DNA of 54,754 nucleotides from Bacteroidaceae bacterium (GTDB taxonomy: Bacteria > Bacteroidota > Bacteroidia > Bacteroidales > Bacteroidaceae), in NCBI GenBank assembly GCA_017541025.1, contig JAFXZY010000087.1, forward strand, positions 1 through 54,754, written 5' to 3'. The notes beneath the pieces were generated by a model that saw only the letters and a list, made by a program, of their open reading frames with translations, ran no database searches and was not told where the DNA came from. Made by a program: the position numbers and the translations under genes. Each line of letters begins with the position of its first letter. The first letter of the stretch is position 1. This document shows, in pieces, positions 1-54,754 of the stretch.

Positions 1-187
1 ATTTGCTCAATACCAGTTCATCACCTCGTTCAAGACTCATGAGAAGGGCTTCCCACTCTGGACGCAACTTCTCATCCTCGGCATTCTCTTCGACAATTTT
101 CATGCAGCCGAATTTCTCCATCCAAGCCTTATCAGACTCGACGGATTCGTATGCCTCTGCCAGAAAGATATAACCTACCTTTGCCAT
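1..187 (-). CDS. Resolvase-like N-terminal fragment (runs off the window)
   Basis: Reading leftwards from the ATG at 187, 62 codons are open to the window edge. The protein begins MAKVGYIF and continues with an acidic stretch and LERGDELVLSK. This resembles the N-terminal half of the serine-recombinase-like proteins common in Bacteroidota, which start MAKVGYIF and carry a GDELVVSK-type motif. The catalytic region cannot be judged because the C-terminal part lies outside. A TAnnTTTG box lies about 55 nt upstream, so the start is well placed. The gene sits next to an IS3 element whose left end is about 95 bp upstream; the insertion leaves the -7 box intact. Assignment to the recombinase fold is from memory of the family and is moderate. 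Confidence 0.55.
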   Translation of the reverse strand, partial: MAKVGYIFLAEAYESVESDKAWMEKFGCMKIVEENAEDEKLRPEWEALLMSLERGDELVLSK

Positions 188-242
188 ATTTGTTTTCAGT
201 ATATTAGTGGGTAAAACTTGCGTTTTTACCTGTTTTATGATG

Positions 243-250
243 CAAAGATA
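243..250 (-). promoter_or_regulatory. -7 promoter box (TATCTTTG) for the resolvase-like gene
   Basis: On the minus strand the sequence reads TATCTTTG, matching the Bacteroidota -7 consensus TAnnTTTG. It lies 56 nt before the ATG. No convincing -33 TTG is seen at the usual 19-20 nt spacing, and the IS begins only 32 bp further upstream. Confidence 0.5.
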
Positions 251-282
251 CACTTTTATTTCCAATAATAATCATTGTCTTA

Positions 283-300
283 CCCTGAAAAACGTTGAAT
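283..300 (+). repeat. Left terminal inverted repeat of the IS
   Basis: CCCTGAAAAACGTTGAAT pairs with the reverse complement of 1866-1883 (CCCTAAAAAAAGTTGAAT) with two mismatches. It immediately precedes orfA. Confidence 0.75.
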
Positions 301-318
301 CAAAAACAACGTTTTAAA

Positions 319-774
319 ATGGCAAAAACAAAAGATTTAGAATTGTTAGAGTTACAGGAACTCGCCTTGAGGAAAAAAAAGGATTTTCCCCGAAAATCAT
401 TGGAAGAAAAATGCATGATTGTTAAGGCTTATTTGCTAAATCATGTGTCAATTGAGCAATTAAGTGCGGATTTTGACGTAAACAAACGTACAATTTTCAG
501 ATGGATTCGTACCTTTGCCGACGGAAAGATGCCCACAAAAAGAGGTAAAGGCACTCCTGATGTAAAACCAAATCCGTCTAGTATGCCAATGAAGAGTCAG
601 AAACCAGCAGAGACCGAAGCCGAGGAACTGGCCCGTCTCAGGGAAGAGAACAAGCGTCTGGCGGAAGCGTTGAAGATGGCCGAGTGGATGAATCACGCCA
701 AGGACGTGATGATTGACGAAGCCGAGAAGATGTTCAACATTCCAATCAGAAAAAAAGCTGGCGCCAAACAGTAA
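319..774 (+). CDS. IS3-family transposase OrfA (helix-turn-helix)
   Basis: A 151-residue basic protein. The first 75 residues hold a helix-turn-helix of the IS3 OrfA type, with the segment EQLSADFDVNKRTIFRWIR as the recognition helix region. The C-terminal third (EELARLREENKRLAEALKMAE) is a leucine-zipper-like coiled coil, as usual in IS3 OrfA for multimerisation. ATG at 319 is preferred over a TTG at 295, which lies inside the terminal inverted repeat. The protein binds the IS ends and, when the ribosome slips at 750-756, is fused to OrfB to make the transposase. The reading frame itself is intact. Confidence 0.85.
   Translation: MAKTKDLELLELQELALRKKKDFPRKSLEEKCMIVKAYLLNHVSIEQLSADFDVNKRTIFRWIRTFADGKMPTKRGKGTPDVKPNPSSMPMKSQKPAETEAEELARLREENKRLAEALKMAEWMNHAKDVMIDEAEKMFNIPIRKKAGAKQ
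750..756 (+). other. Programmed -1 ribosomal frameshift heptamer (A AAA AAA G)
   Basis: Seven As followed by G lie so that the zero-frame codons of orfA are AAA AAA at 751-756. A -1 slip continues with AGC TGG CGC in the frame that reads straight into orfB without a stop. This is the expected position and phase for IS3 elements, where A6G or A7 tracts make the OrfAB fusion. Confidence 0.8.
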
Positions 775-1860
775 CAAAGCTTGCCGCGGAGAAGGTCAAG
801 GGGCAGACCATGGGCCTTCTCTGCCGGCTGTTTGGCAAGAGCTGGCAGGCATACTATCAGTACAGGGACACGTTGGGCAAGCAACGGCTGAAGGAGGAGA
901 TGGTCGTCCAGTTCATCAAGGACATACGTCAGATAGATCCCGGCATTGGCGGACCCAAGCTCTACTACATGTATCGCGAGCGCTTTGGAGCTGATTACGA
1001 ATATATGGTGGGGCGCGATAAGATGGAGGCGATAATAGCCCGCAACGGCTTGAATGTAAGGCTTCCAAGGCGTCGTCCACGCACGACGGATTCCACCCAC
1101 GGACTGCCTACGTATCCGAATCTAGTAAAGGACATCATACCGATACGCAAGAATCAGATTTGGGTGACAGACATCACCTATATCCCCGTCTGGAATTATG
1201 ATGGTAGCTACGATTTCTGCTATTTGTCGATGATAACGGACTGCTACACCAAGGAAGATCATCAGCTGGTATGTAGGAGAGACGATGGAGGCCTGGTGCA
1301 GCGTGGAATGCCTCTTGAAGGCCCTTGAGACGCTTGATCCTGATGAAATCGTCAACCTCATCCACCACTCTGACAGAGGCATCCAGTACGTCAGTGCCGC
1401 ATATACATCACTGCTTATTGAGGCAGGTATCAAGATTAGCATGACGGAAAGCGGAGACCCAAAGGATAATGCTGTGGCTGAGCGCCAGAACAACACCGTC
1501 AAGAACGAACTGCTCAAGGATATCAAATTCCACTCTATAGGTGAAATAAGAAGGGCTTTGGACAAAGCTATAGTCTTCTACAATAATGAACGTCCACACA
1601 TGTCGCTGAACAATATGACACCCCGTCAGGCAGCATCCTGTAGGGGGAAAATACAAAAGAAATGGACAAGCTATAGAGAAAAATACCTTGAAAACTTGGA
1701 GATACAGGAAGGAGCATGTACCTTTGCACCGCAAACCCTAGAAATGATTGAACGGCTTTCCGCGGAGCAGATTCAACAAAAACAAGGGTTTAGAGAGAAC
1801 GATTCAATCCCAGACAGGGTTAGTGAAAATAACAATCAACAAATGTCAGGGATAAGTTAA
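756..1860 (+). pseudogene. IS3-family transposase OrfB (DDE integrase), frameshifted
   Basis: After the slip at 756 the frame encodes SWRQTVTKLAAEK and then the IS3 OrfB protein (free-standing start possible at ATG 810). The catalytic DDE core is recognisable: D in WVTDITYIP, D in HHSDRGIQY and E in DNAVAERQNN. Between the first and second D the frame changes: the text reads AAG GAA GAT CAT, where the family pattern (DxYTKEIIxWYV) predicts AAG GAA ATC ATC. One extra G at about 1257 therefore moves the frame; removing it restores one continuous OrfB from 756 to 1860. As written, the protein stops at 1328 and lacks two of three catalytic residues. Confidence 0.85.
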
Positions 1861-1865
1861 AAACC

Positions 1866-1883
1866 ATTCAACTTTTTTTAGGG
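1866..1883 (-). repeat. Right terminal inverted repeat of the IS
   Basis: Reverse complement CCCTAAAAAAAGTTGAAT matches the left repeat in 16 of 18 positions and begins six bases after the orfB stop codon. Confidence 0.75.
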
Positions 1884-1894
1884 AAGTACACATA

Positions 1895-2017
1895 CTCAAA
1901 TGATATTTGAGCATTTTTAATACTTGATACTCGACTGTCTATTTGCTTTCGAGTATGATTATTTGAAACTTCAAGTATCATTTATAACAATACTTAAAGT
2001 TATAATCATACTGCTCG
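1895..2017. promoter_or_regulatory. Cluster of palindromes built on ATACTyGA / ATAATCATAC words
   Basis: This AT-rich gap between the IS and the lipoprotein gene holds several inverted repeats: CTCAAAT/ATTTGAG (1895-1911), ATACTCGA/TCGAGTAT (1927-1956), AACTTCAAGTAT/ATACTTAAAGTT and GTATGATTAT/ATAATCATAC (1953-2011). They are nested and interleaved. The word ATAATCATACT recurs again at about 2162 inside the next transcript. The arrangement looks like a multi-site operator in front of the promoter at 2037, though the first hairpin could also be a terminator for IS transcription. Confidence 0.5.
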
Positions 2018-2036
2018 ATATTTCGATTATTATACT

Positions 2037-2044
2037 TACCTTTG
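2037..2044 (+). promoter_or_regulatory. -7 promoter box (TACCTTTG)
   Basis: TACCTTTG fits TAnnTTTG and is followed by GCAG, a common context in this group. Transcription would start near 2050, upstream of the lipoprotein gene. No clear -33 TTG is seen. Confidence 0.5.
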
Positions 2045-2098
2045 CAGCGGATTTCAAACAATTATCAGTATATGTATAGCAGTAAACCAAATTGTTAC

Positions 2099-2674
2099 AT
2101 GAATACTTTGAAGCTTTACTCAACGTTGAAAGTCAACCAAAAGAAAGCAAAAGAAACAAAGTATAATCATACTCGCGTTATAATGGCTATTTCTGCTACT
2201 ATAATTGCCATCTTTTGTCTGGCATCATGTGCCACTGATAAGTCGAGGTATCATTTCGATTCAAGTAAAGATGCTCTTTCCAGTTATCATGTTTACTTGT
2301 CTGAACTACAGAAAAAGGAATCCCTGTCTTCAGATGATTTTGTAACCACCATCAGCAACTGGTCTGAGTTGCGTGATAGTGTTTACGCTTACATCAGCAA
2401 GGATTCAGCATTCTATGCTCATACTTATCTGTCTTCAGAGTTCTATAGCATACATGACTCTATCAGAACTGAGATGTTCAGACTTGCCGTTGGACAAGAC
2501 AGAACACTCAAAGACGTTCTTAGAGTCAAGAAGTCCACCTCACAATATAATAATGAGGAGGACATCAAAACCACGTTTAACTCAGCCAAAGCGTTTTATG
2601 CCTCTCTTGACAGCCTTGAAGTTTTCAAAGCAGACAAAACAGTACGACAAAGCGGAGGCTCTATGTGGATATGA
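2099..2674 (+). CDS. Small putative lipoprotein of unknown function
   Basis: About 191 residues from ATG 2099. A hydrophobic stretch MAISATIIAIFCLASCATDK carries a lipobox (L-A-S-C), so the mature protein probably begins at that cysteine and is tethered to a membrane. The rest is charged and helical, with no motif I recognise. Other starts are possible: ATG 2072, or ATG 2183, which would leave the signal peptide without its basic region; a TTG at 2042 overlaps the -7 box and is unlikely. The stop codon overlaps the ATG of the next short frame (ATGA). An alternative reading is that the true C-terminus lies in another frame (ending 2753) and the gene is frameshifted near 2640. Confidence 0.6.
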   Translation: MNTLKLYSTLKVNQKKAKETKYNHTRVIMAISATIIAIFCLASCATDKSRYHFDSSKDALSSYHVYLSELQKKESLSSDDFVTTISNWSELRDSVYAYISKDSAFYAHTYLSSEFYSIHDSIRTEMFRLAVGQDRTLKDVLRVKKSTSQYNNEEDIKTTFNSAKAFYASLDSLEVFKADKTVRQSGGSMWI

Positions 2675-2832
2675 TATGTACAAATCCTGTGGAATCTGGG
2701 CAAACACCTCTGCTTTCACTCAATACCTTAGAGAAAGCGATTCCCTCTGTTGACTGGTCTAAGGGCTCTTCGGGCGTTCTGCTAGATGGAGACGTGGTAG
2801 AGGCCCTTATTGACCTTTGGAGTGGGGAGTGA
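2671..2832 (+). CDS. Short hypothetical protein, ATGA-coupled to the lipoprotein gene
   Basis: A 53-codon frame starts at the ATG that overlaps the previous stop codon in ATGA, typical of translational coupling. It encodes a soluble acidic peptide ending VEALIDLWSGE, with a hydrophobic LLSLNTLEKA segment. I do not recognise it. The overlap and the plausible amino-acid composition are the only support; a competing frame ending at 2753 covers part of the same DNA. Confidence 0.35.
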   Translation: MICTNPVESGQTPLLSLNTLEKAIPSVDWSKGSSGVLLDGDVVEALIDLWSGE

Positions 2833-2989
2833 TGATGAAATAAGATAAAACAGAAGGGGCCTCATCTGTGATTCAAAACGTGAGCTCGACGAAATATAAT
2901 TGTCTGTAAATAGCCTGACACACTGTTTATATTCACTCTTCATACCCGGCAGTCAGGACCTTTTTAGCCTCGATTTTTTGAATCGGACC

Positions 2990-3022
2990 TACATCGGAGG
3001 TACATCGGAGGTACTCCGGGGG
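2990..3022. repeat. 11-bp tandem repeat (TACATCGGAGG)
   Basis: Two exact copies of TACATCGGAGG (2990-3000, 3001-3011) are followed by a degenerate third, TACTCCGGGGG. An inverted half (TCGGACC) precedes them. The array is GC-rich against its AT-rich surroundings. Confidence 0.7.
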
Positions 3023-3155
3023 GGCTTTGCCTTGTTTCTGGCAGATAACTTTTCCCATTAGGAAAAAATTCTTTATTCTGTTCGCATAATTGATTATTTC
3101 TTTAAAGAAAAATAAATTTCTTCATCCAACAGGTGTTTATTTCAGGAATTTTATA

Positions 3156-3163
3156 TAAGTTTG
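3156..3163 (+). promoter_or_regulatory. -7 promoter box (TAAGTTTG) of the rlmI operon
   Basis: TAAGTTTG followed by CAG matches TAnnTTTG and lies 22 nt before the ATG at 3186, giving a very short leader. The -33 region (GTGTTTATTT) is only weakly matched. Confidence 0.5.
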
Positions 3164-3185
3164 CAGTCAAAAATTGAAGAAGCAA

Positions 3186-4370
3186 ATGAGTAATCTGTTA
3201 ATACTCCGTAAAGGAAAGGAGGAAAGCCTGAAACGTTTTCACCCTTGGATATTTTCGGGTGCGGTTCATCATATAGAAGGTGAGCCGAAAGAAGGGGATA
3301 TCGTGGAGGTGCTGAATAGCGAAGGCCGATTCGTTGCTCTTGGGCATTGGCAGGTGGGAAGTATTGCCATTCGTGTGCTTACTTTTAACCGTCAGAAGAT
3401 TGGCCTGGAATTCTGGAAGAAAAGACTGGCTACCGCTCTTGACGTACGCAAGAGCATTGGCGTAGCGGGTACTGCCTATAATAATATGTATCGTCTGGTT
3501 CATGGCGAGGGGGATAATCTGCCTGGGCTTATCATTGATATCTATGGCGAGAATGCTGTAATGCAGGCTCATAGCGTGGGTATGCATGTGAGTCGGATGC
3601 AGATTGCTGAAGCGCTGAAAGCTGTTATGGGCGATACACTGAAGGCTATCTACTATAAGAGCGAAACGACATTGCCCTTTAAGGCTTCGCTGGGTCAGGA
3701 GAATGGTTTCATCTTTGGGGAGAGTAACGATAACGTTGCTATTGAGAACGGACTGAAGTTCCACATTGACTGGCTGAAGGGGCAGAAGACGGGATTCTTC
3801 GTTGACCAGCGCGAGAACCGTTCTTTGTTGGAGAAATATTCCCATGGTCGTAAGGTGCTGAATATGTTCTGCTATACAGGTGGCTTCAGCGTTTATGCCA
3901 TGAGGGGTGGGGCAGAGTTGGTTCACTCGGTTGACAGCAGCGCTAAGGCTGTGGATCTTGTGAATGCCAACATAGAACTGAACTTCCCAGACGATAAGCG
4001 CCATAAAGCTTTTGCCGAGGATGCGTTCCGCTTTCTGGATGAGATGAAGGAGGGTGCTTACGATCTGATTATCCTTGACCCGCCAGCATTTGCCAAACAT
4101 AAAGATGCGCTGAAGAATGCCTTGCGTGGCTACACCAAGCTTAATGTGAAGGCTTTCGAGAAGATTCCTGCTGGTGGAATACTTTTCACCTTCAGTTGTT
4201 CTCAGGCTGTCAATAAGGACCAGTTCCGCATGGCTGTATTTACTGCTGCTGCAATGGCTAAGCGCAAGGTGCGTATTCTGCATCAGTTGCATCAGCCTGC
4301 CGATCATCCTATTAATATCTATCATCCCGAAGGTGAATACCTGAAGGGACTTGTGCTGTATGTGGAATAG
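3186..4370 (+). CDS. rlmI: Class I SAM-dependent rRNA methyltransferase (RlmI-like)
   Basis: The product (394 residues) matches the RlmI family, which methylates C5 of a cytosine in 23S rRNA. An N-terminal PUA domain (to about residue 80, with HPWIFSGAV) precedes the RlmI-type linker (YRLVHGEGDNLPGLIIDIY) and a Rossmann methyltransferase domain. Visible motifs are KTGFFVDQRENR, the SAM loop VLNMFCYTGGFSVYA, motif IV DLIILDPPAFAK, and FTFSCS with the catalytic cysteine region. Length is normal. ATG 3186 fits the start of the PUA domain (MSNLLILRKGKE) better than a TTG at 3174. The gene leads a plus-strand run through to mfd, although a repeat array separates it from the next gene. Related members (RlmK-type or RlmO) cannot be excluded. 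Confidence 0.85.
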   Translation: MSNLLILRKGKEESLKRFHPWIFSGAVHHIEGEPKEGDIVEVLNSEGRFVALGHWQVGSIAIRVLTFNRQKIGLEFWKKRLATALDVRKSIGVAGTAYNNMYRLVHGEGDNLPGLIIDIYGENAVMQAHSVGMHVSRMQIAEALKAVMGDTLKAIYYKSETTLPFKASLGQENGFIFGESNDNVAIENGLKFHIDWLKGQKTGFFVDQRENRSLLEKYSHGRKVLNMFCYTGGFSVYAMRGGAELVHSVDSSAKAVDLVNANIELNFPDDKRHKAFAEDAFRFLDEMKEGAYDLIILDPPAFAKHKDALKNALRGYTKLNVKAFEKIPAGGILFTFSCSQAVNKDQFRMAVFTAAAMAKRKVRILHQLHQPADHPINIYHPEGEYLKGLVLYVE

Positions 4371-4372
4371 CT

Positions 4373-4411
4373 AAACTGTAAACCGTAAACTGTAAACCGT
4401 AAACTGTAAAC
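4373..4411. repeat. Degenerate heptamer array (AAACTGT/AAACCGT)
   Basis: Alternating 7-bp units AAACTGT and AAACCGT make a 14-bp tandem repeat, present 2.8 times and filling almost the whole gap between the rlmI-like gene and the transporter gene. Confidence 0.85.
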
Positions 4412-4417
4412 AAAAAA

Positions 4418-5683
4418 ATGAATATAAAATATAGACTTACATTGCTGAACTTCCTGGAGTTTGCTGTCTGGGGAGCCTACCTAACTTCTATGGGAACTTA
4501 TCTTGCAGGCGTAGGATTGGGTTCTCATATAGGTTGGTTTTATTCTGTACAAGGTATCGTCAGCATTTTTATGCCTGCCTTGATGGGTATTCTGGCTGAC
4601 CGATGGATGGAAGGACAACGGGTACTTAGTCTCTGTCATGCTTTGGCAGGTGTTTTTATGATTTCTGCTTCGATATATGGTTACGAGACCGGTACTTCTG
4701 CTGAATTCGGCTTTCTCTTTTCCCTATATACTCTTTCTGTAGCTTTTTTTATGCCAACTATTGCCCTCAGCTATTCTGTTGCTTATTCTGCGTTAGAGAA
4801 GGAGGGACTGGATACTGTGAAGGCTTTTCCGCCCATACGTGTTTGGGGAACTATCGGTTTCATTGTTACCATGTGGATTGTTGACCTTTGCGGATTGCAG
4901 TCAAATTCCGGCCAATGGATGGTAAGCGGTTGCCTGAGTCTTGTTATGGCAGCATATTCTCTGACTATGCCTCGGATGCCTATTAAGAAGGGCGAACATA
5001 AGACTCTTTTCGAGGCACTCGGTTTGTATGCCTTCCGTTTATTCTTGAAACCGCGTATTGCAGTATTCTTCGCATTTGCTATGCTCTTGGGGTTCTGCCT
5101 TCAGATTTCCAACGGATACGCCAATCCTTTTATCACCAGCTTTGGCAGCATTCCTGAATATCAGTCAACCTTCGGCGTTCAGCATGCCAACATCCTTATT
5201 TCCCTTTCTCAGGTAAGTGAAACGCTTTGTATTCTGCTTATTCCATACTTCCTTTCTCGATTTGGCATTAAGAAGGTGGTACTCATCGCTTTGATGGGAT
5301 GGGTTTTACGTTTTGCATTCTTCGGATTAGGTAATCCTGGTGGTGGAGTTTGGCTCTTCCTGCTTTCGATGATTGTCTATGGCGTTGCCTTTGACTTCTT
5401 CAATATATCAGGCTCGCTGTTTATCAATCAGGAGACAGACGAGAGTATCCGCAGCAGCGCACAAGGTTTGTTTATGATGATGACCAACGGGCTTGGTGCC
5501 TTTGTGGGAACATTGGTGGCTCAGGCTGTTATCAATCATTATGTCTTTACTCCTCAGGCAGCAGGCGCTTCTGGTGCTGAAGTAATAGCTGGCTGGCAGA
5601 CCTGCTGGTACATCTTTGCCGCTTATTCCCTTGTTGTGGCAATTCTCTTTGGTCTTTTGTTTAAGAACCCTAAAGAAAATTGA
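4418..5683 (+). CDS. Nucleoside:H+ symporter family MFS transporter (NupG-like)
   Basis: A 421-residue polytopic membrane protein with about 12 hydrophobic segments. The start MNIKYRLTLLNFLEFAVWG, the loop GILADRW and the later segment FDFFNISGSLFINQETD match the nucleoside:H+ symporter (NupG/XapB) branch of the major facilitator superfamily, which imports nucleosides with protons across the inner membrane. Length fits the family (about 415-420). It follows the rlmI-like gene after a 47-bp repeat-filled gap and precedes rsmE; the neighbours do not indicate a substrate, so purine or pyrimidine preference is unknown. Other Bacteroidota members are annotated simply as nucleoside permeases. Confidence 0.8.
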   Translation: MNIKYRLTLLNFLEFAVWGAYLTSMGTYLAGVGLGSHIGWFYSVQGIVSIFMPALMGILADRWMEGQRVLSLCHALAGVFMISASIYGYETGTSAEFGFLFSLYTLSVAFFMPTIALSYSVAYSALEKEGLDTVKAFPPIRVWGTIGFIVTMWIVDLCGLQSNSGQWMVSGCLSLVMAAYSLTMPRMPIKKGEHKTLFEALGLYAFRLFLKPRIAVFFAFAMLLGFCLQISNGYANPFITSFGSIPEYQSTFGVQHANILISLSQVSETLCILLIPYFLSRFGIKKVVLIALMGWVLRFAFFGLGNPGGGVWLFLLSMIVYGVAFDFFNISGSLFINQETDESIRSSAQGLFMMMTNGLGAFVGTLVAQAVINHYVFTPQAAGASGAEVIAGWQTCWYIFAAYSLVVAILFGLLFKNPKEN

Positions 5684-5696
5684 GCCTTGAGAATTA

Positions 5697-5727
5697 AAAG
5701 TTATCGTTAACGTTATCGTTTTCGTTA
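5697..5727. repeat. Degenerate hexamer array (CGTTAN)
   Basis: Units CGTTAA CGTTAT CGTTTT CGTTAA follow each other in the gap before rsmE. The 16-mer CGTTAACGTTATCGTT (5705-5720) is found again, in the same orientation, inside clpC at 45019-45034. Confidence 0.8.
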
Positions 5728-5736
5728 AGAAAAGAA

Positions 5737-6468
5737 ATGAAAGAAACGCGATTTTTCTTTGTTCCTGATGCCAGAAGCAGGGTGGAATTACCTCAGGATG
5801 AAGCCAATCATGCAACTCGTGTGCTTCGTCTTGCAGAAGGTGGCGACTTTTTTATTATGGATGGTGAGGGATATTTCTTCCGAGCAATAATTACCGTTGC
5901 TACCAACCACCGTTGTTTGTATAAAATCATCGATATTATGCCTCAGGAGCGCGCTTGGGAAGGACATATTCATTTGGCAATGGCACCGACCAAACTTAAC
6001 GACCGTACGGAATGGTTTGCGGAGAAAGCCACAGAGATTGGTTTGGACGAACTGTCTTTCTTGGATTGCAAGTTCAGCGAACGTCGTGTCATCAAATGCG
6101 AACGTATAGATAAAATACTCATCTCGGCTGTTAAGCAGAGTCATAAGGCTTGGAAACCTATCCTCAATGAGATGACTCCCTTTGAACGCTTTGTTTAGCA
6201 AGAACGAAAAGGAGATAAATTCATTTGCCATTGTTATAATCAGGAGGATATTGGGGAAGGCGAGGAAAAACCTTTGCTGATGGATGTGCTGCGGCGTGGT
6301 GTGGAAACAACCGTTATGGTGGGACCAGAAGGCGATTTCAGCATAGATGAGGTTAGGCTGGCATTGAAGAACGGTTATCGGAGTGTATCGTTAGGGACAA
6401 GTCGGCTCAGAACAGAAACGGCTGCATTGGTGGCTGTACACATGATGCAATTAAAGAATCAGAAGTAA
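5737..6468 (+). pseudogene. rsmE: 16S rRNA m3U1498 methyltransferase with an internal amber stop
   Basis: The frame from ATG 5737 encodes the RsmE family (PUA-like N-terminus with ATRVLRL, then the SPOUT knot). It runs for 153 codons to a TAG at 6196-6198, then continues in the same frame without another stop to 6468. Together the halves make 243 residues, the normal length. The downstream part contains the family's SAM-binding knot: VGPEGDFS, then SLGTSRLRTETAA. Only the nonsense codon (TTT GTT TAG CAA GAA) interrupts it, where CAG or AAG would be one change away. The enzyme methylates N3 of U1498 in 16S rRNA. As written it lacks its cofactor site; a sequencing error or amber suppression would also explain it. 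Confidence 0.85.
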
Positions 6469-6471
6469 AAT

Positions 6472-7896
6472 ATGAAGAAGTATATATTCTTAATTTTGGC
6501 CATTGTTGCTGTTGTGGCAATAGGCGGTTATTATTTCCTTTTTGGTAAAAAAGATGTCTGCAAGGATGTAATCCCAGAGGATGCCAAGGCAGTGATGGTT
6601 TTGGACTCTAAACAACTGGTTAAGCAGATGGGAATCGGCATCAGCGATATTGTGGATTTCCTGAAGTCTGATAAGAAGGAGGATATTGGTATTGACCTTC
6701 TTTCGCCTATGTATGGTTTCCTTTCCAACGAAAGCTATCTATGTGCTGTAATTGCCTTGTCTGATGCCGATGATTTCGAGGAGGCATTTAAGGAGAAGGG
6801 CATTTCCGTGGAGTCGCAGCGTGGGTTCAAGTGGGCTTATAACAAAGAAATGATTGTCTGTTTCAATGATGATAAGGCATTGCTTCTTGGTCCCATCACA
6901 CAAACAGAGAGTCATAATATGCGCCCCAGAATGGTGGAGTGGATGAGTCAGAGCTCTTCCAAGAGTCCCATTCTCTCTTCTGCTCTTAAGCAGGATGGTG
7001 CCCTCTGCCTGAGTTCTAAGATGAGTGTTCTCCCTGGCACATACATGCAGTCGGCATTACAATATCTGAACAATCCGTTTGATTTGGATAAGGTGTTCCT
7101 GAATGCCGAACTAAGTATCAGGGAAAAATCGCTCCTTCTGTCGGCATCCGTTGAATCCGACGAAGATGATATTAAGGGTCTTGTTACCAAGCATAAGGAT
7201 ATTCTCCGACCCATTCAGGCCAGTCAGCTACGCTCTTCTACCAATGATCCTCTGCTATGGGTTGGATTCAATACCAAGGGCGCCAGCCTTCTGGAGGAGT
7301 TGAGAAAGAACAGCGTACTTAGACTGTTCCTTGTGGGCATTAATCTTTGCGTGGATGCGGACATGATGTTAAAAGCGGTTGACGGTAATGTGTGTTTTGA
7401 GTTAAATGACATCCTCTTAAACAAAGCTGATTTTACGTTGAAAGCGCAGGTTACTAATCAGGATTTTCTTGAGAATGCCAACGAATGGAACACAGGATTC
7501 TTGGGTAAGAGCTATAGTTTTAAGTCGATTGACAAAAACAACTATATACTTCAAGGCGTGGGAAACACTACCTATTTTGGCGTAAAGGATAATCTGGCTT
7601 ATATTTCATCGAATCAGTCTGTTACAAATAATGAGAAAAGTAATACTTCAGATAATTTCGTAACAAACAACAAGTCTCAGATAGACGGGAAAGTAATCTA
7701 TGCCTCTGTCAATATGAACAAATTGGCTCGCCTTCCTATGATACAAAACATGATGAATGATGATAGCAGGAAGCTCAACGCTTTTTTCGATAAAATGGAC
7801 AGATTTAACGTCAGTGCTACGGATTACTTGCATTATGATGTTGAACTTACAACTAAGGAAGATATTTCAGACTTCATAAAACAGTTTTTGAAGTAA
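6472..7896 (+). CDS. Membrane-anchored DUF4836-like protein
   Basis: A 474-residue protein with an N-terminal signal anchor (residues 4-25, IFLILAIVAVVAIGGYYFLF) and no lipobox cysteine, so most of it is probably periplasmic and tethered to the inner membrane. The opening of the mature part, VIPEDAKAVMVLDSKQLVKQ, and the repeated mixed alpha/beta layout resemble the Bacteroidota DUF4836 family, whose function is unknown. The gene starts three bases after rsmE and abuts the ABC ATPase gene exactly (stop at 7896, start at 7897), so it is very likely co-transcribed with the exporter and may act with it at the membrane. That link is inference. Confidence 0.65.
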   Translation: MKKYIFLILAIVAVVAIGGYYFLFGKKDVCKDVIPEDAKAVMVLDSKQLVKQMGIGISDIVDFLKSDKKEDIGIDLLSPMYGFLSNESYLCAVIALSDADDFEEAFKEKGISVESQRGFKWAYNKEMIVCFNDDKALLLGPITQTESHNMRPRMVEWMSQSSSKSPILSSALKQDGALCLSSKMSVLPGTYMQSALQYLNNPFDLDKVFLNAELSIREKSLLLSASVESDEDDIKGLVTKHKDILRPIQASQLRSSTNDPLLWVGFNTKGASLLEELRKNSVLRLFLVGINLCVDADMMLKAVDGNVCFELNDILLNKADFTLKAQVTNQDFLENANEWNTGFLGKSYSFKSIDKNNYILQGVGNTTYFGVKDNLAYISSNQSVTNNEKSNTSDNFVTNNKSQIDGKVIYASVNMNKLARLPMIQNMMNDDSRKLNAFFDKMDRFNVSATDYLHYDVELTTKEDISDFIKQFLK

Positions 7897-8538
7897 ATGA
7901 ACAGAATAGAATTACATAATACATTGCCCTGCGTCTTTGAAGGCAGGGATGTGCAGAGTGAGGTTTGGCTGCAGGACGTTGTTTTCAGGAAAGGAGAGAC
8001 GTACCTGGTAGAAGCCAGTTCGGGCACGGGAAAAAGTTCACTCTGCAGCTATATAATAGGATACAGAAAAGATTATTTGGGTAACATCAGTTTCGACGGC
8101 AAAGATATCAGCAAATATGGTGTGTCGGACTGGACTTCCATCCGTAAGAATACGTTGAGCCTCTTGTTTCAGGAGCTACGTCTCTTTCCTGAGCTAACGG
8201 CAATGGAGAACATTGAGATTAAGAACGGACTAACCGGACACAAGAAACGTAAGGAGATTGAGTTGTGGTTTGAACGTCTGGGAATTGCCGATAAAATGGA
8301 CGCAAAAGTAGGCCGTATGAGTTTCGGACAGCAACAGCGTGTGGCAATGATACGTGCTCTGGTGCAGCCTTTTGATTTCCTGATGGTAGATGAACCTATC
8401 AGCCACTTAGACGATGATAACAGCGCCATTATGGCAAGCATAATGATGGAGGAAGTACAACGTCAGGGCGCTGGAGTAATAGTAACCAGTATTGGCAAGC
8501 ACATGGAAATGCCATACACTAAAACGTTCCGCTTATGA
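7897..8538 (+). CDS. ABC transporter ATP-binding protein (LolD/MacB type)
   Basis: A 213-residue nucleotide-binding subunit. Walker A is SSGTGKSS (about residue 40), the Q-loop lies in LLFQELRLFPELTAMENI, the signature is MSFGQQQRVAMIRAL and Walker B is FLMVDEPISHLDD. The closely spaced Q-loop and ENI segment are typical of the LolD/MacB/FtsE group, which powers mechanotransmission exporters of lipoproteins or peptides rather than importers. It overlaps the permease gene by four bases (ATGA), so the two are coupled. The ABC signature reads SFGQQ instead of LSGGQ, a conservative variant. Confidence 0.85.
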   Translation: MNRIELHNTLPCVFEGRDVQSEVWLQDVVFRKGETYLVEASSGTGKSSLCSYIIGYRKDYLGNISFDGKDISKYGVSDWTSIRKNTLSLLFQELRLFPELTAMENIEIKNGLTGHKKRKEIELWFERLGIADKMDAKVGRMSFGQQQRVAMIRALVQPFDFLMVDEPISHLDDDNSAIMASIMMEEVQRQGAGVIVTSIGKHMEMPYTKTFRL

Positions 8539-9740
8539 TGTCGCTGGTTTGGAAATTACTGCGTCAGCACATCAGTATTGCGCAGTTGGCAGGCTTCTTC
8601 TTTGCCAATCTCTTTGGTATGTTCATCGTGCTGTTAGGTTTGCAGTTCTATACGGATGTGAAGCCACTTTTCAGTCAGGACGATGGTTTCCTGAAACCCG
8701 AATACCTTATTGTAAGTAAGCGAATCTCTGGCATGAGTGTGCTTGGTGCAGGAGAGAGTTGCGGTTTCAGTGAAAAGGATGTTGCTGATATCAGCAGCCA
8801 GTCTTTCTGTAAGAGTGTGGGCGTTTTTACTGCCAGCCAATACAAGGTGGTATGCAGCATGGGAGTAAACGGTGTAGCCAGGTTTGGCACAGATATGTTC
8901 TTTGAGAGTGTGCCTGACAAATACGTGGATACAGACCTCAGCAACTGGACGTTTTCTCCTGAGGAAGGAACCATCCCCATTATTCTGCCTCGTACTTATT
9001 TGGCTATTTATAACTTCGGGTTTGCACAAAGTCAGTCGTTGCCCAAGATTTCAGAAGGTATTGTGGGGATGATAGATATGCTGGTGGTACTTCGAGGAAA
9101 CGGGCAGGAACAACGCCTGAAGGGTAAGGTGATAGGCTTCAGTACCCGCCTGAATACCATTCTGGTTCCAGAATCCTTCATCCAATGGAGTAATGCCAAG
9201 TTTGCTCCCGAGGCCGACCTTACACCCAACCGACTGATAGTAGAGGTGAAGAACCCAACCGACGATGCTATTGTGAAGTACATTAACGACCATAATTATG
9301 AACTGGAAGATGATAAGCTGGATGCCGGAAAGGCAACCTATTTCCTGAAACTGGTTACCATACTGGTTATATGCATAGGTATGCTTATCAGCATGCTGTC
9401 CTTCTATATTCTCATGCTTAGTATCTATCTGCTGGTTCAGAAGAACACAGAAAAGTTGCGCAACCTGCTGCTTATTGGTTACAGCCCAGTGCGTGTTTCC
9501 CTGCCATATCAGATGCTTACGGTAGGCATGAATGGGGTAGTGCTTATACTCTCCCTTACCATATTGTTTATTGTACGTAGGTACTACATGAATATGCTTT
9601 GGGTAATGTTCCCACAGATGCAGGACGGTAGCATGTGGCCCTCAATATGCTTGGGAATCGGCCTTTTCATCGTAGTAAGTATGATAAATATCGTTGCTGT
9701 ACGCAACAGAGTAATGAAAATCTGGAACAGAAAAGAATAA
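8535..9740 (+). CDS. FtsX/MacB-type ABC transporter permease
   Basis: A 401-residue inner-membrane protein with one N-terminal membrane helix (about residues 15-35), a large extracytoplasmic domain (to about residue 270), then three helices near the C-terminus (VTILVICIGMLISMLSFYIL, MNGVVLILSLTILFIV, LGIGLFIVVSMINIVAV). This four-helix layout is that of FtsX/MacB/LolC permeases. It pairs with the upstream ATPase. A LolCDE role would need a second permease or a LolE partner, which is absent here, so it may act as a homodimer. The stop codon overlaps the next ATG by one base (TAATG). Confidence 0.8.
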   Translation: MMSLVWKLLRQHISIAQLAGFFFANLFGMFIVLLGLQFYTDVKPLFSQDDGFLKPEYLIVSKRISGMSVLGAGESCGFSEKDVADISSQSFCKSVGVFTASQYKVVCSMGVNGVARFGTDMFFESVPDKYVDTDLSNWTFSPEEGTIPIILPRTYLAIYNFGFAQSQSLPKISEGIVGMIDMLVVLRGNGQEQRLKGKVIGFSTRLNTILVPESFIQWSNAKFAPEADLTPNRLIVEVKNPTDDAIVKYINDHNYELEDDKLDAGKATYFLKLVTILVICIGMLISMLSFYILMLSIYLLVQKNTEKLRNLLLIGYSPVRVSLPYQMLTVGMNGVVLILSLTILFIVRRYYMNMLWVMFPQMQDGSMWPSICLGIGLFIVVSMINIVAVRNRVMKIWNRKE

Positions 9741-12010
9741 TGGAAAAGCTGAAGATACTATATACAGAACATACAGGATTGGAAGTAGTAGGCTGTGATG
9801 AGCTTCCTGGTGCCGGCAGTAATCGAAAATACTACCGCTTACATGGCTCTGACGGCAGCACGCTTATAGGCGTTGTGGGCACCAGCCAGGATGAGAACAA
9901 TACCTTCTGCTATTTGGCTCAGCATTTTACAGAAAGAAAACTTCCTGTGCCTGCTGTCGTTGCTCAGAGTATAGACGGACTGCGTTACCTGCAAGTGGAT
10001 CTGGGCGACCGTTCCCTCTTTGATGCCTTAAAGGGTGGACGTGATGCAGGAGGCAGGTATACACAGTCAGAGAAACAGTTGCTGCATCGTACCATCTCGC
10101 TTCTGCCAAGGTTTCAGATTAAGGGAGCCAGAGGCCTGAACTTCAAGAAATGCTATCCGCAGGAGGCGTTGGATGAAACCAATGTGCTCTTCGACCTTAA
10201 TTATTTCAAGTACTGTTTCCTAAAGGCTACAGGTATTGATTTTCATGAACTGAAGTTAGAGGCGGCTTTCCGCTTAGTTGCGCAGGATATTGTGGCAATT
10301 CCAGGCGAAGCCTTCATGTACAGAGATTTTCAGGCTCGTAATGTGATGTTGGATAAGGATGGCAATCCCTATTTTATAGATTTCCAGGGTGGTCGTCGTG
10401 GTCCTGTACAGTACGATGTCGCCAGTTTCCTTTGGCAAGCTTCTGCCCGTTACAGCAAATCTCTACGCGAGGAACTCATTAAGACTTATATCAACAACCT
10501 TAAGCAGTATATTGAGGTTAACGAGAAACAGTTCCGCCAAAACCTAAAGCTATGCGTGCTGTTCCGTTTGCTGCAAGTGTTAGGTGCATACGGCTTCCGT
10601 GGATATTTCGAACGAAAGAACCACTTCCTTGAAAGTATTCCGGCAGCCATCCAGAATCTGCGCGATTTATTGCAGGAAGGTGGATGCCCTTACCCATATT
10701 TGCGTGAAGTGCTCACCCGCCTGATAGAACTTCCCCAGTTTGCTCCAGAACCCGAGAAGCCTCTACAGCGTGCCGATGGATACAAGATAACGGAGAATAA
10801 TCCCTATGTATCACGCCCAGAAGATGGTCCGGCTACGTTCAGTAGGTATGATGGCAAAGGTCCTCTGGTGGTACGTGTTTTCAGTTTCTCCTTCAAGAAA
10901 GGAATTCCAGAAGATACCAGCGGCAATGGCGGAGGATATGTGTTTGATTGCAGAAGCACGCATAACCCTGGGCGTTATGAACCTTACAAACAACTTACAG
11001 GTCTTGATGAACCCGTAATCCGTTTCCTTGAGGATGATGGCGAGATTCTTACCTTCCTGGACAGCATATATAAGTTGGCAGATGCCCATGTGCAACGCTA
11101 CTTGCAGCGTGGTTTCACCAGTCTGATGTTTTCTTTTGGATGTACGGGTGGTCAGCACCGTAGTGTGTACAGCGCTCAGCATTTGGCAGAACACATTCAT
11201 TATAAATATGGTATAGAGGTGCACGTATGTCATCGCGAGCAAGGTATCTCCACTATCTTCCCCGCTTTCAGAGCTATGGTTTTTGCTGCTGGCTTAGGCA
11301 CCCGACTCAAGCCGCTCACAGATACCATGCCTAAAGCGCTTGTTCCTGTGGCAGGCAAACCTCTATTGGAACATACATTGGAGAAGCTGAAGGATTCTGG
11401 TATTCGTGATGTGGTTATCAATGTGCATCATTTTGCCGACATGATTGAGGAGTGGGTGAACCAGCATCCTATGGGTATGAACGTTTGGTTTAGCGATGAA
11501 CGTGCGGCACTTCTGGAAACTGGCGGAGGCATTAAACATGCGGCTCACTTGCTGAAGGATGCTACAGAAGGTTTCCTTATCCATAATGTGGATATTCTCA
11601 GTAATGCCGACTTGCGCGCCCTTCAACTCTTTGCCCATGGGAAAGCAGCTGCATTGTTGGTGTCTGAGCGTCAGACCAGTAGGTATCTGCTCTTCGATGA
11701 TGACATGCGACTGGTTGGCTGGACTAATATACAGACGGGTGAGGTAAAGAGTCCATACCCCAACTTGGATGCAAGGAAGTATCGCAGATTTGCTTTTGCA
11801 GGTATTCATGTGATGAATCCATCGTTGTTTGCTCATTTCTCTGAATGGCCTGATAAGTTTAGCATTATCGACTTCTACCTGAGCATTTGCAACCGGCATC
11901 CCATTTACGGTTATGTTCAGTCAGGGTTACAGTTGATGGATGTAGGCAAGATGGAAACCATAGCCGAGGCCGAAGCTTTTTACAATAATGTGAAGAAGGA
12001 GAGGGAATGA
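9740..12010 (+). CDS. Three-domain fusion: AmgK-like sugar kinase, RapZ C-terminal domain, MurU-like nucleotidyltransferase
   Basis: A 756-residue protein. Residues to about 340 form an aminoglycoside-phosphotransferase-fold kinase with the catalytic segment YRDFQARNVML and the metal motif FIDFQGG, as in AmgK (anomeric kinase for MurNAc/GlcNAc). Residues about 370-505 match the RapZ C-terminal domain (FSFKKG, FDCRSTHNPG, GCTGGQHRSVY). From about 512 a nucleotidyltransferase begins with AAGLGTRLKPLTDTMPKALVPV, as in MurU (MurNAc-1-phosphate uridylyltransferase). Together kinase and transferase would recycle cell-wall MurNAc to UDP-MurNAc. The RapZ domain, which binds GlcN6P in enterobacteria, may sense amino sugars; that is inference. 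The first kinase catalytic position is Tyr rather than the usual His. Start ATG overlaps the permease stop; the stop overlaps mfd. Confidence 0.8.
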   Translation: MEKLKILYTEHTGLEVVGCDELPGAGSNRKYYRLHGSDGSTLIGVVGTSQDENNTFCYLAQHFTERKLPVPAVVAQSIDGLRYLQVDLGDRSLFDALKGGRDAGGRYTQSEKQLLHRTISLLPRFQIKGARGLNFKKCYPQEALDETNVLFDLNYFKYCFLKATGIDFHELKLEAAFRLVAQDIVAIPGEAFMYRDFQARNVMLDKDGNPYFIDFQGGRRGPVQYDVASFLWQASARYSKSLREELIKTYINNLKQYIEVNEKQFRQNLKLCVLFRLLQVLGAYGFRGYFERKNHFLESIPAAIQNLRDLLQEGGCPYPYLREVLTRLIELPQFAPEPEKPLQRADGYKITENNPYVSRPEDGPATFSRYDGKGPLVVRVFSFSFKKGIPEDTSGNGGGYVFDCRSTHNPGRYEPYKQLTGLDEPVIRFLEDDGEILTFLDSIYKLADAHVQRYLQRGFTSLMFSFGCTGGQHRSVYSAQHLAEHIHYKYGIEVHVCHREQGISTIFPAFRAMVFAAGLGTRLKPLTDTMPKALVPVAGKPLLEHTLEKLKDSGIRDVVINVHHFADMIEEWVNQHPMGMNVWFSDERAALLETGGGIKHAAHLLKDATEGFLIHNVDILSNADLRALQLFAHGKAAALLVSERQTSRYLLFDDDMRLVGWTNIQTGEVKSPYPNLDARKYRRFAFAGIHVMNPSLFAHFSEWPDKFSIIDFYLSICNRHPIYGYVQSGLQLMDVGKMETIAEAEAFYNNVKKERE

Positions 12011-15000
12011 AGATACAAGAGCTTCAGACAGTTTTCTCACGTCATCCTTCTGTTGGCAAGCTGCGTACAGCCTTGCAAAGGACTGATGTGGGTGTAATAC
12101 AGATAGACGGTCTTCATGAGAGTGCCGCCCCCTTGGTATTCTCATCACTTATAAACACCATTTCATCGGTCTGTGTGTTTATTTTGGACGATGAGGAGCA
12201 GGCAGGCTATTTCTATCACGACCTTACGCAGGTTTTGGGCGATGAAAAGGTGCTTTTTTTCCCCAGCAGTTTTAAGCGCGCCATTAAATACGGACAACGT
12301 GATGCCGGCAACGAGATCCTACGTACCGAAGTCCTAAGCGCCATAATCAATAAATCTTCAAAAGTCACTCCCCTAAAGGGGGAGACGGAGGGGGCTTTTC
12401 AACTTTACATAGTCACTCACCCTCAGGCATTAGCACAATCCGTAGTGACGCGCAAGAAGCTGTCAGAACAGACGTTATCGCTACAAGTAGGTGAGCAGGT
12501 TGATATAGTATTTGTGCAGGAAACACTTATTTCCTTTGGCTTCAGGCGAGTAGATTATGTGTATGAGCCTGGCCAGTTTGCTGTCAGAGGAAGTATATTG
12601 GATGTATATTCTTATTCCTGCGAATATCCCTATCGAATAGACTTTTTTGGCGATGAAGTGGATAGTATTCGCACATTCGAGGTCCAGACACAGCTAAGTA
12701 ATACCAAGTTGCAGCAGATTAGCATTGTTCCTGAACTGTGCTCTGAGGAGGAACAGAACGAGAGTTTTCTCTCTTTCCTACCCAAGGAGACCCTTCTGGT
12801 AATGCACGACCCCACGTTTGTAGCCGAATCAGTACAGATAGCATGGGAAGAGGGCTTCTGCCGTCAGGCTGTTACGGTGGATTCGGAGGAAAATGCTTCC
12901 TCTGAAGAAAAAGATAAACCCCTTGAAAAGGAAAAAATGCTGGTGGAACCGCAACTTTTCTGCAAAGAGTTGCTCAACTTTAGAAGAATAGAATTAGGAA
13001 ATTCTACACTTTCAACTGCCTCTAAACTCTCAACTCTACACTCTAAACTCTCCTTCCATACTCATCCTCAGCCAGTCTTCCACAAGAACTTCAATCTGGT
13101 ATTCCAAAGCTTCAATAAGTATCTTGAGGAGGGCTATCAGCTTTATATCTTAGCCGATAGTCAGAAGCAGGCGGCTCGCTTGGAGAGCATCTTTCAAGAC
13201 CAGCAGACGGGTATTACCTTTACGCCTGTTGACCATACTATTCATGCAGGTTTTGTTGATGACGACCTAAAAGTGTGCCTTTTCACCGACCATCAGATAT
13301 TTGACCGATATCATAAATATAACTTACGTAGTCAGCAGACGCGAAACGGAAAAGTTGCTCTTACCCTTAAGGAATTGCAGCAGTTCGAGATCGGCGACTA
13401 TGTGGTACATTTGGATCACGGCGTAGGAAAGTTTGGCGGATTGGTGAGAATACCCAATGGCGACAAGATGCAAGAGGTTATCAAGATTATCTATAACCAT
13501 GACGATGTGGTCTTTGTATCCATCCATGCCCTGCACAAAGTCTCTAAATATAAAGGCAAGGAAGGTGATCCGCCACGTATCAGCACGTTGGGTACTGGAG
13601 CGTGGGAACGCATGAAGGAGCGTACCAAGACCAAGATTAAGGATATTGCCCGCGACCTGATTAAGCTCTACAGCCGTAGGCGTGAGGAGAAAGGTTTCTC
13701 TTATTCCCCTGACAGCTTTATGCAGCATGAGTTGGAAGCCAGTTTCCTTTATGAAGATACCCCCGATCAGTTGAAGGCTACCCAAGATGTAAAGGCAGAT
13801 ATGGAAAGAGCGCGTCCTATGGACCGCCTGGTTTGTGGCGACGTAGGATTCGGTAAGACCGAGGTGGCTATACGTGCTGCCTTCAAAGCATGTGTTGATA
13901 ATAAACAAGTGGCTCTTTTAGTGCCCACAACCGTGTTGGCTTATCAGCATTACCGTACCTTTACATCTCGTCTTAAGGACTTCCCTGTAAAAGTGGAGTA
14001 TCTGAGTCGTGCCCGTTCTTCAGCCAAGACCAAAGAAATCCTTGAAGGTCTGAAAAACGGAACCGTAAACATCGTAATTGGTACACATAAGCTCATAAGC
14101 AAGAGTGTGCAGTTTAAGGATTTGGGCTTGCTGATTATAGATGAAGAACAGAAGTTTGGCGTCAGCACCAAGGAGAAACTACGCCAGATGAAAGTGAATG
14201 TAGATACCTTAACGCTTACAGCAACACCCATTCCGCGTACCTTACAGTTCAGCTTGATGGGAGCTCGTGACCTAAGCGTTATTCAAACGCCACCTCCCAA
14301 TCGTTATCCCATTCAAACACAACTCAGCGTATTCAGCTCAGAGGTTATTGCCGAGGCAATTAACTTTGAGATGAGCCGTAATGGCCAGGTATTCTTTGTG
14401 AATAATCGCATCAGCAATCTGCCTGATTTGGAGGCACTCATTCACAAGCATGTGCCTGATGCACGAGTGGCTATAGCACATGGGCAGATGCCTCCAGAGA
14501 CACTCGAGAACATTATGATGGGCTTTGCCAACTATGATTATGATGTGCTACTCTCCACCACTATTATTGAAAGCGGGCTGGATATCCCCAATGCCAATAC
14601 CATCATTATTAATAGCGCACAGAACTTTGGGCTGAGCGACCTTCATCAGATGCGTGGCAGGGTGGGGCGCAGCAACAAGAAAGCCTTCTGCTATTTGCTT
14701 TCACCTCCCATGAGTTCCTTGAACATCGATGCACGCCGACGTTTGCAGGCGATAGAAAACTTCTCCGACCTTGGCAGTGGCATTCATATAGCTATGCAAG
14801 ACCTTGATATTCGAGGTGCAGGAAACCTCTTGGGTGCAGAACAGAGCGGTTTCATCGCCGATTTAGGTTACGAGGCATACCAGAAGATTCTCTCACAAGC
14901 AGTCAAGGAATTACGTAACGATGAGTTCCAAGACCTGTATAAGGAAGAGGTAAAGGCTGGTAATATTACCAGCGGAACGGACTTCGTGGAGGAATGCATT

Positions 15001-15447
15001 ATAGAGAGCGACCTTCCTATGTCGTTCAGCGAGGAGTATGTGCCTACCAGCAGCGAGCGTATGCTCTTGTATCGTGAGTTGGATGGCTTGGAACGTGATG
15101 AGGACGTAGATCAGTTCCGTCAGCGTATGATAGACCGCTTTGGTCCTGTGCCACATGAGGGAGAAGAACTGATAGGCGTTGTTAAGTTGCGTCGTTTGGG
15201 GCGTTACTTTGGTTGTGAGCGTATCACTCTTAAAACGGGTTGTATGCGTATGCAGTTTATTTCCAACTCAGAGAGTGCTTTCTACGACAGCGAGGCCTTC
15301 CGTCAGGTTATTGCCTTTGCAACCACCAATGCACACATCTGTCGTGTTGACAATTCCAAGAACCAGTTTAAGCTTCTTATTTCTGATGTTAATTCTGTAG
15401 AGCAAGCCAATGCACTGCTGTCCCAAATGCAGTCTGTGCATCCTTAG
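12007..15447 (+). CDS. mfd: Transcription-repair coupling factor
   Basis: A 1146-residue Mfd. In order: UvrB-like N-terminal module (with YVYEPGQFAVRGSILDVYS), a CarD/RID-type RNA-polymerase interaction domain (QFEIGDYVVHLDHGVGKFGG, about residue 460), RecG-like helicase with Walker A CGDVGFGKTEVA, DEEQ box IIDEEQKFGV, motif III TLTATPIPRT and motif VI QMRGRVGRS, and the TRCF C-terminal domain. It removes RNA polymerase stalled at lesions and recruits UvrA. The ATG overlaps the preceding stop by four bases. Two segments look inserted relative to other Mfd proteins: residues 116-131, derived from a GC-rich palindrome, and about 332-348, encoded by heptamer repeats. Both keep the frame and lie in poorly conserved parts, so activity is probably kept. 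Confidence 0.95.
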   Translation: MKIQELQTVFSRHPSVGKLRTALQRTDVGVIQIDGLHESAAPLVFSSLINTISSVCVFILDDEEQAGYFYHDLTQVLGDEKVLFFPSSFKRAIKYGQRDAGNEILRTEVLSAIINKSSKVTPLKGETEGAFQLYIVTHPQALAQSVVTRKKLSEQTLSLQVGEQVDIVFVQETLISFGFRRVDYVYEPGQFAVRGSILDVYSYSCEYPYRIDFFGDEVDSIRTFEVQTQLSNTKLQQISIVPELCSEEEQNESFLSFLPKETLLVMHDPTFVAESVQIAWEEGFCRQAVTVDSEENASSEEKDKPLEKEKMLVEPQLFCKELLNFRRIELGNSTLSTASKLSTLHSKLSFHTHPQPVFHKNFNLVFQSFNKYLEEGYQLYILADSQKQAARLESIFQDQQTGITFTPVDHTIHAGFVDDDLKVCLFTDHQIFDRYHKYNLRSQQTRNGKVALTLKELQQFEIGDYVVHLDHGVGKFGGLVRIPNGDKMQEVIKIIYNHDDVVFVSIHALHKVSKYKGKEGDPPRISTLGTGAWERMKERTKTKIKDIARDLIKLYSRRREEKGFSYSPDSFMQHELEASFLYEDTPDQLKATQDVKADMERARPMDRLVCGDVGFGKTEVAIRAAFKACVDNKQVALLVPTTVLAYQHYRTFTSRLKDFPVKVEYLSRARSSAKTKEILEGLKNGTVNIVIGTHKLISKSVQFKDLGLLIIDEEQKFGVSTKEKLRQMKVNVDTLTLTATPIPRTLQFSLMGARDLSVIQTPPPNRYPIQTQLSVFSSEVIAEAINFEMSRNGQVFFVNNRISNLPDLEALIHKHVPDARVAIAHGQMPPETLENIMMGFANYDYDVLLSTTIIESGLDIPNANTIIINSAQNFGLSDLHQMRGRVGRSNKKAFCYLLSPPMSSLNIDARRRLQAIENFSDLGSGIHIAMQDLDIRGAGNLLGAEQSGFIADLGYEAYQKILSQAVKELRNDEFQDLYKEEVKAGNITSGTDFVEECIIESDLPMSFSEEYVPTSSERMLLYRELDGLERDEDVDQFRQRMIDRFGPVPHEGEELIGVVKLRRLGRYFGCERITLKTGCMRMQFISNSESAFYDSEAFRQVIAFATTNAHICRVDNSKNQFKLLISDVNSVEQANALLSQMQSVHP
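12353..12402 (+). repeat. GC-rich palindromic word embedded in frame in mfd
   Basis: CTCCCC-TAAA-GGGGGAG (12368-12384), followed by ACGGAGGGGGC, lies inside the reading frame and encodes VTPLKGETEGA. The same kind of word, CTCCCC-ATC-GGGGGAG, is found in lepA. Confidence 0.7.
13002..13053 (+). repeat. Heptamer array embedded in frame in mfd
   Basis: Seven 7-bp units in register (TTCTACA CTTTCAA, CTGCCTC TAAACTC, TCAACTC TACACTC, TAAACTC) encode a peptide with a seven-residue period: STASKLS TLHSKLS. Confidence 0.8.
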
Positions 15448-15456
15448 ATGTAGTCT

Positions 15457-17967
15457 CTATTTTACCAATACCTTTTTTGTACGCTTCCCGTTGGTAATGA
15501 GGTAAATGCCAGATTGTATTTGGCCCTTTCCTATAGCCTGACCACTCATGGTATATACTTGGCTTCCCCAACCTGACGGAAGTTCGGAGTCGTTAAGCGA
15601 GTGGAACGCATTGTCAGCAGGAACCTGATTCACAGAGGTTTCGTTGATTGCGGTCAGGTCGGTGAGGGTAAAGTTATCAAAGGAATAGCTGAAGGACGTT
15701 TTGTTAGTACCTACCTTTAGAGCAAAGTATACGGTGCCCGTATTTTTTGCCTTCCACTTCATCACACCTGTAGAGTGGTTACTGCCAGCCTTAGCCTTGA
15801 CAGACATCATTCCGTTATAATTAGCAAGGGTAGCATCTTTCCAGGAATTCAATTGGCCTATGGTGTTGGCCTCTTCCAGTCCCACGTCAGCATAATCCTT
15901 AGGTTTGTCGGTCACCATGAAGGCTTGTATCCAGAAATCGCCGTTTCCACTGGTCCCCCGCACAGCTACGTCTGCAGAATAAGTATGTCCTGCTATCACC
16001 TCTACTGGCTGGTAAACCACAGTATTGAGTGCTTTACTACGTGAGTTGGAAATGCACAATGCCCCTCCGTTACCTTCTGAGGGAGTGTTGGTAGTTGAGT
16101 TCCATATATACTTGGTATTGTTTATAGAACCCAGTGCTGCAGTCAGCCAGGCACCCTGGAATTCACATTCGCTATTAATCAGGTGGTTACGTCCCTCGTC
16201 TTTGTCAGGTTCCAACGTTTCCAGCTCCTTCTCCGAAGCTGCTTTCCTGTTGGTAATGCGTAACCAGTTAATGTTCAATCCACCTTTTTCTATATATAAG
16301 CGGATGCGCAAGGTTCCCTTTGGCAGGACAATACCTGTGAAGGTCTTGGTTGCCCATGTGGTGTAGCCGCCAGTTGATGACAGCTTGGTGGAAGCAGTAA
16401 CAGGTCTGTTGTTAACGGTAATACGCACAGTTGATGAGCCTGAGTTGATAGCATAGCGCAGTTGCAATTGCCAACTGCCGGGTTCACGGGTATTCTCTAT
16501 AGTGTACTGAAGCCATTCGCCATCCTTTGTTTCTCCTACATAATATCCACAGCTCTTAGTATCATTAGGGTTGCTATACAGGTCAACTCCATCATTTCGA
16601 TACACCCATCCCGTCTGCCAGTTGGTGAAACTCTCACCGCTGTATTGGTATGATGCATCGTCGGTGTCCCAGTATGCTTTGCCCGTAGGGCCCATGTCGT
16701 AATGTGCAGCATATATATAGTCTCCAGTCTGACAGGCAGTAAATGGTATACAGTCATCGTTGAAGGGTCGGCGTAAGAGTGCATCAATATAGTCGGTTCT
16801 AACGGAACACTTGCTGATGTGCTGTGCTTCGGCCCATGCTTTGCAAGCATTCCATAATGATGTAGCCGAAGGTTTGGTACCGTTCTGCCATTGGCTGATG
16901 ACATTGTCGTAGCTGGATACTCTTTTTACTTGCAGGATAGTATTAATATTGCTCTTCTTCATGGGCCAGCAAGTCCATCCCGCAAACTTCATCGCTTCCT
17001 CGTAGAGGTTAACGCATCCTGCTGTCCATGAATTACTATTCTCGCCAAACTCGCCTATATACACTGGGCAATTGTACTTACTGGCCATATCTGCCATGTA
17101 TTGTACTTGACTTTTGGTGTTGTAAACACCATAGCGATGGAATTGCAACACCATCTTAGAGTCCATCTTTGTCGAGGGAAAACCCGTGTAGTCATTGCTG
17201 TAAGAGTTTCCTTCCAGAATAACAATATGATTGGTGTCAACCTCGCGAATGGCCTTGATGATAGCCTTGAAGGTATCCCACAGCAGCTTATTGCTGTTGG
17301 TAAGTGTCCAGTTGGTTTCATTGATGAGGTCATATGCAGCTACACATTTCTGGTCTTTATACCTTTCAGCTATCTTTCTCCATAAATCAATGAGTTTCAG
17401 ACGGTTTAATTCGCTTTCCCATAGCGAAGGTTTACTGGAATCATAATCGCAGATATCGCCCGAGGACTGACCGCCAGGACATGCATGCATATCCAGAATA
17501 AGCAAAATATTATAACGTTCAGCCCAGATACACATTGAGTCAATGCGGTCGAACCCTTCTTGCACCCATGTCTGTTCGCCAGCTACAGGTTCCTTCTCGA
17601 TGGGTAAGGTAAAGTATTTGTAATGCATAGGTACGCGTAGGGTGTTGAAACCCTGCTCTGCGAGGAATTTCATATCCTCTTCGCAAAAGTTGTTGTCCAT
17701 CCAAAGACGGTCAAACTCCTCTACTTTATCTGCTCCGCACACATCGGCAATCATCTGGTCGAACTTGAACTGTCTGTCCAAATTCCCCGATGTGTTCATC
17801 ATATAGGGTTCACGCACCATCCAGTTGCCACAGTTCGATCCTCGCATCACAAGATTCCGACCATCACGTGCCAAAAGCTTTGAACCGGATACGCGTACAA
17901 AATTATCACTTGCATCAGCAGAGAAAACGCTTGTAACAGCAACAAGCAAAAATAACCACAGTTTCAT
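15457..17967 (-). CDS. Secreted GH5 family endoglycanase with CBM6-like module and T9SS-type C-terminus
   Basis: An 836-residue exported enzyme. A signal peptide (first 19 residues, LWLFLLVAVTSVFSADA) precedes a GH5 TIM barrel with the acid/base Glu in YDLINETNW (about residue 217) and the nucleophile in YIGEFGEN (about 305). After residue 400 comes a CBM6-like beta-sandwich (YYVGETKDGEWLQYTI), then a second sandwich (about 590-760, with FSYSFDNFTLTDL) resembling carbohydrate-binding modules. The end, QVYTMSGQAIG..GIYLITNGKR..KKVLVK, is a type IX secretion sorting domain, so the enzyme is probably displayed or released. Divergent from a GH27 alpha-galactosidase gene, which suggests a galactosylated mannan or glucan substrate; the GH5 subfamily is not determined. 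Confidence 0.8.
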   Translation of the reverse strand: MKLWLFLLVAVTSVFSADASDNFVRVSGSKLLARDGRNLVMRGSNCGNWMVREPYMMNTSGNLDRQFKFDQMIADVCGADKVEEFDRLWMDNNFCEEDMKFLAEQGFNTLRVPMHYKYFTLPIEKEPVAGEQTWVQEGFDRIDSMCIWAERYNILLILDMHACPGGQSSGDICDYDSSKPSLWESELNRLKLIDLWRKIAERYKDQKCVAAYDLINETNWTLTNSNKLLWDTFKAIIKAIREVDTNHIVILEGNSYSNDYTGFPSTKMDSKMVLQFHRYGVYNTKSQVQYMADMASKYNCPVYIGEFGENSNSWTAGCVNLYEEAMKFAGWTCWPMKKSNINTILQVKRVSSYDNVISQWQNGTKPSATSLWNACKAWAEAQHISKCSVRTDYIDALLRRPFNDDCIPFTACQTGDYIYAAHYDMGPTGKAYWDTDDASYQYSGESFTNWQTGWVYRNDGVDLYSNPNDTKSCGYYVGETKDGEWLQYTIENTREPGSWQLQLRYAINSGSSTVRITVNNRPVTASTKLSSTGGYTTWATKTFTGIVLPKGTLRIRLYIEKGGLNINWLRITNRKAASEKELETLEPDKDEGRNHLINSECEFQGAWLTAALGSINNTKYIWNSTTNTPSEGNGGALCISNSRSKALNTVVYQPVEVIAGHTYSADVAVRGTSGNGDFWIQAFMVTDKPKDYADVGLEEANTIGQLNSWKDATLANYNGMMSVKAKAGSNHSTGVMKWKAKNTGTVYFALKVGTNKTSFSYSFDNFTLTDLTAINETSVNQVPADNAFHSLNDSELPSGWGSQVYTMSGQAIGKGQIQSGIYLITNGKRTKKVLVK

Positions 17968-18008
17968 CTTTTTTATTCATTAGGGCTGTAAAGATATACA
18001 TTTTTTTG

Positions 18009-18016
18009 CAAAGATA
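18009..18016 (-). promoter_or_regulatory. -7 promoter box (TATCTTTG) for the GH5 gene
   Basis: TATCTTTG on the minus strand, 42 nt before the GH5 ATG. It lies 22 bp from the divergent -7 box of the GH27 gene, so the two promoters interleave and could share a regulator. No good -33 is seen. Confidence 0.5.
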
Positions 18017-18038
18017 ACTAAGAATCCTCTTTTTTTCG

Positions 18039-18046
18039 TATATTTG
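18039..18046 (+). promoter_or_regulatory. -7 promoter box (TATATTTG) for the GH27 gene
   Basis: TATATTTG followed by CAGC, 32 nt before the ATG at 18078, fits TAnnTTTG. Confidence 0.55.
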
Positions 18047-18077
18047 CAGCAAAAAGCAATATCTAAAACAATGATCG

Positions 18078-20768
18078 ATGAACTTGTTGGATTTAATTAA
18101 GAGACGTTATTTCTTTCTCGCTGGCTATTTGACATCAAGTGTTTTATGCCTGAGTGCGCAGGTTGAGGGCCCGACCATGGGGTGGAGCTCGTGGAATACT
18201 TTTGCCGTTAACATCTCTGAGAATATAATTAAAGGACAAGCTGACGCTATGGTCTCTCAGGGGCTGAAGGATGCTGGCTATCAGTATATTAATATAGATG
18301 ACGGCTTTCAATATGGCCGTCTATCCAACGGTAAGGTGCGCATTCATCCTCAGCGCTTTCCTAACGGACTGAAGGTAGTAAGTGATTACATTCACTCTAA
18401 GGGTCTTAAGGCAGGTATATACAGCGATGCTGGCGACTGCACTTGTGGAAGCATCAGTAACGGCGATACGCAGAACACTAATGTCGGCATGTATGGCTAT
18501 GAACAGTTGGATGCCGACTATTATTTCAAAGAGTGTGAATTCGACTTCATTAAGGTGGACTATTGCGGAGGCCGTCATTTGAATCTGAACGAGCAAGAGC
18601 AATATACAACTATCCACAATGCTATCGTGAATACAGGCCGTGACGTACGCTACAACCTGTGTCGATGGGCATACCCGGGTACGTGGTGCCATGACATCTC
18701 TACTTCGTGGCGGACAACGGGTGATATTTATGACGGATGGGCCTCTGTAAAGGGTATCTTGGCAGAGAATCTGTATCTTTCGGCTTACTGCTATGGCGGC
18801 ACCTACAACGATATGGATATGCTTGAGGTAGGGCGTTCTATGTCGGAGGAAGAGGACAAGACGCACTTTGGTATGTGGTGTATTATGTCCAGTCCCTTGC
18901 TGATTGGTTGTAATATGGCTACCATTAAGGACCGCCCGTTGGCGTTGCTGAAGAACCCCGAACTGATAGCCCTGAATCAGGATCCCTTGGGCTTGCAGGC
19001 TTACGTGGTACAGCATGTGGGCGAAACATACGTGTTGGTTAAGGATATTCTTACGTTGCACGGCAATACGCGTGCAGTGGCGCTCTATAATCCCTCTGAT
19101 AGGGAAGAGGAGATGTGCATCAGTTTCAGCGAGGTAGACTTAGGCGGCAATGTAAAGGTGCGCGACCTCTTTGAACATCAAGACTTGGGAGAGAAGGAAG
19201 GTTCGCTTTTCGTTGTGGTTCCACCACATGGAACACGCATCTACAAGTTGGAAGCAGAGAAGCGTCTGGATCGTTATATCTATGAGGCCGAGACTGGCTT
19301 CATGCACGACTATCAGGAAATCTATAACAATCAGTCGGTAGGCTCTGCTATCTATGAGACCAACTCTGCAGCCAGCGGAGGTGCCTATGCCAGTTGGCTA
19401 GGTGGAAAGAGAAGTAACTCGTTGTTATGGCGCGATGTGTTTGTGGCAGATGAGGGCGATTATATGGTTCATTTCTGTGGCAGTTCTGCTGAAGCTCGTT
19501 CGTTAAATGTTGTACTGAACGGCGAGGAGATGGGAAAGATAAATATGAATACGTCTAACTGGTCGACTTTCAAAGAGTACAATATGACGCTTCACCTCAA
19601 TGCGGGTTCCAACAGTATAGAACTGTATAACGAGAAGGGATGGATGCCCAACATGGATTATATGAGTTTGGAGAAGGCAGGGGAGAGCACTATTCTGACC
19701 CGTAAGTTAGAAGAGGCTGTTTACCATCTTGAGGTGTTAACTCATAACGAATTGATGCCAAATAAGTTACGTAAGAATGTTGAAAGTCTTTTGGCAAGAG
19801 CCCAGGCAGAGGGATTGACAGAGTCTAAGATAAAGACGATACTTACAGAAGTGCAGAATATACAGAATAACATTGCCAAGATTATGCCGCTCTGTGATGA
19901 GTACATTTTCTGGAAAGCCTATGCCGAAAAAAATGTTCAGGCCAGCATGGAATCTTCTGCTCTTGCATCTTTTGTGAAGAAAATTGCAAATTCTGAGTCC
20001 ACGCTCTCGCAAGCGACAACAGAATCACAGGCTAGTACGGCGCTGAACAACTTGAAGTCGGCGGTAACAACGTATCTGAAAGCCTCGTCGGCTGTGCCAA
20101 AAGAGGGTGAATATCTGGATATGACGCTCTTTATAGCCAACTATGACTTTTCTGCCAAAGAAGGATGGGAGGGAGAACCGACCTATCGTGATGGTTGTGG
20201 CGAGGAATTCAATAAGTCGTTTGACATGTATCAGACGCTTGCCAGTATGCGCCCAGGTGTATATACTGTCCGTTGCAATGCGTTCTATCGTACAGGAGGC
20301 AATGATGGCGGTGCTGCGTATCGCTCAAAGAAAGAAAACATACAGGCTTATCTTTACATTAATAATAAGGTGAAGAAACTGAAATCATTATATTCCGAGA
20401 TGTGGCCCGATGCTGCTCAGTATGGCTCTGTAGATAATCAGAATGGATATCCGCATAGTATGCGTGCTGCCGGGATTCGGTTTGCTGAAGGCTGTTACCC
20501 AAATGAGGTGGCTTATACGTTGCAGGAGAAAGGAACGTTGCGTTTTGGTCTAAAATGCGACAAAAACAATGGCAGCAGTTGGTGCTGCTTTGATAACTTC
20601 TCTCTGCTATATCAGCCCCTGCCTGATTATTATGATGGAATGGAATCAATTCATAATTCACAATTCATAATTCACAATAATGACACTTACGACCTTACTG
20701 GACGTAAAGTCAATCCTCAACAACAAAGGGGCATTGTAATAAAGGACGGAAAGAAGATGGTAAAATAA
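18078..20768 (+). CDS. Secreted GH27 alpha-galactosidase with CBM and T9SS-type C-terminus
   Basis: An 896-residue exported enzyme. After a signal peptide (to about residue 28) comes the GH27 barrel: GWSSWNTFA at the start, nucleophile Asp161 in FIKVDYCGG and acid/base Asp247 in YNDMDMLEVG. It removes terminal alpha-galactose. A beta-sandwich domain follows (about 285-400), then a CBM35/CBM6-like module (about 405-535, YIYEAETGFM), helical linker segments and a further sandwich. The C-terminus TYDLTGRKV..GIVIKDGKKMVK is type IX secretion-like. A 14-bp tandem repeat inserts IHNSQFIIHNN just before this tag. Divergent from the GH5 gene, so the pair probably acts on a galactose-decorated plant polymer outside the cell. 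Confidence 0.85.
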   Translation: MNLLDLIKRRYFFLAGYLTSSVLCLSAQVEGPTMGWSSWNTFAVNISENIIKGQADAMVSQGLKDAGYQYINIDDGFQYGRLSNGKVRIHPQRFPNGLKVVSDYIHSKGLKAGIYSDAGDCTCGSISNGDTQNTNVGMYGYEQLDADYYFKECEFDFIKVDYCGGRHLNLNEQEQYTTIHNAIVNTGRDVRYNLCRWAYPGTWCHDISTSWRTTGDIYDGWASVKGILAENLYLSAYCYGGTYNDMDMLEVGRSMSEEEDKTHFGMWCIMSSPLLIGCNMATIKDRPLALLKNPELIALNQDPLGLQAYVVQHVGETYVLVKDILTLHGNTRAVALYNPSDREEEMCISFSEVDLGGNVKVRDLFEHQDLGEKEGSLFVVVPPHGTRIYKLEAEKRLDRYIYEAETGFMHDYQEIYNNQSVGSAIYETNSAASGGAYASWLGGKRSNSLLWRDVFVADEGDYMVHFCGSSAEARSLNVVLNGEEMGKINMNTSNWSTFKEYNMTLHLNAGSNSIELYNEKGWMPNMDYMSLEKAGESTILTRKLEEAVYHLEVLTHNELMPNKLRKNVESLLARAQAEGLTESKIKTILTEVQNIQNNIAKIMPLCDEYIFWKAYAEKNVQASMESSALASFVKKIANSESTLSQATTESQASTALNNLKSAVTTYLKASSAVPKEGEYLDMTLFIANYDFSAKEGWEGEPTYRDGCGEEFNKSFDMYQTLASMRPGVYTVRCNAFYRTGGNDGGAAYRSKKENIQAYLYINNKVKKLKSLYSEMWPDAAQYGSVDNQNGYPHSMRAAGIRFAEGCYPNEVAYTLQEKGTLRFGLKCDKNNGSSWCCFDNFSLLYQPLPDYYDGMESIHNSQFIIHNNDTYDLTGRKVNPQQQRGIVIKDGKKMVK
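20647..20677 (+). repeat. 14-bp tandem repeat (two heptamers) in frame in the GH27 gene
   Basis: CAATTCATAATTCA occurs twice head to tail (20647-20660, 20661-20674). Period 7: ATTCATA ATTCACA. It encodes IHNSQFI IHNN directly before the secretion-tag motif YDLTGRK. Confidence 0.8.
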
Positions 20769-20779
20769 AGTTTAATCCA

Positions 20780-20871
20780 GTTTACTGTTTACCGTTTACT
20801 AAATTCTATAACCTCTAACCTCTAACCAATAACCTCTAAAAACTGTCTCTAACCGCTAACCCCTAACCGCT
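20780..20871. repeat. Heptamer arrays between convergent genes
   Basis: The 106-bp gap between the GH27 and nudC stop codons is almost entirely degenerate 7-bp units: GTTTACT GTTTACC GTTTACT, then AACCTCT AACCTCT AACCAAT AACCTCT, then TAACCGC TAACCCC TAACCGC TAACC. No U-tract terminator is visible. Confidence 0.8.
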
Positions 20872-20874
20872 AAC

Positions 20875-21624
20875 CTATTCTAAAAGCCAGTCATCAATCA
20901 GACGACGGGCTATAGATGCCTTGTCTGGAATCTCGGGCATGTTATCGCGAGTGAACCAGTTGCCCTCGCACAGCTCTTCTTTCTGAAGGTTCAGTTCGCC
21001 TCCGTCATATTCTGCGGTGAATCCTACCATCAGACCAAAGGGGTAGGGCCAAGGCTGGCTGCCAAAATAACTCAGATTCTTAATATTAATGCCCACCTCC
21101 TCGCGTACCTCGCGTGCTACACATTGCTCCAAGGATTCCCCAGTCTCTAAGAAGCCTGCTACCAAGCCATAATGGTTTCCTCTGAAGTTGCGTGCCCTGA
21201 CCAACAGGATGCGGTTGTCTCGCTGAATGCGTACAATAATCGCTGTAGCTGCTGAGGGCCACCATTCTTTGCCACATTCCGTGCACTTCTTGCTGATATC
21301 GGTCATCCATTTGTTGGTGCCACCGCATACACCGCAATAACGTGTGTTCTGGTCCCAATACAATAGCTCAGCTCCCTTGCCTGCCAGTTGGTAATCTTCG
21401 GGGCAAAGAATGGCATGTGTTTTACGCAAACCAACCATCTGAAGCCGTTCTTTGCCGACAATGGGATTATCCAGGCGGATAATCTTAACCTCATCGTCTC
21501 CCGAGTGCAATGTGGTAATGTAATTCCACTCTTTGAGTGGGATGGGAGGCTCCAAACCAAAGGGGATAGTCCCCTCTGTTGTGAGAAGAATATCCCCTTG
21601 GCAATATGCTAAATATTTAATCAC
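20875..21624 (-). CDS. nudC: NAD(+)/NADH diphosphatase (NudC-like Nudix hydrolase)
   Basis: A 249-residue protein with the NudC layout: an N-terminal domain, a four-cysteine zinc ribbon (CGVCGG and CTECG), the Nudix box GFLETGESLEQCVAREVREE and the NADH-diphosphatase signature SQPWPYPFGLM downstream. Enzymes of this type cleave NADH to NMNH and AMP and can remove NAD caps from RNA. The second half of the Nudix box (REVREEVGI) carries the metal-binding glutamates. It lies 10 bp after the phosphohexomutase gene on the same strand and so is probably its operon partner, and it converges on the GH27 gene. Confidence 0.9.
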   Translation of the reverse strand: MIKYLAYCQGDILLTTEGTIPFGLEPPIPLKEWNYITTLHSGDDEVKIIRLDNPIVGKERLQMVGLRKTHAILCPEDYQLAGKGAELLYWDQNTRYCGVCGGTNKWMTDISKKCTECGKEWWPSAATAIIVRIQRDNRILLVRARNFRGNHYGLVAGFLETGESLEQCVAREVREEVGINIKNLSYFGSQPWPYPFGLMVGFTAEYDGGELNLQKEELCEGNWFTRDNMPEIPDKASIARRLIDDWLLE

Positions 21625-21634
21625 AGATCTAATT

Positions 21635-23374
21635 TCAAATACCCAATGACTTCTTAACCTCTTCTACCTTGGCTTTGGCGCGTTCTACGCAACCTTGGTA
21701 GCAGTTGGCGCAACCCATGGTGTCCTTCAGTTCCAGATAGAATTTAATCTTGGGTTCTGTTCCGCTGGGGCGAACGCTTACCTTGGTGCCATCCTCACAG
21801 AAGTATTGCAACACGTTGCTGGTTGCAGGCATTACCAGAGGCGACTCATTGCCCATTGCATCGTACTTCCTGAGTGTCTTGAAGTCGCGAGTCAATATAA
21901 CCTTGCTGCCAGCAATCTCCTCAGGACGGTTCGTACGGAAGTTTTCCATCATAGCTTTAATCTCATCGGCACCAGTCTTACCGGGCTTCACGACATTGAT
22001 GGTGTGCTCAAAACTGAAGCCGTACTCCAGATAGATATCCATCAGCAGGTCGTAAAGTGTCTTGCCCTGATCCTTTGCCCAGGCTGCAATCTCGCAGATA
22101 AGACAGATTGATGCCGGTGCATCCTTATCGCGTACCTTATCGTAAGGCAAGAAGCCGAAGCTTTCCTCGCCACCGCCAATATATTTCTGCTTGCCTTCAC
22201 TGAGCGCAATCTCACGAGCAATCCACTTGAAGCCCGTGTAGCAGTCGCGTAGCTCAACATGATTCTTCTCTGCCATCTTGGCAATAACCTCAGTACTTAC
22301 AATGGTTTTTACCAGAAAGTCAGATGGCTTGAGTGTACCCAGTGCCAACTTGTTCTTGATGATGTAATAGCAGAACATCATAGCGGTCTGGTTGCCGTTG
22401 ATGATAATCCACTCACCCTTGGGGTCGCGACAGACTATAGCCAGACGGTCGGCATCGGGATCGGAAGCAATTACCAGGTCGGCATTTAGCTTAGTTCCCA
22501 GTTTCATACCCAATGTCATAGCCTCGGCGTTCTCGGGGTTCGGGCTTACCACGGTGGGGAAGTTACCATCGATAACCATCTGTTCGGGTACTACGTTTAT
22601 GTTCTGGAACCCCCAGCTACGTAAGCACAGGGGAACAATAACACGCCCCGTTCCGTGCATGGGGCTATATACAATGTTCAGGTTTTTCTGACGCTGAATA
22701 ACATCTGGATCTATCATAGCTTCCTTGACGGCCATCATATAGTCATAATCCATTTCACCGCCAATAATGTTAATAAGGTCTTTGTTGCCCTCAAACTTAA
22801 CATCCTCAATCTTCACCTTGTTCACCTCATCAATGATACCAGTGTCATGTGGAGCTAGAACCTGAGCACCATCGCTCCAATAAGCCTTGTATCCGTTGTA
22901 CTCGCGGGGATTGTGGCTGGCAGTAACATTCACACCGGCAACAGAACCCAACTGACGAATGGCGAAACTGATTTCGGGGGTGGGGCGGAGGCTCTCAAAC
23001 AGATAAACCTTAATGCCGTTAGCGCTGAAGATGTCTGCCACGCTCTCGGCAAACATACGACCGTTGTTACGACAGTCATGACCAACGACAACACTCTTAC
23101 CACCCTCTGGGAATGCCTTGTTGATATAGTTGGCAAACCCCTGGGTAGCCATACCCACTATGTATTTGTTCATGCGGTTGGTACCGGCACCCATAATACC
23201 GCGCAGACCGCCAGTACCAAACTCCAGACTCTGATAGAAAGCATCAACAAGAGGGTTCTTGTCTTCGTTATCCAACATGGCCTTAATTTCGGCCTTTGTC
23301 TCATCATCATAATAAGGTGAATTCAGCCACGAAAGAGCCTTTTCTTCACATTCTTTTATTAACTGTGTATCCAT
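21635..23374 (-). CDS. Phospho-sugar mutase (phosphoglucomutase/phosphomannomutase family)
   Basis: A 579-residue alpha-D-phosphohexomutase. The phosphoserine loop is VTASHNPREYNGYK (Ser153), the metal loop ASDPDADRLA, the sugar-binding loop GGGEESFG, and the C-terminal phosphate-binding loop VRPSGTEPKIKFY. It interconverts hexose 1- and 6-phosphates; length and the YNGYK motif place it with the PGM2-like bacterial group, but sugar preference cannot be read from sequence alone. Cytosolic. It is preceded by a good minus-strand promoter (-33 TTG at 23434, -7 TATCTTTG at 23406) that is divergent from lepA. Confidence 0.9.
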   Translation of the reverse strand: MDTQLIKECEEKALSWLNSPYYDDETKAEIKAMLDNEDKNPLVDAFYQSLEFGTGGLRGIMGAGTNRMNKYIVGMATQGFANYINKAFPEGGKSVVVGHDCRNNGRMFAESVADIFSANGIKVYLFESLRPTPEISFAIRQLGSVAGVNVTASHNPREYNGYKAYWSDGAQVLAPHDTGIIDEVNKVKIEDVKFEGNKDLINIIGGEMDYDYMMAVKEAMIDPDVIQRQKNLNIVYSPMHGTGRVIVPLCLRSWGFQNINVVPEQMVIDGNFPTVVSPNPENAEAMTLGMKLGTKLNADLVIASDPDADRLAIVCRDPKGEWIIINGNQTAMMFCYYIIKNKLALGTLKPSDFLVKTIVSTEVIAKMAEKNHVELRDCYTGFKWIAREIALSEGKQKYIGGGEESFGFLPYDKVRDKDAPASICLICEIAAWAKDQGKTLYDLLMDIYLEYGFSFEHTINVVKPGKTGADEIKAMMENFRTNRPEEIAGSKVILTRDFKTLRKYDAMGNESPLVMPATSNVLQYFCEDGTKVSVRPSGTEPKIKFYLELKDTMGCANCYQGCVERAKAKVEEVKKSLGI

Positions 23375-23405
23375 ATTCTTTGTTTTGTGAAATAAATTTT
23401 CATTG

Positions 23406-23436
23406 CAAAGATATTGAAAAGTTGTGAATACGCCAA
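23406..23436 (-). promoter_or_regulatory. Promoter of the phosphohexomutase-nudC operon
   Basis: Minus strand: -33 TTG (23434-23436), 20-nt spacer, -7 TATCTTTG (23406-23413). Both boxes and the spacing match the Bacteroidota pattern. Confidence 0.65.
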
Positions 23437-23453
23437 GAATTTCCCACCTATCT

Positions 23454-23484
23454 TTTGCAGATTTCCAGTTTTTTTGTACTTTTG
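23454..23484 (+). promoter_or_regulatory. lepA promoter
   Basis: -33 TTTG (23454-23457), 19-nt spacer, -7 TACTTTTG (23477-23484). The leader before ATG 23522 is about 30 nt. Confidence 0.65.
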
Positions 23485-23521
23485 CAATCTTGAAATACTA
23501 TACATTAGAATTGACAGTTTA

Positions 23522-25360
23522 ATGCAACATATAAGAAATTTCTGCATCATTGCTCATATCGACCACGGAAAGAGCACTCTTGCCGACCGTCTGCTGGAGT
23601 TCACCCATACCATTGAGGTTACTAAGGGGCAGATGCTTGACGATATGGATTTGGAGCAGGAGCGTGGTATTACCATTAAGAGCCACGCTATACAGATGGA
23701 ATATGATTATGACCCCCACCAGACCTCCCCGAGTGGAGGCTCCAATTCCTCCCCATCGGGGGAGATAGAGAAGGGTCGCTACATCCTTAATCTTATCGAC
23801 ACTCCGGGACACGTAGATTTCTCTTACGAGGTATCACGTAGTATTGCTGCTTGTGAGGGTGCTCTGTTGGTGGTAGATGCTACACAGGGCGTTCAGGCAC
23901 AGACCATCAGCAACCTATATATGGCTATCGACCATGATTTGGAGATTATCCCTGTCATTAATAAGTGCGATATGCCTAACGCGATGCCTGAGGAGGTGGA
24001 AGATGAGATTGTAGAACTTATTGGCTGTAAGCGTGAGGAGATTATCCGTGCCAGCGGAAAGACCGGCATGGGTGTTGAGGATATCCTACATGCCGTTGTT
24101 GAGCGTATTCCATGTCCTAAGGGCGATGAGAAAGCTCCGCTTCAGGCACTTATCTTCGACTCTGTCTTCAATTCCTTCCGTGGTATCATTGCATACTTCA
24201 AGATAGTCAACGGAAGTATTAAGAGTGGTGATCAGGTTCAGTTCATCAATACAGGCAAAGAGTACAAGGCCGATGAGATAGGTGTGCTCAAGATGGATAT
24301 GGTACCGCGAAAGGTGCTCCATTGCGGAGATGTAGGCTATATAGTATCCGGTATCAAGACGGCTACCGAAGTTAAGGTGGGTGATACCATCACAACGGTG
24401 GAGAACCCTTGTAAGGAGGCAATTGCTGGATTCGAGGAGGTTAAGCCTATGGTCTTTGCGGGTGTTTACCCCATTGAGACGGAGGATTTTGAAAATTTGC
24501 GTGCCAGTCTGGAAAAGTTGCAGCTCAATGATGCCAGTCTTACTTTCCAGCCAGAGAGTTCTGTGGCCCTCGGCTTTGGTTTCCGTTGCGGATTCCTGGG
24601 TCTGCTGCACATGGAGATTATTCAGGAGCGTTTGGACCGTGAGTTCAATATGGACGTCATCACCACAGTTCCTAACGTATCATACCTTATTTATGATAAG
24701 CAAGGTGAGGTAAAGGAAGTTCACAATCCTTCTGGGATGCCCGATGCTACACTTATTGACCACATTGAGGAACCCTATATTCATGCAACCGTCATTACGC
24801 ATACCTCATATATCGGTAACATCATGACGCTATGTCTGGGTAAACGAGGCGAGTTGTTAAAGCAGGAATATATCAGCGGAAATCGTGTAGAGATTCAGTA
24901 TGCAATGCCTTTGGGCGAGATAGTAATAGATTTCTATGATAAGCTTAAAAGCATCAGTAAGGGCTATGCTTCGTTTGACTACCACCAGTCGGGCTTCCGT
25001 CCCAGTAAACTGGTTAAGATGGATATTCTTTTGAACGGAGAACCTGTTGATGCACTGAGTACCCTGACACACGTAGATAATGCCGAGACATTCGGTCGTC
25101 GTATGTGCGAGAAGCTTAAAGAACTCCTTCCCCGTCAGCAGTTCGATATAGCCATCCAAGCTGCTATCGGTGCCAAGATTATTGCCCGTGAGACCGTAAA
25201 ACAGGTACGTAAGGATGTGCTTGCCAAGTGTTACGGAGGTGATGTCAGTCGTAAGCGTAAACTGCTGGAAAAACAGAAGAAAGGTAAGAAGCGCATGAAA
25301 CAGATAGGCAACGTACAAGTGCCCCAGAAAGCCTTCCTTGCCGTCTTGAAGTTAGATTAG
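23522..25360 (+). CDS. lepA: Elongation factor 4
   Basis: A 612-residue translational GTPase that acts on the ribosome (EF4/LepA). GTP-binding motifs are [10 protein letters not shown] (G1), GITIK (G2), DTPGHVDF (G3) and NKCD (G4); the LepA-specific C-terminal domain ends [23 protein letters not shown] 23522 matches the conserved start [18 protein letters not shown]; longer upstream reading is untranslated leader. Between AIQMEYDY and [14 protein letters not shown], where E. coli LepA has about seven residues, there are about 23. The extra part ([12 protein letters not shown]) is encoded by two GC-rich palindromes. It lies in the switch-proximal loop of domain 1 yet keeps the frame. Confidence 0.95.
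23716..23773 (+). repeat. GC-rich palindromic words embedded in frame in lepA
   Basis: CCTCC-ccgagt-GGAGG (23724-23739) and CTCCCC-ATC-GGGGGAG (23749-23764) lie side by side in the reading frame. The second word is shared with mfd at 12368. Confidence 0.75.
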
Positions 25361-25380
25361 AAATTCATTTAACCTATTGA

Positions 25381-25401
25381 AATTGTGAATTTTGAATTGT
25401 A
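25381..25401. repeat. Heptamer array (AATTGTG)
   Basis: Three units in register, AATTGTG AATTTTG AATTGTA, lie between lepA and the crp-like gene. Confidence 0.65.
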
Positions 25402-25426
25402 ACTAGTACCATAATTAATACGAACG

Positions 25427-26071
25427 ATGGATAGAAGAAGAGACATTGCACGAGAGATATCCCGAATATACTGCACACTTACGCCTGCTGCAGTACAAAT
25501 TCTGGGAAGCATTCTTGTGCCTATGAAATTTCAGAAGGGGGATACCATTTTGCAAGAAGATCAGGTGTGCCGTAACCTATACTTTGTAGATAAGGGTATG
25601 GTTCGCCAATATTATTATAAGAACAAGAAGGATGTTACGGAACACTTCAGTTTCGAGGGCCGTATCGTCTTCTGCATAGAGAGTTTCCTGAAGCAGGAGC
25701 CCAGTCGCCTTATTGTTGAGGCATTAGAGAACACTAAACTATATGCCATTCCTTATGACGACCTGAACAACCTTATGGTACGTAATCAGGAAATAGAGAT
25801 GCTTTATCGTAAAATCTTGGAGCATGTGGCCATCAGTTCGCAGGAGCATGCCGACAGCCAGCGTTTTGAGAACGCTACCGAGCGTTATGAGCGATTGTTG
25901 CGCGAGAAACCAGAGATTATCCTGCGTGCCCCTATGGTACATATAGCCAGTTTCCTGCAAATGACACCAGAGACACTTTCACGTGTCCGTAACGGAAGTG
26001 TGCAGAACAATGCCAAGCAGCATTCCCCCAAAGATGAGAATGATGCATGGTGGACTCATGCTACCAAATAA
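25427..26071 (+). CDS. Crp/Fnr family transcriptional regulator
   Basis: A 214-residue protein. The N-terminal cyclic-nucleotide-binding-like beta roll spans about residues 25-130 (KFQKGDTILQEDQVC, YFVDKGMVRQYY). The C-terminal helix-turn-helix VHIASFLQMTPETLSRVRN is of the Crp type. The dimer helix between them contains ATERYERLLREKPEI. No Fnr-type cysteine cluster is present, so oxygen sensing by iron-sulfur is not suggested, and effector identity is unknown. Many Bacteroidota homologues are of this cAMP-independent kind. It follows lepA after a short repeat-containing gap and precedes a tRNA gene; no target can be named. Confidence 0.85.
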   Translation: MDRRRDIAREISRIYCTLTPAAVQILGSILVPMKFQKGDTILQEDQVCRNLYFVDKGMVRQYYYKNKKDVTEHFSFEGRIVFCIESFLKQEPSRLIVEALENTKLYAIPYDDLNNLMVRNQEIEMLYRKILEHVAISSQEHADSQRFENATERYERLLREKPEIILRAPMVHIASFLQMTPETLSRVRNGSVQNNAKQHSPKDENDAWWTHATK

Positions 26072-26075
26072 AAAA

Positions 26076-26132
26076 ACTAAGACGATTTCTTGTGTAAATG
26101 CAGAAAATACTGTAATTTTGCATCGTCTTAGT
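26076..26132. repeat. 11-bp inverted repeat enclosing the tRNA promoter
   Basis: ACTAAGACGAT (26076-26086) and ATCGTCTTAGT (26122-26132) are exact reverse complements with 35 bp between them. The -33 and -7 boxes of the tRNA promoter lie entirely inside. There is no U-tract, so it is a poor intrinsic terminator. Confidence 0.65.
26090..26120 (+). promoter_or_regulatory. tRNA-Gly promoter
   Basis: -33 TTG (26090-26092), 20-nt spacer, -7 TAATTTTG (26113-26120), 16 nt before the tRNA. Confidence 0.65.
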
Positions 26133-26136
26133 GAAT

Positions 26137-26209
26137 GCGATAGTGGCTCAGTTGGTAGAGCATTGGCTTCCCAAGCCGAGGGTCGCGGGTTCGAGTCCCG
26201 TCTATCGCT
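26137..26209 (+). tRNA. tRNA-Gly (anticodon CCC)
   Basis: A full cloverleaf can be drawn over 73 nt: acceptor GCGATAG/CTATCGC, D arm GCTC..GAGC, anticodon stem TTGGC/GCCGA with loop TTCCCAA (anticodon CCC, reading GGG), five-base variable loop, and T arm GCGGG-TTCGAGT-CCCGT. The discriminator base is T. The 3' CCA is not encoded and would be added after transcription. Confidence 0.93.
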
Positions 26210-26221
26210 CTAAATAGATTA

Positions 26222-26247
26222 GGGAGCTTTTAGCGGCTCCCTTTTTT
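26222..26247 (+). terminator. Rho-independent terminator after tRNA-Gly
   Basis: GGGAGC (26222-26227), 8-nt loop, GCTCCC (26236-26241), then a run of six Ts. It also lies just beyond the stop of the convergent SDR gene. Confidence 0.85.
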
Positions 26248-26252
26248 GTGGT

Positions 26253-26990
26253 TTATAATCTCATCCTGCGCCAGATCCAGTTGGGGATGAGTTGCCAGAA
26301 GAAGGTCATTATCCGATAGCGCCAGTCTATTACACGGATATGGCGTTTGCGATAGATACTGCGGACAATGTCACCAGCTACAGTTTCTGGCCGCATCATC
26401 ATGGGATATTTGAAGTCTCCATTGAGCAGCGCTGTATCAACGAAACCTGGACGGATGTCCGTAATGCGGATGTTCAGCCCTCGTTGATGAGCCTGTTGTT
26501 CCAATGCTTGCAGGTATGTAGCTTGCAGGGCTTTTGTGGCAGAGTAGGCTGGGGCAGGGCCCAGACCTTTGGTTCCTGCAATTGACGTAATAGCAGCAAT
26601 GTGCCCCTCGCCCTTTTCTGCAAAGTACCTGAAGGCAGTGTCTATCATCCTCGTGAATCCTACGGCATTGGTTTCCATTGTACGCAACTCAATGTCTGTA
26701 TCCAAGTCTCGGTTCTGTTTGCCGATACCAGAAGCATGGAAGTATAATTCCATCCCGCCAATTCTTTCTATGAGGGTCATTAGCTGTTCGTCGGCTTGAG
26801 GCTTTGTTACATCAATTGTCATCACCTCAACACGTTCTGGGGCCATCGTTTTCAACTCCATCAGGGATTCCTCTCTTCGTGCTGCAACGCCCAAATGCCA
26901 TCCATCAGCTATTAATAATTGTGCAACTTTCCTTCCAATGCCGGAACTTGCACCAACAATGATTGCTTTCTTACCTTTATCCGTTTTCAT
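26253..26990 (-). CDS. SDR family NAD(P)-dependent oxidoreductase
   Basis: A 245-residue classical short-chain dehydrogenase. The nucleotide-binding glycine motif is IVGASSGIGRKVAQLL, the catalytic segment is ITSIAGTKGLGPAPAYSATKAL with Ser and the Tyr-x-x-x-Lys pair, and RPGFVDTALL follows. The C-terminus (about 25 residues, MTFFWQLIPNWIWRRM) is hydrophobic and basic and may associate with the membrane. The ATG overlaps the stop of the upstream BASS transporter gene by 14 bases, so the two are co-transcribed. The substrate is unknown; the family covers sugars, lipids and steroids, and no feature here separates these. Confidence 0.85.
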   Translation of the reverse strand: MKTDKGKKAIIVGASSGIGRKVAQLLIADGWHLGVAARREESLMELKTMAPERVEVMTIDVTKPQADEQLMTLIERIGGMELYFHASGIGKQNRDLDTDIELRTMETNAVGFTRMIDTAFRYFAEKGEGHIAAITSIAGTKGLGPAPAYSATKALQATYLQALEQQAHQRGLNIRITDIRPGFVDTALLNGDFKYPMMMRPETVAGDIVRSIYRKRHIRVIDWRYRIMTFFWQLIPNWIWRRMRL

Positions 26991-27906
26991 GTGCTGTATA
27001 TAGTTTTGCTGCTAATGCTCCGCTGATGTTGTGCCATACGCTAAAGACGGCGCCTGGGATGGTGGCAAGAGGATAGGCGGCAAAATGCATTACGGCTAAT
27101 GATGAGGCAAGACCGGAGTTCTGCATACCTACCTCGATGCTGAGGGCTACACACTTTGGCTTGGCCAGATGGAGTGCCCGGCCAATGAGGAGGCCGAATA
27201 AAAGCCCCAGCAGGTTATGGGCTATCACTACCACTACAACTACCATTCCACCAAGAAGCAGACGGTCGGCATTATGCCCTACAACGATTCCGACCACAAA
27301 TGCAATCACTATAGATGAGAATGCGGGCAGATAGGGCATGACGCTTTTAGTCAGCTTGGGCAGATAGTTCTGACAGAACAGTCCGCATATAATGGGCGCG
27401 ATGACCACATATACGATGCTCAGCAACATTCCCAGCGTATCAACATGAACCATGGTTCCTGCCATCAGCCATACTAATAAGGGTGTGAGTATGGGGGCGA
27501 GTAGGGTAGATGTGGCTGTCATTCCTACGGAGAGGGCAAGGTCGCCCTTTGCCAGATAGGTAATGACATTGGAGGCTGTACCGCCCGGACAGCAGCCTAC
27601 CAGAATGACTCCCAGTGCCAACTCCTTGGGTAGCGAGAAAGCCCATGAAAGTCCGAATGCTAACAGGGGCATGACTGTGAACTGTGCCAGACATCCTATT
27701 AGAATATCCTTAGGTCTGCTTAATACAATACGAAAATCTTTAGCTGAGAGTGTCAGTCCCATACCGAACATGATAACGCCCAACATCGGATTGATGGATT
27801 TGGTCTCAATCCAAATGAAAGATTCCGGTACTATAAGTGAGAATGCTGCAACGAGCAGTACCATTAATCCCATCCACCGGGCAATGAAATCACAAACTTT
27901 CTTCAT
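26977..27906 (-). CDS. Bile acid:sodium symporter (BASS) family transporter
   Basis: A 309-residue inner-membrane protein with about ten hydrophobic helices. MFGMGLTLSAKDF, the conserved crossover segment GCCPGGTASNVITYLAKGD and SIEVGMQNSGLASSLA are hallmarks of the BASS family. Characterised bacterial members carry bile acids, pantoate (PanS) or other organic anions with sodium, so the substrate cannot be assigned from sequence. The gene is divergent from the yhhN-like gene and overlaps the SDR gene downstream; a shared substrate between transporter and dehydrogenase is plausible but inferred. Confidence 0.88.
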   Translation of the reverse strand: MKKVCDFIARWMGLMVLLVAAFSLIVPESFIWIETKSINPMLGVIMFGMGLTLSAKDFRIVLSRPKDILIGCLAQFTVMPLLAFGLSWAFSLPKELALGVILVGCCPGGTASNVITYLAKGDLALSVGMTATSTLLAPILTPLLVWLMAGTMVHVDTLGMLLSIVYVVIAPIICGLFCQNYLPKLTKSVMPYLPAFSSIVIAFVVGIVVGHNADRLLLGGMVVVVVVIAHNLLGLLFGLLIGRALHLAKPKCVALSIEVGMQNSGLASSLAVMHFAAYPLATIPGAVFSVWHNISGALAAKLYTAHENG

Positions 27907-27935
27907 TCCTTATATCTTATCTATATTTTACTCCG

Positions 27936-27943
27936 CAAAGATA
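27936..27943 (-). promoter_or_regulatory. -7 promoter box (TATCTTTG) of the BASS-SDR operon
   Basis: Minus-strand TATCTTTG, 30 nt before the BASS ATG; -33 not clear. Confidence 0.5.
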
Positions 27944-27987
27944 CAATTTTTTTCTGCTTAACCTGTCATGAAATAAAGATTAAGTTG

Positions 27988-27995
27988 TATTTTTG
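27988..27995 (+). promoter_or_regulatory. -7 promoter box (TATTTTTG) of the yhhN-like gene
   Basis: TATTTTTG followed by CACC, 28 nt before the GTG start at 28023; -33 not clear. Confidence 0.5.
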
Positions 27996-28022
27996 CACCT
28001 GTAAACTGTAATAGAAGATTTC

Positions 28023-28646
28023 GTGTTGCGACAAATTGCTTTGGCCATCTTGGTCTATATCATTCTTTCGGTGCTGGATTTTATGCCTTTGCATTATCCT
28101 TCATTAATGATTTTTCCTCTTGCCTGGCTCACATTGTGTGCCCTATATAAAAGGCAATGGGCTCTGTCGGCTGCACTCTTCTTCTCTTTCATGGGCGATG
28201 TAATGGGATGGAAGAATGAACTGATTCCTCAGATTGGCTCTTTTGCTCTGGCCCAGATAGTGTACATTATACTATTCACTCTTCTGATGCCTCCCAGGGT
28301 GGCTTGGCCCAAGTCTGTGAGAATGTTGTTCCTGGTGCTCGTATTAATGACATACGGCATTGCCATGTACTGGATTTTCCCCAAGGTGGAGGATAAGATT
28401 ATTGCATCTGGGATAGCTGTATATGCTGTTCTGTTGCTGGGAATGTGCTATTCTGCTCTCAGGCATAGGAATGTATGTCTGATGCTGGGTGCTACACTCT
28501 TTGTTATTTCTGATTTTATCCTGGGCACACACTTGTTTGTGCAGCGAATCCCTCATGCCCACTTGTTAATTATGATTCCCTATTATCTGGGACAGGGCTT
28601 GCTTTTTATAGGCGTTCTGAATATGAATAAGATGGAAGTCAAGTGA
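28023..28646 (+). CDS. YhhN/TMEM86 family membrane protein (lysoplasmalogenase-like)
   Basis: A 207-residue protein that is almost entirely membrane helices (about eight). FFSFMGDVMGW, IGSFALAQIVYIILF and a C-terminal SDFILGTHLF..IPYYLGQGLLFIG are the conserved blocks of the YhhN family, whose eukaryotic members hydrolyse lysoplasmalogens; the two conserved aspartates (in GDV and SDF) are present. The first codon is GTG at 28023 (TTG at 28026 is an alternative), placed 28 nt from the -7 box. The stop overlaps the GTG of the next gene. Activity in this organism is unproven. Confidence 0.75.
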   Translation: MLRQIALAILVYIILSVLDFMPLHYPSLMIFPLAWLTLCALYKRQWALSAALFFSFMGDVMGWKNELIPQIGSFALAQIVYIILFTLLMPPRVAWPKSVRMLFLVLVLMTYGIAMYWIFPKVEDKIIASGIAVYAVLLLGMCYSALRHRNVCLMLGATLFVISDFILGTHLFVQRIPHAHLLIMIPYYLGQGLLFIGVLNMNKMEVK

Positions 28647-29335
28647 TACGGGATGTACATTATAGCGTGCAGATAGACAGAAGGATAAAGCCTGCGGTTT
28701 GCCAGGAAGATTTTGACGAACTTCTGGAACTGCTGGATTCCTTCTCGAATTCCCAGTTCCGTACTGCTGTGTATATGCTGGGTGAGAAATATGCGCTGGA
28801 ACTGTCTGCTGACGGATTCTGGAGGCTTTTTTCTGTGTTGCTCCAACGCGATTCAAAGGCTTTCCTGATAGTTATGCTGAAAGCCCTGGCTCAACGGATG
28901 GATAAGGGCGATGCAAGCATACAGGACGAAGGGTTTAAGAATCTCTGCCATTTAATGAACAAGATTGACCAACAGAAGACACTTCAGTTTCTGCTACCAT
29001 ATCTGAAAGACGAGGAGCAGGTAAGGTTCCTCTTCCAGTGCTTTTCGATGGAAACAAGTGAGTGGATTCCGTATCTGATAAAGGTGAACTCACTGCCATG
29101 TGCCTTTGTGCTTTTTTCCAGCCTGCGCTATATTGAGCACGAAAGAGATTACTTGTTAAGGATTGCTTACTATCTGATGAAACGGGGCGATGGACTATCG
29201 TTCAACTTGGCCAGTCTTATGAAGGCGTACTTTGGGCTGGAGGAACTGAAGGGTACATTCTCTTTGCAACTGAAACCTTTTGAATTGGCACGTTTGGAAA
29301 CTTCTTACAAAGCTTTCTGCGATAGGATGGCTTAA
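28643..29335 (+). CDS. Hypothetical helical protein
   Basis: A 230-residue soluble protein, start GTG overlapping the preceding stop (GTGA). I do not recognise a family. It is almost all helix, with repeated leucine-rich pairs such as FDELLELLDSFSN, FWRLFSVLLQRDSK, LCHLMNKIDQQKTLQFLLPYL and FASSL-type blocks, suggestive of a TPR- or HEAT-like solenoid. No signal peptide. The overlap implies translation with the yhhN-like gene. It converges on tldE, sharing four bases with its stop region. Confidence 0.7.
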   Translation: MIRDVHYSVQIDRRIKPAVCQEDFDELLELLDSFSNSQFRTAVYMLGEKYALELSADGFWRLFSVLLQRDSKAFLIVMLKALAQRMDKGDASIQDEGFKNLCHLMNKIDQQKTLQFLLPYLKDEEQVRFLFQCFSMETSEWIPYLIKVNSLPCAFVLFSSLRYIEHERDYLLRIAYYLMKRGDGLSFNLASLMKAYFGLEELKGTFSLQLKPFELARLETSYKAFCDRMA

Positions 29336-30636
29336 AGGCCGCCAAAGTTGACATCGGCAAAAACGATACTAGGCAGGAGTTCTGTTTCCCAAGGGTCGAA
29401 ATCGTTGCCAAGTGCCGTAACACGTTGCCACACATCCAATATATTTCCTGTGATATTCATGCCGCTGACGGGCTGTACAATCTGACCGTCCTGAATAAGG
29501 AATCCTTCTATACCATACGAGAAGTTGCCTGTACTGGGGTCACAGTTTCCACCATTGAAATCGGTTACCATGATAGCGTTCTCTGTGTTGGTTATCAGTT
29601 GCTGTAAGGTCTGTTCTCCACTCTGCATTACAAGGTGGTGTGTACCTTGTGTGGTGGGCTTCATTCCCAGCTTTTTGGCAAAGATGGTATCTATGAAATA
29701 GGTGTCTAAGACGCCCTCTGTGAACAGGGTGCGACGCTCAGTGGCAACACCGTCATAATCGAAATAGCAAGCGCCTCGGGTACCAGGGATGAGTGGGTCA
29801 TCAACAATATTGACTAGTGGCGATAGAACCTGCCGGTGGAGTTTGTCGGCCAGGAACGACATTTTGCCGTGCAGGTATTGACCGTTCATGGCGTTGAGGA
29901 TGGGTTGCAGAAAACTGCCTACAATGGGCGACTCCAGAATCATCTGGTATTGACCACTACGTGTAGGTTTACTGCCTATCTTGCGTAGGGTGCGGTCTAT
30001 GGCTACTTTGGCAACGCCTTCCAGAGGCATGTCCTTGAAGAAAATTCGCGTCTCTCCCCATCCGTCAGCGGGGTGCTGCCCGTCTGCTCCTTCTGCTGTA
30101 GCAATGCAGGTTAGGGTACACCGACTGCTTTCCTCATAGCCCAGAAATCCGTTACTGATAAGATAGTGTGCCCGATGCTGACGGTCGGAATAATGTGTCT
30201 GAAAGCTGATAAGATTGGGCTGGAGCAACAAACCCTCTTGGTTGTTTTGTTGGGCCAATCGCAGTTTCTCTGCAGGGTCAATGGTTGAAAGCGTAGCATC
30301 ATAAACCTTCAGGTCAGCACCTTCTCCCTTATAATATCTGGAAGGGTCGGCAAGTGTGCGTGACTCATCGGGCTCCAGCATACGGGTGGTTTCTGCAGCA
30401 TTCCTGATGAACAGACGTAGGGCTTCGGGCTGCACGTTGTTGGTGTAGAAGAAGCCGTCGCGCCCGTCTATTAGCAGATTCATGGCCAATGAAGTAGCAG
30501 ATGCGTGTAACATCTTCTCTATCTGCCCGTTGCGGATGTTGATGTCGTCCTCATTATTCAGCATGAGAACAAGTTTGAAATCAACATTTCCGCAAACGCG
30601 TATGATTTCCTCGGCTGCCCAATTTAAAATGTTCAT
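29332..30636 (-). CDS. tldE: TldE/PmbA family protein (metalloprotease partner subunit)
   Basis: A 434-residue TldD/PmbA-family protein. It shares the fold of the neighbour (middle sandwich, then glycine-rich C-terminal segment FNGGNCDPSTGNFSYGIEG) but lacks the HExxxH zinc motif, which marks it as the inactive TldE/PmbA subunit. In E. coli, TldD and TldE form a heterodimer that cleaves unfolded peptides such as microcin precursors and the CcdA antitoxin. The start is 59 bp after tldD on the same strand, so the two are co-expressed. Length is close to the usual 440-450. Confidence 0.85.
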   Translation of the reverse strand: MNILNWAAEEIIRVCGNVDFKLVLMLNNEDDINIRNGQIEKMLHASATSLAMNLLIDGRDGFFYTNNVQPEALRLFIRNAAETTRMLEPDESRTLADPSRYYKGEGADLKVYDATLSTIDPAEKLRLAQQNNQEGLLLQPNLISFQTHYSDRQHRAHYLISNGFLGYEESSRCTLTCIATAEGADGQHPADGWGETRIFFKDMPLEGVAKVAIDRTLRKIGSKPTRSGQYQMILESPIVGSFLQPILNAMNGQYLHGKMSFLADKLHRQVLSPLVNIVDDPLIPGTRGACYFDYDGVATERRTLFTEGVLDTYFIDTIFAKKLGMKPTTQGTHHLVMQSGEQTLQQLITNTENAIMVTDFNGGNCDPSTGNFSYGIEGFLIQDGQIVQPVSGMNITGNILDVWQRVTALGNDFDPWETELLPSIVFADVNFGGL

Positions 30637-30695
30637 GGTTTGCTGTTTACTGTTTTTTCATTGAACCTTGAGCTTTATCTCATTCTTCATTCTTA

Positions 30696-32066
30696 CTAAC
30701 CTACCACTAATTTATCTACCAGAACGGTTGGAAGTCCCTGGCTTACACCTACACGCTGACCGCCTTTTCCGCATATACCGGCACTGTGGTCTATTTTCAG
30801 ATTGTTGCCTACCATACTGATGTGCTGTAGTGCCCGTGGCCCGTTACCAATGATGTTCATGTCGCGTAATGGGGTTGTGAGGTGACCGTCCTCTATCAAG
30901 TAGCCTTTCTTCATAAAGAAGGTAAAGTCACCTGCCCCTATCTGTACCTGCCCATTGGTAAAGGTCTGGGCATAGATACCGCGCTTGACGCTGTGTATAA
31001 TATCCTCTTCTGCAGCCTCTCCGGCGCACATATAGGTGCTGCGCATACGTGGCAGGGGCATGTGGCGGAAACTCTCGCGACGACCGTTGCCTGTACTCTG
31101 AACGCCAAAATGGCGGGCACTGATGCGGTCGTGCAGATAGCTGGTAAGGATGCCTTCCTCAACCAATGTGGTTCGTTGGCCAGGTGTTCCTTCATCATCG
31201 TAACGGAGCATTCCTGCATCATAGGGTTGAGTGCCATCATCAACGATAGTGATATGGCTGTCGCAGATGCGCTGACCCAGTTTGCCTGTAAAGATGCTCT
31301 CGCCTGTACGGATGAAGTCGGCCTCAAAGGCGTGTCCGATAGCCTCGTGCATAAGGATGCCACTGCTTCCGGCAGCCATAACGACTGGCATCTCACCGCC
31401 TTCAATCTGTTTGGCATCGAAAAGGAACTGTGCTTGCGAGATGGTGTCTTGCAGTAGTTCTTCTATAAGTTCGGGTGTAATGAATTCGGCTCCCCTCTGG
31501 TACATGCGGCTGCCAAATCCCATCTGCGTCTTCCCGTCTTTCTGCAGAACAACAGAAATGAAAACGGTTGTGCGGGGACGGTTGTCAGAAAAGCCGGTTC
31601 CTTCAGAGCATACAAACCTAATGTGCTGCATTCGTTGGGCAATGGTAGCTTTTACACGGATTACCAGAGGAGAGATCTCGTGGGCCCTTCGATTGATGGC
31701 AAGCAGAATGTTCTTTGACGCATCGGGCTCCAGCATAGGTGTCTCTGGTGTTAGCTGCGGCATAGGTTGGAGCGTAGGAATAGCTGGTGCGGTGCAGGTT
31801 CCAGGAATGCTTCCGGCAAAACGTGCTGCCTGCTGCAGGGCCTCAGGACTGAGGTCCATGGTATAGGCGTAACCCTGCTGAGTGCCTTGTACGACTCGTA
31901 TTCCGGCTCCGTAGAGCATCACTTGCTGAGCCTGACTGACGGTACCATCCTGTAATTCAAGGCTGCTGAGGTGACTGTCCTCAAGGAAAATATCAGCATA
32001 CTCTCCACCTCTGTTAAGAGCGGTGGAGAGTACATTATGAAGTTGTTGGTCTGTTAGTGGAAACAC
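30696..32066 (-). CDS. tldD: TldD metalloprotease catalytic subunit
   Basis: A 456-residue TldD-family protease. The zinc motif HEAIGH is at residues 240-245 within SSGILMHEAIGHAFEAD, followed by GTPGQRTTLVEEG and a C-terminal GKGGQRVGVSQG. TldD holds the active site of the TldD/TldE peptidase in the cytoplasm. Encoded 18 bp after uxaC on the same strand, so transcription from the hexuronate operon may extend into tldD-tldE, although the function has no evident link to sugar acids. Confidence 0.9.
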   Translation of the reverse strand: MFPLTDQQLHNVLSTALNRGGEYADIFLEDSHLSSLELQDGTVSQAQQVMLYGAGIRVVQGTQQGYAYTMDLSPEALQQAARFAGSIPGTCTAPAIPTLQPMPQLTPETPMLEPDASKNILLAINRRAHEISPLVIRVKATIAQRMQHIRFVCSEGTGFSDNRPRTTVFISVVLQKDGKTQMGFGSRMYQRGAEFITPELIEELLQDTISQAQFLFDAKQIEGGEMPVVMAAGSSGILMHEAIGHAFEADFIRTGESIFTGKLGQRICDSHITIVDDGTQPYDAGMLRYDDEGTPGQRTTLVEEGILTSYLHDRISARHFGVQSTGNGRRESFRHMPLPRMRSTYMCAGEAAEEDIIHSVKRGIYAQTFTNGQVQIGAGDFTFFMKKGYLIEDGHLTTPLRDMNIIGNGPRALQHISMVGNNLKIDHSAGICGKGGQRVGVSQGLPTVLVDKLVVG

Positions 32067-32084
32067 TCTTGAACCTCTTGAAGC

Positions 32085-33488
32085 CTAAAAGTTAAAGTAC
32101 CTCTTGGCATTATAGTAAGAAATGTTTCTTACCATCTGTTCAATGAAAGGCATCTCCTCTGCTGGCAACTTTCCGTCCTCAACATCCTGACCGATAAGGT
32201 TACACAGGCAACGGCGGAAATACTCGTGACGAGGATAGGAAAGGAACGATCGGCTGTCGGTAAGCATTCCTACGAACCTGCTGAGCAGACCCAATACACT
32301 GAGGGCATTCATCTGGCGTTCCATACCATCGAGTTGGTCGTTAAACCACCATCCGCTGCCAAACTGAATCTTGCCAGGGGTGGGACCTTCCTGGAAATTT
32401 CCTATCATGGTGGCAATCATCTCGTTGTCGGCAGGGTTGATACAATAGAGGATGGTCTTGGCTAAATTGCCCTCAGAATCCAGTTTGTCAAGGAAGCGAG
32501 ACATCGCCTCGGCTGTGTTGAATGTTCCTATACTATCATATCCGGTATCTGGCCCTAACTGTTTGAACATCCGAGAGTTATTGTTGCGCATAGGACCATA
32601 ATGGAACTGCTGTGTCCAACCTGCCTTTGCATCTTGACGTGCAAACTCAAAGAGTAAAGCAGAACGGAACTTGTTTACTTCGTCTGCAGTGGGTTGCTTG
32701 CCTTCCAACACCTTCCGGAAGATTTGTTTAATCTCTGTTTCAGTGAAGTCGTCAGCATAGAATTCATTGATGCCGTGATCGGAAAGTCGGCATCCCATAG
32801 AAGCAAAGAAATCGTGTCGTTCCTGAAGGACATCGAGGAGCTCGTCGTAAGTGGAGATATTACGTGCTGCCGTCTCGCCTAACTTCTCTATGTATGCTTT
32901 ATAATTCTCTGGATTATCAATGGCCATTGCCTTATCAGGACGCCATGTAGGTAATACCTTTACCTGAAAACCACTTTCACGAGTCTGTTTATGATACTCT
33001 AAGGTGTCGGCAGGGTCGTCGGTGGTGCATACGACCTCAACGTTGTAATGTTGCATCAGACCCCGAGCAGAGAACCCAGGTTCCTTCAACTTCTCGTTGC
33101 ACTCCTCGAAAATTTCACGGGCTGTGCTCGTATTCAGCAATTTATTAATGCCAAAGGCAGTGCGAAGTTCAAGATGTGTCCAATGATAAAGCGGGTTGCG
33201 CATACAGTAGGGCATCGTCTCGGCCCACTTCTGGAATTTCTCCCAGTCAGAAGCATTACCAGTGATGTACTTTTCTTCTACGCCATTACTGCGCATAGCG
33301 CGCCACTTGTAATGGTCGCCACCCAACCAGAGTTCTGTAATAGAACTGAAACGATGGTCTTCTGCAACCTCTTTGGGACTGAGGTGGCAATGATAATCGA
33401 TAATTGGTAAATTCTCGGCCTGCTCGTGAAACAATTTTTGTGCAGTCTCTGTCTGAAGCAGGAATTCTTTGTTCATAAATGTTTTCAT
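32085..33488 (-). CDS. uxaC: Glucuronate/galacturonate isomerase
   Basis: A 467-residue UxaC, a TIM-barrel member of the amidohydrolase superfamily. It converts D-glucuronate to D-fructuronate and D-galacturonate to D-tagaturonate. Visible family motifs are [12 protein letters not shown] near the N-terminus, [28 protein letters not shown], and the C-terminal [17 protein letters not shown]. Length is normal. It overlaps the upstream uxuA gene by four bases and is the fourth enzyme gene of the operon, giving with the SDR and UxuA a route from hexuronate to 2-keto-3-deoxygluconate. Confidence 0.93.
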
Positions 33489-34666
33489 ATTCTACCCCTT
33501 TCCATACTAGTTGCTATAGCCAATTCAAGTCCACGTAATTCAGCCAATCCGCGTAAGCGCCCGATGCAGCTGTAACCGGGATTGGTATGTTTCTTCAAGT
33601 CGTCACACATCTGATGACCATGGTCGGGACGCATAACGATATTCTTCTTACGTACCTGCTGAATCTCCAGAAAAGCCTTCATGACATCATACATAGGAAC
33701 ATCACCCTCCAGATGATTTGCTTCGTGGAAGTTGCCTTCAGCGTCACGCTTGGTACTGCGAAGATGAACAAAACCAATACGATCCCAAAACTTTCGCATC
33801 ATGGCAGGCAAATTGTTCTTGGGATTTACACCGAAAGAGCCTGTACACAGGCAAAGTCCGTTTGCTGGACTTGGTACAGCTTTGACGAGTGCCTGAAAAT
33901 CTTCAGCTGTACTGAGGATACGTGGCAAACCAAGAATCGGCATTGGTGGATCATCTGGATGAATAACCAACTGTACACCAGCTTTTTCTGCTACAGGACA
34001 AACCTCTTTTAGGAAATATATAAGGTTGTTGCGTAACTTCTTAGGTGTGATATTCTTGTATCGGTTCAACTCTTTCTGGAACTGCTCCAGAGTAAAACTT
34101 TCCTCTGAGCCAGGCAATCCGGCAATTATATTACGGGTGATGAGTTGTTTTTCTGCCTCGTCCATCTTTTCATAGCGGGCTTTAGCCTTTGCAATCTCCT
34201 CGTCAGTGTAATCCTTTTCTGCACCAGGTCGATGCAGGATATAGAGGTCGAAGGCTACGAATGCAGCTCGCTCAAAGCGAAGGGCACGACTACCGTCAGG
34301 CATTTTGTAAGCCAGATTGGTACGCGTCCAGTCCAGAACGGGCATAAAGTTATAGGTTACGACGTTAATACCGCATTCACCCAGATTAATAATACTTTGT
34401 TTGTAGTTGTCTATGTAGAGTTGGAAATTGCCTGTCTGCGTCTTGATATGCTCATGTACAGGCACACTTTCGACGGCAACCCAGCGGAGTCCTGCCTTCT
34501 CAACAATCTTCTTGCGCTTGAGAATCTCCTCTTTAGTCCACACTTCACCATTGGGAATATGGTGCAATGCAGTTACTATGCCGGTAGCTCCTGCCTGACG
34601 GATATCTTGCAGGCTGACGGGATCGTTGGGTCCATACCAACGGAAACTTTGTTCGCAGAGAAACAT
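33485..34666 (-). CDS. uxuA: Mannonate dehydratase, copy 1
   Basis: A 393-residue UxuA. It dehydrates D-mannonate to 2-keto-3-deoxygluconate. [17 protein letters not shown] at the start, the metal and substrate segment [16 protein letters not shown], and [20 protein letters not shown] then [13 protein letters not shown] near the end match the canonical enzyme, so this copy is likely to be the main dehydratase. It lies between the SDR gene (57-bp gap with a repeat and a 12-bp word also found at the exuT promoter) and uxaC (4-bp overlap). Confidence 0.92.
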
Positions 34667-34672
34667 GTATAT

Positions 34673-34702
34673 AAAGTTTAAAGTTTAAAGATTGTGTGCT
34701 AT
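34673..34702. repeat. AAAGTTT heptamers plus a copy of the exuT palindrome half-site
   Basis: AAAGTTT AAAGTTT AAAG (34673-34690) is followed directly by ATTGTGTGCTAT (34691-34702). That 12-mer is identical to one arm of the palindrome at the exuT promoter (38282-38293), which raises the possibility of a second regulator site within the operon. Confidence 0.55.
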
Positions 34703-34723
34703 AGTCTGTATTGAGTTTATAGA

Positions 34724-35536
34724 TTACATTGCAAATGCATTGAAGCCACCGTCAACAACGGCAACGGTTCCTGTAACGAAACTTGATGCCTCGCTAATGA
34801 GATAATGTATAGTACCACACAGTTCTTCTGGTTTCCCAAAACGCTGGAATGGGGTCTGACGGATGACATCGGCTCCGCGTGCTGTCAGACTACCATCTTC
34901 GTTTGTAAGTAGGGCGCGGTTCTGGTTAGTCAGGAAGAAGCCTGGTGCAATAGCGTTAACACGGATGTTGGGTGTGAACTTCTTTGCCACCTCGTTGGCA
35001 AGAAAAGCTGTAAAGTTGCTGATGCCCGCCTTGGCTGCAGCATAACCCAAAACTCTTGTCATGGGTCGGAAAGCTGCCATACTGCTGAAATTTACAATGC
35101 TGCCTTTGCCAGCCTCAACCATTGGTTTCAGAAATACCTGGGTTGGGATTACCGTTCCTGTAAGGTTTACATTGAGAACTTTCTGGAACTCTTCAATCTT
35201 CACGTCGAAGAAAGTACCTGTGGGGCTGATAGTAGCACCAGGCATATTGCCGCCTGCTGCATTCAATAGGGCATCTACCTTTCCGTATTTATCCAGAACC
35301 GTCTTACATACTTTCTCACATGAATCCTGATTCATGACGTCGCATTGCATGAACATAGCATCACCGCCTTTCTGTTGGATATCGGATACAATCTCGTTTC
35401 CGATTTCCTCTTTACGTCCTAACAGTACTACGTGTGCACCCTGAAGTGCAAGATACTTGCCAATTTCACGACCCAGAACACCGGTTCCGCCTGTGATAAC
35501 AACCACATTGTCTTTAATATTGAATAGATTCTCCAT
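34724..35536 (-). CDS. SDR oxidoreductase, probable D-fructuronate reductase (mannonate oxidoreductase)
   Basis: A 270-residue classical SDR. The glycine motif is ITGGTGVLGREIG, the Asn in NAAGGNMPGA, the catalytic Ser in NFSSMAAF and Tyr-x-x-x-Lys in GYAAAKAG; FVTGTVAVVDGGFNAF closes the fold. Members next to uxuA in Bacteroidota are annotated as D-mannonate oxidoreductases and would replace the unrelated UxuB of E. coli, reducing fructuronate to mannonate with NAD(P)H. The position between two uxuA genes and the absence of a UxuB homologue in the operon support this; KduD-like activity is an alternative. Confidence 0.8.
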   Translation of the reverse strand: MENLFNIKDNVVVITGGTGVLGREIGKYLALQGAHVVLLGRKEEIGNEIVSDIQQKGGDAMFMQCDVMNQDSCEKVCKTVLDKYGKVDALLNAAGGNMPGATISPTGTFFDVKIEEFQKVLNVNLTGTVIPTQVFLKPMVEAGKGSIVNFSSMAAFRPMTRVLGYAAAKAGISNFTAFLANEVAKKFTPNIRVNAIAPGFFLTNQNRALLTNEDGSLTARGADVIRQTPFQRFGKPEELCGTIHYLISEASSFVTGTVAVVDGGFNAFAM

Positions 35537-35549
35537 ATTATATATACGA

Positions 35550-36728
35550 TTATTTGATTCCTAATTCATTATCTACAACGGCCATAACGCCTTCTACCTG
35601 TCCTAAAGCCAGCATACGTCCGTGGAAACTGTAGCCAGCATTGTAGCCCATCTTCTCATCGCCAAGCATAAGGGGAGCATGGTCAACACGCATGGGCAGA
35701 CCTGGTTTCTGTTTCTGGAAGATGCGAATCAGTTCTATGATATGGGCTCTTCCACCTAAGTGGCTGGCTTCCTTGAAGTCTCCATTAGGGAAAACAGTCG
35801 TGCTGCGCAGATGAACAAAGTGTGTTCGCTTGGCATACTTCTCTGCCAATGCAGGTACATCGTTATGGGCACCGGCACTGAGAGAACCGGCACAGAAGGT
35901 CAGCCCATTGTGCTCGTTGGGAACGGCATTTAGTAACCACTCAATATCCTTGTCGCAGGTAACGATACGAGGCAGACCCAGAATTTGCAGAGGAGGATCA
36001 TCCGGATGGACACACATATTCATATCCCACTCATCACAAACTGGCATAATGGCTTCAAGGAAATACTTCATGTTTTCGCGAAGCTTCTCTTGGGTAATCC
36101 CTTTATAAAGGTCGAGCAATGAACGGAATAACTCGACGGGTTTCTCCTCGTCTTCTTTAATATTACCATTAACAAACCCTTGGGTCTTAACGATGATATT
36201 ATCCACCAAACGATGTTCGTCCTCTGGTGTGAAGACCTTCTTCATTTCTTCCACCTTTGCAAGCGTTTCGGCTGAATAATCTGCCTCAGCGCCGCTACGT
36301 TTAAGAATCTGGCAGTCAAAGTAAGCAAACTCTGCATGGTTAAAGTATAGGCTGGATGTGCCATCACCATTAGGATTTTCCAAGTCGGTTCTTGCCCAAT
36401 CCAGAACGGGCATAAAGTTATAACAGATGGTATGAATGCCACATTTGCCCAGATTGGCAAGTGAAACTTTATATTTCTCAATCAGTTCGTCACGGTCAGG
36501 GCCGCCATATTTGATGCTTTCACATACAGGAAGGCTTTCCACCACGCTCCATCTGAGTCCAAAACTTTCAATATAGTCTTTAAGTTCTGTTATCTTCTCT
36601 ATAGTCCATATTTCCCCGTTAGGGACATCGTGAAGAGCCGTTACTATACCTTCTACGCCTATCTGACGTAACATGTCTAATGTTATTTTATCCTTACGTC
36701 CGAACCAGCGCCATGTTTTTTCCATCAT
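35550..36728 (-). CDS. Mannonate dehydratase paralogue, copy 2
   Basis: A 392-residue member of the UxuA family, first dehydratase of the operon. It keeps the core CVHPDDPPLQILGLPR and the N-terminal WRWFGRKDKITL, but the C-terminal active-site region reads MRVDHAPLM in place of MRPDHGHQM in copy 1, and GRMLALGQVEGVM in place of [13 protein letters not shown]. It may be a functional variant with altered substrate range or a backup. The 14-bp gap to the SDR gene and 17-bp gap to exuT place it firmly in the operon. Confidence 0.8.
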   Translation of the reverse strand: MMEKTWRWFGRKDKITLDMLRQIGVEGIVTALHDVPNGEIWTIEKITELKDYIESFGLRWSVVESLPVCESIKYGGPDRDELIEKYKVSLANLGKCGIHTICYNFMPVLDWARTDLENPNGDGTSSLYFNHAEFAYFDCQILKRSGAEADYSAETLAKVEEMKKVFTPEDEHRLVDNIIVKTQGFVNGNIKEDEEKPVELFRSLLDLYKGITQEKLRENMKYFLEAIMPVCDEWDMNMCVHPDDPPLQILGLPRIVTCDKDIEWLLNAVPNEHNGLTFCAGSLSAGAHNDVPALAEKYAKRTHFVHLRSTTVFPNGDFKEASHLGGRAHIIELIRIFQKQKPGLPMRVDHAPLMLGDEKMGYNAGYSFHGRMLALGQVEGVMAVVDNELGIK

Positions 36729-36745
36729 AAGTATATATGTTTATT

Positions 36746-38203
36746 TTAGATTTCAACTTTCTTGTACCTCGGTACGAGGGTCTTCATACAAGCCCATGCG
36801 ATAAGGTAGGCAACGGAACAGTAGCAAAAGATAATCATGTAACCGGCCTCCAATCCTTCGAATCCGAGGAAATGAAAATCGGAACCTAGTCTTTCTGTTA
36901 GGTCGAAAAGCCAACCTGCACCTTTATTGATAGCAAAGGAAGCAATACCACCCGTCATTGTGCCGATTCCGGTAATGGTGGCTATCGCACCCTTGGGAAA
37001 CATATCACCAACGGTGGAGTAGAGGTTAGCCGACCAAGCCTGATGGCCGGCTCCAGCCAAACCGATGATTATGGCAGGCCACCAAGCGCTGTATTGGCCC
37101 AACGGTTGTGCCAAAATAACAAAGATGGGAAGGAAGGCAAACATCAGCATCGCACGCAGACGACCCGAATAGGCTTCCATTCTGCGACGTACGATAAAGA
37201 ATTTGGGCAAGTATCCGCCAGCTGCAATGCTAACAACCGTTACGATAAGATAGACCACAAAGATGAGTGTGGCACCCATTGTTGAGTCACTGCGATGTCC
37301 GAATTGGACACTGAAGTAGGCTGGCGCCCAGAATAGCAGGAACCACCACACACCGTCTGTGAAGAATTTACCACAGATGTAGCTCCATGTGTGGCGAAGC
37401 AAGAAACATTTCCAAATGGGGATACCAGTCTGTTTAGGCTCTTCCACAACAGCGGGTACATCGTCAACATAGGCGTCATCCTGATTGACATAGGCTAACT
37501 CGTCCTTGTTCACATACTTGCTCTTTTCTGGCTTATCATACAAATAGTACCAGAAACCCATCCATAGGAATCCCAGTCCGCCAATGATGATGAAGGCCCA
37601 CTCCCAACCATAGGCTCGGGCCAGAAAGGGGATGGTGATGGGAGATACGAGTGCACCGACAGAGGCTCCTGAATTGAAAATGCTGGTTGCTAAAGCACGG
37701 TCTTTCTTGGGGAAGTATTCGGCAGTCACCTTGATAGCAGCAGGGAAGTTCCCGCTTTCGCCCATTGCAAGGACTATACGACATACCATAAAGAGCCATA
37801 CGCTGGTGGTGGAGATGGCCAGAGCCAGTGTGCTGCCAGCCTCTAAGGCTTGCATGACTTCTTTACTCTCCAGTTCGTGAATATACATCGTCAACCAACC
37901 GCAACCTGCATGCAGACAGGCACCAAGACTCCAGATGAAGATGGCGATGATATAGCCTTTTTTTGTTCCTACCCAGTCGATGAATTTGCCCGAGAAAAGA
38001 CTGATAAATGCATAGAAAAGGGAGAATGCTGCTGTGATATTGCCATAGTCGGAATGCGACCAATGAAATTCGGGAGCAATAAAATCTTTCCACGTCAACG
38101 ACAATACCTGGCGATCCAGATAATTCACTGTGGTGGCAAGAAAAAGCATAGAACAGATAACCCATCGGTAATTGGTCATCTTCTGTGGAGCGTTAGCGTT
38201 CAT
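36746..38203 (-). CDS. exuT: MFS hexuronate transporter (ExuT-like)
   Basis: A 485-residue MFS protein of the anion:cation symporter branch, with 12 predicted helices. RWVICSMLFLATTVNYLDRQ and GESGNFPAAIKVTAEYFPKK (the ACS signature around helix 4-5) match ExuT/GudP transporters, which import glucuronate, galacturonate or related acids with protons. A hydrophilic loop of about 45 residues in the middle (KSKYVNKDELAYVNQDDAY) is longer than in E. coli ExuT. As the first gene of the operon it probably supplies the substrate for UxaC. Its promoter and a 13-bp palindrome lie just upstream. Confidence 0.88.
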   Translation of the reverse strand: MNANAPQKMTNYRWVICSMLFLATTVNYLDRQVLSLTWKDFIAPEFHWSHSDYGNITAAFSLFYAFISLFSGKFIDWVGTKKGYIIAIFIWSLGACLHAGCGWLTMYIHELESKEVMQALEAGSTLALAISTTSVWLFMVCRIVLAMGESGNFPAAIKVTAEYFPKKDRALATSIFNSGASVGALVSPITIPFLARAYGWEWAFIIIGGLGFLWMGFWYYLYDKPEKSKYVNKDELAYVNQDDAYVDDVPAVVEEPKQTGIPIWKCFLLRHTWSYICGKFFTDGVWWFLLFWAPAYFSVQFGHRSDSTMGATLIFVVYLIVTVVSIAAGGYLPKFFIVRRRMEAYSGRLRAMLMFAFLPIFVILAQPLGQYSAWWPAIIIGLAGAGHQAWSANLYSTVGDMFPKGAIATITGIGTMTGGIASFAINKGAGWLFDLTERLGSDFHFLGFEGLEAGYMIIFCYCSVAYLIAWACMKTLVPRYKKVEI

Positions 38204-38237
38204 TTTTGTTATTTAGGTTTATTAGTTAATTTGTTTG

Positions 38238-38268
38238 CAAATATAGCAAGAAAAAAGATAGCACACAA
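38238..38268 (-). promoter_or_regulatory. Promoter of the hexuronate operon
   Basis: Minus strand: -33 TTG (38266-38268), 20-nt spacer, -7 TATATTTG (38238-38245), with a leader of about 28 nt to the exuT ATG at 38203. The -33 box lies inside one arm of the palindrome at 38257-38294. Confidence 0.7.
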
Positions 38269-38294
38269 TCTTTTTGCATAAATTGTGTGCTATC
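38257..38294. promoter_or_regulatory. 13-bp perfect inverted repeat over the -33 box: operator and/or terminator
   Basis: GATAGCACACAAT (38257-38269) and ATTGTGTGCTATC (38282-38294) are exact complements with a 12-bp spacer. The exuT -33 TTG is in the downstream arm, so a bound repressor would block the promoter. Read on the minus strand it is followed by TTTTTT, so it can also terminate transcripts coming from nadE and the C_GCAxxG_C_C gene. The arm word recurs at 34691. Confidence 0.7.
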
Positions 38295-38322
38295 TTGTAT
38301 TATTTTTGCAGGAAATTAAGCA

Positions 38323-38799
38323 CTATTTCTGCTTATTCTGGAGATATTCGGCAAAAATCCTTGCAGCACTTTCTACTTTTTGGGCACAGGGACGTTTCTT
38401 GTAGTATGCTTCATTTCTTTCATCGGGTACATAGGTGTTTTTTACCACAGGACAACCGTTCAGTCCCAATAGTTCGGCACAGATAATGGAGCCGTTCCTT
38501 TGTTTGAATGTCTCCAGCAGTTCCTGAACCACCTTGTAGCAGGCAGCCTTTCCTTCACGGTCGGCACCTTCCGTCTGTCCGCAATCCAAGCCTGCCAGAA
38601 TCACCAACCCTGAAACAGTGCCGCACATCATACGCATCCTGCCTACGCCTCCTCCAAATCCTGCTGCTATACGTTTAGCCATCGTATCGTCTAATCCATA
38701 TAGGTCGGCAAAGGCAGCTACCACACTTTGTGCGCAGCCGTAACCGCTCATAAAGTTCTCTACGGCACGTTGTATTCTGTCTTCCAAATCCTGACTCAT
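38323..38799 (-). CDS. C_GCAxxG_C_C family protein
   Basis: A 158-residue cytosolic protein with the ordered cysteines that name the family: GYGCAQSV, a glycine-rich GGGVGRMRMMCGTVSG, GLDCGQT and two further cysteines (CYKVVQ, CAELLGLNGC). The spacing suggests metal or redox binding, but the function of the family is unknown. It is the last gene after nadE (65-bp gap filled by a repeat) and precedes the palindrome at 38257, which may be its terminator. Confidence 0.85.
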   Translation of the reverse strand: MSQDLEDRIQRAVENFMSGYGCAQSVVAAFADLYGLDDTMAKRIAAGFGGGVGRMRMMCGTVSGLVILAGLDCGQTEGADREGKAACYKVVQELLETFKQRNGSIICAELLGLNGCPVVKNTYVPDERNEAYYKKRPCAQKVESAARIFAEYLQNKQK

Positions 38800-38808
38800 T
38801 CCTTCGTC

Positions 38809-38855
38809 CCTATAACTTCCCTATAACTTCCTCTTTAACTTCCCTTTTAACTTCC
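38809..38855. repeat. Degenerate 11/12-bp tandem array (CTATAACTTCC)
   Basis: CTATAACTTCC CTATAACTTCC followed by TCTTTAACTTCC and CTTTTAACTTCC fills the gap between nadE and the next gene. Confidence 0.75.
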
Positions 38856-38864
38856 GTAATATAT

Positions 38865-40790
38865 TTACAGTGTCTCGCATTCTTTTAGCCATATAGCAGA
38901 TGAGGCATCAGTTGGCATACGCCAGTCGCCGCGTGGCGAGAGTGAACAACTTCCCACCTTTGGCCCGTCGGGCAGACAACTGCGCTTGAATTGCTGCGCA
39001 AAGAATCGGCGATAGAAGGTTTTGAGCCAGTGCTTTATTACATCATCTGTATATGCTGTGCCAAAGGCTTCCTTGGTCAGGAAGAACACTTTCCCAGGAC
39101 GGAATCCCCATCTTAGCGTATAGTACAGGAAGAAGTCGTGAAGTTCGTATGGTCCCACAAGGTCTTCTGTCTTTTGTGTGATATTGCCATTATCATCGGC
39201 AGGGATAAGTTCTGGGCTGATAGGCGTGTCTACAATATCCCTCAGAATGGTTCTTGTGCTATCGTCTTCTATGCCCCAAGCTACCCATTTTACCAAATGG
39301 CGAACCAGGGTTTTGGGGACGGAAGTGTTTACGCCATACATACTCATGTGGTCTCCGTTGTAAGTAGCCCAACCCAAAGCCAACTCGCTCAGGTCACCCG
39401 TTCCTATAACCAGACCGTTCATCTGGTTGGCAGCATCCATCAGAATCTGGGTACGCTCGCGAGCCTGTGAATTCTCGTACGTAACATCATGATTATTCAT
39501 GTCGTGTCCTAAATCCTTAAAGTGCTGGATGCACGCATCCTTGATGCTAATCTCCCGTATGGTGATTCCCAATAGCTTCATTAGATTTACTGCATTGGTA
39601 TAGGTGCGGTCGGTAGTGCCGAATCCTGGCATTGTAATTCCTACTATACCTCTACGATTAAGGCCTAACCTGTCAAATGCTTTTACGCATACCAGCAGTG
39701 CCAAGGTGCTGTCCAAGCCTCCGCTGATGCCTATCACCACGGTCTGCACATTGGTGTGACTGATACGCTTGGCAAGTCCCTCGGTCTGTATGCTGAAGAT
39801 TTCCTCGCAACGTTCGTCAAGACCTTTGCCTGTTGGAACAAACGGATGGGCATTTATCTTTCTTGTCAGGTTGAACTCGCGTGTCACGGTTCTTTCTGTA
39901 TCTATAATAACAGCTGTGTCCTTACGCGACAGGGAGGCACAAGTGGCAAACGTGGTATTAATACGACGCTCCATTCTGATGCGCTCCACATCAATCTCCG
40001 TTTCCAGTAATTGCGTGCTCAGCTCATGACGAGGTGTTTCAGCCAGCAGCATTCCATTCTCATAGATAAGCCCCTTAGCGCTGTACACCACATCCTGTGT
40101 ACTCTCACCGTATCCGCAGCTGCTAAAGACGTAGCCTGATATGGTTCGGGCACTCTGTTGTTCCAGCAGACTCTTCAGATAAGAGTATTTACCAACCAAG
40201 TCGTTGTCGGCACTTAGGTTGAAGATGATTTCTGCCCCTTGCATAGCCAGATAACTGCTGGGAGGGATGGGTGCCCACACATCTTCGCAGATCTCCACGC
40301 CGAACGTGCAAGATGGTGTGCGGAACAGAATGAGCTGGTTCAGGGGAACCTGCTGCCCGCATATCAGCAGCAAACCGGCAGGTATGTCGGTCCCGCTTGT
40401 GAACCAACGTTTTTCGTAAAATTCCTTGTAGTTGGGCAGATAGGTTTTGGGAATCATTCCCAGAATCTTACCTTTCTGAATAACGGCAGCGCAATTCAGA
40501 AGCGAGCCCTTGTAAGGCACAGGCAGCCCCACAATACTGATGATATCCAAACTACGGGTAAAGTTCATCAGGTGTATGAGGGCCATTTCTGCTTCATCCA
40601 AGAGGAGTTGCTGCTGAAAGAGGTCCTGACACGTATATGCCGTGAGCGAGAGCTCTGGCAGACAGATGATTTCTACGCCATGTCCTTCTGCCTGAACGAT
40701 GAGCGATTCTATCTGCTCTACGTTATATTGGCAATCAGCAACCTTTACAGAAGGGATTGCAGAAGCTACTTTTACAAATCCGTGGTTCAT
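38865..40790 (-). CDS. nadE: Glutamine-hydrolysing NAD+ synthase
   Basis: A 641-residue two-domain enzyme. The N-terminal nitrilase-type glutaminase has its triad in CLPELSL (Glu46), GMIPKTYLPN (Lys115) and GVEICEDVW (Cys168). The C-terminal ATP-pyrophosphatase synthase has the P-loop IGISGGLDSTLAL and GTGDLSELALGW. It makes NAD+ from nicotinate adenine dinucleotide with glutamine as nitrogen donor. Length is in the range for the glutamine-dependent form. It follows htpG by 52 bp, with a heptamer array in between, so co-transcription is possible. Confidence 0.95.
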   Translation of the reverse strand: MNHGFVKVASAIPSVKVADCQYNVEQIESLIVQAEGHGVEIICLPELSLTAYTCQDLFQQQLLLDEAEMALIHLMNFTRSLDIISIVGLPVPYKGSLLNCAAVIQKGKILGMIPKTYLPNYKEFYEKRWFTSGTDIPAGLLLICGQQVPLNQLILFRTPSCTFGVEICEDVWAPIPPSSYLAMQGAEIIFNLSADNDLVGKYSYLKSLLEQQSARTISGYVFSSCGYGESTQDVVYSAKGLIYENGMLLAETPRHELSTQLLETEIDVERIRMERRINTTFATCASLSRKDTAVIIDTERTVTREFNLTRKINAHPFVPTGKGLDERCEEIFSIQTEGLAKRISHTNVQTVVIGISGGLDSTLALLVCVKAFDRLGLNRRGIVGITMPGFGTTDRTYTNAVNLMKLLGITIREISIKDACIQHFKDLGHDMNNHDVTYENSQARERTQILMDAANQMNGLVIGTGDLSELALGWATYNGDHMSMYGVNTSVPKTLVRHLVKWVAWGIEDDSTRTILRDIVDTPISPELIPADDNGNITQKTEDLVGPYELHDFFLYYTLRWGFRPGKVFFLTKEAFGTAYTDDVIKHWLKTFYRRFFAQQFKRSCLPDGPKVGSCSLSPRGDWRMPTDASSAIWLKECETL

Positions 40791-40798
40791 TCTTAAAT

Positions 40799-40826
40799 CG
40801 GTTAGCGGTTATGGGTTAGCGGTTAG
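40799..40826. repeat. Heptamer array (CGGTTAG)
   Basis: Four units in register, CGGTTAG CGGTTAT GGGTTAG CGGTTAG, lie in the htpG-nadE gap. Confidence 0.8.
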
Positions 40827-40842
40827 AGACTGTTATTTTTTT

Positions 40843-42894
40843 TTACTTTATCATCTCCACACTTCTCTTTACAAAGCGGGTGAGAGCCTCGCCTTTAAGC
40901 ATTCCGTTCTGAAGAAGGGCCAGGTCGATGAGCTGATGAACGCGTTCGTTGCCGTCAGCGTATGCTTTCAGCACATCGTTCTTCTTCTTGTTCTCTGCCT
41001 GAATGTCGTCACCACACTTCTTCAGGTTGTCCTTCTCCTCCTGAGTGATTTCCTCTGGCTTCTTCTTGTCCTGTTCCTGACGCAGTACAGCCTGGCGTGC
41101 TGACAGTCCTTTTATTTCAGCCTCAATGGGCTTCAGGGCTTCAGCTGTATTGGCCTCACTGTCTTCCAGAACCTCTTTAATGAGCGGTGCATCAGTATTC
41201 AGTACCAATGTGTACATATCAGGCATGTCGCCATAGAAACTCATGCCGGGTTGCAGGCGTGCCATTTCCTTCATACGGCGCATATATTCGCTCTGGGTTA
41301 TCATAACGGGAAGCTGATTCTCGCCCAATGCCTGAACCTCTACATGGAAGTCGGTCTTGGCGTTACGAGGCATCTGGCTGTTGAAGATGCTCGAAAGCTT
41401 ATCGCCTCTCTCAGCCTCCAGCAGTTCGCGCTTGGTCTCTTCCTTCTGGATGAGGCGGTCTATTACATCGCCGTCCACACGTGTAAAGGTGCTCTTCTCC
41501 AGTTTACGCTCCAGCATACCCACCAGTGGAGTGTCCAGCTGTCCGTCCATCAGCAAGACGCTGTAGCCTTTCTGCTTGGCAGCCTCGATGTAAGTGTACT
41601 GGGCATCTGGGTCATTGGCATACAGATATACAAGTTGGCCGTCCTTATTGGTCTGGTTGTCCTTAATGAGGGTTTGGTATTCATCCAGCGTGAAGTATTT
41701 GCCTTCTGTATCCTTCAGCAGGAAGAAAGCCTTAGCCTTTTCGTAGAAGTCCTCTTCTGAAAGCATACCGTAGTGGATGAAGATCTTTATGTCGTCCCAC
41801 TTCTTCTCAAAATCCGGGCGGTCTGATTTGAAGATACTCTGCAGGCGGTCACTTACTTTCTTGGTGATGTATGAACTGATTTTCTTAACGTTGGCATCAC
41901 TCTGCAGATAGCTACGGCTAACATTCAGCGGGATGTCTGGACTGTCTATCACACCATGCAGCAGAGTCAGGAATTCAGGCACGATGCTTTCTACAGAATC
42001 CGTCACGAATACCTGATTGCAGTAGAGCTGAATCTTGTTGCGCTGCATCTCTATATTGTTCTTAATCTTGGGGAAGTACAGAATACCCGTCAGGTTGAAG
42101 GGGTAGTCCACATTCAAGTGAATCCAAAACAGCGGCTCGTCAGCCATGGGGAAGAGGTGACGGTAGAACTCCTTGTAGTCCTCGTCCTTCAGTTCACTGG
42201 GCTTCTTAATCCACAGCGGCTCTACATTATTTATAATATTGTCCTCTTCTGTATCCACCTGCTTGCCGTCCTTCCATTCTGTTTTCTTGCCGAATGCAAC
42301 GGGTACGGGCAGGAAGTGGCAGTACTTACGCAGCAGGTCTTCTATCTTGTTCTTCTCCAGAAACTCCTGGCAGTCGTCGTCGATGTGCATAACGATGCTG
42401 GTTCCACGGTCTTCCTTTTCCACTTCCTCCAAGGTGAACGAAGGGCTGCCGTCGCAACTCCATTTCATAGCAGGAGCGTCCTGATAGCTCTTAGTAATGA
42501 TGTCCACCTGTTTGCTGACCATAAAGGAGCTGTAGAATCCCAGTCCGAAGTGGCCAATAATGGCATTGGCATCATCCTTGTATTTGTCCAGAAAGTCGTT
42601 GGCACCAGAGAAGGCAATCTGGTTGATGTACTTCTCTATCTCATCGGCAGTCATACCTATACCACGGTCGGTAACGGTAATGGTCTTGGCATCCTTGTCA
42701 ACGCTAACGGTTACTTTCAGATCTCCCAGTTCGCCTTTGAATTCACCCTTGCCGCTTAGGGTTTTCAGTTTCTGCGTAGCATCTACGGCATTGCTTACAA
42801 TCTCACGCAGAAAAATCTCATGATCACTGTACAGGAACTTTTTTATTACGGGGAAAATGTTCTCTGTTGTAACCCCGATATTACCTTGTTTCAT
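40843..42894 (-). CDS. htpG: Molecular chaperone HtpG (Hsp90)
   Basis: A 683-residue Hsp90 homologue. The GHKL ATPase site shows IFLREIVSNAVDA (Asn), VTDRGIGMTADE, and IIGHFGLGFYSSFMVS; the middle domain carries DSPDIPLNVSRSYLQSD. It refolds or holds client proteins in the cytosol, driven by ATP. The C-terminal domain includes a lysine/glutamate-rich coiled stretch (EITQEEKDNLKKCGDDIQAE) longer than in E. coli HtpG. It lies 43 bp after clpC on the same strand, forming a stress-protein pair. Confidence 0.95.
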   Translation of the reverse strand: MKQGNIGVTTENIFPVIKKFLYSDHEIFLREIVSNAVDATQKLKTLSGKGEFKGELGDLKVTVSVDKDAKTITVTDRGIGMTADEIEKYINQIAFSGANDFLDKYKDDANAIIGHFGLGFYSSFMVSKQVDIITKSYQDAPAMKWSCDGSPSFTLEEVEKEDRGTSIVMHIDDDCQEFLEKNKIEDLLRKYCHFLPVPVAFGKKTEWKDGKQVDTEEDNIINNVEPLWIKKPSELKDEDYKEFYRHLFPMADEPLFWIHLNVDYPFNLTGILYFPKIKNNIEMQRNKIQLYCNQVFVTDSVESIVPEFLTLLHGVIDSPDIPLNVSRSYLQSDANVKKISSYITKKVSDRLQSIFKSDRPDFEKKWDDIKIFIHYGMLSEEDFYEKAKAFFLLKDTEGKYFTLDEYQTLIKDNQTNKDGQLVYLYANDPDAQYTYIEAAKQKGYSVLLMDGQLDTPLVGMLERKLEKSTFTRVDGDVIDRLIQKEETKRELLEAERGDKLSSIFNSQMPRNAKTDFHVEVQALGENQLPVMITQSEYMRRMKEMARLQPGMSFYGDMPDMYTLVLNTDAPLIKEVLEDSEANTAEALKPIEAEIKGLSARQAVLRQEQDKKKPEEITQEEKDNLKKCGDDIQAENKKKNDVLKAYADGNERVHQLIDLALLQNGMLKGEALTRFVKRSVEMIK

Positions 42895-42937
42895 ATTTTG
42901 TATAATTAAATTTCAATTTAGAATGAGGAGATAAGAA

Positions 42938-45466
42938 TTAGGAATTGACAGGTATAATTCTTATTTTTTCTTTGTCCTCGGAATCTACAGTAGCCTGGAG
43001 TGCTGAGCTATGTTCATCTTGCATCAGCACATCGCACAAGGGGTCTTCCAGCATGGTTTGCAGGATACGTTTTAGCGGACGGGCTCCGTACTGCACATCA
43101 TAACCCTTCTTACCCAACAATTGACGTGCCTCTGGCGTCACCTCTAACGTTACGCCCAAATCTTTCAGACGATGGAGTAGGGGGTTCAGTTCTATGTCCA
43201 CAATTTTCCTGATGCTCTCCTCGCTGAGCTGGTCAAAGTAGATGATGTCATCCAAACGGTTCAGGAACTCAGGCGCAAACTGCTTCTTAAGGGCCTTCTG
43301 CACCAAGTCTCTGCTCAGTTGCTTGTTTTGGCTGGCATCTGTTCCGTTCTGGAATCCTACGCCCCTGCCGAAATCCCTGATCTGTTTAGTACCGCAGTTC
43401 GAGGTCATTACTATGATGGTGTTCTTAAAGTCGATGGTGGAACCGTTGCCGTCCGTCATTCTTCCTTCGTCCATCATTTGTAGCAGGATGTTGAATACGT
43501 CGGGGTGAGCCTTCTCTATTTCGTCTAACAGGACTATGCTGTAAGGCTTGCGGCGTACTTTCTCTGTCAGTTGTCCGCCTTCCTCAAATCCCACGTATCC
43601 TGGAGGCGCACCCACCATGCGGCTTACGGTATGCTTCTCCATGTACTCGCTCATATCTATTCGTATGATGCTGTCGGCAGAGCCGAACATCTCCTGTGCC
43701 AGACATTTGGTAAGATAGGTCTTTCCCACGCCGGTAGGACCTACAAACATAAACGTACCTATGGGCTTCTTGGGGTCTTTAAGGCCGATTCTGCTGCGCT
43801 GAATGCTCCTGGCAATGGTCTGAATGGCATCATCCTGTCCTATTACGGCATTCTTCAGATTGCTGGCCAGATTCTTCAGCTTATGGTTTTCCTCTTCGCC
43901 GATTCGCTGAACGGGAATGCCCGTCATCATGCTGATCACATCAGCCACAACAGTCTCATCCACTATGGGTCTATTTTCTTTTATGCGAGCCTCCCAATCT
44001 TTCTGTAGTTCCTGCAGAGCATTTTCCATGTTCTTTATTTTATCGCGATATTCGGCGGCCAGTTCAAAGTGCTGCTCTTTCACAGCCATATTCTTTTGCT
44101 TCTGCAGTTCGGCTATGTGCGTCTCTAATTGTGTTATTTCATCCGGAACAGGGATATCCTGAATGTGAATACGGCTGCCCGCCTCATCCATGGCATCTAT
44201 AGCCTTGTCAGGGAAGCAGCGTTCCGTAACGTATCTGCCTGTCAGATACACGCAGGCATCCAGTGCCTCGGGTGTATATTTAACGGTATGATGTTCCTCG
44301 TAGCGGTCTTTTAGGTTTTGCAGAATCAGCAGTGTCTCTTCAGGCGTTGTGGGTTCCACCATTACCTTCTGGAAACGTCTGTCCAGCGCACCGTCTTTCT
44401 CTATCGACTTACGGAACTCATCCGTTGTGGTAGCGCCTATACATTGGAATTCCCCGCGGCTCAGTGCTGGTTTCATCATGTTGGCTGCATCCATCGAGCC
44501 TGCTGCGGCTCCAGCGCCCACAAGGGTGTGAATCTCGTCTATGAAGACAATAATATCAGGATTCTTCTTCAGTTCCAGGATGATGCTGCGCATACGTTCC
44601 TCAAACTGTCCACGGTATTTTGTTCCAGCCACTACGCTGGCCATATCCAGTACTATTACACGCTTGTTCCACAGCAGATGGCTTACTCTATGCTGCACTA
44701 TACGCTGTGCCAAGCCCTCCACAATGGCGCTCTTGCCCACGCCAGGCTCTCCTATAAGGATGGGGTTGTTCTTCTTCCTGCGGCTCAGAATCTGAGCTAC
44801 GCGCTCTATTTCTTTCTGGCGGCCTATCACGGGGTCAAGTAGTCCTTCAGCTGCGGCCAATGTCAGGTCTGTTCCGAAATTGTCCAGAACAGGCGTCTTA
44901 CTGTTGCTGCCCGCTTTCTTCTTTATCTGTATTATAGAGAGGGCCCCAGTATCATCACCCTGAGCGGCTTCCCTTTCGTCATCCTCATCCTCGTTTTCCT
45001 CATCCTCGTTTTCGTTTTCGTTAACGTTATCGTTGAGTTTAAGAATCTGTGCTATAGCCTGATAGGTAATGTTCATGCGTTCAAGAATCATACTGGCGTC
45101 GCTGTCGCCTAATTTCAGCAGGGCTAACAATACATGTATAATGTATATAGAGTCCGACTTCATGGACTTAGCCTCCAGCACACACACTCTCAGGATGCGT
45201 GATGCCGTCATGTCAAAGCCCATGTCAGCCAGCGATGGCGGTACCAGCACCTGTTTCTGTTTGGCCATAGCCTCCAGTTCCTGCTTCAGCAGTGATAGGT
45301 CGGGCTGTAGTTGCAGCAGGGCATCCCTGGCAGGATTCTGGTCTTTTTGTCGCAAGATTGCCAGTAGCAGGTGCACGGGTGTCACACTTTCGTTGTGCAG
45401 GCGTTCAGCTTCTTCCTTACTGAATGCCAGCACTGTATTTAATTCTGGTGAAAACTTTATTGTCAT
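42938..45466 (-). CDS. clpC: Clp protease ATP-binding subunit ClpC
   Basis: An 842-residue Hsp100 chaperone. Two Clp-N repeats (to about residue 150), an acidic linker, AAA+ module 1 (Walker [11 protein letters not shown] near residue 243, Walker [12 protein letters not shown]), a UVR-type coiled segment ([15 protein letters not shown]), and AAA+ module 2 (Walker [11 protein letters not shown] near 575, [12 protein letters not shown]). It unfolds substrates for ClpP. The acidic linker ([20 protein letters not shown]) is encoded by the same hexamer words that occur between genes at 5.7 kb. It heads a unit with htpG; the promoter has good boxes at 45573-45604. A ClpP-binding loop (GF/L type) is not obvious to me. 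Confidence 0.93.
45005..45034. repeat. Hexamer array in frame in clpC
   Basis: CGTTTT CGTTTT CGTTAA CGTTAT CGTT in register; the 16-mer CGTTAACGTTATCGTT equals the intergenic word at 5705-5720. On the coding strand it gives alternating Asn with Glu/Asp/Val. Confidence 0.8.
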
Positions 45467-45572
45467 GCAGTTATTCCTATTCTTCGTTAATGTCTGTTCA
45501 CAAGGTATAATACAAAATCCGTGCCAATAAATACCAAAGTGTCTATTTGTCCTTTAACCTTGTTTCCAAATG

Positions 45573-45604
45573 CAAAAGTACGAATAAGTGAGAGAAAAAA
45601 CAAA
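45573..45604 (-). promoter_or_regulatory. clpC promoter
   Basis: Minus strand: -33 TTTG (45601-45604), 20-nt spacer, -7 TACTTTTG (45573-45580). The leader to the ATG at 45466 is about 100 nt. Confidence 0.65.
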
Positions 45605-45674
45605 TTTATAATCAATCTTCTTGTGTTTTTTCAAATACATCGTGGGCGGCAACCCCCTACGAACAGCCTGATGC

Positions 45675-45699
45675 CACCCTCTGTGATATCTCGAGGGTG
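45675..45699. other. Hairpin CACCCTC/GAGGGTG between the divergent clpC and riboswitch promoters
   Basis: A perfect 7-bp stem with an 11-nt loop, GC-rich in an AT-rich region and without a U-tract. It sits between two divergent promoters, so it is more likely a protein-binding site or remnant than a terminator. No function can be read. Confidence 0.4.
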
Positions 45700-45768
45700 A
45701 ATTATCTGATAGTAGTTTCATCATGGTTTCACAAAATAGTAAATACTGATAAAAAATCCATCAATATA

Positions 45769-45800
45769 TTTGGTCATTTAAGAAATAACTTCTAATTTTG
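45769..45800 (+). promoter_or_regulatory. Promoter of the riboswitch-DASS transcript
   Basis: -33 TTTG (45769-45772), exactly 20-nt spacer, -7 TAATTTTG (45793-45800). Transcription would start near 45807, about 55 nt before the riboswitch. Confidence 0.7.
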
Positions 45801-45861
45801 TGACCGTTTTCCGATGGTTGCCCATCAATAACACACGCTGATACCATCCTAAGGAGAACTG

Positions 45862-46080
45862 AGTAGAAGGTTCGCTTAACCGCGATTAATTGGGAATGAG
45901 GTGAAAATCCTCAACTGTCCCGCAGCTGTGAGCTCCCTTTAAACGCTGAAGCACAATGCCATTGCCTATAAAAGACGGTGAGAAGGCGCTTCGGGGTGGA
46001 GCAAAGTCAGAAGACCAGCCTTTCCGCTCATTAAACCTGCTGAACGCTCTCGATGTAAGGGCGGAACGCGAATACTGCAA
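45862..46080 (+). promoter_or_regulatory. Cobalamin (B12) riboswitch
   Basis: The conserved core of the cobalamin aptamer is present in order: TTGGGAATGAGGTGAAAATC (the GGGAAxxxGGTGxxAATCC element), ACTGTCCCGCAGCTGTGAG, a variable section with AGAAGGCGCTTCGG, and the closing AGTCAGAAGACCAGCC. Possible P1 closure joins TTCGC near 45871 with GCGAA near 46068. It lies about 90 nt before the ATG of the DASS transporter gene. No U-tract terminator is visible between, so control of translation is more likely than termination, as is common in Bacteroidota. Confidence 0.9.
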
Positions 46081-46168
46081 ACAAGATGTTGGCATTTCTG
46101 CCGATAAGTGCGCCTTAGCGTAGGTGTGCTGTGTTGTATGTATATAGGTATTTTTAATTATATTTCAA

Positions 46169-47677
46169 ATGGTTTCATTTCTTAATCGAAGACTCTTTTT
46201 CCTAAACAAGTATGGGAAGAGTCATCTGCGTACGGATTGGTTCAAGAACCATCTGTCACCTCACTTCAGTTTCAAACTGATGCTTTATTTTCTGTTGGCC
46301 ATTGCGGCCACCGTTGTTGTATGGAATCTGCCTCTGGATTTCTTTGGCATCGAGGGGTTGAACATTGTGCAGCGACGCATCATTGCCATCTTCGTTTTCG
46401 CCATCATCATGTGGGTTACGGAGTGCATACCGTCATGGGCTACCTCCGTGGTTCTGATTGCGCTACTGCTGTTTGCTACGTCGGACAGTGCGCTGAACTT
46501 TTATACCTCCGGACTGGAAAAGTCCGAGATGCTGAGCCACAAGGTGCTGATGGCCACCTTTGCCGACCCCATCATCATCCTCTTCCTGGGTGGTTTCGTG
46601 CTGGCTATTGCTGCCACTAAGAGTGGTCTGGACGTAGTGCTGGCCCGTTGTCTGCTTAAGCCTTTCGGTACACGTTCCGAGGTGGTGCTACTGGGTTTTA
46701 TCCTCATCACGGGGGTCTTCTCCATGTTCATCTCCAACACAGCTACAGCTGCCATGATGCTTACCTTCCTGACACCTGTATTCAAGGCCCTTCCGCCTGA
46801 TGGTAAAGGTCGTATCGCCCTTACGCTTGCTATCCCCTTGGGAGCCAATATCGGTGGTATAGGAACGCCCATAGGAACCCCGCCCAATATGATTGCCCTG
46901 AAGTATCTGAACGACCCCGACGGCGCTAATTTGAATATAGGTTTTGGCGAGTGGATGATGTTCATGTTGCCGCTTACTTTAGTATTGCTGTTGCTTGGCT
47001 GGTGGCTGCTCTTAAAGATGTTCCCCTTTAAGCAGAAGCGTATCGACCTGAATATTGAGGGAGAGGTAGAACATAACTGGCGTACAGTGGTTGTGGCCAT
47101 CACCTTCATAGTAACCTTGCTGTTGTGGCTTACGGATAAACATACAGGCGTGAATGCCAATACCGTAGCCATGCTGCCCATAGCCGTTTTTGCAGCTACA
47201 GGCGTTATAACCAGTAAGGACCTGCAACGAATAAACTGGAGCGTTATCTGGATGGTAGCCGGAGGCTTTGCCCTTGGTGTGGGACTTAACGAGTCTGGCC
47301 TGGCAGAGAACGCCATCCATAGCATACCCTTCGGAACGTGGTCGCCCGTGGTGATTCTGGTGGTTGCCCTCCTGTTGTGCTATACGCTCTCTAATTTTAT
47401 TTCCAATACAGCCACGGCAGCCCTTTTGGTACCCATCTTGGCTGTTGTCTGCAAGGGTATGGGCGATTCCATTAATTCCATTGGCGGCGTAAAAACCGTA
47501 CTCATAGGTATTGCCATAGCAGCCTCTGTTTCCATGTGTCTGCCCATCAGTACACCACCCAATGCCATAGCCCATTCCACGGGTCTTGTCGAGCAGCGCG
47601 ATATGGTGAAGCTTGGCGTCTGCATAGGTGTCTTGGGTTTAGTATTAGGATGGCTTACCCTATTCTTGGTTCGTTAA
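46169..47677 (+). CDS. SLC13/DASS family sodium-dependent anion transporter
   Basis: A 502-residue inner-membrane protein with about 11-12 helices. The two DASS signature hairpins are visible: FISNTATAAMM with IGTPIGTPPNMIA in the first half, and FISNTATAALLV with LPISTPPNAIAHS in the second; the Ser-Asn-Thr and T-P-P-N motifs bind anion and sodium. Family members carry succinate, citrate, other dicarboxylates or sulfate. Start ATG 46169 gives a basic N-terminal tail of about 35 residues; a later start is possible. The cobalamin riboswitch directly upstream implies expression when B12 is low. Substrate is not known; succinate is a reasoned guess. Confidence 0.87.
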   Translation: MVSFLNRRLFFLNKYGKSHLRTDWFKNHLSPHFSFKLMLYFLLAIAATVVVWNLPLDFFGIEGLNIVQRRIIAIFVFAIIMWVTECIPSWATSVVLIALLLFATSDSALNFYTSGLEKSEMLSHKVLMATFADPIIILFLGGFVLAIAATKSGLDVVLARCLLKPFGTRSEVVLLGFILITGVFSMFISNTATAAMMLTFLTPVFKALPPDGKGRIALTLAIPLGANIGGIGTPIGTPPNMIALKYLNDPDGANLNIGFGEWMMFMLPLTLVLLLLGWWLLLKMFPFKQKRIDLNIEGEVEHNWRTVVVAITFIVTLLLWLTDKHTGVNANTVAMLPIAVFAATGVITSKDLQRINWSVIWMVAGGFALGVGLNESGLAENAIHSIPFGTWSPVVILVVALLLCYTLSNFISNTATAALLVPILAVVCKGMGDSINSIGGVKTVLIGIAIAASVSMCLPISTPPNAIAHSTGLVEQRDMVKLGVCIGVLGLVLGWLTLFLVR

Positions 47678-47736
47678 CATCTCCTAAATAGAAAATACTA
47701 TCTGCTGAGTTGAAAGGATTTTTTTAACTCAATAAT

Positions 47737-47768
47737 AGAGCGGCGCATACGTGAGTATCCGTCGCTCT
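47737..47768. other. GC-rich hairpin downstream of the DASS gene
   Basis: AGAGCGGCGCATAC and GTATCCGTCGCTCT pair at 12 of 14 positions around a GTGA loop. There is no U-run right after, so it could be an imperfect terminator or an mRNA 3'-end stabilising hairpin for the DASS transcript. The 313-bp gap also holds the words TAACTTTG at 47774, 47859 and 47942. Confidence 0.5.
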
Positions 47769-47918
47769 AATCATAACTTTGGCTAATGCCGGATTTACTG
47801 CCATTCGGAAAAAGGAAAGAAAAATCAACTTTTCTTTCGTTCTTCTCTTGTTTTATTGTAACTTTGACATCTATAATATCGAAGTTACTCCGTCTCGGCA
47901 TAAAAAAGATTAAAATCT

Positions 47919-47949
47919 TTTGTTCTGCTCTCGACTTTCCGTAACTTTG
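47919..47949 (+). promoter_or_regulatory. Promoter of the lipoprotein/DUF5723 pair
   Basis: -33 TTTG (47919-47922), 19-nt spacer, -7 TAACTTTG (47942-47949), 40 nt before the ATG at 47990. Two further TAACTTTG words lie upstream (47774, 47859) and may be alternative starts. Confidence 0.65.
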
Positions 47950-47989
47950 CCAAAATATTATGTGTTTCTAACCAATAACCGAAGAACTT

Positions 47990-49792
47990 ATGAAAGGAAA
48001 GCTATTAAGATTCCTACCTGTTACAGCTGTCTTGCTAACAGCATCATGCACGGACAAACAGTATGACCTCTCTGACATTAATACTGAATCAAGGTTTATG
48101 GTCAAGGAATTGATTATTCCCTTGAGAATGGAACCAATCAAGTTGGATGCCATCATCAGTATTGATGACGATAGTGATATAAAGAAAGATGAACAAGGGA
48201 ACTATTATTTCTGGAAGAAATGTACCAACCCCTTCAGTTCCAAGGATGTAAATATAGAGAAGATAACTATTGCCAATCCTGCCGATATTTCTGAAAAAAT
48301 TGTCGTGAATATCACTCCGCCAGGATTCGTAAATAAAGTAGAGCAAAACCAACTCGGTAACAAAACCATTGGCGAAATATTAAATGACCCTTCCCTCAGC
48401 AACCTTTTAGGTGTTGACGTCAATTCCACAATATACAATGTCGCTATAAATGACACAAGGGACATCAACCTAAGAGCCAACAATATTGACACTCGTATTA
48501 CCAGACTGGAGAAGTTGGGTGTTGATCCTCTCACAATAAGTATAGATGTGAGACTTGAAGAACTCATGAGTCTTGTAAACACATTTAAATTTAAAGATCT
48601 GACAGTTCCACTCCCTTGCGGATTTTCCATTACAAATATCTCAAACAATGGCAACTACGATTCAGAAACCGGTGTGTTGTCCTTTGCAGAGCTTAACATT
48701 AACAACGCCAAGACAAACATACAAGGTACGGTTACGGGTTTTACTTACGCACCAATGGAGAAAGACCACGCAAAATTTGATTCCCAGAGACATACCTTTG
48801 AATATATAAAGCATTGTAACATAACCGGTACGGCTAGTATAAAATTCAGCCAACTGAACCCTAATGCGACAATGCAGGATATTATTGATGTAACAAAGGT
48901 CACTTATAGTTGTAATGTCAGATTCAGCGATGCGCTGGTAGTGAATTCATTCAGCGGCGGTGTCAACTATGAGTTAGAAGATGTTACCATTGATCCCGTG
49001 AAGATTAACAATCTACCGGAGATGCTTAGAGAGTCGGGCACCAACATCGAACTGAAAAACCCTCAACTCTATCTGGACGTTCACAATCCTTTTTATAAAA
49101 ACAACATTTCTATTACTACGGGTTTACTCATTGTCGGTAATGATTCTGTTCCTAAAAATAAGGACGGATATAGCCTAACTTTCGACGAGGAACATAACAA
49201 GAAAGTCCTTTCGCCAAATGATGATAATTTGTATATGAAGGGCTATAAACATAAGCCATTTACAGAGCTGAGGAACTTGCTGAGCGGAGACAAGGTTCCT
49301 GAGAAACTTGACATCAAGATTGTCAAACCCGTACTGGATGTTGATAATGTGAAGGACTTTGAGCTTGGCAAGAACCACCCGGGCATTACCGGTACTTGGG
49401 AATTCTTTACAAATCTTTGCCTGACTGATAGTACCAGAATCAAGTACACAAAAGAGTGGGACGACTGGAGAAGTGGCGATTTGAACAAGCTGACTATAGA
49501 GAAGGGAATCATTACATGTAAGATAAAGAAGGATATTGAATTAGATGCCGACTATTTTGAGTTTATCTTATTGGGAAGAGATGGGAAGATCCTTTCAGGA
49601 AGGACTAAACTACATGGTAACGAGGAACAGTCCATTGAGATCAGATTGGAAGGCAGTCCTGTTAAGAATATCTATGGTGGAAAAGTGAATGTCAGCTTGA
49701 GAGGCAGGGGTAATAACCTTAACAAAAATCAGACAATTGAAATCAGTGACTTGCGTCTGATTGTTGATGGTTATTATGATACAGATCTTTAA
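47990..49792 (+). CDS. Putative surface lipoprotein of unknown function
   Basis: A 600-residue protein. The signal peptide ends in a lipobox, LLTASC (cleavage before Cys about residue 20), so it is probably anchored to the outer membrane. The mature part is rich in beta strands with repeated aspartate/asparagine turns and segments such as ITNISNNGNYDSETGVLSF and LKNPQLYLDVHNPFYKN, suggesting several immunoglobulin-like or adhesin-type sandwiches. I do not recognise the family. It has its own promoter and is followed after 37 bp by a beta-barrel-like protein, so the two may form a surface complex; that is inference. Confidence 0.7.
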   Translation: MKGKLLRFLPVTAVLLTASCTDKQYDLSDINTESRFMVKELIIPLRMEPIKLDAIISIDDDSDIKKDEQGNYYFWKKCTNPFSSKDVNIEKITIANPADISEKIVVNITPPGFVNKVEQNQLGNKTIGEILNDPSLSNLLGVDVNSTIYNVAINDTRDINLRANNIDTRITRLEKLGVDPLTISIDVRLEELMSLVNTFKFKDLTVPLPCGFSITNISNNGNYDSETGVLSFAELNINNAKTNIQGTVTGFTYAPMEKDHAKFDSQRHTFEYIKHCNITGTASIKFSQLNPNATMQDIIDVTKVTYSCNVRFSDALVVNSFSGGVNYELEDVTIDPVKINNLPEMLRESGTNIELKNPQLYLDVHNPFYKNNISITTGLLIVGNDSVPKNKDGYSLTFDEEHNKKVLSPNDDNLYMKGYKHKPFTELRNLLSGDKVPEKLDIKIVKPVLDVDNVKDFELGKNHPGITGTWEFFTNLCLTDSTRIKYTKEWDDWRSGDLNKLTIEKGIITCKIKKDIELDADYFEFILLGRDGKILSGRTKLHGNEEQSIEIRLEGSPVKNIYGGKVNVSLRGRGNNLNKNQTIEISDLRLIVDGYYDTDL

Positions 49793-49829
49793 TTAAGATG
49801 ATGCTAACAAACTAAGATTCTTTATAGTT

Positions 49830-51194
49830 ATGAAAAAGATATATACAAAGATAGCTGCCTGTGCAATAATGTTGGCACCTGTCGCCGCAATCGCCCAAAA
49901 CCTGGAATCAGGATTCTTTACAGACGGATACCTGTATAGGCACGAGATGAATCCAGCGATAGAAAACAGCCGTAATTACATAGCAATGCCTCTGATAGGA
50001 AACATTAATATAGGATTGTCCGGCAACTTAGGCATAAGGGATGTGCTGTTCTACAGAAATGGGAAAACAGTACTATATACCAACCCGCTGGTTTCTGCCG
50101 ATGAAGTGATAAACGGCATCAGCAGCCGCAACCGTATCAATTCCGACTTTAAGATTCAGTTATTAGGTGCCGGTTTCAAGGCATGGGGCGGTTATAACAC
50201 TATAGGTATTAATGTACGTGGAAACGAAAGCACCATCATTCCAAAATCTTTGTTCGAAATCACAAAAAACGGACTGCGAAATCAGATTTATGACATAAGC
50301 GATCTTAATGTGCATGCCCACTCATATGTTGAAATCGCCCTTGGCCACAGCCGTAAAATCAATGATAAATGGCGAGTGGGCGGGAAATTCAAATTTCTCA
50401 TAGGTGCCGGCAACATGGATGCCAACGTTACCAATGGAACCATAAATTTGAGTCCCGATGGTTATGTGGCAAACATTGATGCAGAGCTAAAAGGTAATAT
50501 TTGTGGCCTAAGTTATAAAACTAAATTAAGCGAACACAATCCAGGCAGAAGAATTGTTGACGGCATGGATATATCAGGATACAAAATAAGTGGATTTGGT
50601 GCCGCTTTTGATTTAGGTGCCGAATTCAAAATCAATGAAGACTGGAAGGTAATGGCTTCATTAATCGACCTCGGCTTCATTCAATGGAAGAACACCATGC
50701 TGGCAGCTACACACGGTACAATAAATACCAACGACTACATCTTTAATGTGGATGACGATGAAGAGCATTCCTTTAGCAACGAAACAGATAGACTTGGCGA
50801 TCAGTTAGCAACCATCTATGAATTGGAAGACAAAGGCGATACAGGTAAACGAACCACCATGCTGGGGGCAACCATGAACATAGGTGGTGAGTACGTGGCA
50901 CCATTCTACCGCAAACTCTCCTTCGGCCTGTTGAATACTACACGCATCAACGGCAAGTATTCATGGACAAACTTCCGCCTCTCTGCTAACGTAGCACCTG
51001 CAAAATGCTTCTCAGCGGGCGTGAACTTTGCCTATGGCACCTTCGGCCCCAGCTTCGGATGGATTATGAGTGTTCATCCCAAGGGATTTAACCTATTCAT
51101 AGGTATGGACCACTTGTTTGGTAAACTTGCCAAGCAGGGAATACCCCTTTCCAGCAACACCGAGTTAAGCATGGGTATCAACTTCCCATTCTAA
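49830..51194 (+). CDS. DUF5723-like outer-membrane beta-barrel protein
   Basis: A 454-residue exported protein. A Sec signal peptide (MKKIYTKIAACAIMLAPVAAIAQ) precedes a mature part with alternating hydrophobic residues and aromatic girdles, typical of an outer-membrane barrel, and the C-terminus is MGINFPF, ending in phenylalanine as barrel proteins do. The opening RNYIAMPLIGNINIGLSG resembles the Bacteroidota DUF5723 family, which I recall only by pattern. Function unknown. It follows the lipoprotein gene, a common outer-membrane pairing, and a strong hairpin lies 210 bp downstream. Confidence 0.7.
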   Translation: MKKIYTKIAACAIMLAPVAAIAQNLESGFFTDGYLYRHEMNPAIENSRNYIAMPLIGNINIGLSGNLGIRDVLFYRNGKTVLYTNPLVSADEVINGISSRNRINSDFKIQLLGAGFKAWGGYNTIGINVRGNESTIIPKSLFEITKNGLRNQIYDISDLNVHAHSYVEIALGHSRKINDKWRVGGKFKFLIGAGNMDANVTNGTINLSPDGYVANIDAELKGNICGLSYKTKLSEHNPGRRIVDGMDISGYKISGFGAAFDLGAEFKINEDWKVMASLIDLGFIQWKNTMLAATHGTINTNDYIFNVDDDEEHSFSNETDRLGDQLATIYELEDKGDTGKRTTMLGATMNIGGEYVAPFYRKLSFGLLNTTRINGKYSWTNFRLSANVAPAKCFSAGVNFAYGTFGPSFGWIMSVHPKGFNLFIGMDHLFGKLAKQGIPLSSNTELSMGINFPF

Positions 51195-51215
51195 ATATGA
51201 GAGACTCATTGCATT

Positions 51216-51226
51216 ATACCCGTTAA
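51216..51226 (+). repeat. 11-bp direct repeat ATACCCGTTAA, left copy
   Basis: Identical to 51828-51838. The two copies bracket a 600-bp segment holding the terminator hairpin and the broken minus-strand gene. Confidence 0.5.
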
Positions 51227-51405
51227 TTCATCTATTTTTTTGCCTGATTATTCTGTTAGTTATGCCATAAAACGCGTGCAAAGCGTACGATAAATTGTTC
51301 ACATATCCCCCTTCATTTCTTCAAAGAAGAAATAATTGTAATTATTTAACAAATTCCTTCATCTTTCTTATTTCTGTTGTGTATAGCCAATGAAATAAAA
51401 TATTT

Positions 51406-51437
51406 GAGCCGGAATCCTGTGTGTAGGAGTCCGGCTC
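51406..51437. terminator. Strong hairpin, probably bidirectional terminator
   Basis: GAGCCGGA-a-TCCT, six-base loop, AGGA-g-TCCGGCTC: a stem of about 12 pairs with one mismatch, flanked by T-rich DNA on the plus side (TGTTTATTT) and AT-rich DNA on the other. It would serve the DUF5723-like gene and the minus-strand pseudogene that ends at 51451. Confidence 0.75.
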
Positions 51438-51450
51438 TGTTTATTTATCA

Positions 51451-51782
51451 TTAAATAGTAAGGTTCCTTAATGATTCTTTGAAGCCTTCCTCAAAGATGG
51501 GCGGTTCATTAGGATGGGCTTTCAGGTAATCCTCTTCCAACTTGTCAAGCAGCTCTGCTATCAGTTCCCATTTACGATAATCCGGTAACTTTGGCTTTTT
51601 CAGGAAGTAACGTACTACGATGTAAGCCTGCCATAAGGCAATTACACCTCTTTACTAAAACGACTCTGGGTTTTACGCCCAATATGGGCAACGCAGAGGT
51701 TACGCACAGTAGCCTGTGCATCCATGTCGATCATGTCTTTGAGCATGGCAAGAAACGACTGTGTGAACATGAATTGTTCCAT
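51451..51782 (-). pseudogene. Frameshifted small hypothetical gene (mobile-element remnant)
   Basis: From the ATG at 51780-51782 the minus strand encodes MEQFMFTQSFLAMLKDMIDM and on for 46 codons to TAA at 51642-51644. Right after it another frame is open to a stop at 51451-51453, reading ALWQAYIVVRYFLKKPKLPD and ending FEEGFKESLRNLTI. The two halves together would make a protein of about 109 residues, so a 1-2 nt change at about 51643 has broken it. I do not recognise the family. It lies beside the RepA-like gene and probably belongs to the same element. A sequencing error would also explain it. Confidence 0.6.
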
Positions 51783-51827
51783 TGTTCTTTTCTTTTTTTT
51801 AATTGTTAAACCTAGGGTGTGTTACTA

Positions 51828-51838
51828 ATACCCGTTAA
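51828..51838 (+). repeat. 11-bp direct repeat ATACCCGTTAA, right copy
   Basis: Second copy of the repeat at 51216-51226. It lies within a small palindrome GGGT..ACCC (51815-51833). Confidence 0.5.
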
Positions 51839-51867
51839 AAAAAGTAAAAATACTATTAATCTGTGTC

Positions 51868-51893
51868 CCCCTAGGGGAGCACAAAAGTTGTGC
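51868..51893. promoter_or_regulatory. Two adjacent palindromes before the RepA-like gene
   Basis: CCCCTAGGGG (51868-51877) and GCACAA-aag-TTGTGC (51879-51893) follow each other. A weak -7-like box GAACTTTG lies at 51913-51920, so these may be operators for the replication genes. Confidence 0.45.
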
Positions 51894-51994
51894 AAATTTA
51901 TGTCATTTTTCCGAACTTTGCATCGGTTTGTAAGAGAAAATAAAAGTTTTGTGAATTAATTTTCAAAATCAATAATATTTAAAGAATTTTTATT

Positions 51995-53383
51995 ATGGAC
52001 AACGAAGCTTTCAATTTGGTGAAGGGTAGGCTGGCTATACACAACCAGGCTGCCAAGAAGCTCACGCCTTGCGATGAACTGCTGCAATATAGGGTTATGC
52101 CTGAAACAGAATTGCCTCCATTGGAGTTCCTGTTCAAGATGAACGGAGTGGAATGTTTCCCGCGTGCTGAACTTGTGGCAAATACAGGAAAGGCAAAGAG
52201 TGGTAAAACGTTCTTCCTGTCTATTGTTATGGCCTGCTGCCTGAAGAAAAATGTGCTAGGCTTAGAGCGAGTACGAGACACCCCCATTCGTGTCTTGTGG
52301 TACGATACTGAACAAAGTGCCCAGTCAACACAGAAAATTCTTGTCAATCGCATCATCCCTCTTTCGAGATGTAAGAAGGAAGAAGGAAGATGTCAGAAGG
52401 AAGAGGGAATCAACCTTAACCTTAACCCTGAAGAAGGAAGATGTCAGAAGGGAGAAGAATCTCAACTAAACGACCAGTTCTTTGTTTTTAATGTCCGGGG
52501 TATCGGTTGGGAGAAACGGCGTGAACTCTTAGCTACTGCTATTAATGAGATTAAGCCAGATTTGGTGATAGTGGACGGAATCAAAGACCTGATAACTGAT
52601 ATCAATGACGGTACTCAGGCAACAACAGTTGTTGAAGATCAGATGGGACTGGCACAGACTTACAACTGCTGCATTGTGGATGTTCTTCACCAGAACAAGA
52701 ATGATGCAGACCGCAATATGCGTGGCTGGATTGGAACAGAGCTGACAAACAAGGCTTTTGAGGTATGGTCGTGTGCCATTGTATCCAATACAGACACCTT
52801 TAAGGTGGAGCAGATTATGTCTCGAATGAAGCGCTGCGAGGAGAATCTTTACTACCAGCTTGATGACAATGCACTGCCCGTTTCCTGCCAGAAACCCGAC
52901 GAACAGCCACGCGACCCTGCCAGTGGTAGGTATATTTCAAAAAAGAATGACAAAACAGGAGATGAAAAGAAACAAAAATTCAAGGTTGACTGGGCTAAGT
53001 TGAACTGTGATTATATCCTGCCAAATGATAGTAAGGAACCTATGGCTCCAGAGGATATCCCATGGGATTTGGGAAGGCTGTTTACGGATGCCATGGAGGG
53101 ATGTTCTTTCTTGCGTTTTGCTCCGTTAATGGCAGCAACTATGCGCATCTCTTGTATCGAGGACCGCAATTACTATTACCAACTGTTGGAGCGTGCAAAG
53201 AAAGAGCATTATCTGACACCCGGAAAGGATATGTCTGGTCAGCAGGGATTCTATCTAGTCACACCAGATCAGCGTAAACGTATCCTTGCTACCGAGGAAG
53301 AGGAGCTCCGCAAACAGCAGGAACCTGTACAGGGTGAACTTCCCTTCAATAAACCAGAAGAAAATGGAACCGCTCCCTTCTAG
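51995..53383 (+). CDS. RepA-like AAA/RecA-fold ATPase of a mobile element
   Basis: A 462-residue protein. A RecA-type ATPase core has Walker A GKAKSGKTFF (about residue 65), the segment LWYDTEQSAQST, and Walker B DLVIVDGIKDL; it resembles RepA/DnaB-like helicases carried by Bacteroidota plasmids and integrative elements. The C-terminal third (YYYQLLERAKKEHYL, ending QGELPFNK) looks like a winged-helix DNA-binding region. Between IIPLSR and the next conserved block FFVFNVRGIGWEKRRELL is a repeat-encoded insert with CKKEEGR CQKEEGI units, encoded by heptamers. It is followed by a large hairpin and a toprim gene, together a replication module. Confidence 0.8.
   Translation: MDNEAFNLVKGRLAIHNQAAKKLTPCDELLQYRVMPETELPPLEFLFKMNGVECFPRAELVANTGKAKSGKTFFLSIVMACCLKKNVLGLERVRDTPIRVLWYDTEQSAQSTQKILVNRIIPLSRCKKEEGRCQKEEGINLNLNPEEGRCQKGEESQLNDQFFVFNVRGIGWEKRRELLATAINEIKPDLVIVDGIKDLITDINDGTQATTVVEDQMGLAQTYNCCIVDVLHQNKNDADRNMRGWIGTELTNKAFEVWSCAIVSNTDTFKVEQIMSRMKRCEENLYYQLDDNALPVSCQKPDEQPRDPASGRYISKKNDKTGDEKKQKFKVDWAKLNCDYILPNDSKEPMAPEDIPWDLGRLFTDAMEGCSFLRFAPLMAATMRISCIEDRNYYYQLLERAKKEHYLTPGKDMSGQQGFYLVTPDQRKRILATEEEELRKQQEPVQGELPFNKPEENGTAPF
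52371..52456 (+). repeat. Heptamer array in frame in the RepA-like gene
   Basis: Units GTAAGAA GGAAGAA, GGAAGAT GTCAGAA, GGAAGAG, then a hexamer block ACCTTA ACCTTA, then TGAAGAA GGAAGAT, GTCAGAA GGGAGAA. A 22-bp segment is repeated exactly at 52379-52400 and 52430-52451. The peptide has a seven-residue period. Confidence 0.85.
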
Positions 53384-53385
53384 AC

Positions 53386-53458
53386 AGCCCCTCCCCCTAT
53401 ATATCGCCCTTTTTTATTTGAATATAAAAAAAGGGCTAGAGAGATATATATAGGGGCT
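53386..53458. other. Large hairpin between the RepA-like and toprim genes
   Basis: Outer arms AGCCCC/GGGGCT, middle arms CTATATATC/GATATATATAG and inner arms GCCCTTTTTTAT/ATAAAAAAAGGGC pair in order, with short bulges, giving a stem of about 25 pairs around a small loop. It could be an attenuator or terminator, or a DNA hairpin used in replication (for example a single-strand origin). The A/T runs beside the inner stem allow termination on either strand. Confidence 0.65.
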
Positions 53459-53502
53459 ATGTCTGAAGGCCGCCGAGCCGAGCAAAAAAGGAAAAGAGAG
53501 TT

Positions 53503-54465
53503 ATGAAGCCATTAAAAGAATTGTTGGAACGCTGTTCGTTCAAGACTATAGGACGTAGTATGAATCTTGATGTATCTCTCATCAATGGAAAACTCTACAT
53601 CAGCCCTCTAACTACAGACATCAATCATCATCTTGACTTCGCCCTTCCCTCCATGAAGATGGTTGAGGCATGTAGGGCTGACGATTTCGATTTCTTCCAG
53701 CCCTTCATAAATGCCGGTAAACTAACAGAAGAGAATATGCACCACGCCGCAGAGCGCTATTACTTAGGCAAGACCAGAAGCGGCAAACCCATCTACTGGA
53801 TGATAGATGACACGCTGGACCCTCAAGATGCTCGCATAGTAAACCAAGATAACTCCGACACTTGGATGTCAACACTCCTGAAAGCCCGCGAGCCTTTCAT
53901 CCAGTATTGGTGCCCTACACACTGCCTGTTTGGCCTGCATTTGTTGAGGGAAGATGGAAGAAGTAAGATGGAAGAGGGTAGAATTAAGATGGCTGATGGA
54001 AAAAATAATGTTCAATGTTGGCCTTCGGCCGAGCCTGCTCACGCTCGGGATAGCCTAAGCAAGCTTAGCTCTCCTCTCGCTCAATCGCAGCCTTCAACGT
54101 TCAATGTTCAATGGAAGCCTAGCATTTGCATCGTAGAGAGCGAACAGGCTGCCGTGGTGCTGAGTGAGTTGTTTCCCGAAAGTATCTGGATGGCGTATGC
54201 TACGGTGGCACATTTGCAGGTCGACCTCTTTGCCCCATTAGAAGGATGCACCGTAACGCTATTTCCCTGTACTGACCCCTATATGTCCAACTATCTTTTC
54301 TTTAATGACCTTGCGGCAGCGGTTCACAAGCAGTATCCCTCCATCCATATCACCGTGGATCCCATTCTGGAGGATAATGCCACAGACGAACAAAAGTCCC
54401 GCTGCATAGATCTCGTAGACTTCTTATTTGAAGGACAACCCCTTCAAAAGGTTCAAGAAGTTTAA
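53503..54465 (+). CDS. Toprim-domain protein (DUF6371-like, primase-type) of a mobile element
   Basis: A 320-residue protein. The segment AERYYLGKTRSGKPIYWMID and FIQYWCPTHCLFGLHLLR resemble the DUF6371 family found beside RepA-like ATPases; the following ICIVESEQAAVVLSELFPES and VTLFPCTDPY are the two toprim motifs (ExxxA and the acidic DxD-like site, here Asp-Pro). The family is thought to prime or process DNA in Bacteroidota mobile elements. Between LLR and KPSICIVESE about 50 residues are encoded by repeats (heptamers, then GC-rich words). The last codons and the stop come from the first copy of the 48-bp direct repeat at 54451. Confidence 0.7.
   Translation: MKPLKELLERCSFKTIGRSMNLDVSLINGKLYISPLTTDINHHLDFALPSMKMVEACRADDFDFFQPFINAGKLTEENMHHAAERYYLGKTRSGKPIYWMIDDTLDPQDARIVNQDNSDTWMSTLLKAREPFIQYWCPTHCLFGLHLLREDGRSKMEEGRIKMADGKNNVQCWPSAEPAHARDSLSKLSSPLAQSQPSTFNVQWKPSICIVESEQAAVVLSELFPESIWMAYATVAHLQVDLFAPLEGCTVTLFPCTDPYMSNYLFFNDLAAAVHKQYPSIHITVDPILEDNATDEQKSRCIDLVDFLFEGQPLQKVQEV
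53951..53999 (+). repeat. Seven heptamers in frame in the toprim gene
   Basis: AAGATGG AAGAAGT, AAGATGG AAGAGGG, TAGAATT AAGATGG, CTGATGG in exact register. They encode GRSKMEE GRIKMAD, a seven-residue period. Confidence 0.85.
54008..54112 (+). repeat. Second repeat block in the toprim gene (palindromic GC words plus GTTCAAT units)
   Basis: GTTCAAT words flank both ends (54009, 54095-54110). In between lie GGCCTTCGGCC (a palindromic word), GAGCCTGCTCACGCTCGG and CTAAGCAAGCTTAG, all of which pair with themselves. No stop codon arises in the used frame. Confidence 0.7.
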
Positions 54466-54498
54466 GGGTTCAAGGGGTTTAAGACTTTGGCCCTTGGC
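54451..54498 (+). repeat. 48-bp direct repeat, copy 1
   Basis: Begins GTTCAAGAAGTTTAAGGG and is identical over 48 bp to 54548-54595. It starts inside the last codons of the toprim gene and supplies its stop. Confidence 0.85.
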
Positions 54499-54517
54499 TA
54501 TTGGCTTTAATAACGTT

Positions 54518-54538
54518 AACCTTAACCCTAACCTTAAC
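54518..54538 (+). repeat. Hexamer array (AACCTT)
   Basis: AACCTT AACCCT AACCTT AAC in register; the inverse GTTAAG words occur at 54657-54680, so the two arrays form an inverted pair about 120 bp apart. Confidence 0.7.
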
Positions 54539-54547
54539 TGGTTAAGA

Positions 54548-54595
54548 GTTCAAGAAGTTTAAGGGTTCAAGGGGTTTAAGACTTTGGCCCTTGGC
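54548..54595 (+). repeat. 48-bp direct repeat, copy 2
   Basis: Exact second copy, 49 bp after the first. It lies in the 289-bp gene-free end of the window, which otherwise holds AAGCTATT and hexamer words and no frame I can support. Confidence 0.85.
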
Positions 54596-54656
54596 CATTG
54601 GCTATTCCATTAACCTACTAAGCTATTAAGCTATTAAGCAGATAAGCTCTTGAACA

Positions 54657-54680
54657 GTTAAGGTTAAGGTTATGGTTATC
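54657..54680 (+). repeat. Hexamer array (GTTAAG)
   Basis: GTTAAG GTTAAG GTTATG GTTATC in register, the reverse of the AACCTT array at 54518; followed by GTTAACGTTAGCGTT near 54690, like the words at 5.7 kb. Confidence 0.7.
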
Positions 54681-54754
54681 GTACGAAGTTAACGTTAGCG
54701 TTAAAAAAAACAACTTAGAAAAAAAATTATTTAACTTAATTAGCAACAAAAAAC

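What the first reader, a model, noticed from the sequence alone, without database searches (positions are those of the whole stretch)
4373..54680. Degenerate heptanucleotide arrays fill gene gaps and also sit in frame inside proteins
Arrays with a 7-bp (sometimes 6-bp) period occur in gaps at 4373, 5697, 20780, 25381, 34673, 40799 and 54518, each with its own sequence word. Arrays of the same kind lie in frame in mfd (13002), GH27 (20647), clpC (45005), the RepA-like gene (52371) and the toprim gene (53951). The words differ, so this is not one repeat family but one mode of making repeats: constant period, drifting sequence. Three 7-bp units are 21 nt, so a coding array gives a peptide with a seven-residue period, and such peptides are seen. 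Cyanobacterial short tandemly repeated repetitive sequences are the nearest known parallel. The mechanism (slippage, a polymerase, or a mobile agent) is unknown.
Basis: partly seen in the sequence, partly recalled or inferred. Interest (0 to 1): 0.8.

Follow-up and report, generated by a model that had tools for sequence, protein, structure and literature searches.

The report
Seven-base repeat arrays invading genes
A bacterium related to goat-rumen microbes has a genome peppered with short, sloppy seven-letter DNA repeats that sit between genes and in the loops of proteins, and that appear, change and vanish faster than the genes around them.

Summary
Of the 12 listed places, 7 are period-7 arrays, 3 have period 6 or 15/21, and 2 fall below threshold. 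In 0.98 Mb of the same genome there are 101 lag-7 arrays, against 0 in Markov and triplet-shuffled controls and 0-16 at the other lags from 4 to 13. 67 are intergenic, 22 lie inside called genes, 12 at edges.

The words are not independent. Two arrays share a word about 11 times more often than random non-coding heptads, and equally often between two species. In the sister species (about 128 kb compared) only 10 of 33 classified sites keep a shared word. Inside genes 7 of 8 length changes keep the frame, against 5 of 19 elsewhere. Arrays favour linkers, signal regions and a C-terminal tail loop, often lengthened by 7 residues. Load varies from 0 to 614 among 139 congeners and does not track reverse transcriptases, Y1 transposases or mutS loss.

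Best reading: tandem-repeat birth and slippage with the heptamer bias already known in bacteria, unusually fast here and filtered by reading frame. New variant of a known kind. No dedicated agent was found.

The parts
4372..4411 (.). intergenic array TAAACTG/TAAACCG, 5.7 units, between a 398-aa ORF and a Nuc_H_symport gene
   Evidence: its 14-mer pattern has 8 matches in the genome; sister species has a different composite of elements here, with a short remnant of the same word
5699..5727 (.). intergenic period-6 array GTTATC/GTTAAC
12997..13060 (+). in-frame array TCTAAAC/TCAACTC in mfd (about aa 331-351), between the UvrB_inter and CarD/RID domains
   Evidence: a palindrome stands here in G093; other words, palindromes or plain sequence in 29 other species
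20647..20678 (+). in-frame array AATTCAT/AATTCAC near the C-terminus of the GH27-type protein, outside its Pfam domains
   Evidence: identical in G093
20785..20878 (.). intergenic arrays TTTACTG/TTTACCG, TAACCTC, TAACCGC
   Evidence: identical in G093
34672..34690 (.). short AAAGTTT run, below threshold in the window; longer array in G093
40799..40826 (.). intergenic array CGGTTAG between an HSP90-family gene and the next gene
   Evidence: identical in G093
44974..45034 (-). in-frame period-6/15/21 array in clpC (aa 145-165), after a Clp_N stretch ending at aa 142 and before the first AAA domain
   Evidence: differs by 9 nt and 3 nt from G093
52367..52472 (+). in-frame GA-rich heptad array AAGAAGG with an AACCTT run, in the AAA_25 (RepA-like) gene
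   Evidence: a 21-nt step, a 12-nt step and a TTCAATG array separate it from G093
   Evidence: a paralogue in the sister genome carries a TCAACTG array there instead
54511..54700 (.). intergenic period-6 TAACCT, 17-nt and 8-nt arrays
   Evidence: about 97 nt of it absent from the sister genome

Best explanation
These are degenerate short tandem repeats born and lost at a high rate at places where extra DNA does no harm. Step 1 (inferred): a seed of one and a half to two units, either a chance heptad or a fragment carried over from another array, is extended by replication slippage in 7-nt steps; period 7 is favoured by the replication machinery, as already proposed for bacterial heptamer repeats. 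Step 2 (shown as pattern): units drift by point mutation, so arrays become composites of neighbouring words. Step 3 (shown): arrays are replaced wholesale, by other heptad words or by palindromic elements, while flanking DNA changes by only about 8%. Step 4 (shown as pattern, selection inferred): in genes only frame-keeping, stop-free versions survive, mostly in linkers, signal regions and loops; because 7 and 3 share no factor, a stop-free heptad array encodes the same 7-residue peptide in any frame, which makes it unusually tolerable. No dedicated enzyme or mobile agent is needed or was found.
For: Period specificity: runs of three or more exact copies in non-coding DNA number 49 at k=7, 5 at 6, 3 at 8, 2 at 4 and at 14, 1 at 5, 9, 12 and 15, 0 at the other k up to 30; one Markov sequence gives 2 at k=4 and 0 from 5 to 30. 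Location: 67 of 101 arrays in 111 kb non-coding, 22 in 873 kb coding, 12 at edges. Frame: 7 of 8 non-zero differences in genes are multiples of 3, against 5 of 19 elsewhere; in the mfd linker 29 of 29 relatives keep the frame while length and content vary. Sites: GH97 array at aa 296-310 between the Pfam envelopes 8-296 and 312-567; N-terminal positions in a CotH and an S46 peptidase protein; between Pfam envelopes in AIRS, mfd and clpC, just before an OEP envelope; but within the envelope in RmlD and IMS proteins. Tail loop: 8 of 16 lag-7 loops exactly 15 aa. 21-nt steps between species at window 32935, L080:1543 and the AAA_25 gene. mutS is full-length in the window's genome and in the highest-load genome G153. 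Turnover: 33 sites, 4 identical (one an AT-rich run), 6 same word, 1 near word, 6 different words, 16 with a detectable array in one species only.
Against: Only 3 of 27 length differences between orthologous sites are multiples of 7, so unit-number slippage is not the main visible change; block replacement is, and its mechanism is not shown. Word sharing (0.021 and 0.028 within, 0.022 between species, against 0.0019 for random non-coding heptads) is more than local seeding predicts and hints at copying or at a word bias; shared multi-word blocks of at least 26 nt exceed a shuffle 11 to 2.9, but three of the 11 pairs are copies of one duplicated region. Why load runs from 0 to 614 within one genus is not explained.
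Confidence: 0.55

Rival explanations
1. Array blocks move: short pieces of existing arrays are copied to new permissive sites by illegitimate or short-homology recombination, then slip and drift locally. The word pool is a family tree, not independent births.
For: Words shared about 11 times above the seed expectation and equally within and between sister species; a 33-nt block shared by the window at 4369 and L027, and junctions between two words shared; DNA of the mfd array matches many places in other species (capped listing); a foreign array nested inside an array at L084:10763 (by eye).
Against: Excess of shared blocks over unit shuffles is modest, and the longest, 36-nt block extends into shared flanks, so it is a duplicated region; similar words (TAAATCG, TCAACTT, TAAACCA) also occur in other families of the class, which suits a word bias as well.
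Confidence: 0.25
2. A mobile or enzymatic agent makes the arrays, for example a reverse transcriptase, a REP-associated tyrosine transposase or a telomerase-like activity that adds heptads.
For: Constant period with a wide range of words; huge load differences between congeners.
Against: The window's genome (84% complete) has no detectable RVT_1 and no Y1_Tnp; load does not rise with either (median 27.5 in 42 genomes with RVT_1 and 44 without; 27 in 26 genomes with Y1_Tnp at E < 1e-15 and 43 in the rest, which include 36 genomes with weaker Y1_Tnp matches). A single template cannot explain so many words.
Confidence: 0.1
3. Selected functional elements: arrays are spacers, stop-codon barriers between genes, or protein-binding sites, kept because of what they do.
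For: 97 of 101 words (94 of 102 in G093) carry a stop codon on at least one strand, against 71% expected from composition.
Against: Words and presence turn over between sister species; 13 of 139 congeners have none by the pattern used; no clear preference for convergent, divergent or tandem gene pairs and no strand preference (no formal test).
Confidence: 0.07
4. Assembly or binning artefact of a metagenome-assembled genome.
For: Both compared genomes are fragmented drafts; short repeats can be mis-assembled.
Against: The 101 arrays cover 5415 bases, 54 each on average; several are identical, with flanks, in the draft genome of another species; coding arrays mostly keep frame.
Confidence: 0.03

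Closest known systems
Heptamer SSRs over-represented in many bacterial genomes (a 2007 study, seen only as cited in passages of PMC4692102)
   Same: Period-7 excess, with a proposed polymerase-slippage cause tied to the DNA segment held by the polymerase
   Different: Here arrays are degenerate and multi-word, 22 of 101 lie inside called genes, and turnover between sister species is measured
TAACTGA heptamer repeats of Beggiatoaceae, Cyanobacteria and five Bacteroidetes (PMC4679880; abstract, outline and sections 9, 10, 15 read)
   Same: 7-nt direct repeats, other heptamers mixed in in some genomes, stops in every frame of one orientation, coding copies mostly at protein edges, indels mostly in 7-nt steps between two Cyanothece strains, no mechanism evident
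   Different: One dominant word there, and in the focal genome close before start codons; here 58 words, TAACTGA not among them, and a median 63 nt before a start
Cyanobacterial short tandemly repeated repetitive (STRR) heptanucleotides (listing only; details recalled)
   Same: Degenerate tandem heptanucleotides dispersed through a genome
   Different: Lineage and words; coding invasion not compared
GGGAATC heptamers of Xanthomonas and GGGGA(C/T)T of Nostoc (PMC4692102, passages)
   Same: Heterogeneous heptads, mostly between the same genes in two close relatives, with length and sequence variation
   Different: G-rich quadruplex formers; here mostly A+T-rich words
Tandem repeats of Borg elements (PMC9879509, abstract and outline only)
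   Same: Fast-evolving tandem repeats in gaps and in frame inside proteins
   Different: Extrachromosomal archaeal elements; unit length not compared
Rickettsia palindromic elements (recalled; papers that name them seen only in the listing)
   Same: In-frame insertion of repeats into proteins
   Different: Palindromic; the arrays here are not, though palindromic stretches share the same sites

Membership tests
Bacterial heptamer tandem repeats (STRR-like) | tandem units with a 7-nt period above chance | tested here: met
   101 lag-7 arrays against 0 in two controls
Bacterial heptamer tandem repeats (STRR-like) | dispersed at many loci, mainly intergenic | tested here: met
   67 of 101 intergenic, 22 in genes, 12 edge
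Bacterial heptamer tandem repeats (STRR-like) | one or a few fixed words (as recalled for STRR) | tested here: not met
   58 canonical words among 137 arrays at the looser threshold, the commonest 9 times
TAACTGA repeats | word TAACTGA | tested here: not met
   its canonical form is absent from the 58 words listed for 137 arrays
TAACTGA repeats | immediately upstream of start codons (focal genome) | tested here: not met
   median distance before a start 63 nt (59 cases), after a stop 74 nt (63 cases)
REP/RAYT elements | Y1 transposase in the genome | tested here: not met
   no match in the window's genome, 84% complete
Retron, DGR or other RT-made DNA | RVT_1 gene in the genome | tested here: not met
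   no match in the window's genome, 84% complete
Slippage-type variable-number repeats | unit-number differences between close relatives | tested here: inconclusive
   21-nt steps at three sites, but 3 of 27 length differences are multiples of 7
Slippage-type variable-number repeats | polymorphism within a strain or population | not testable with these tools
   no reads or strain sets of this species were at hand
T9SS C-terminal sorting tails as host of arrays | match to TIGR04183 or PF18962 | tested here: inconclusive
   no hit at E <= 0.01 in 7 whole proteins; sub-threshold matches in 2 of 6 tails (TIGR04183 19.8 and 16.4 bits, cut-off 23; PF18962 16.7 and 13.2, cut-off 27); the family has 11 matches somewhere in this genome

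The most novel reading that the evidence does not exclude
Some species of this genus carry an unrecognised activity that writes heptad arrays from a shared vocabulary into permissive sites, including signal regions and surface-protein tails. It would be a built-in generator of new protein loops whose 7-nt step gives the same peptide in every reading frame.
Probability: 0.1. Interest if true: 0.85.

Novelty: new variant of a known kind. Interest (0 to 1): 0.52.

Why it matters
It gives a natural experiment on an open question, why bacterial tandem repeats prefer a 7-nt unit: 139 congeneric species whose load by one pattern runs from 0 to 614. It also shows repeat DNA being turned into protein: linkers and tail loops are rewritten between sister species while the rest of the protein stays. 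Gene callers, domain models and strain comparisons in this part of the Bacteroidales will meet these arrays often.

Tried and rejected
Mismatch-repair loss: mutS1 is over its cut-off in 128 of 139 genomes, including the window's and the highest-load one; load does not differ where it is missing or partial (11 genomes). Reverse transcriptase and Y1 transposase as makers: no positive link with load. For Y1_Tnp 62 of 139 genomes matched at E <= 0.001; I counted only the 26 with E < 1e-15 as carriers.

Pure block-copy model: shared complex blocks of at least 26 nt, 11 against a mean of 2.9 and a maximum of 5 in 8 shuffles; suggestive only, and 3 of the 11 are one duplicated region. A first version of that shuffle was too harsh on the null and was dropped.

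Strand or neighbour preference: none clear. Coding orientation: of 22 coding arrays, 13 have a consensus open only in the coding strand, 6 open only in the other, 2 open in both, 1 in neither; too few to claim.

Reversed-pattern control: it also fits heptads, so it is not a clean negative control and was not used as one.

IMG/VR scans: 27 and 36 stretches hold a 22-nt array of two common words against 5 for the first pattern read backwards; the stretches have further arrays, but host flanks cannot be excluded, so no claim of phage spread is made.

Loop statistic: one search found 51 tail loops by a regular expression in the genus sequence I passed to it; 34 have 9 or more residues, and 16 of these have lag-7 identity of at least 0.55 (lengths 9, 14, 15 x8, 16 x3, 19, 22, 23). 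The other 18 of the 34 include 21 aa x4 and 34 aa x7 of other tail types. The lag-7 value of the 17 loops of 7-8 aa was not looked at. Three of the 15-aa loops are neighbouring paralogues on one contig, so they are not independent. The binomial values printed for the loops used a hand-picked list of 18 and ignore this; they are not relied on.

The first mfd comparison gave a span for only 13 of 29 relatives because the script did not turn loci on the minus strand; one search repeats it with all 29.
Full report
WHAT IS THERE. The window is one whole contig (C29, 54,754 bases) of a 3.28-Mb draft genome in 95 contigs. Its closest relative found, G093, is about 92% identical over 44 kb and is the goat-reticulum MAG RGIG3417 (JAFSRW01, 'Bacteroidaceae bacterium'): the stretch L151 contains L033 letter for letter. 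The five coding arrays are in frame in open genes without stops.

MORE THAN CHANCE. I took 0.98 Mb of the genome in 60 pieces (the window plus pieces of at most 20 kb; about 30% of the genome, mostly the first 20 kb of contigs C1-C55, so not a random sample). Segments with at least 22 of 28 matches at lag k number 101 at k=7, 14 at 6, 16 at 8, and 0 at 4, 5, 10 and 13; one order-4 Markov sequence and one triplet shuffle give 0 at every lag from 4 to 30. The peaks at 14, 21 and 28 are taken as harmonics; lag 22 (15 segments) is mostly other repeats. Runs of three or more exact copies in non-coding DNA: 49 at k=7, 5 at 6, 3 at 8. The sister genome shows the same: 102 arrays in 0.51 Mb. One piece each from 20 genomes of other families of the order (0.26 Mb) holds one array; of 12 loci with organism names (L035-L046) one, a Prevotella MAG, holds three and 11 hold none. 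A 12-kb piece of the highest-load congener G153 holds four, one of the zero-load G120 none.

WHERE THEY LIE. With a simple hexamer-based gene caller of my own (784 genes, 88.7% coding), 67 arrays are intergenic, 22 inside genes and 12 at edges; non-coding DNA is 111 kb and coding 873 kb. Lag-7 arrays cover 3.8% of non-coding DNA. Other periods exist with words of their own (6: AACGAT and kin; 8: TTTTAACN; 9: TTTAACTTC, CTCTTGAAC; 11) but are much rarer.

ONE POOL OF WORDS. Two lag-7 arrays of the genome share a canonical heptad with probability 0.021 (0.028 in G093), arrays of the two species with 0.022, random non-coding heptads with 0.0019 and composition-matched random heptads with 0.0017. 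A 14-mer pattern of the array at 4372 has eight matches in the genome, its reversed control none. A search with the mfd gene as DNA brought up, besides mfd itself, many short matches confined to the array (query 993-1046) in other species and elsewhere in this genome (listing capped). 97 of 101 words carry a stop codon on at least one strand, against 71% expected from their composition.

FAST TURNOVER. About 131 kb align with G093, of which about 128 kb were scanned for arrays (one 3.3-kb stretch was left out): 35 array sites. Of the 33 classified (two skipped as long regions), 4 are identical, 6 share a word, 1 has a near word, 6 different words, and 16 a detectable array in one species only. 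By eye several of the last group have sub-threshold runs or palindromic elements in the other species. At L080:10916 the two alleles have the same length but one reads a decayed TTCAATG and the other TCAACTC; at L080:13973 a heptad array faces palindromic inserts. In the mfd linker all 29 relatives examined could be read: the span is a multiple of 3 in 29 of 29, from 27 nt shorter to 15 nt longer than in the window; lag-7 identity is 0.45 or more in 4 (L049, L054, L059, L062, of more than one word), six look like GC-rich palindromes by eye (L056, L058, L066, L070, L072, L073), and the rest look plain or decayed; G093 has a palindrome there. The identical sites in the window lie in stretches that match G093 without a mismatch, which suggests recent recombination between the species (inference).

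READING FRAME AND PROTEIN SITES. Between G000 and G093, 7 of 8 non-zero length differences at sites wholly within a called gene are multiples of 3 (the exception, 52 nt at L096:17214, sits at a doubtful gene start), against 5 of 19 elsewhere. Twenty-one-nt steps occur at window 32935, L080:1543 and in the AAA_25 gene. Of the 22 coding arrays, 7 sit in a tail of the form YDLSGR-loop-GIYIVNGKKV. In the genus sequence passed to, 51 such loops were found; 16 carry a lag-7 array and 8 of these are exactly 15 residues, while 17 loops have 7 or 8. The tail looks like a type IX secretion sorting signal, but 7 whole proteins gave no hit and of six tails two reached only sub-threshold scores, so that name is a likely reading, not a test passed. 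Elsewhere arrays fall between Pfam envelopes (GH97 at 296-310 between 8-296 and 312-567; AIRS; mfd; clpC), just before an OEP envelope, in N-terminal signal-like regions (a CotH protein, an S46 peptidase) or at C-termini; two lie within a Pfam envelope (RmlD, IMS); four of the 15 proteins scanned had no family. Since 7 is prime to 3, a heptad array gives the same cyclic 7-residue peptide in all three frames (arithmetic).

DISTRIBUTION. One degenerate pattern of three heptads (TMAAHYN)3 was counted in all 139 held species of the genus: median 42 matches, 13 species none, 32 with 5 or fewer, 17 with 200 or more, maximum 614; the window's genome has 309. In the 295 other genomes of the phylum sample the largest sum I see in the listing is 114 (G368), and 96 of all 296 have none. 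The pattern covers only part of the words, and overlapping matches are counted, so these are indices, not array counts.

WHAT DRIVES IT. Load is not linked with RVT_1 (42 genomes, median 27.5, against 44), with strong Y1_Tnp (26 genomes, 27 against 43) or with missing or partial mutS (11 genomes, 28 against 42.5); the window's genome has no detectable RVT_1 or Y1_Tnp and a full-length mutS. These tests ignore phylogeny and incompleteness of the drafts. Published work already notes that heptamers are over-represented among bacterial simple repeats and offers polymerase footprint and slippage as the cause (passages of PMC4692102). The heptamer paper on Beggiatoaceae (PMC4679880; abstract, outline and sections 9, 10, 15 read) describes TAACTGA and mixed heptamer arrays also in five Bacteroidetes, stop codons in all frames of the forward orientation, coding copies mostly at protein edges, and mostly 7-nt indels between two Cyanothece strains. 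What is added here is the scale in one genus, the shared vocabulary with drift, the measured turnover, and the reuse of the same protein loops by different words and by palindromes. I found no paper on this genus's arrays in seven library searches, which cover only open-licence PMC papers and of which I read listings, not all papers.

VERDICT. Real, strong and only partly explained. I hold slippage-driven birth with frame filtering as most likely (0.55), copying of array blocks next (0.25), a dedicated agent at 0.10. The weak point of the favoured view is that most visible change is block replacement, not a change in unit number.

Noticed in passing
window 12344-12399; 23707-23775; G093 alleles at 4371, 12997, 30669: GC-rich inverted-repeat stretches (CCCCTTTAGGGG, GGGGGAGACGGAGGGGGC and kin) sit in frame in genes and share sites with the heptad arrays; the one in mfd matches several places in other species.
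   Followed up: partly
window 54030-54100: A GC-rich block (GGCCTTCGGCCGAGCCTGCTCACGCTCGG...) inside the DUF6371 gene insert; its 18-nt core occurs three times in the 0.98-Mb sample.
   Followed up: partly
window 20632-20892 and 40785-40840 against G093: Stretches without a mismatch between two genomes that are otherwise about 92% identical, which suggests recent recombination between species.
   Followed up: no
L110:17577-18929: A Y-family polymerase gene (IMS, DUF4113) itself carries an in-frame TTCAATG array inside its IMS domain envelope.
   Followed up: no
window 5737-6468: The reading frame after the nucleoside symporter gene is split by a stop at about 6196-6198 (two ORFs, 5737-6198 and 6280-6468); it may be one broken gene. 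Described only.
   Followed up: no
L033 and L034 (RGIG3417): Two copies of the DUF6371 gene in one genome, with different array words at the same place in the gene.
   Followed up: partly
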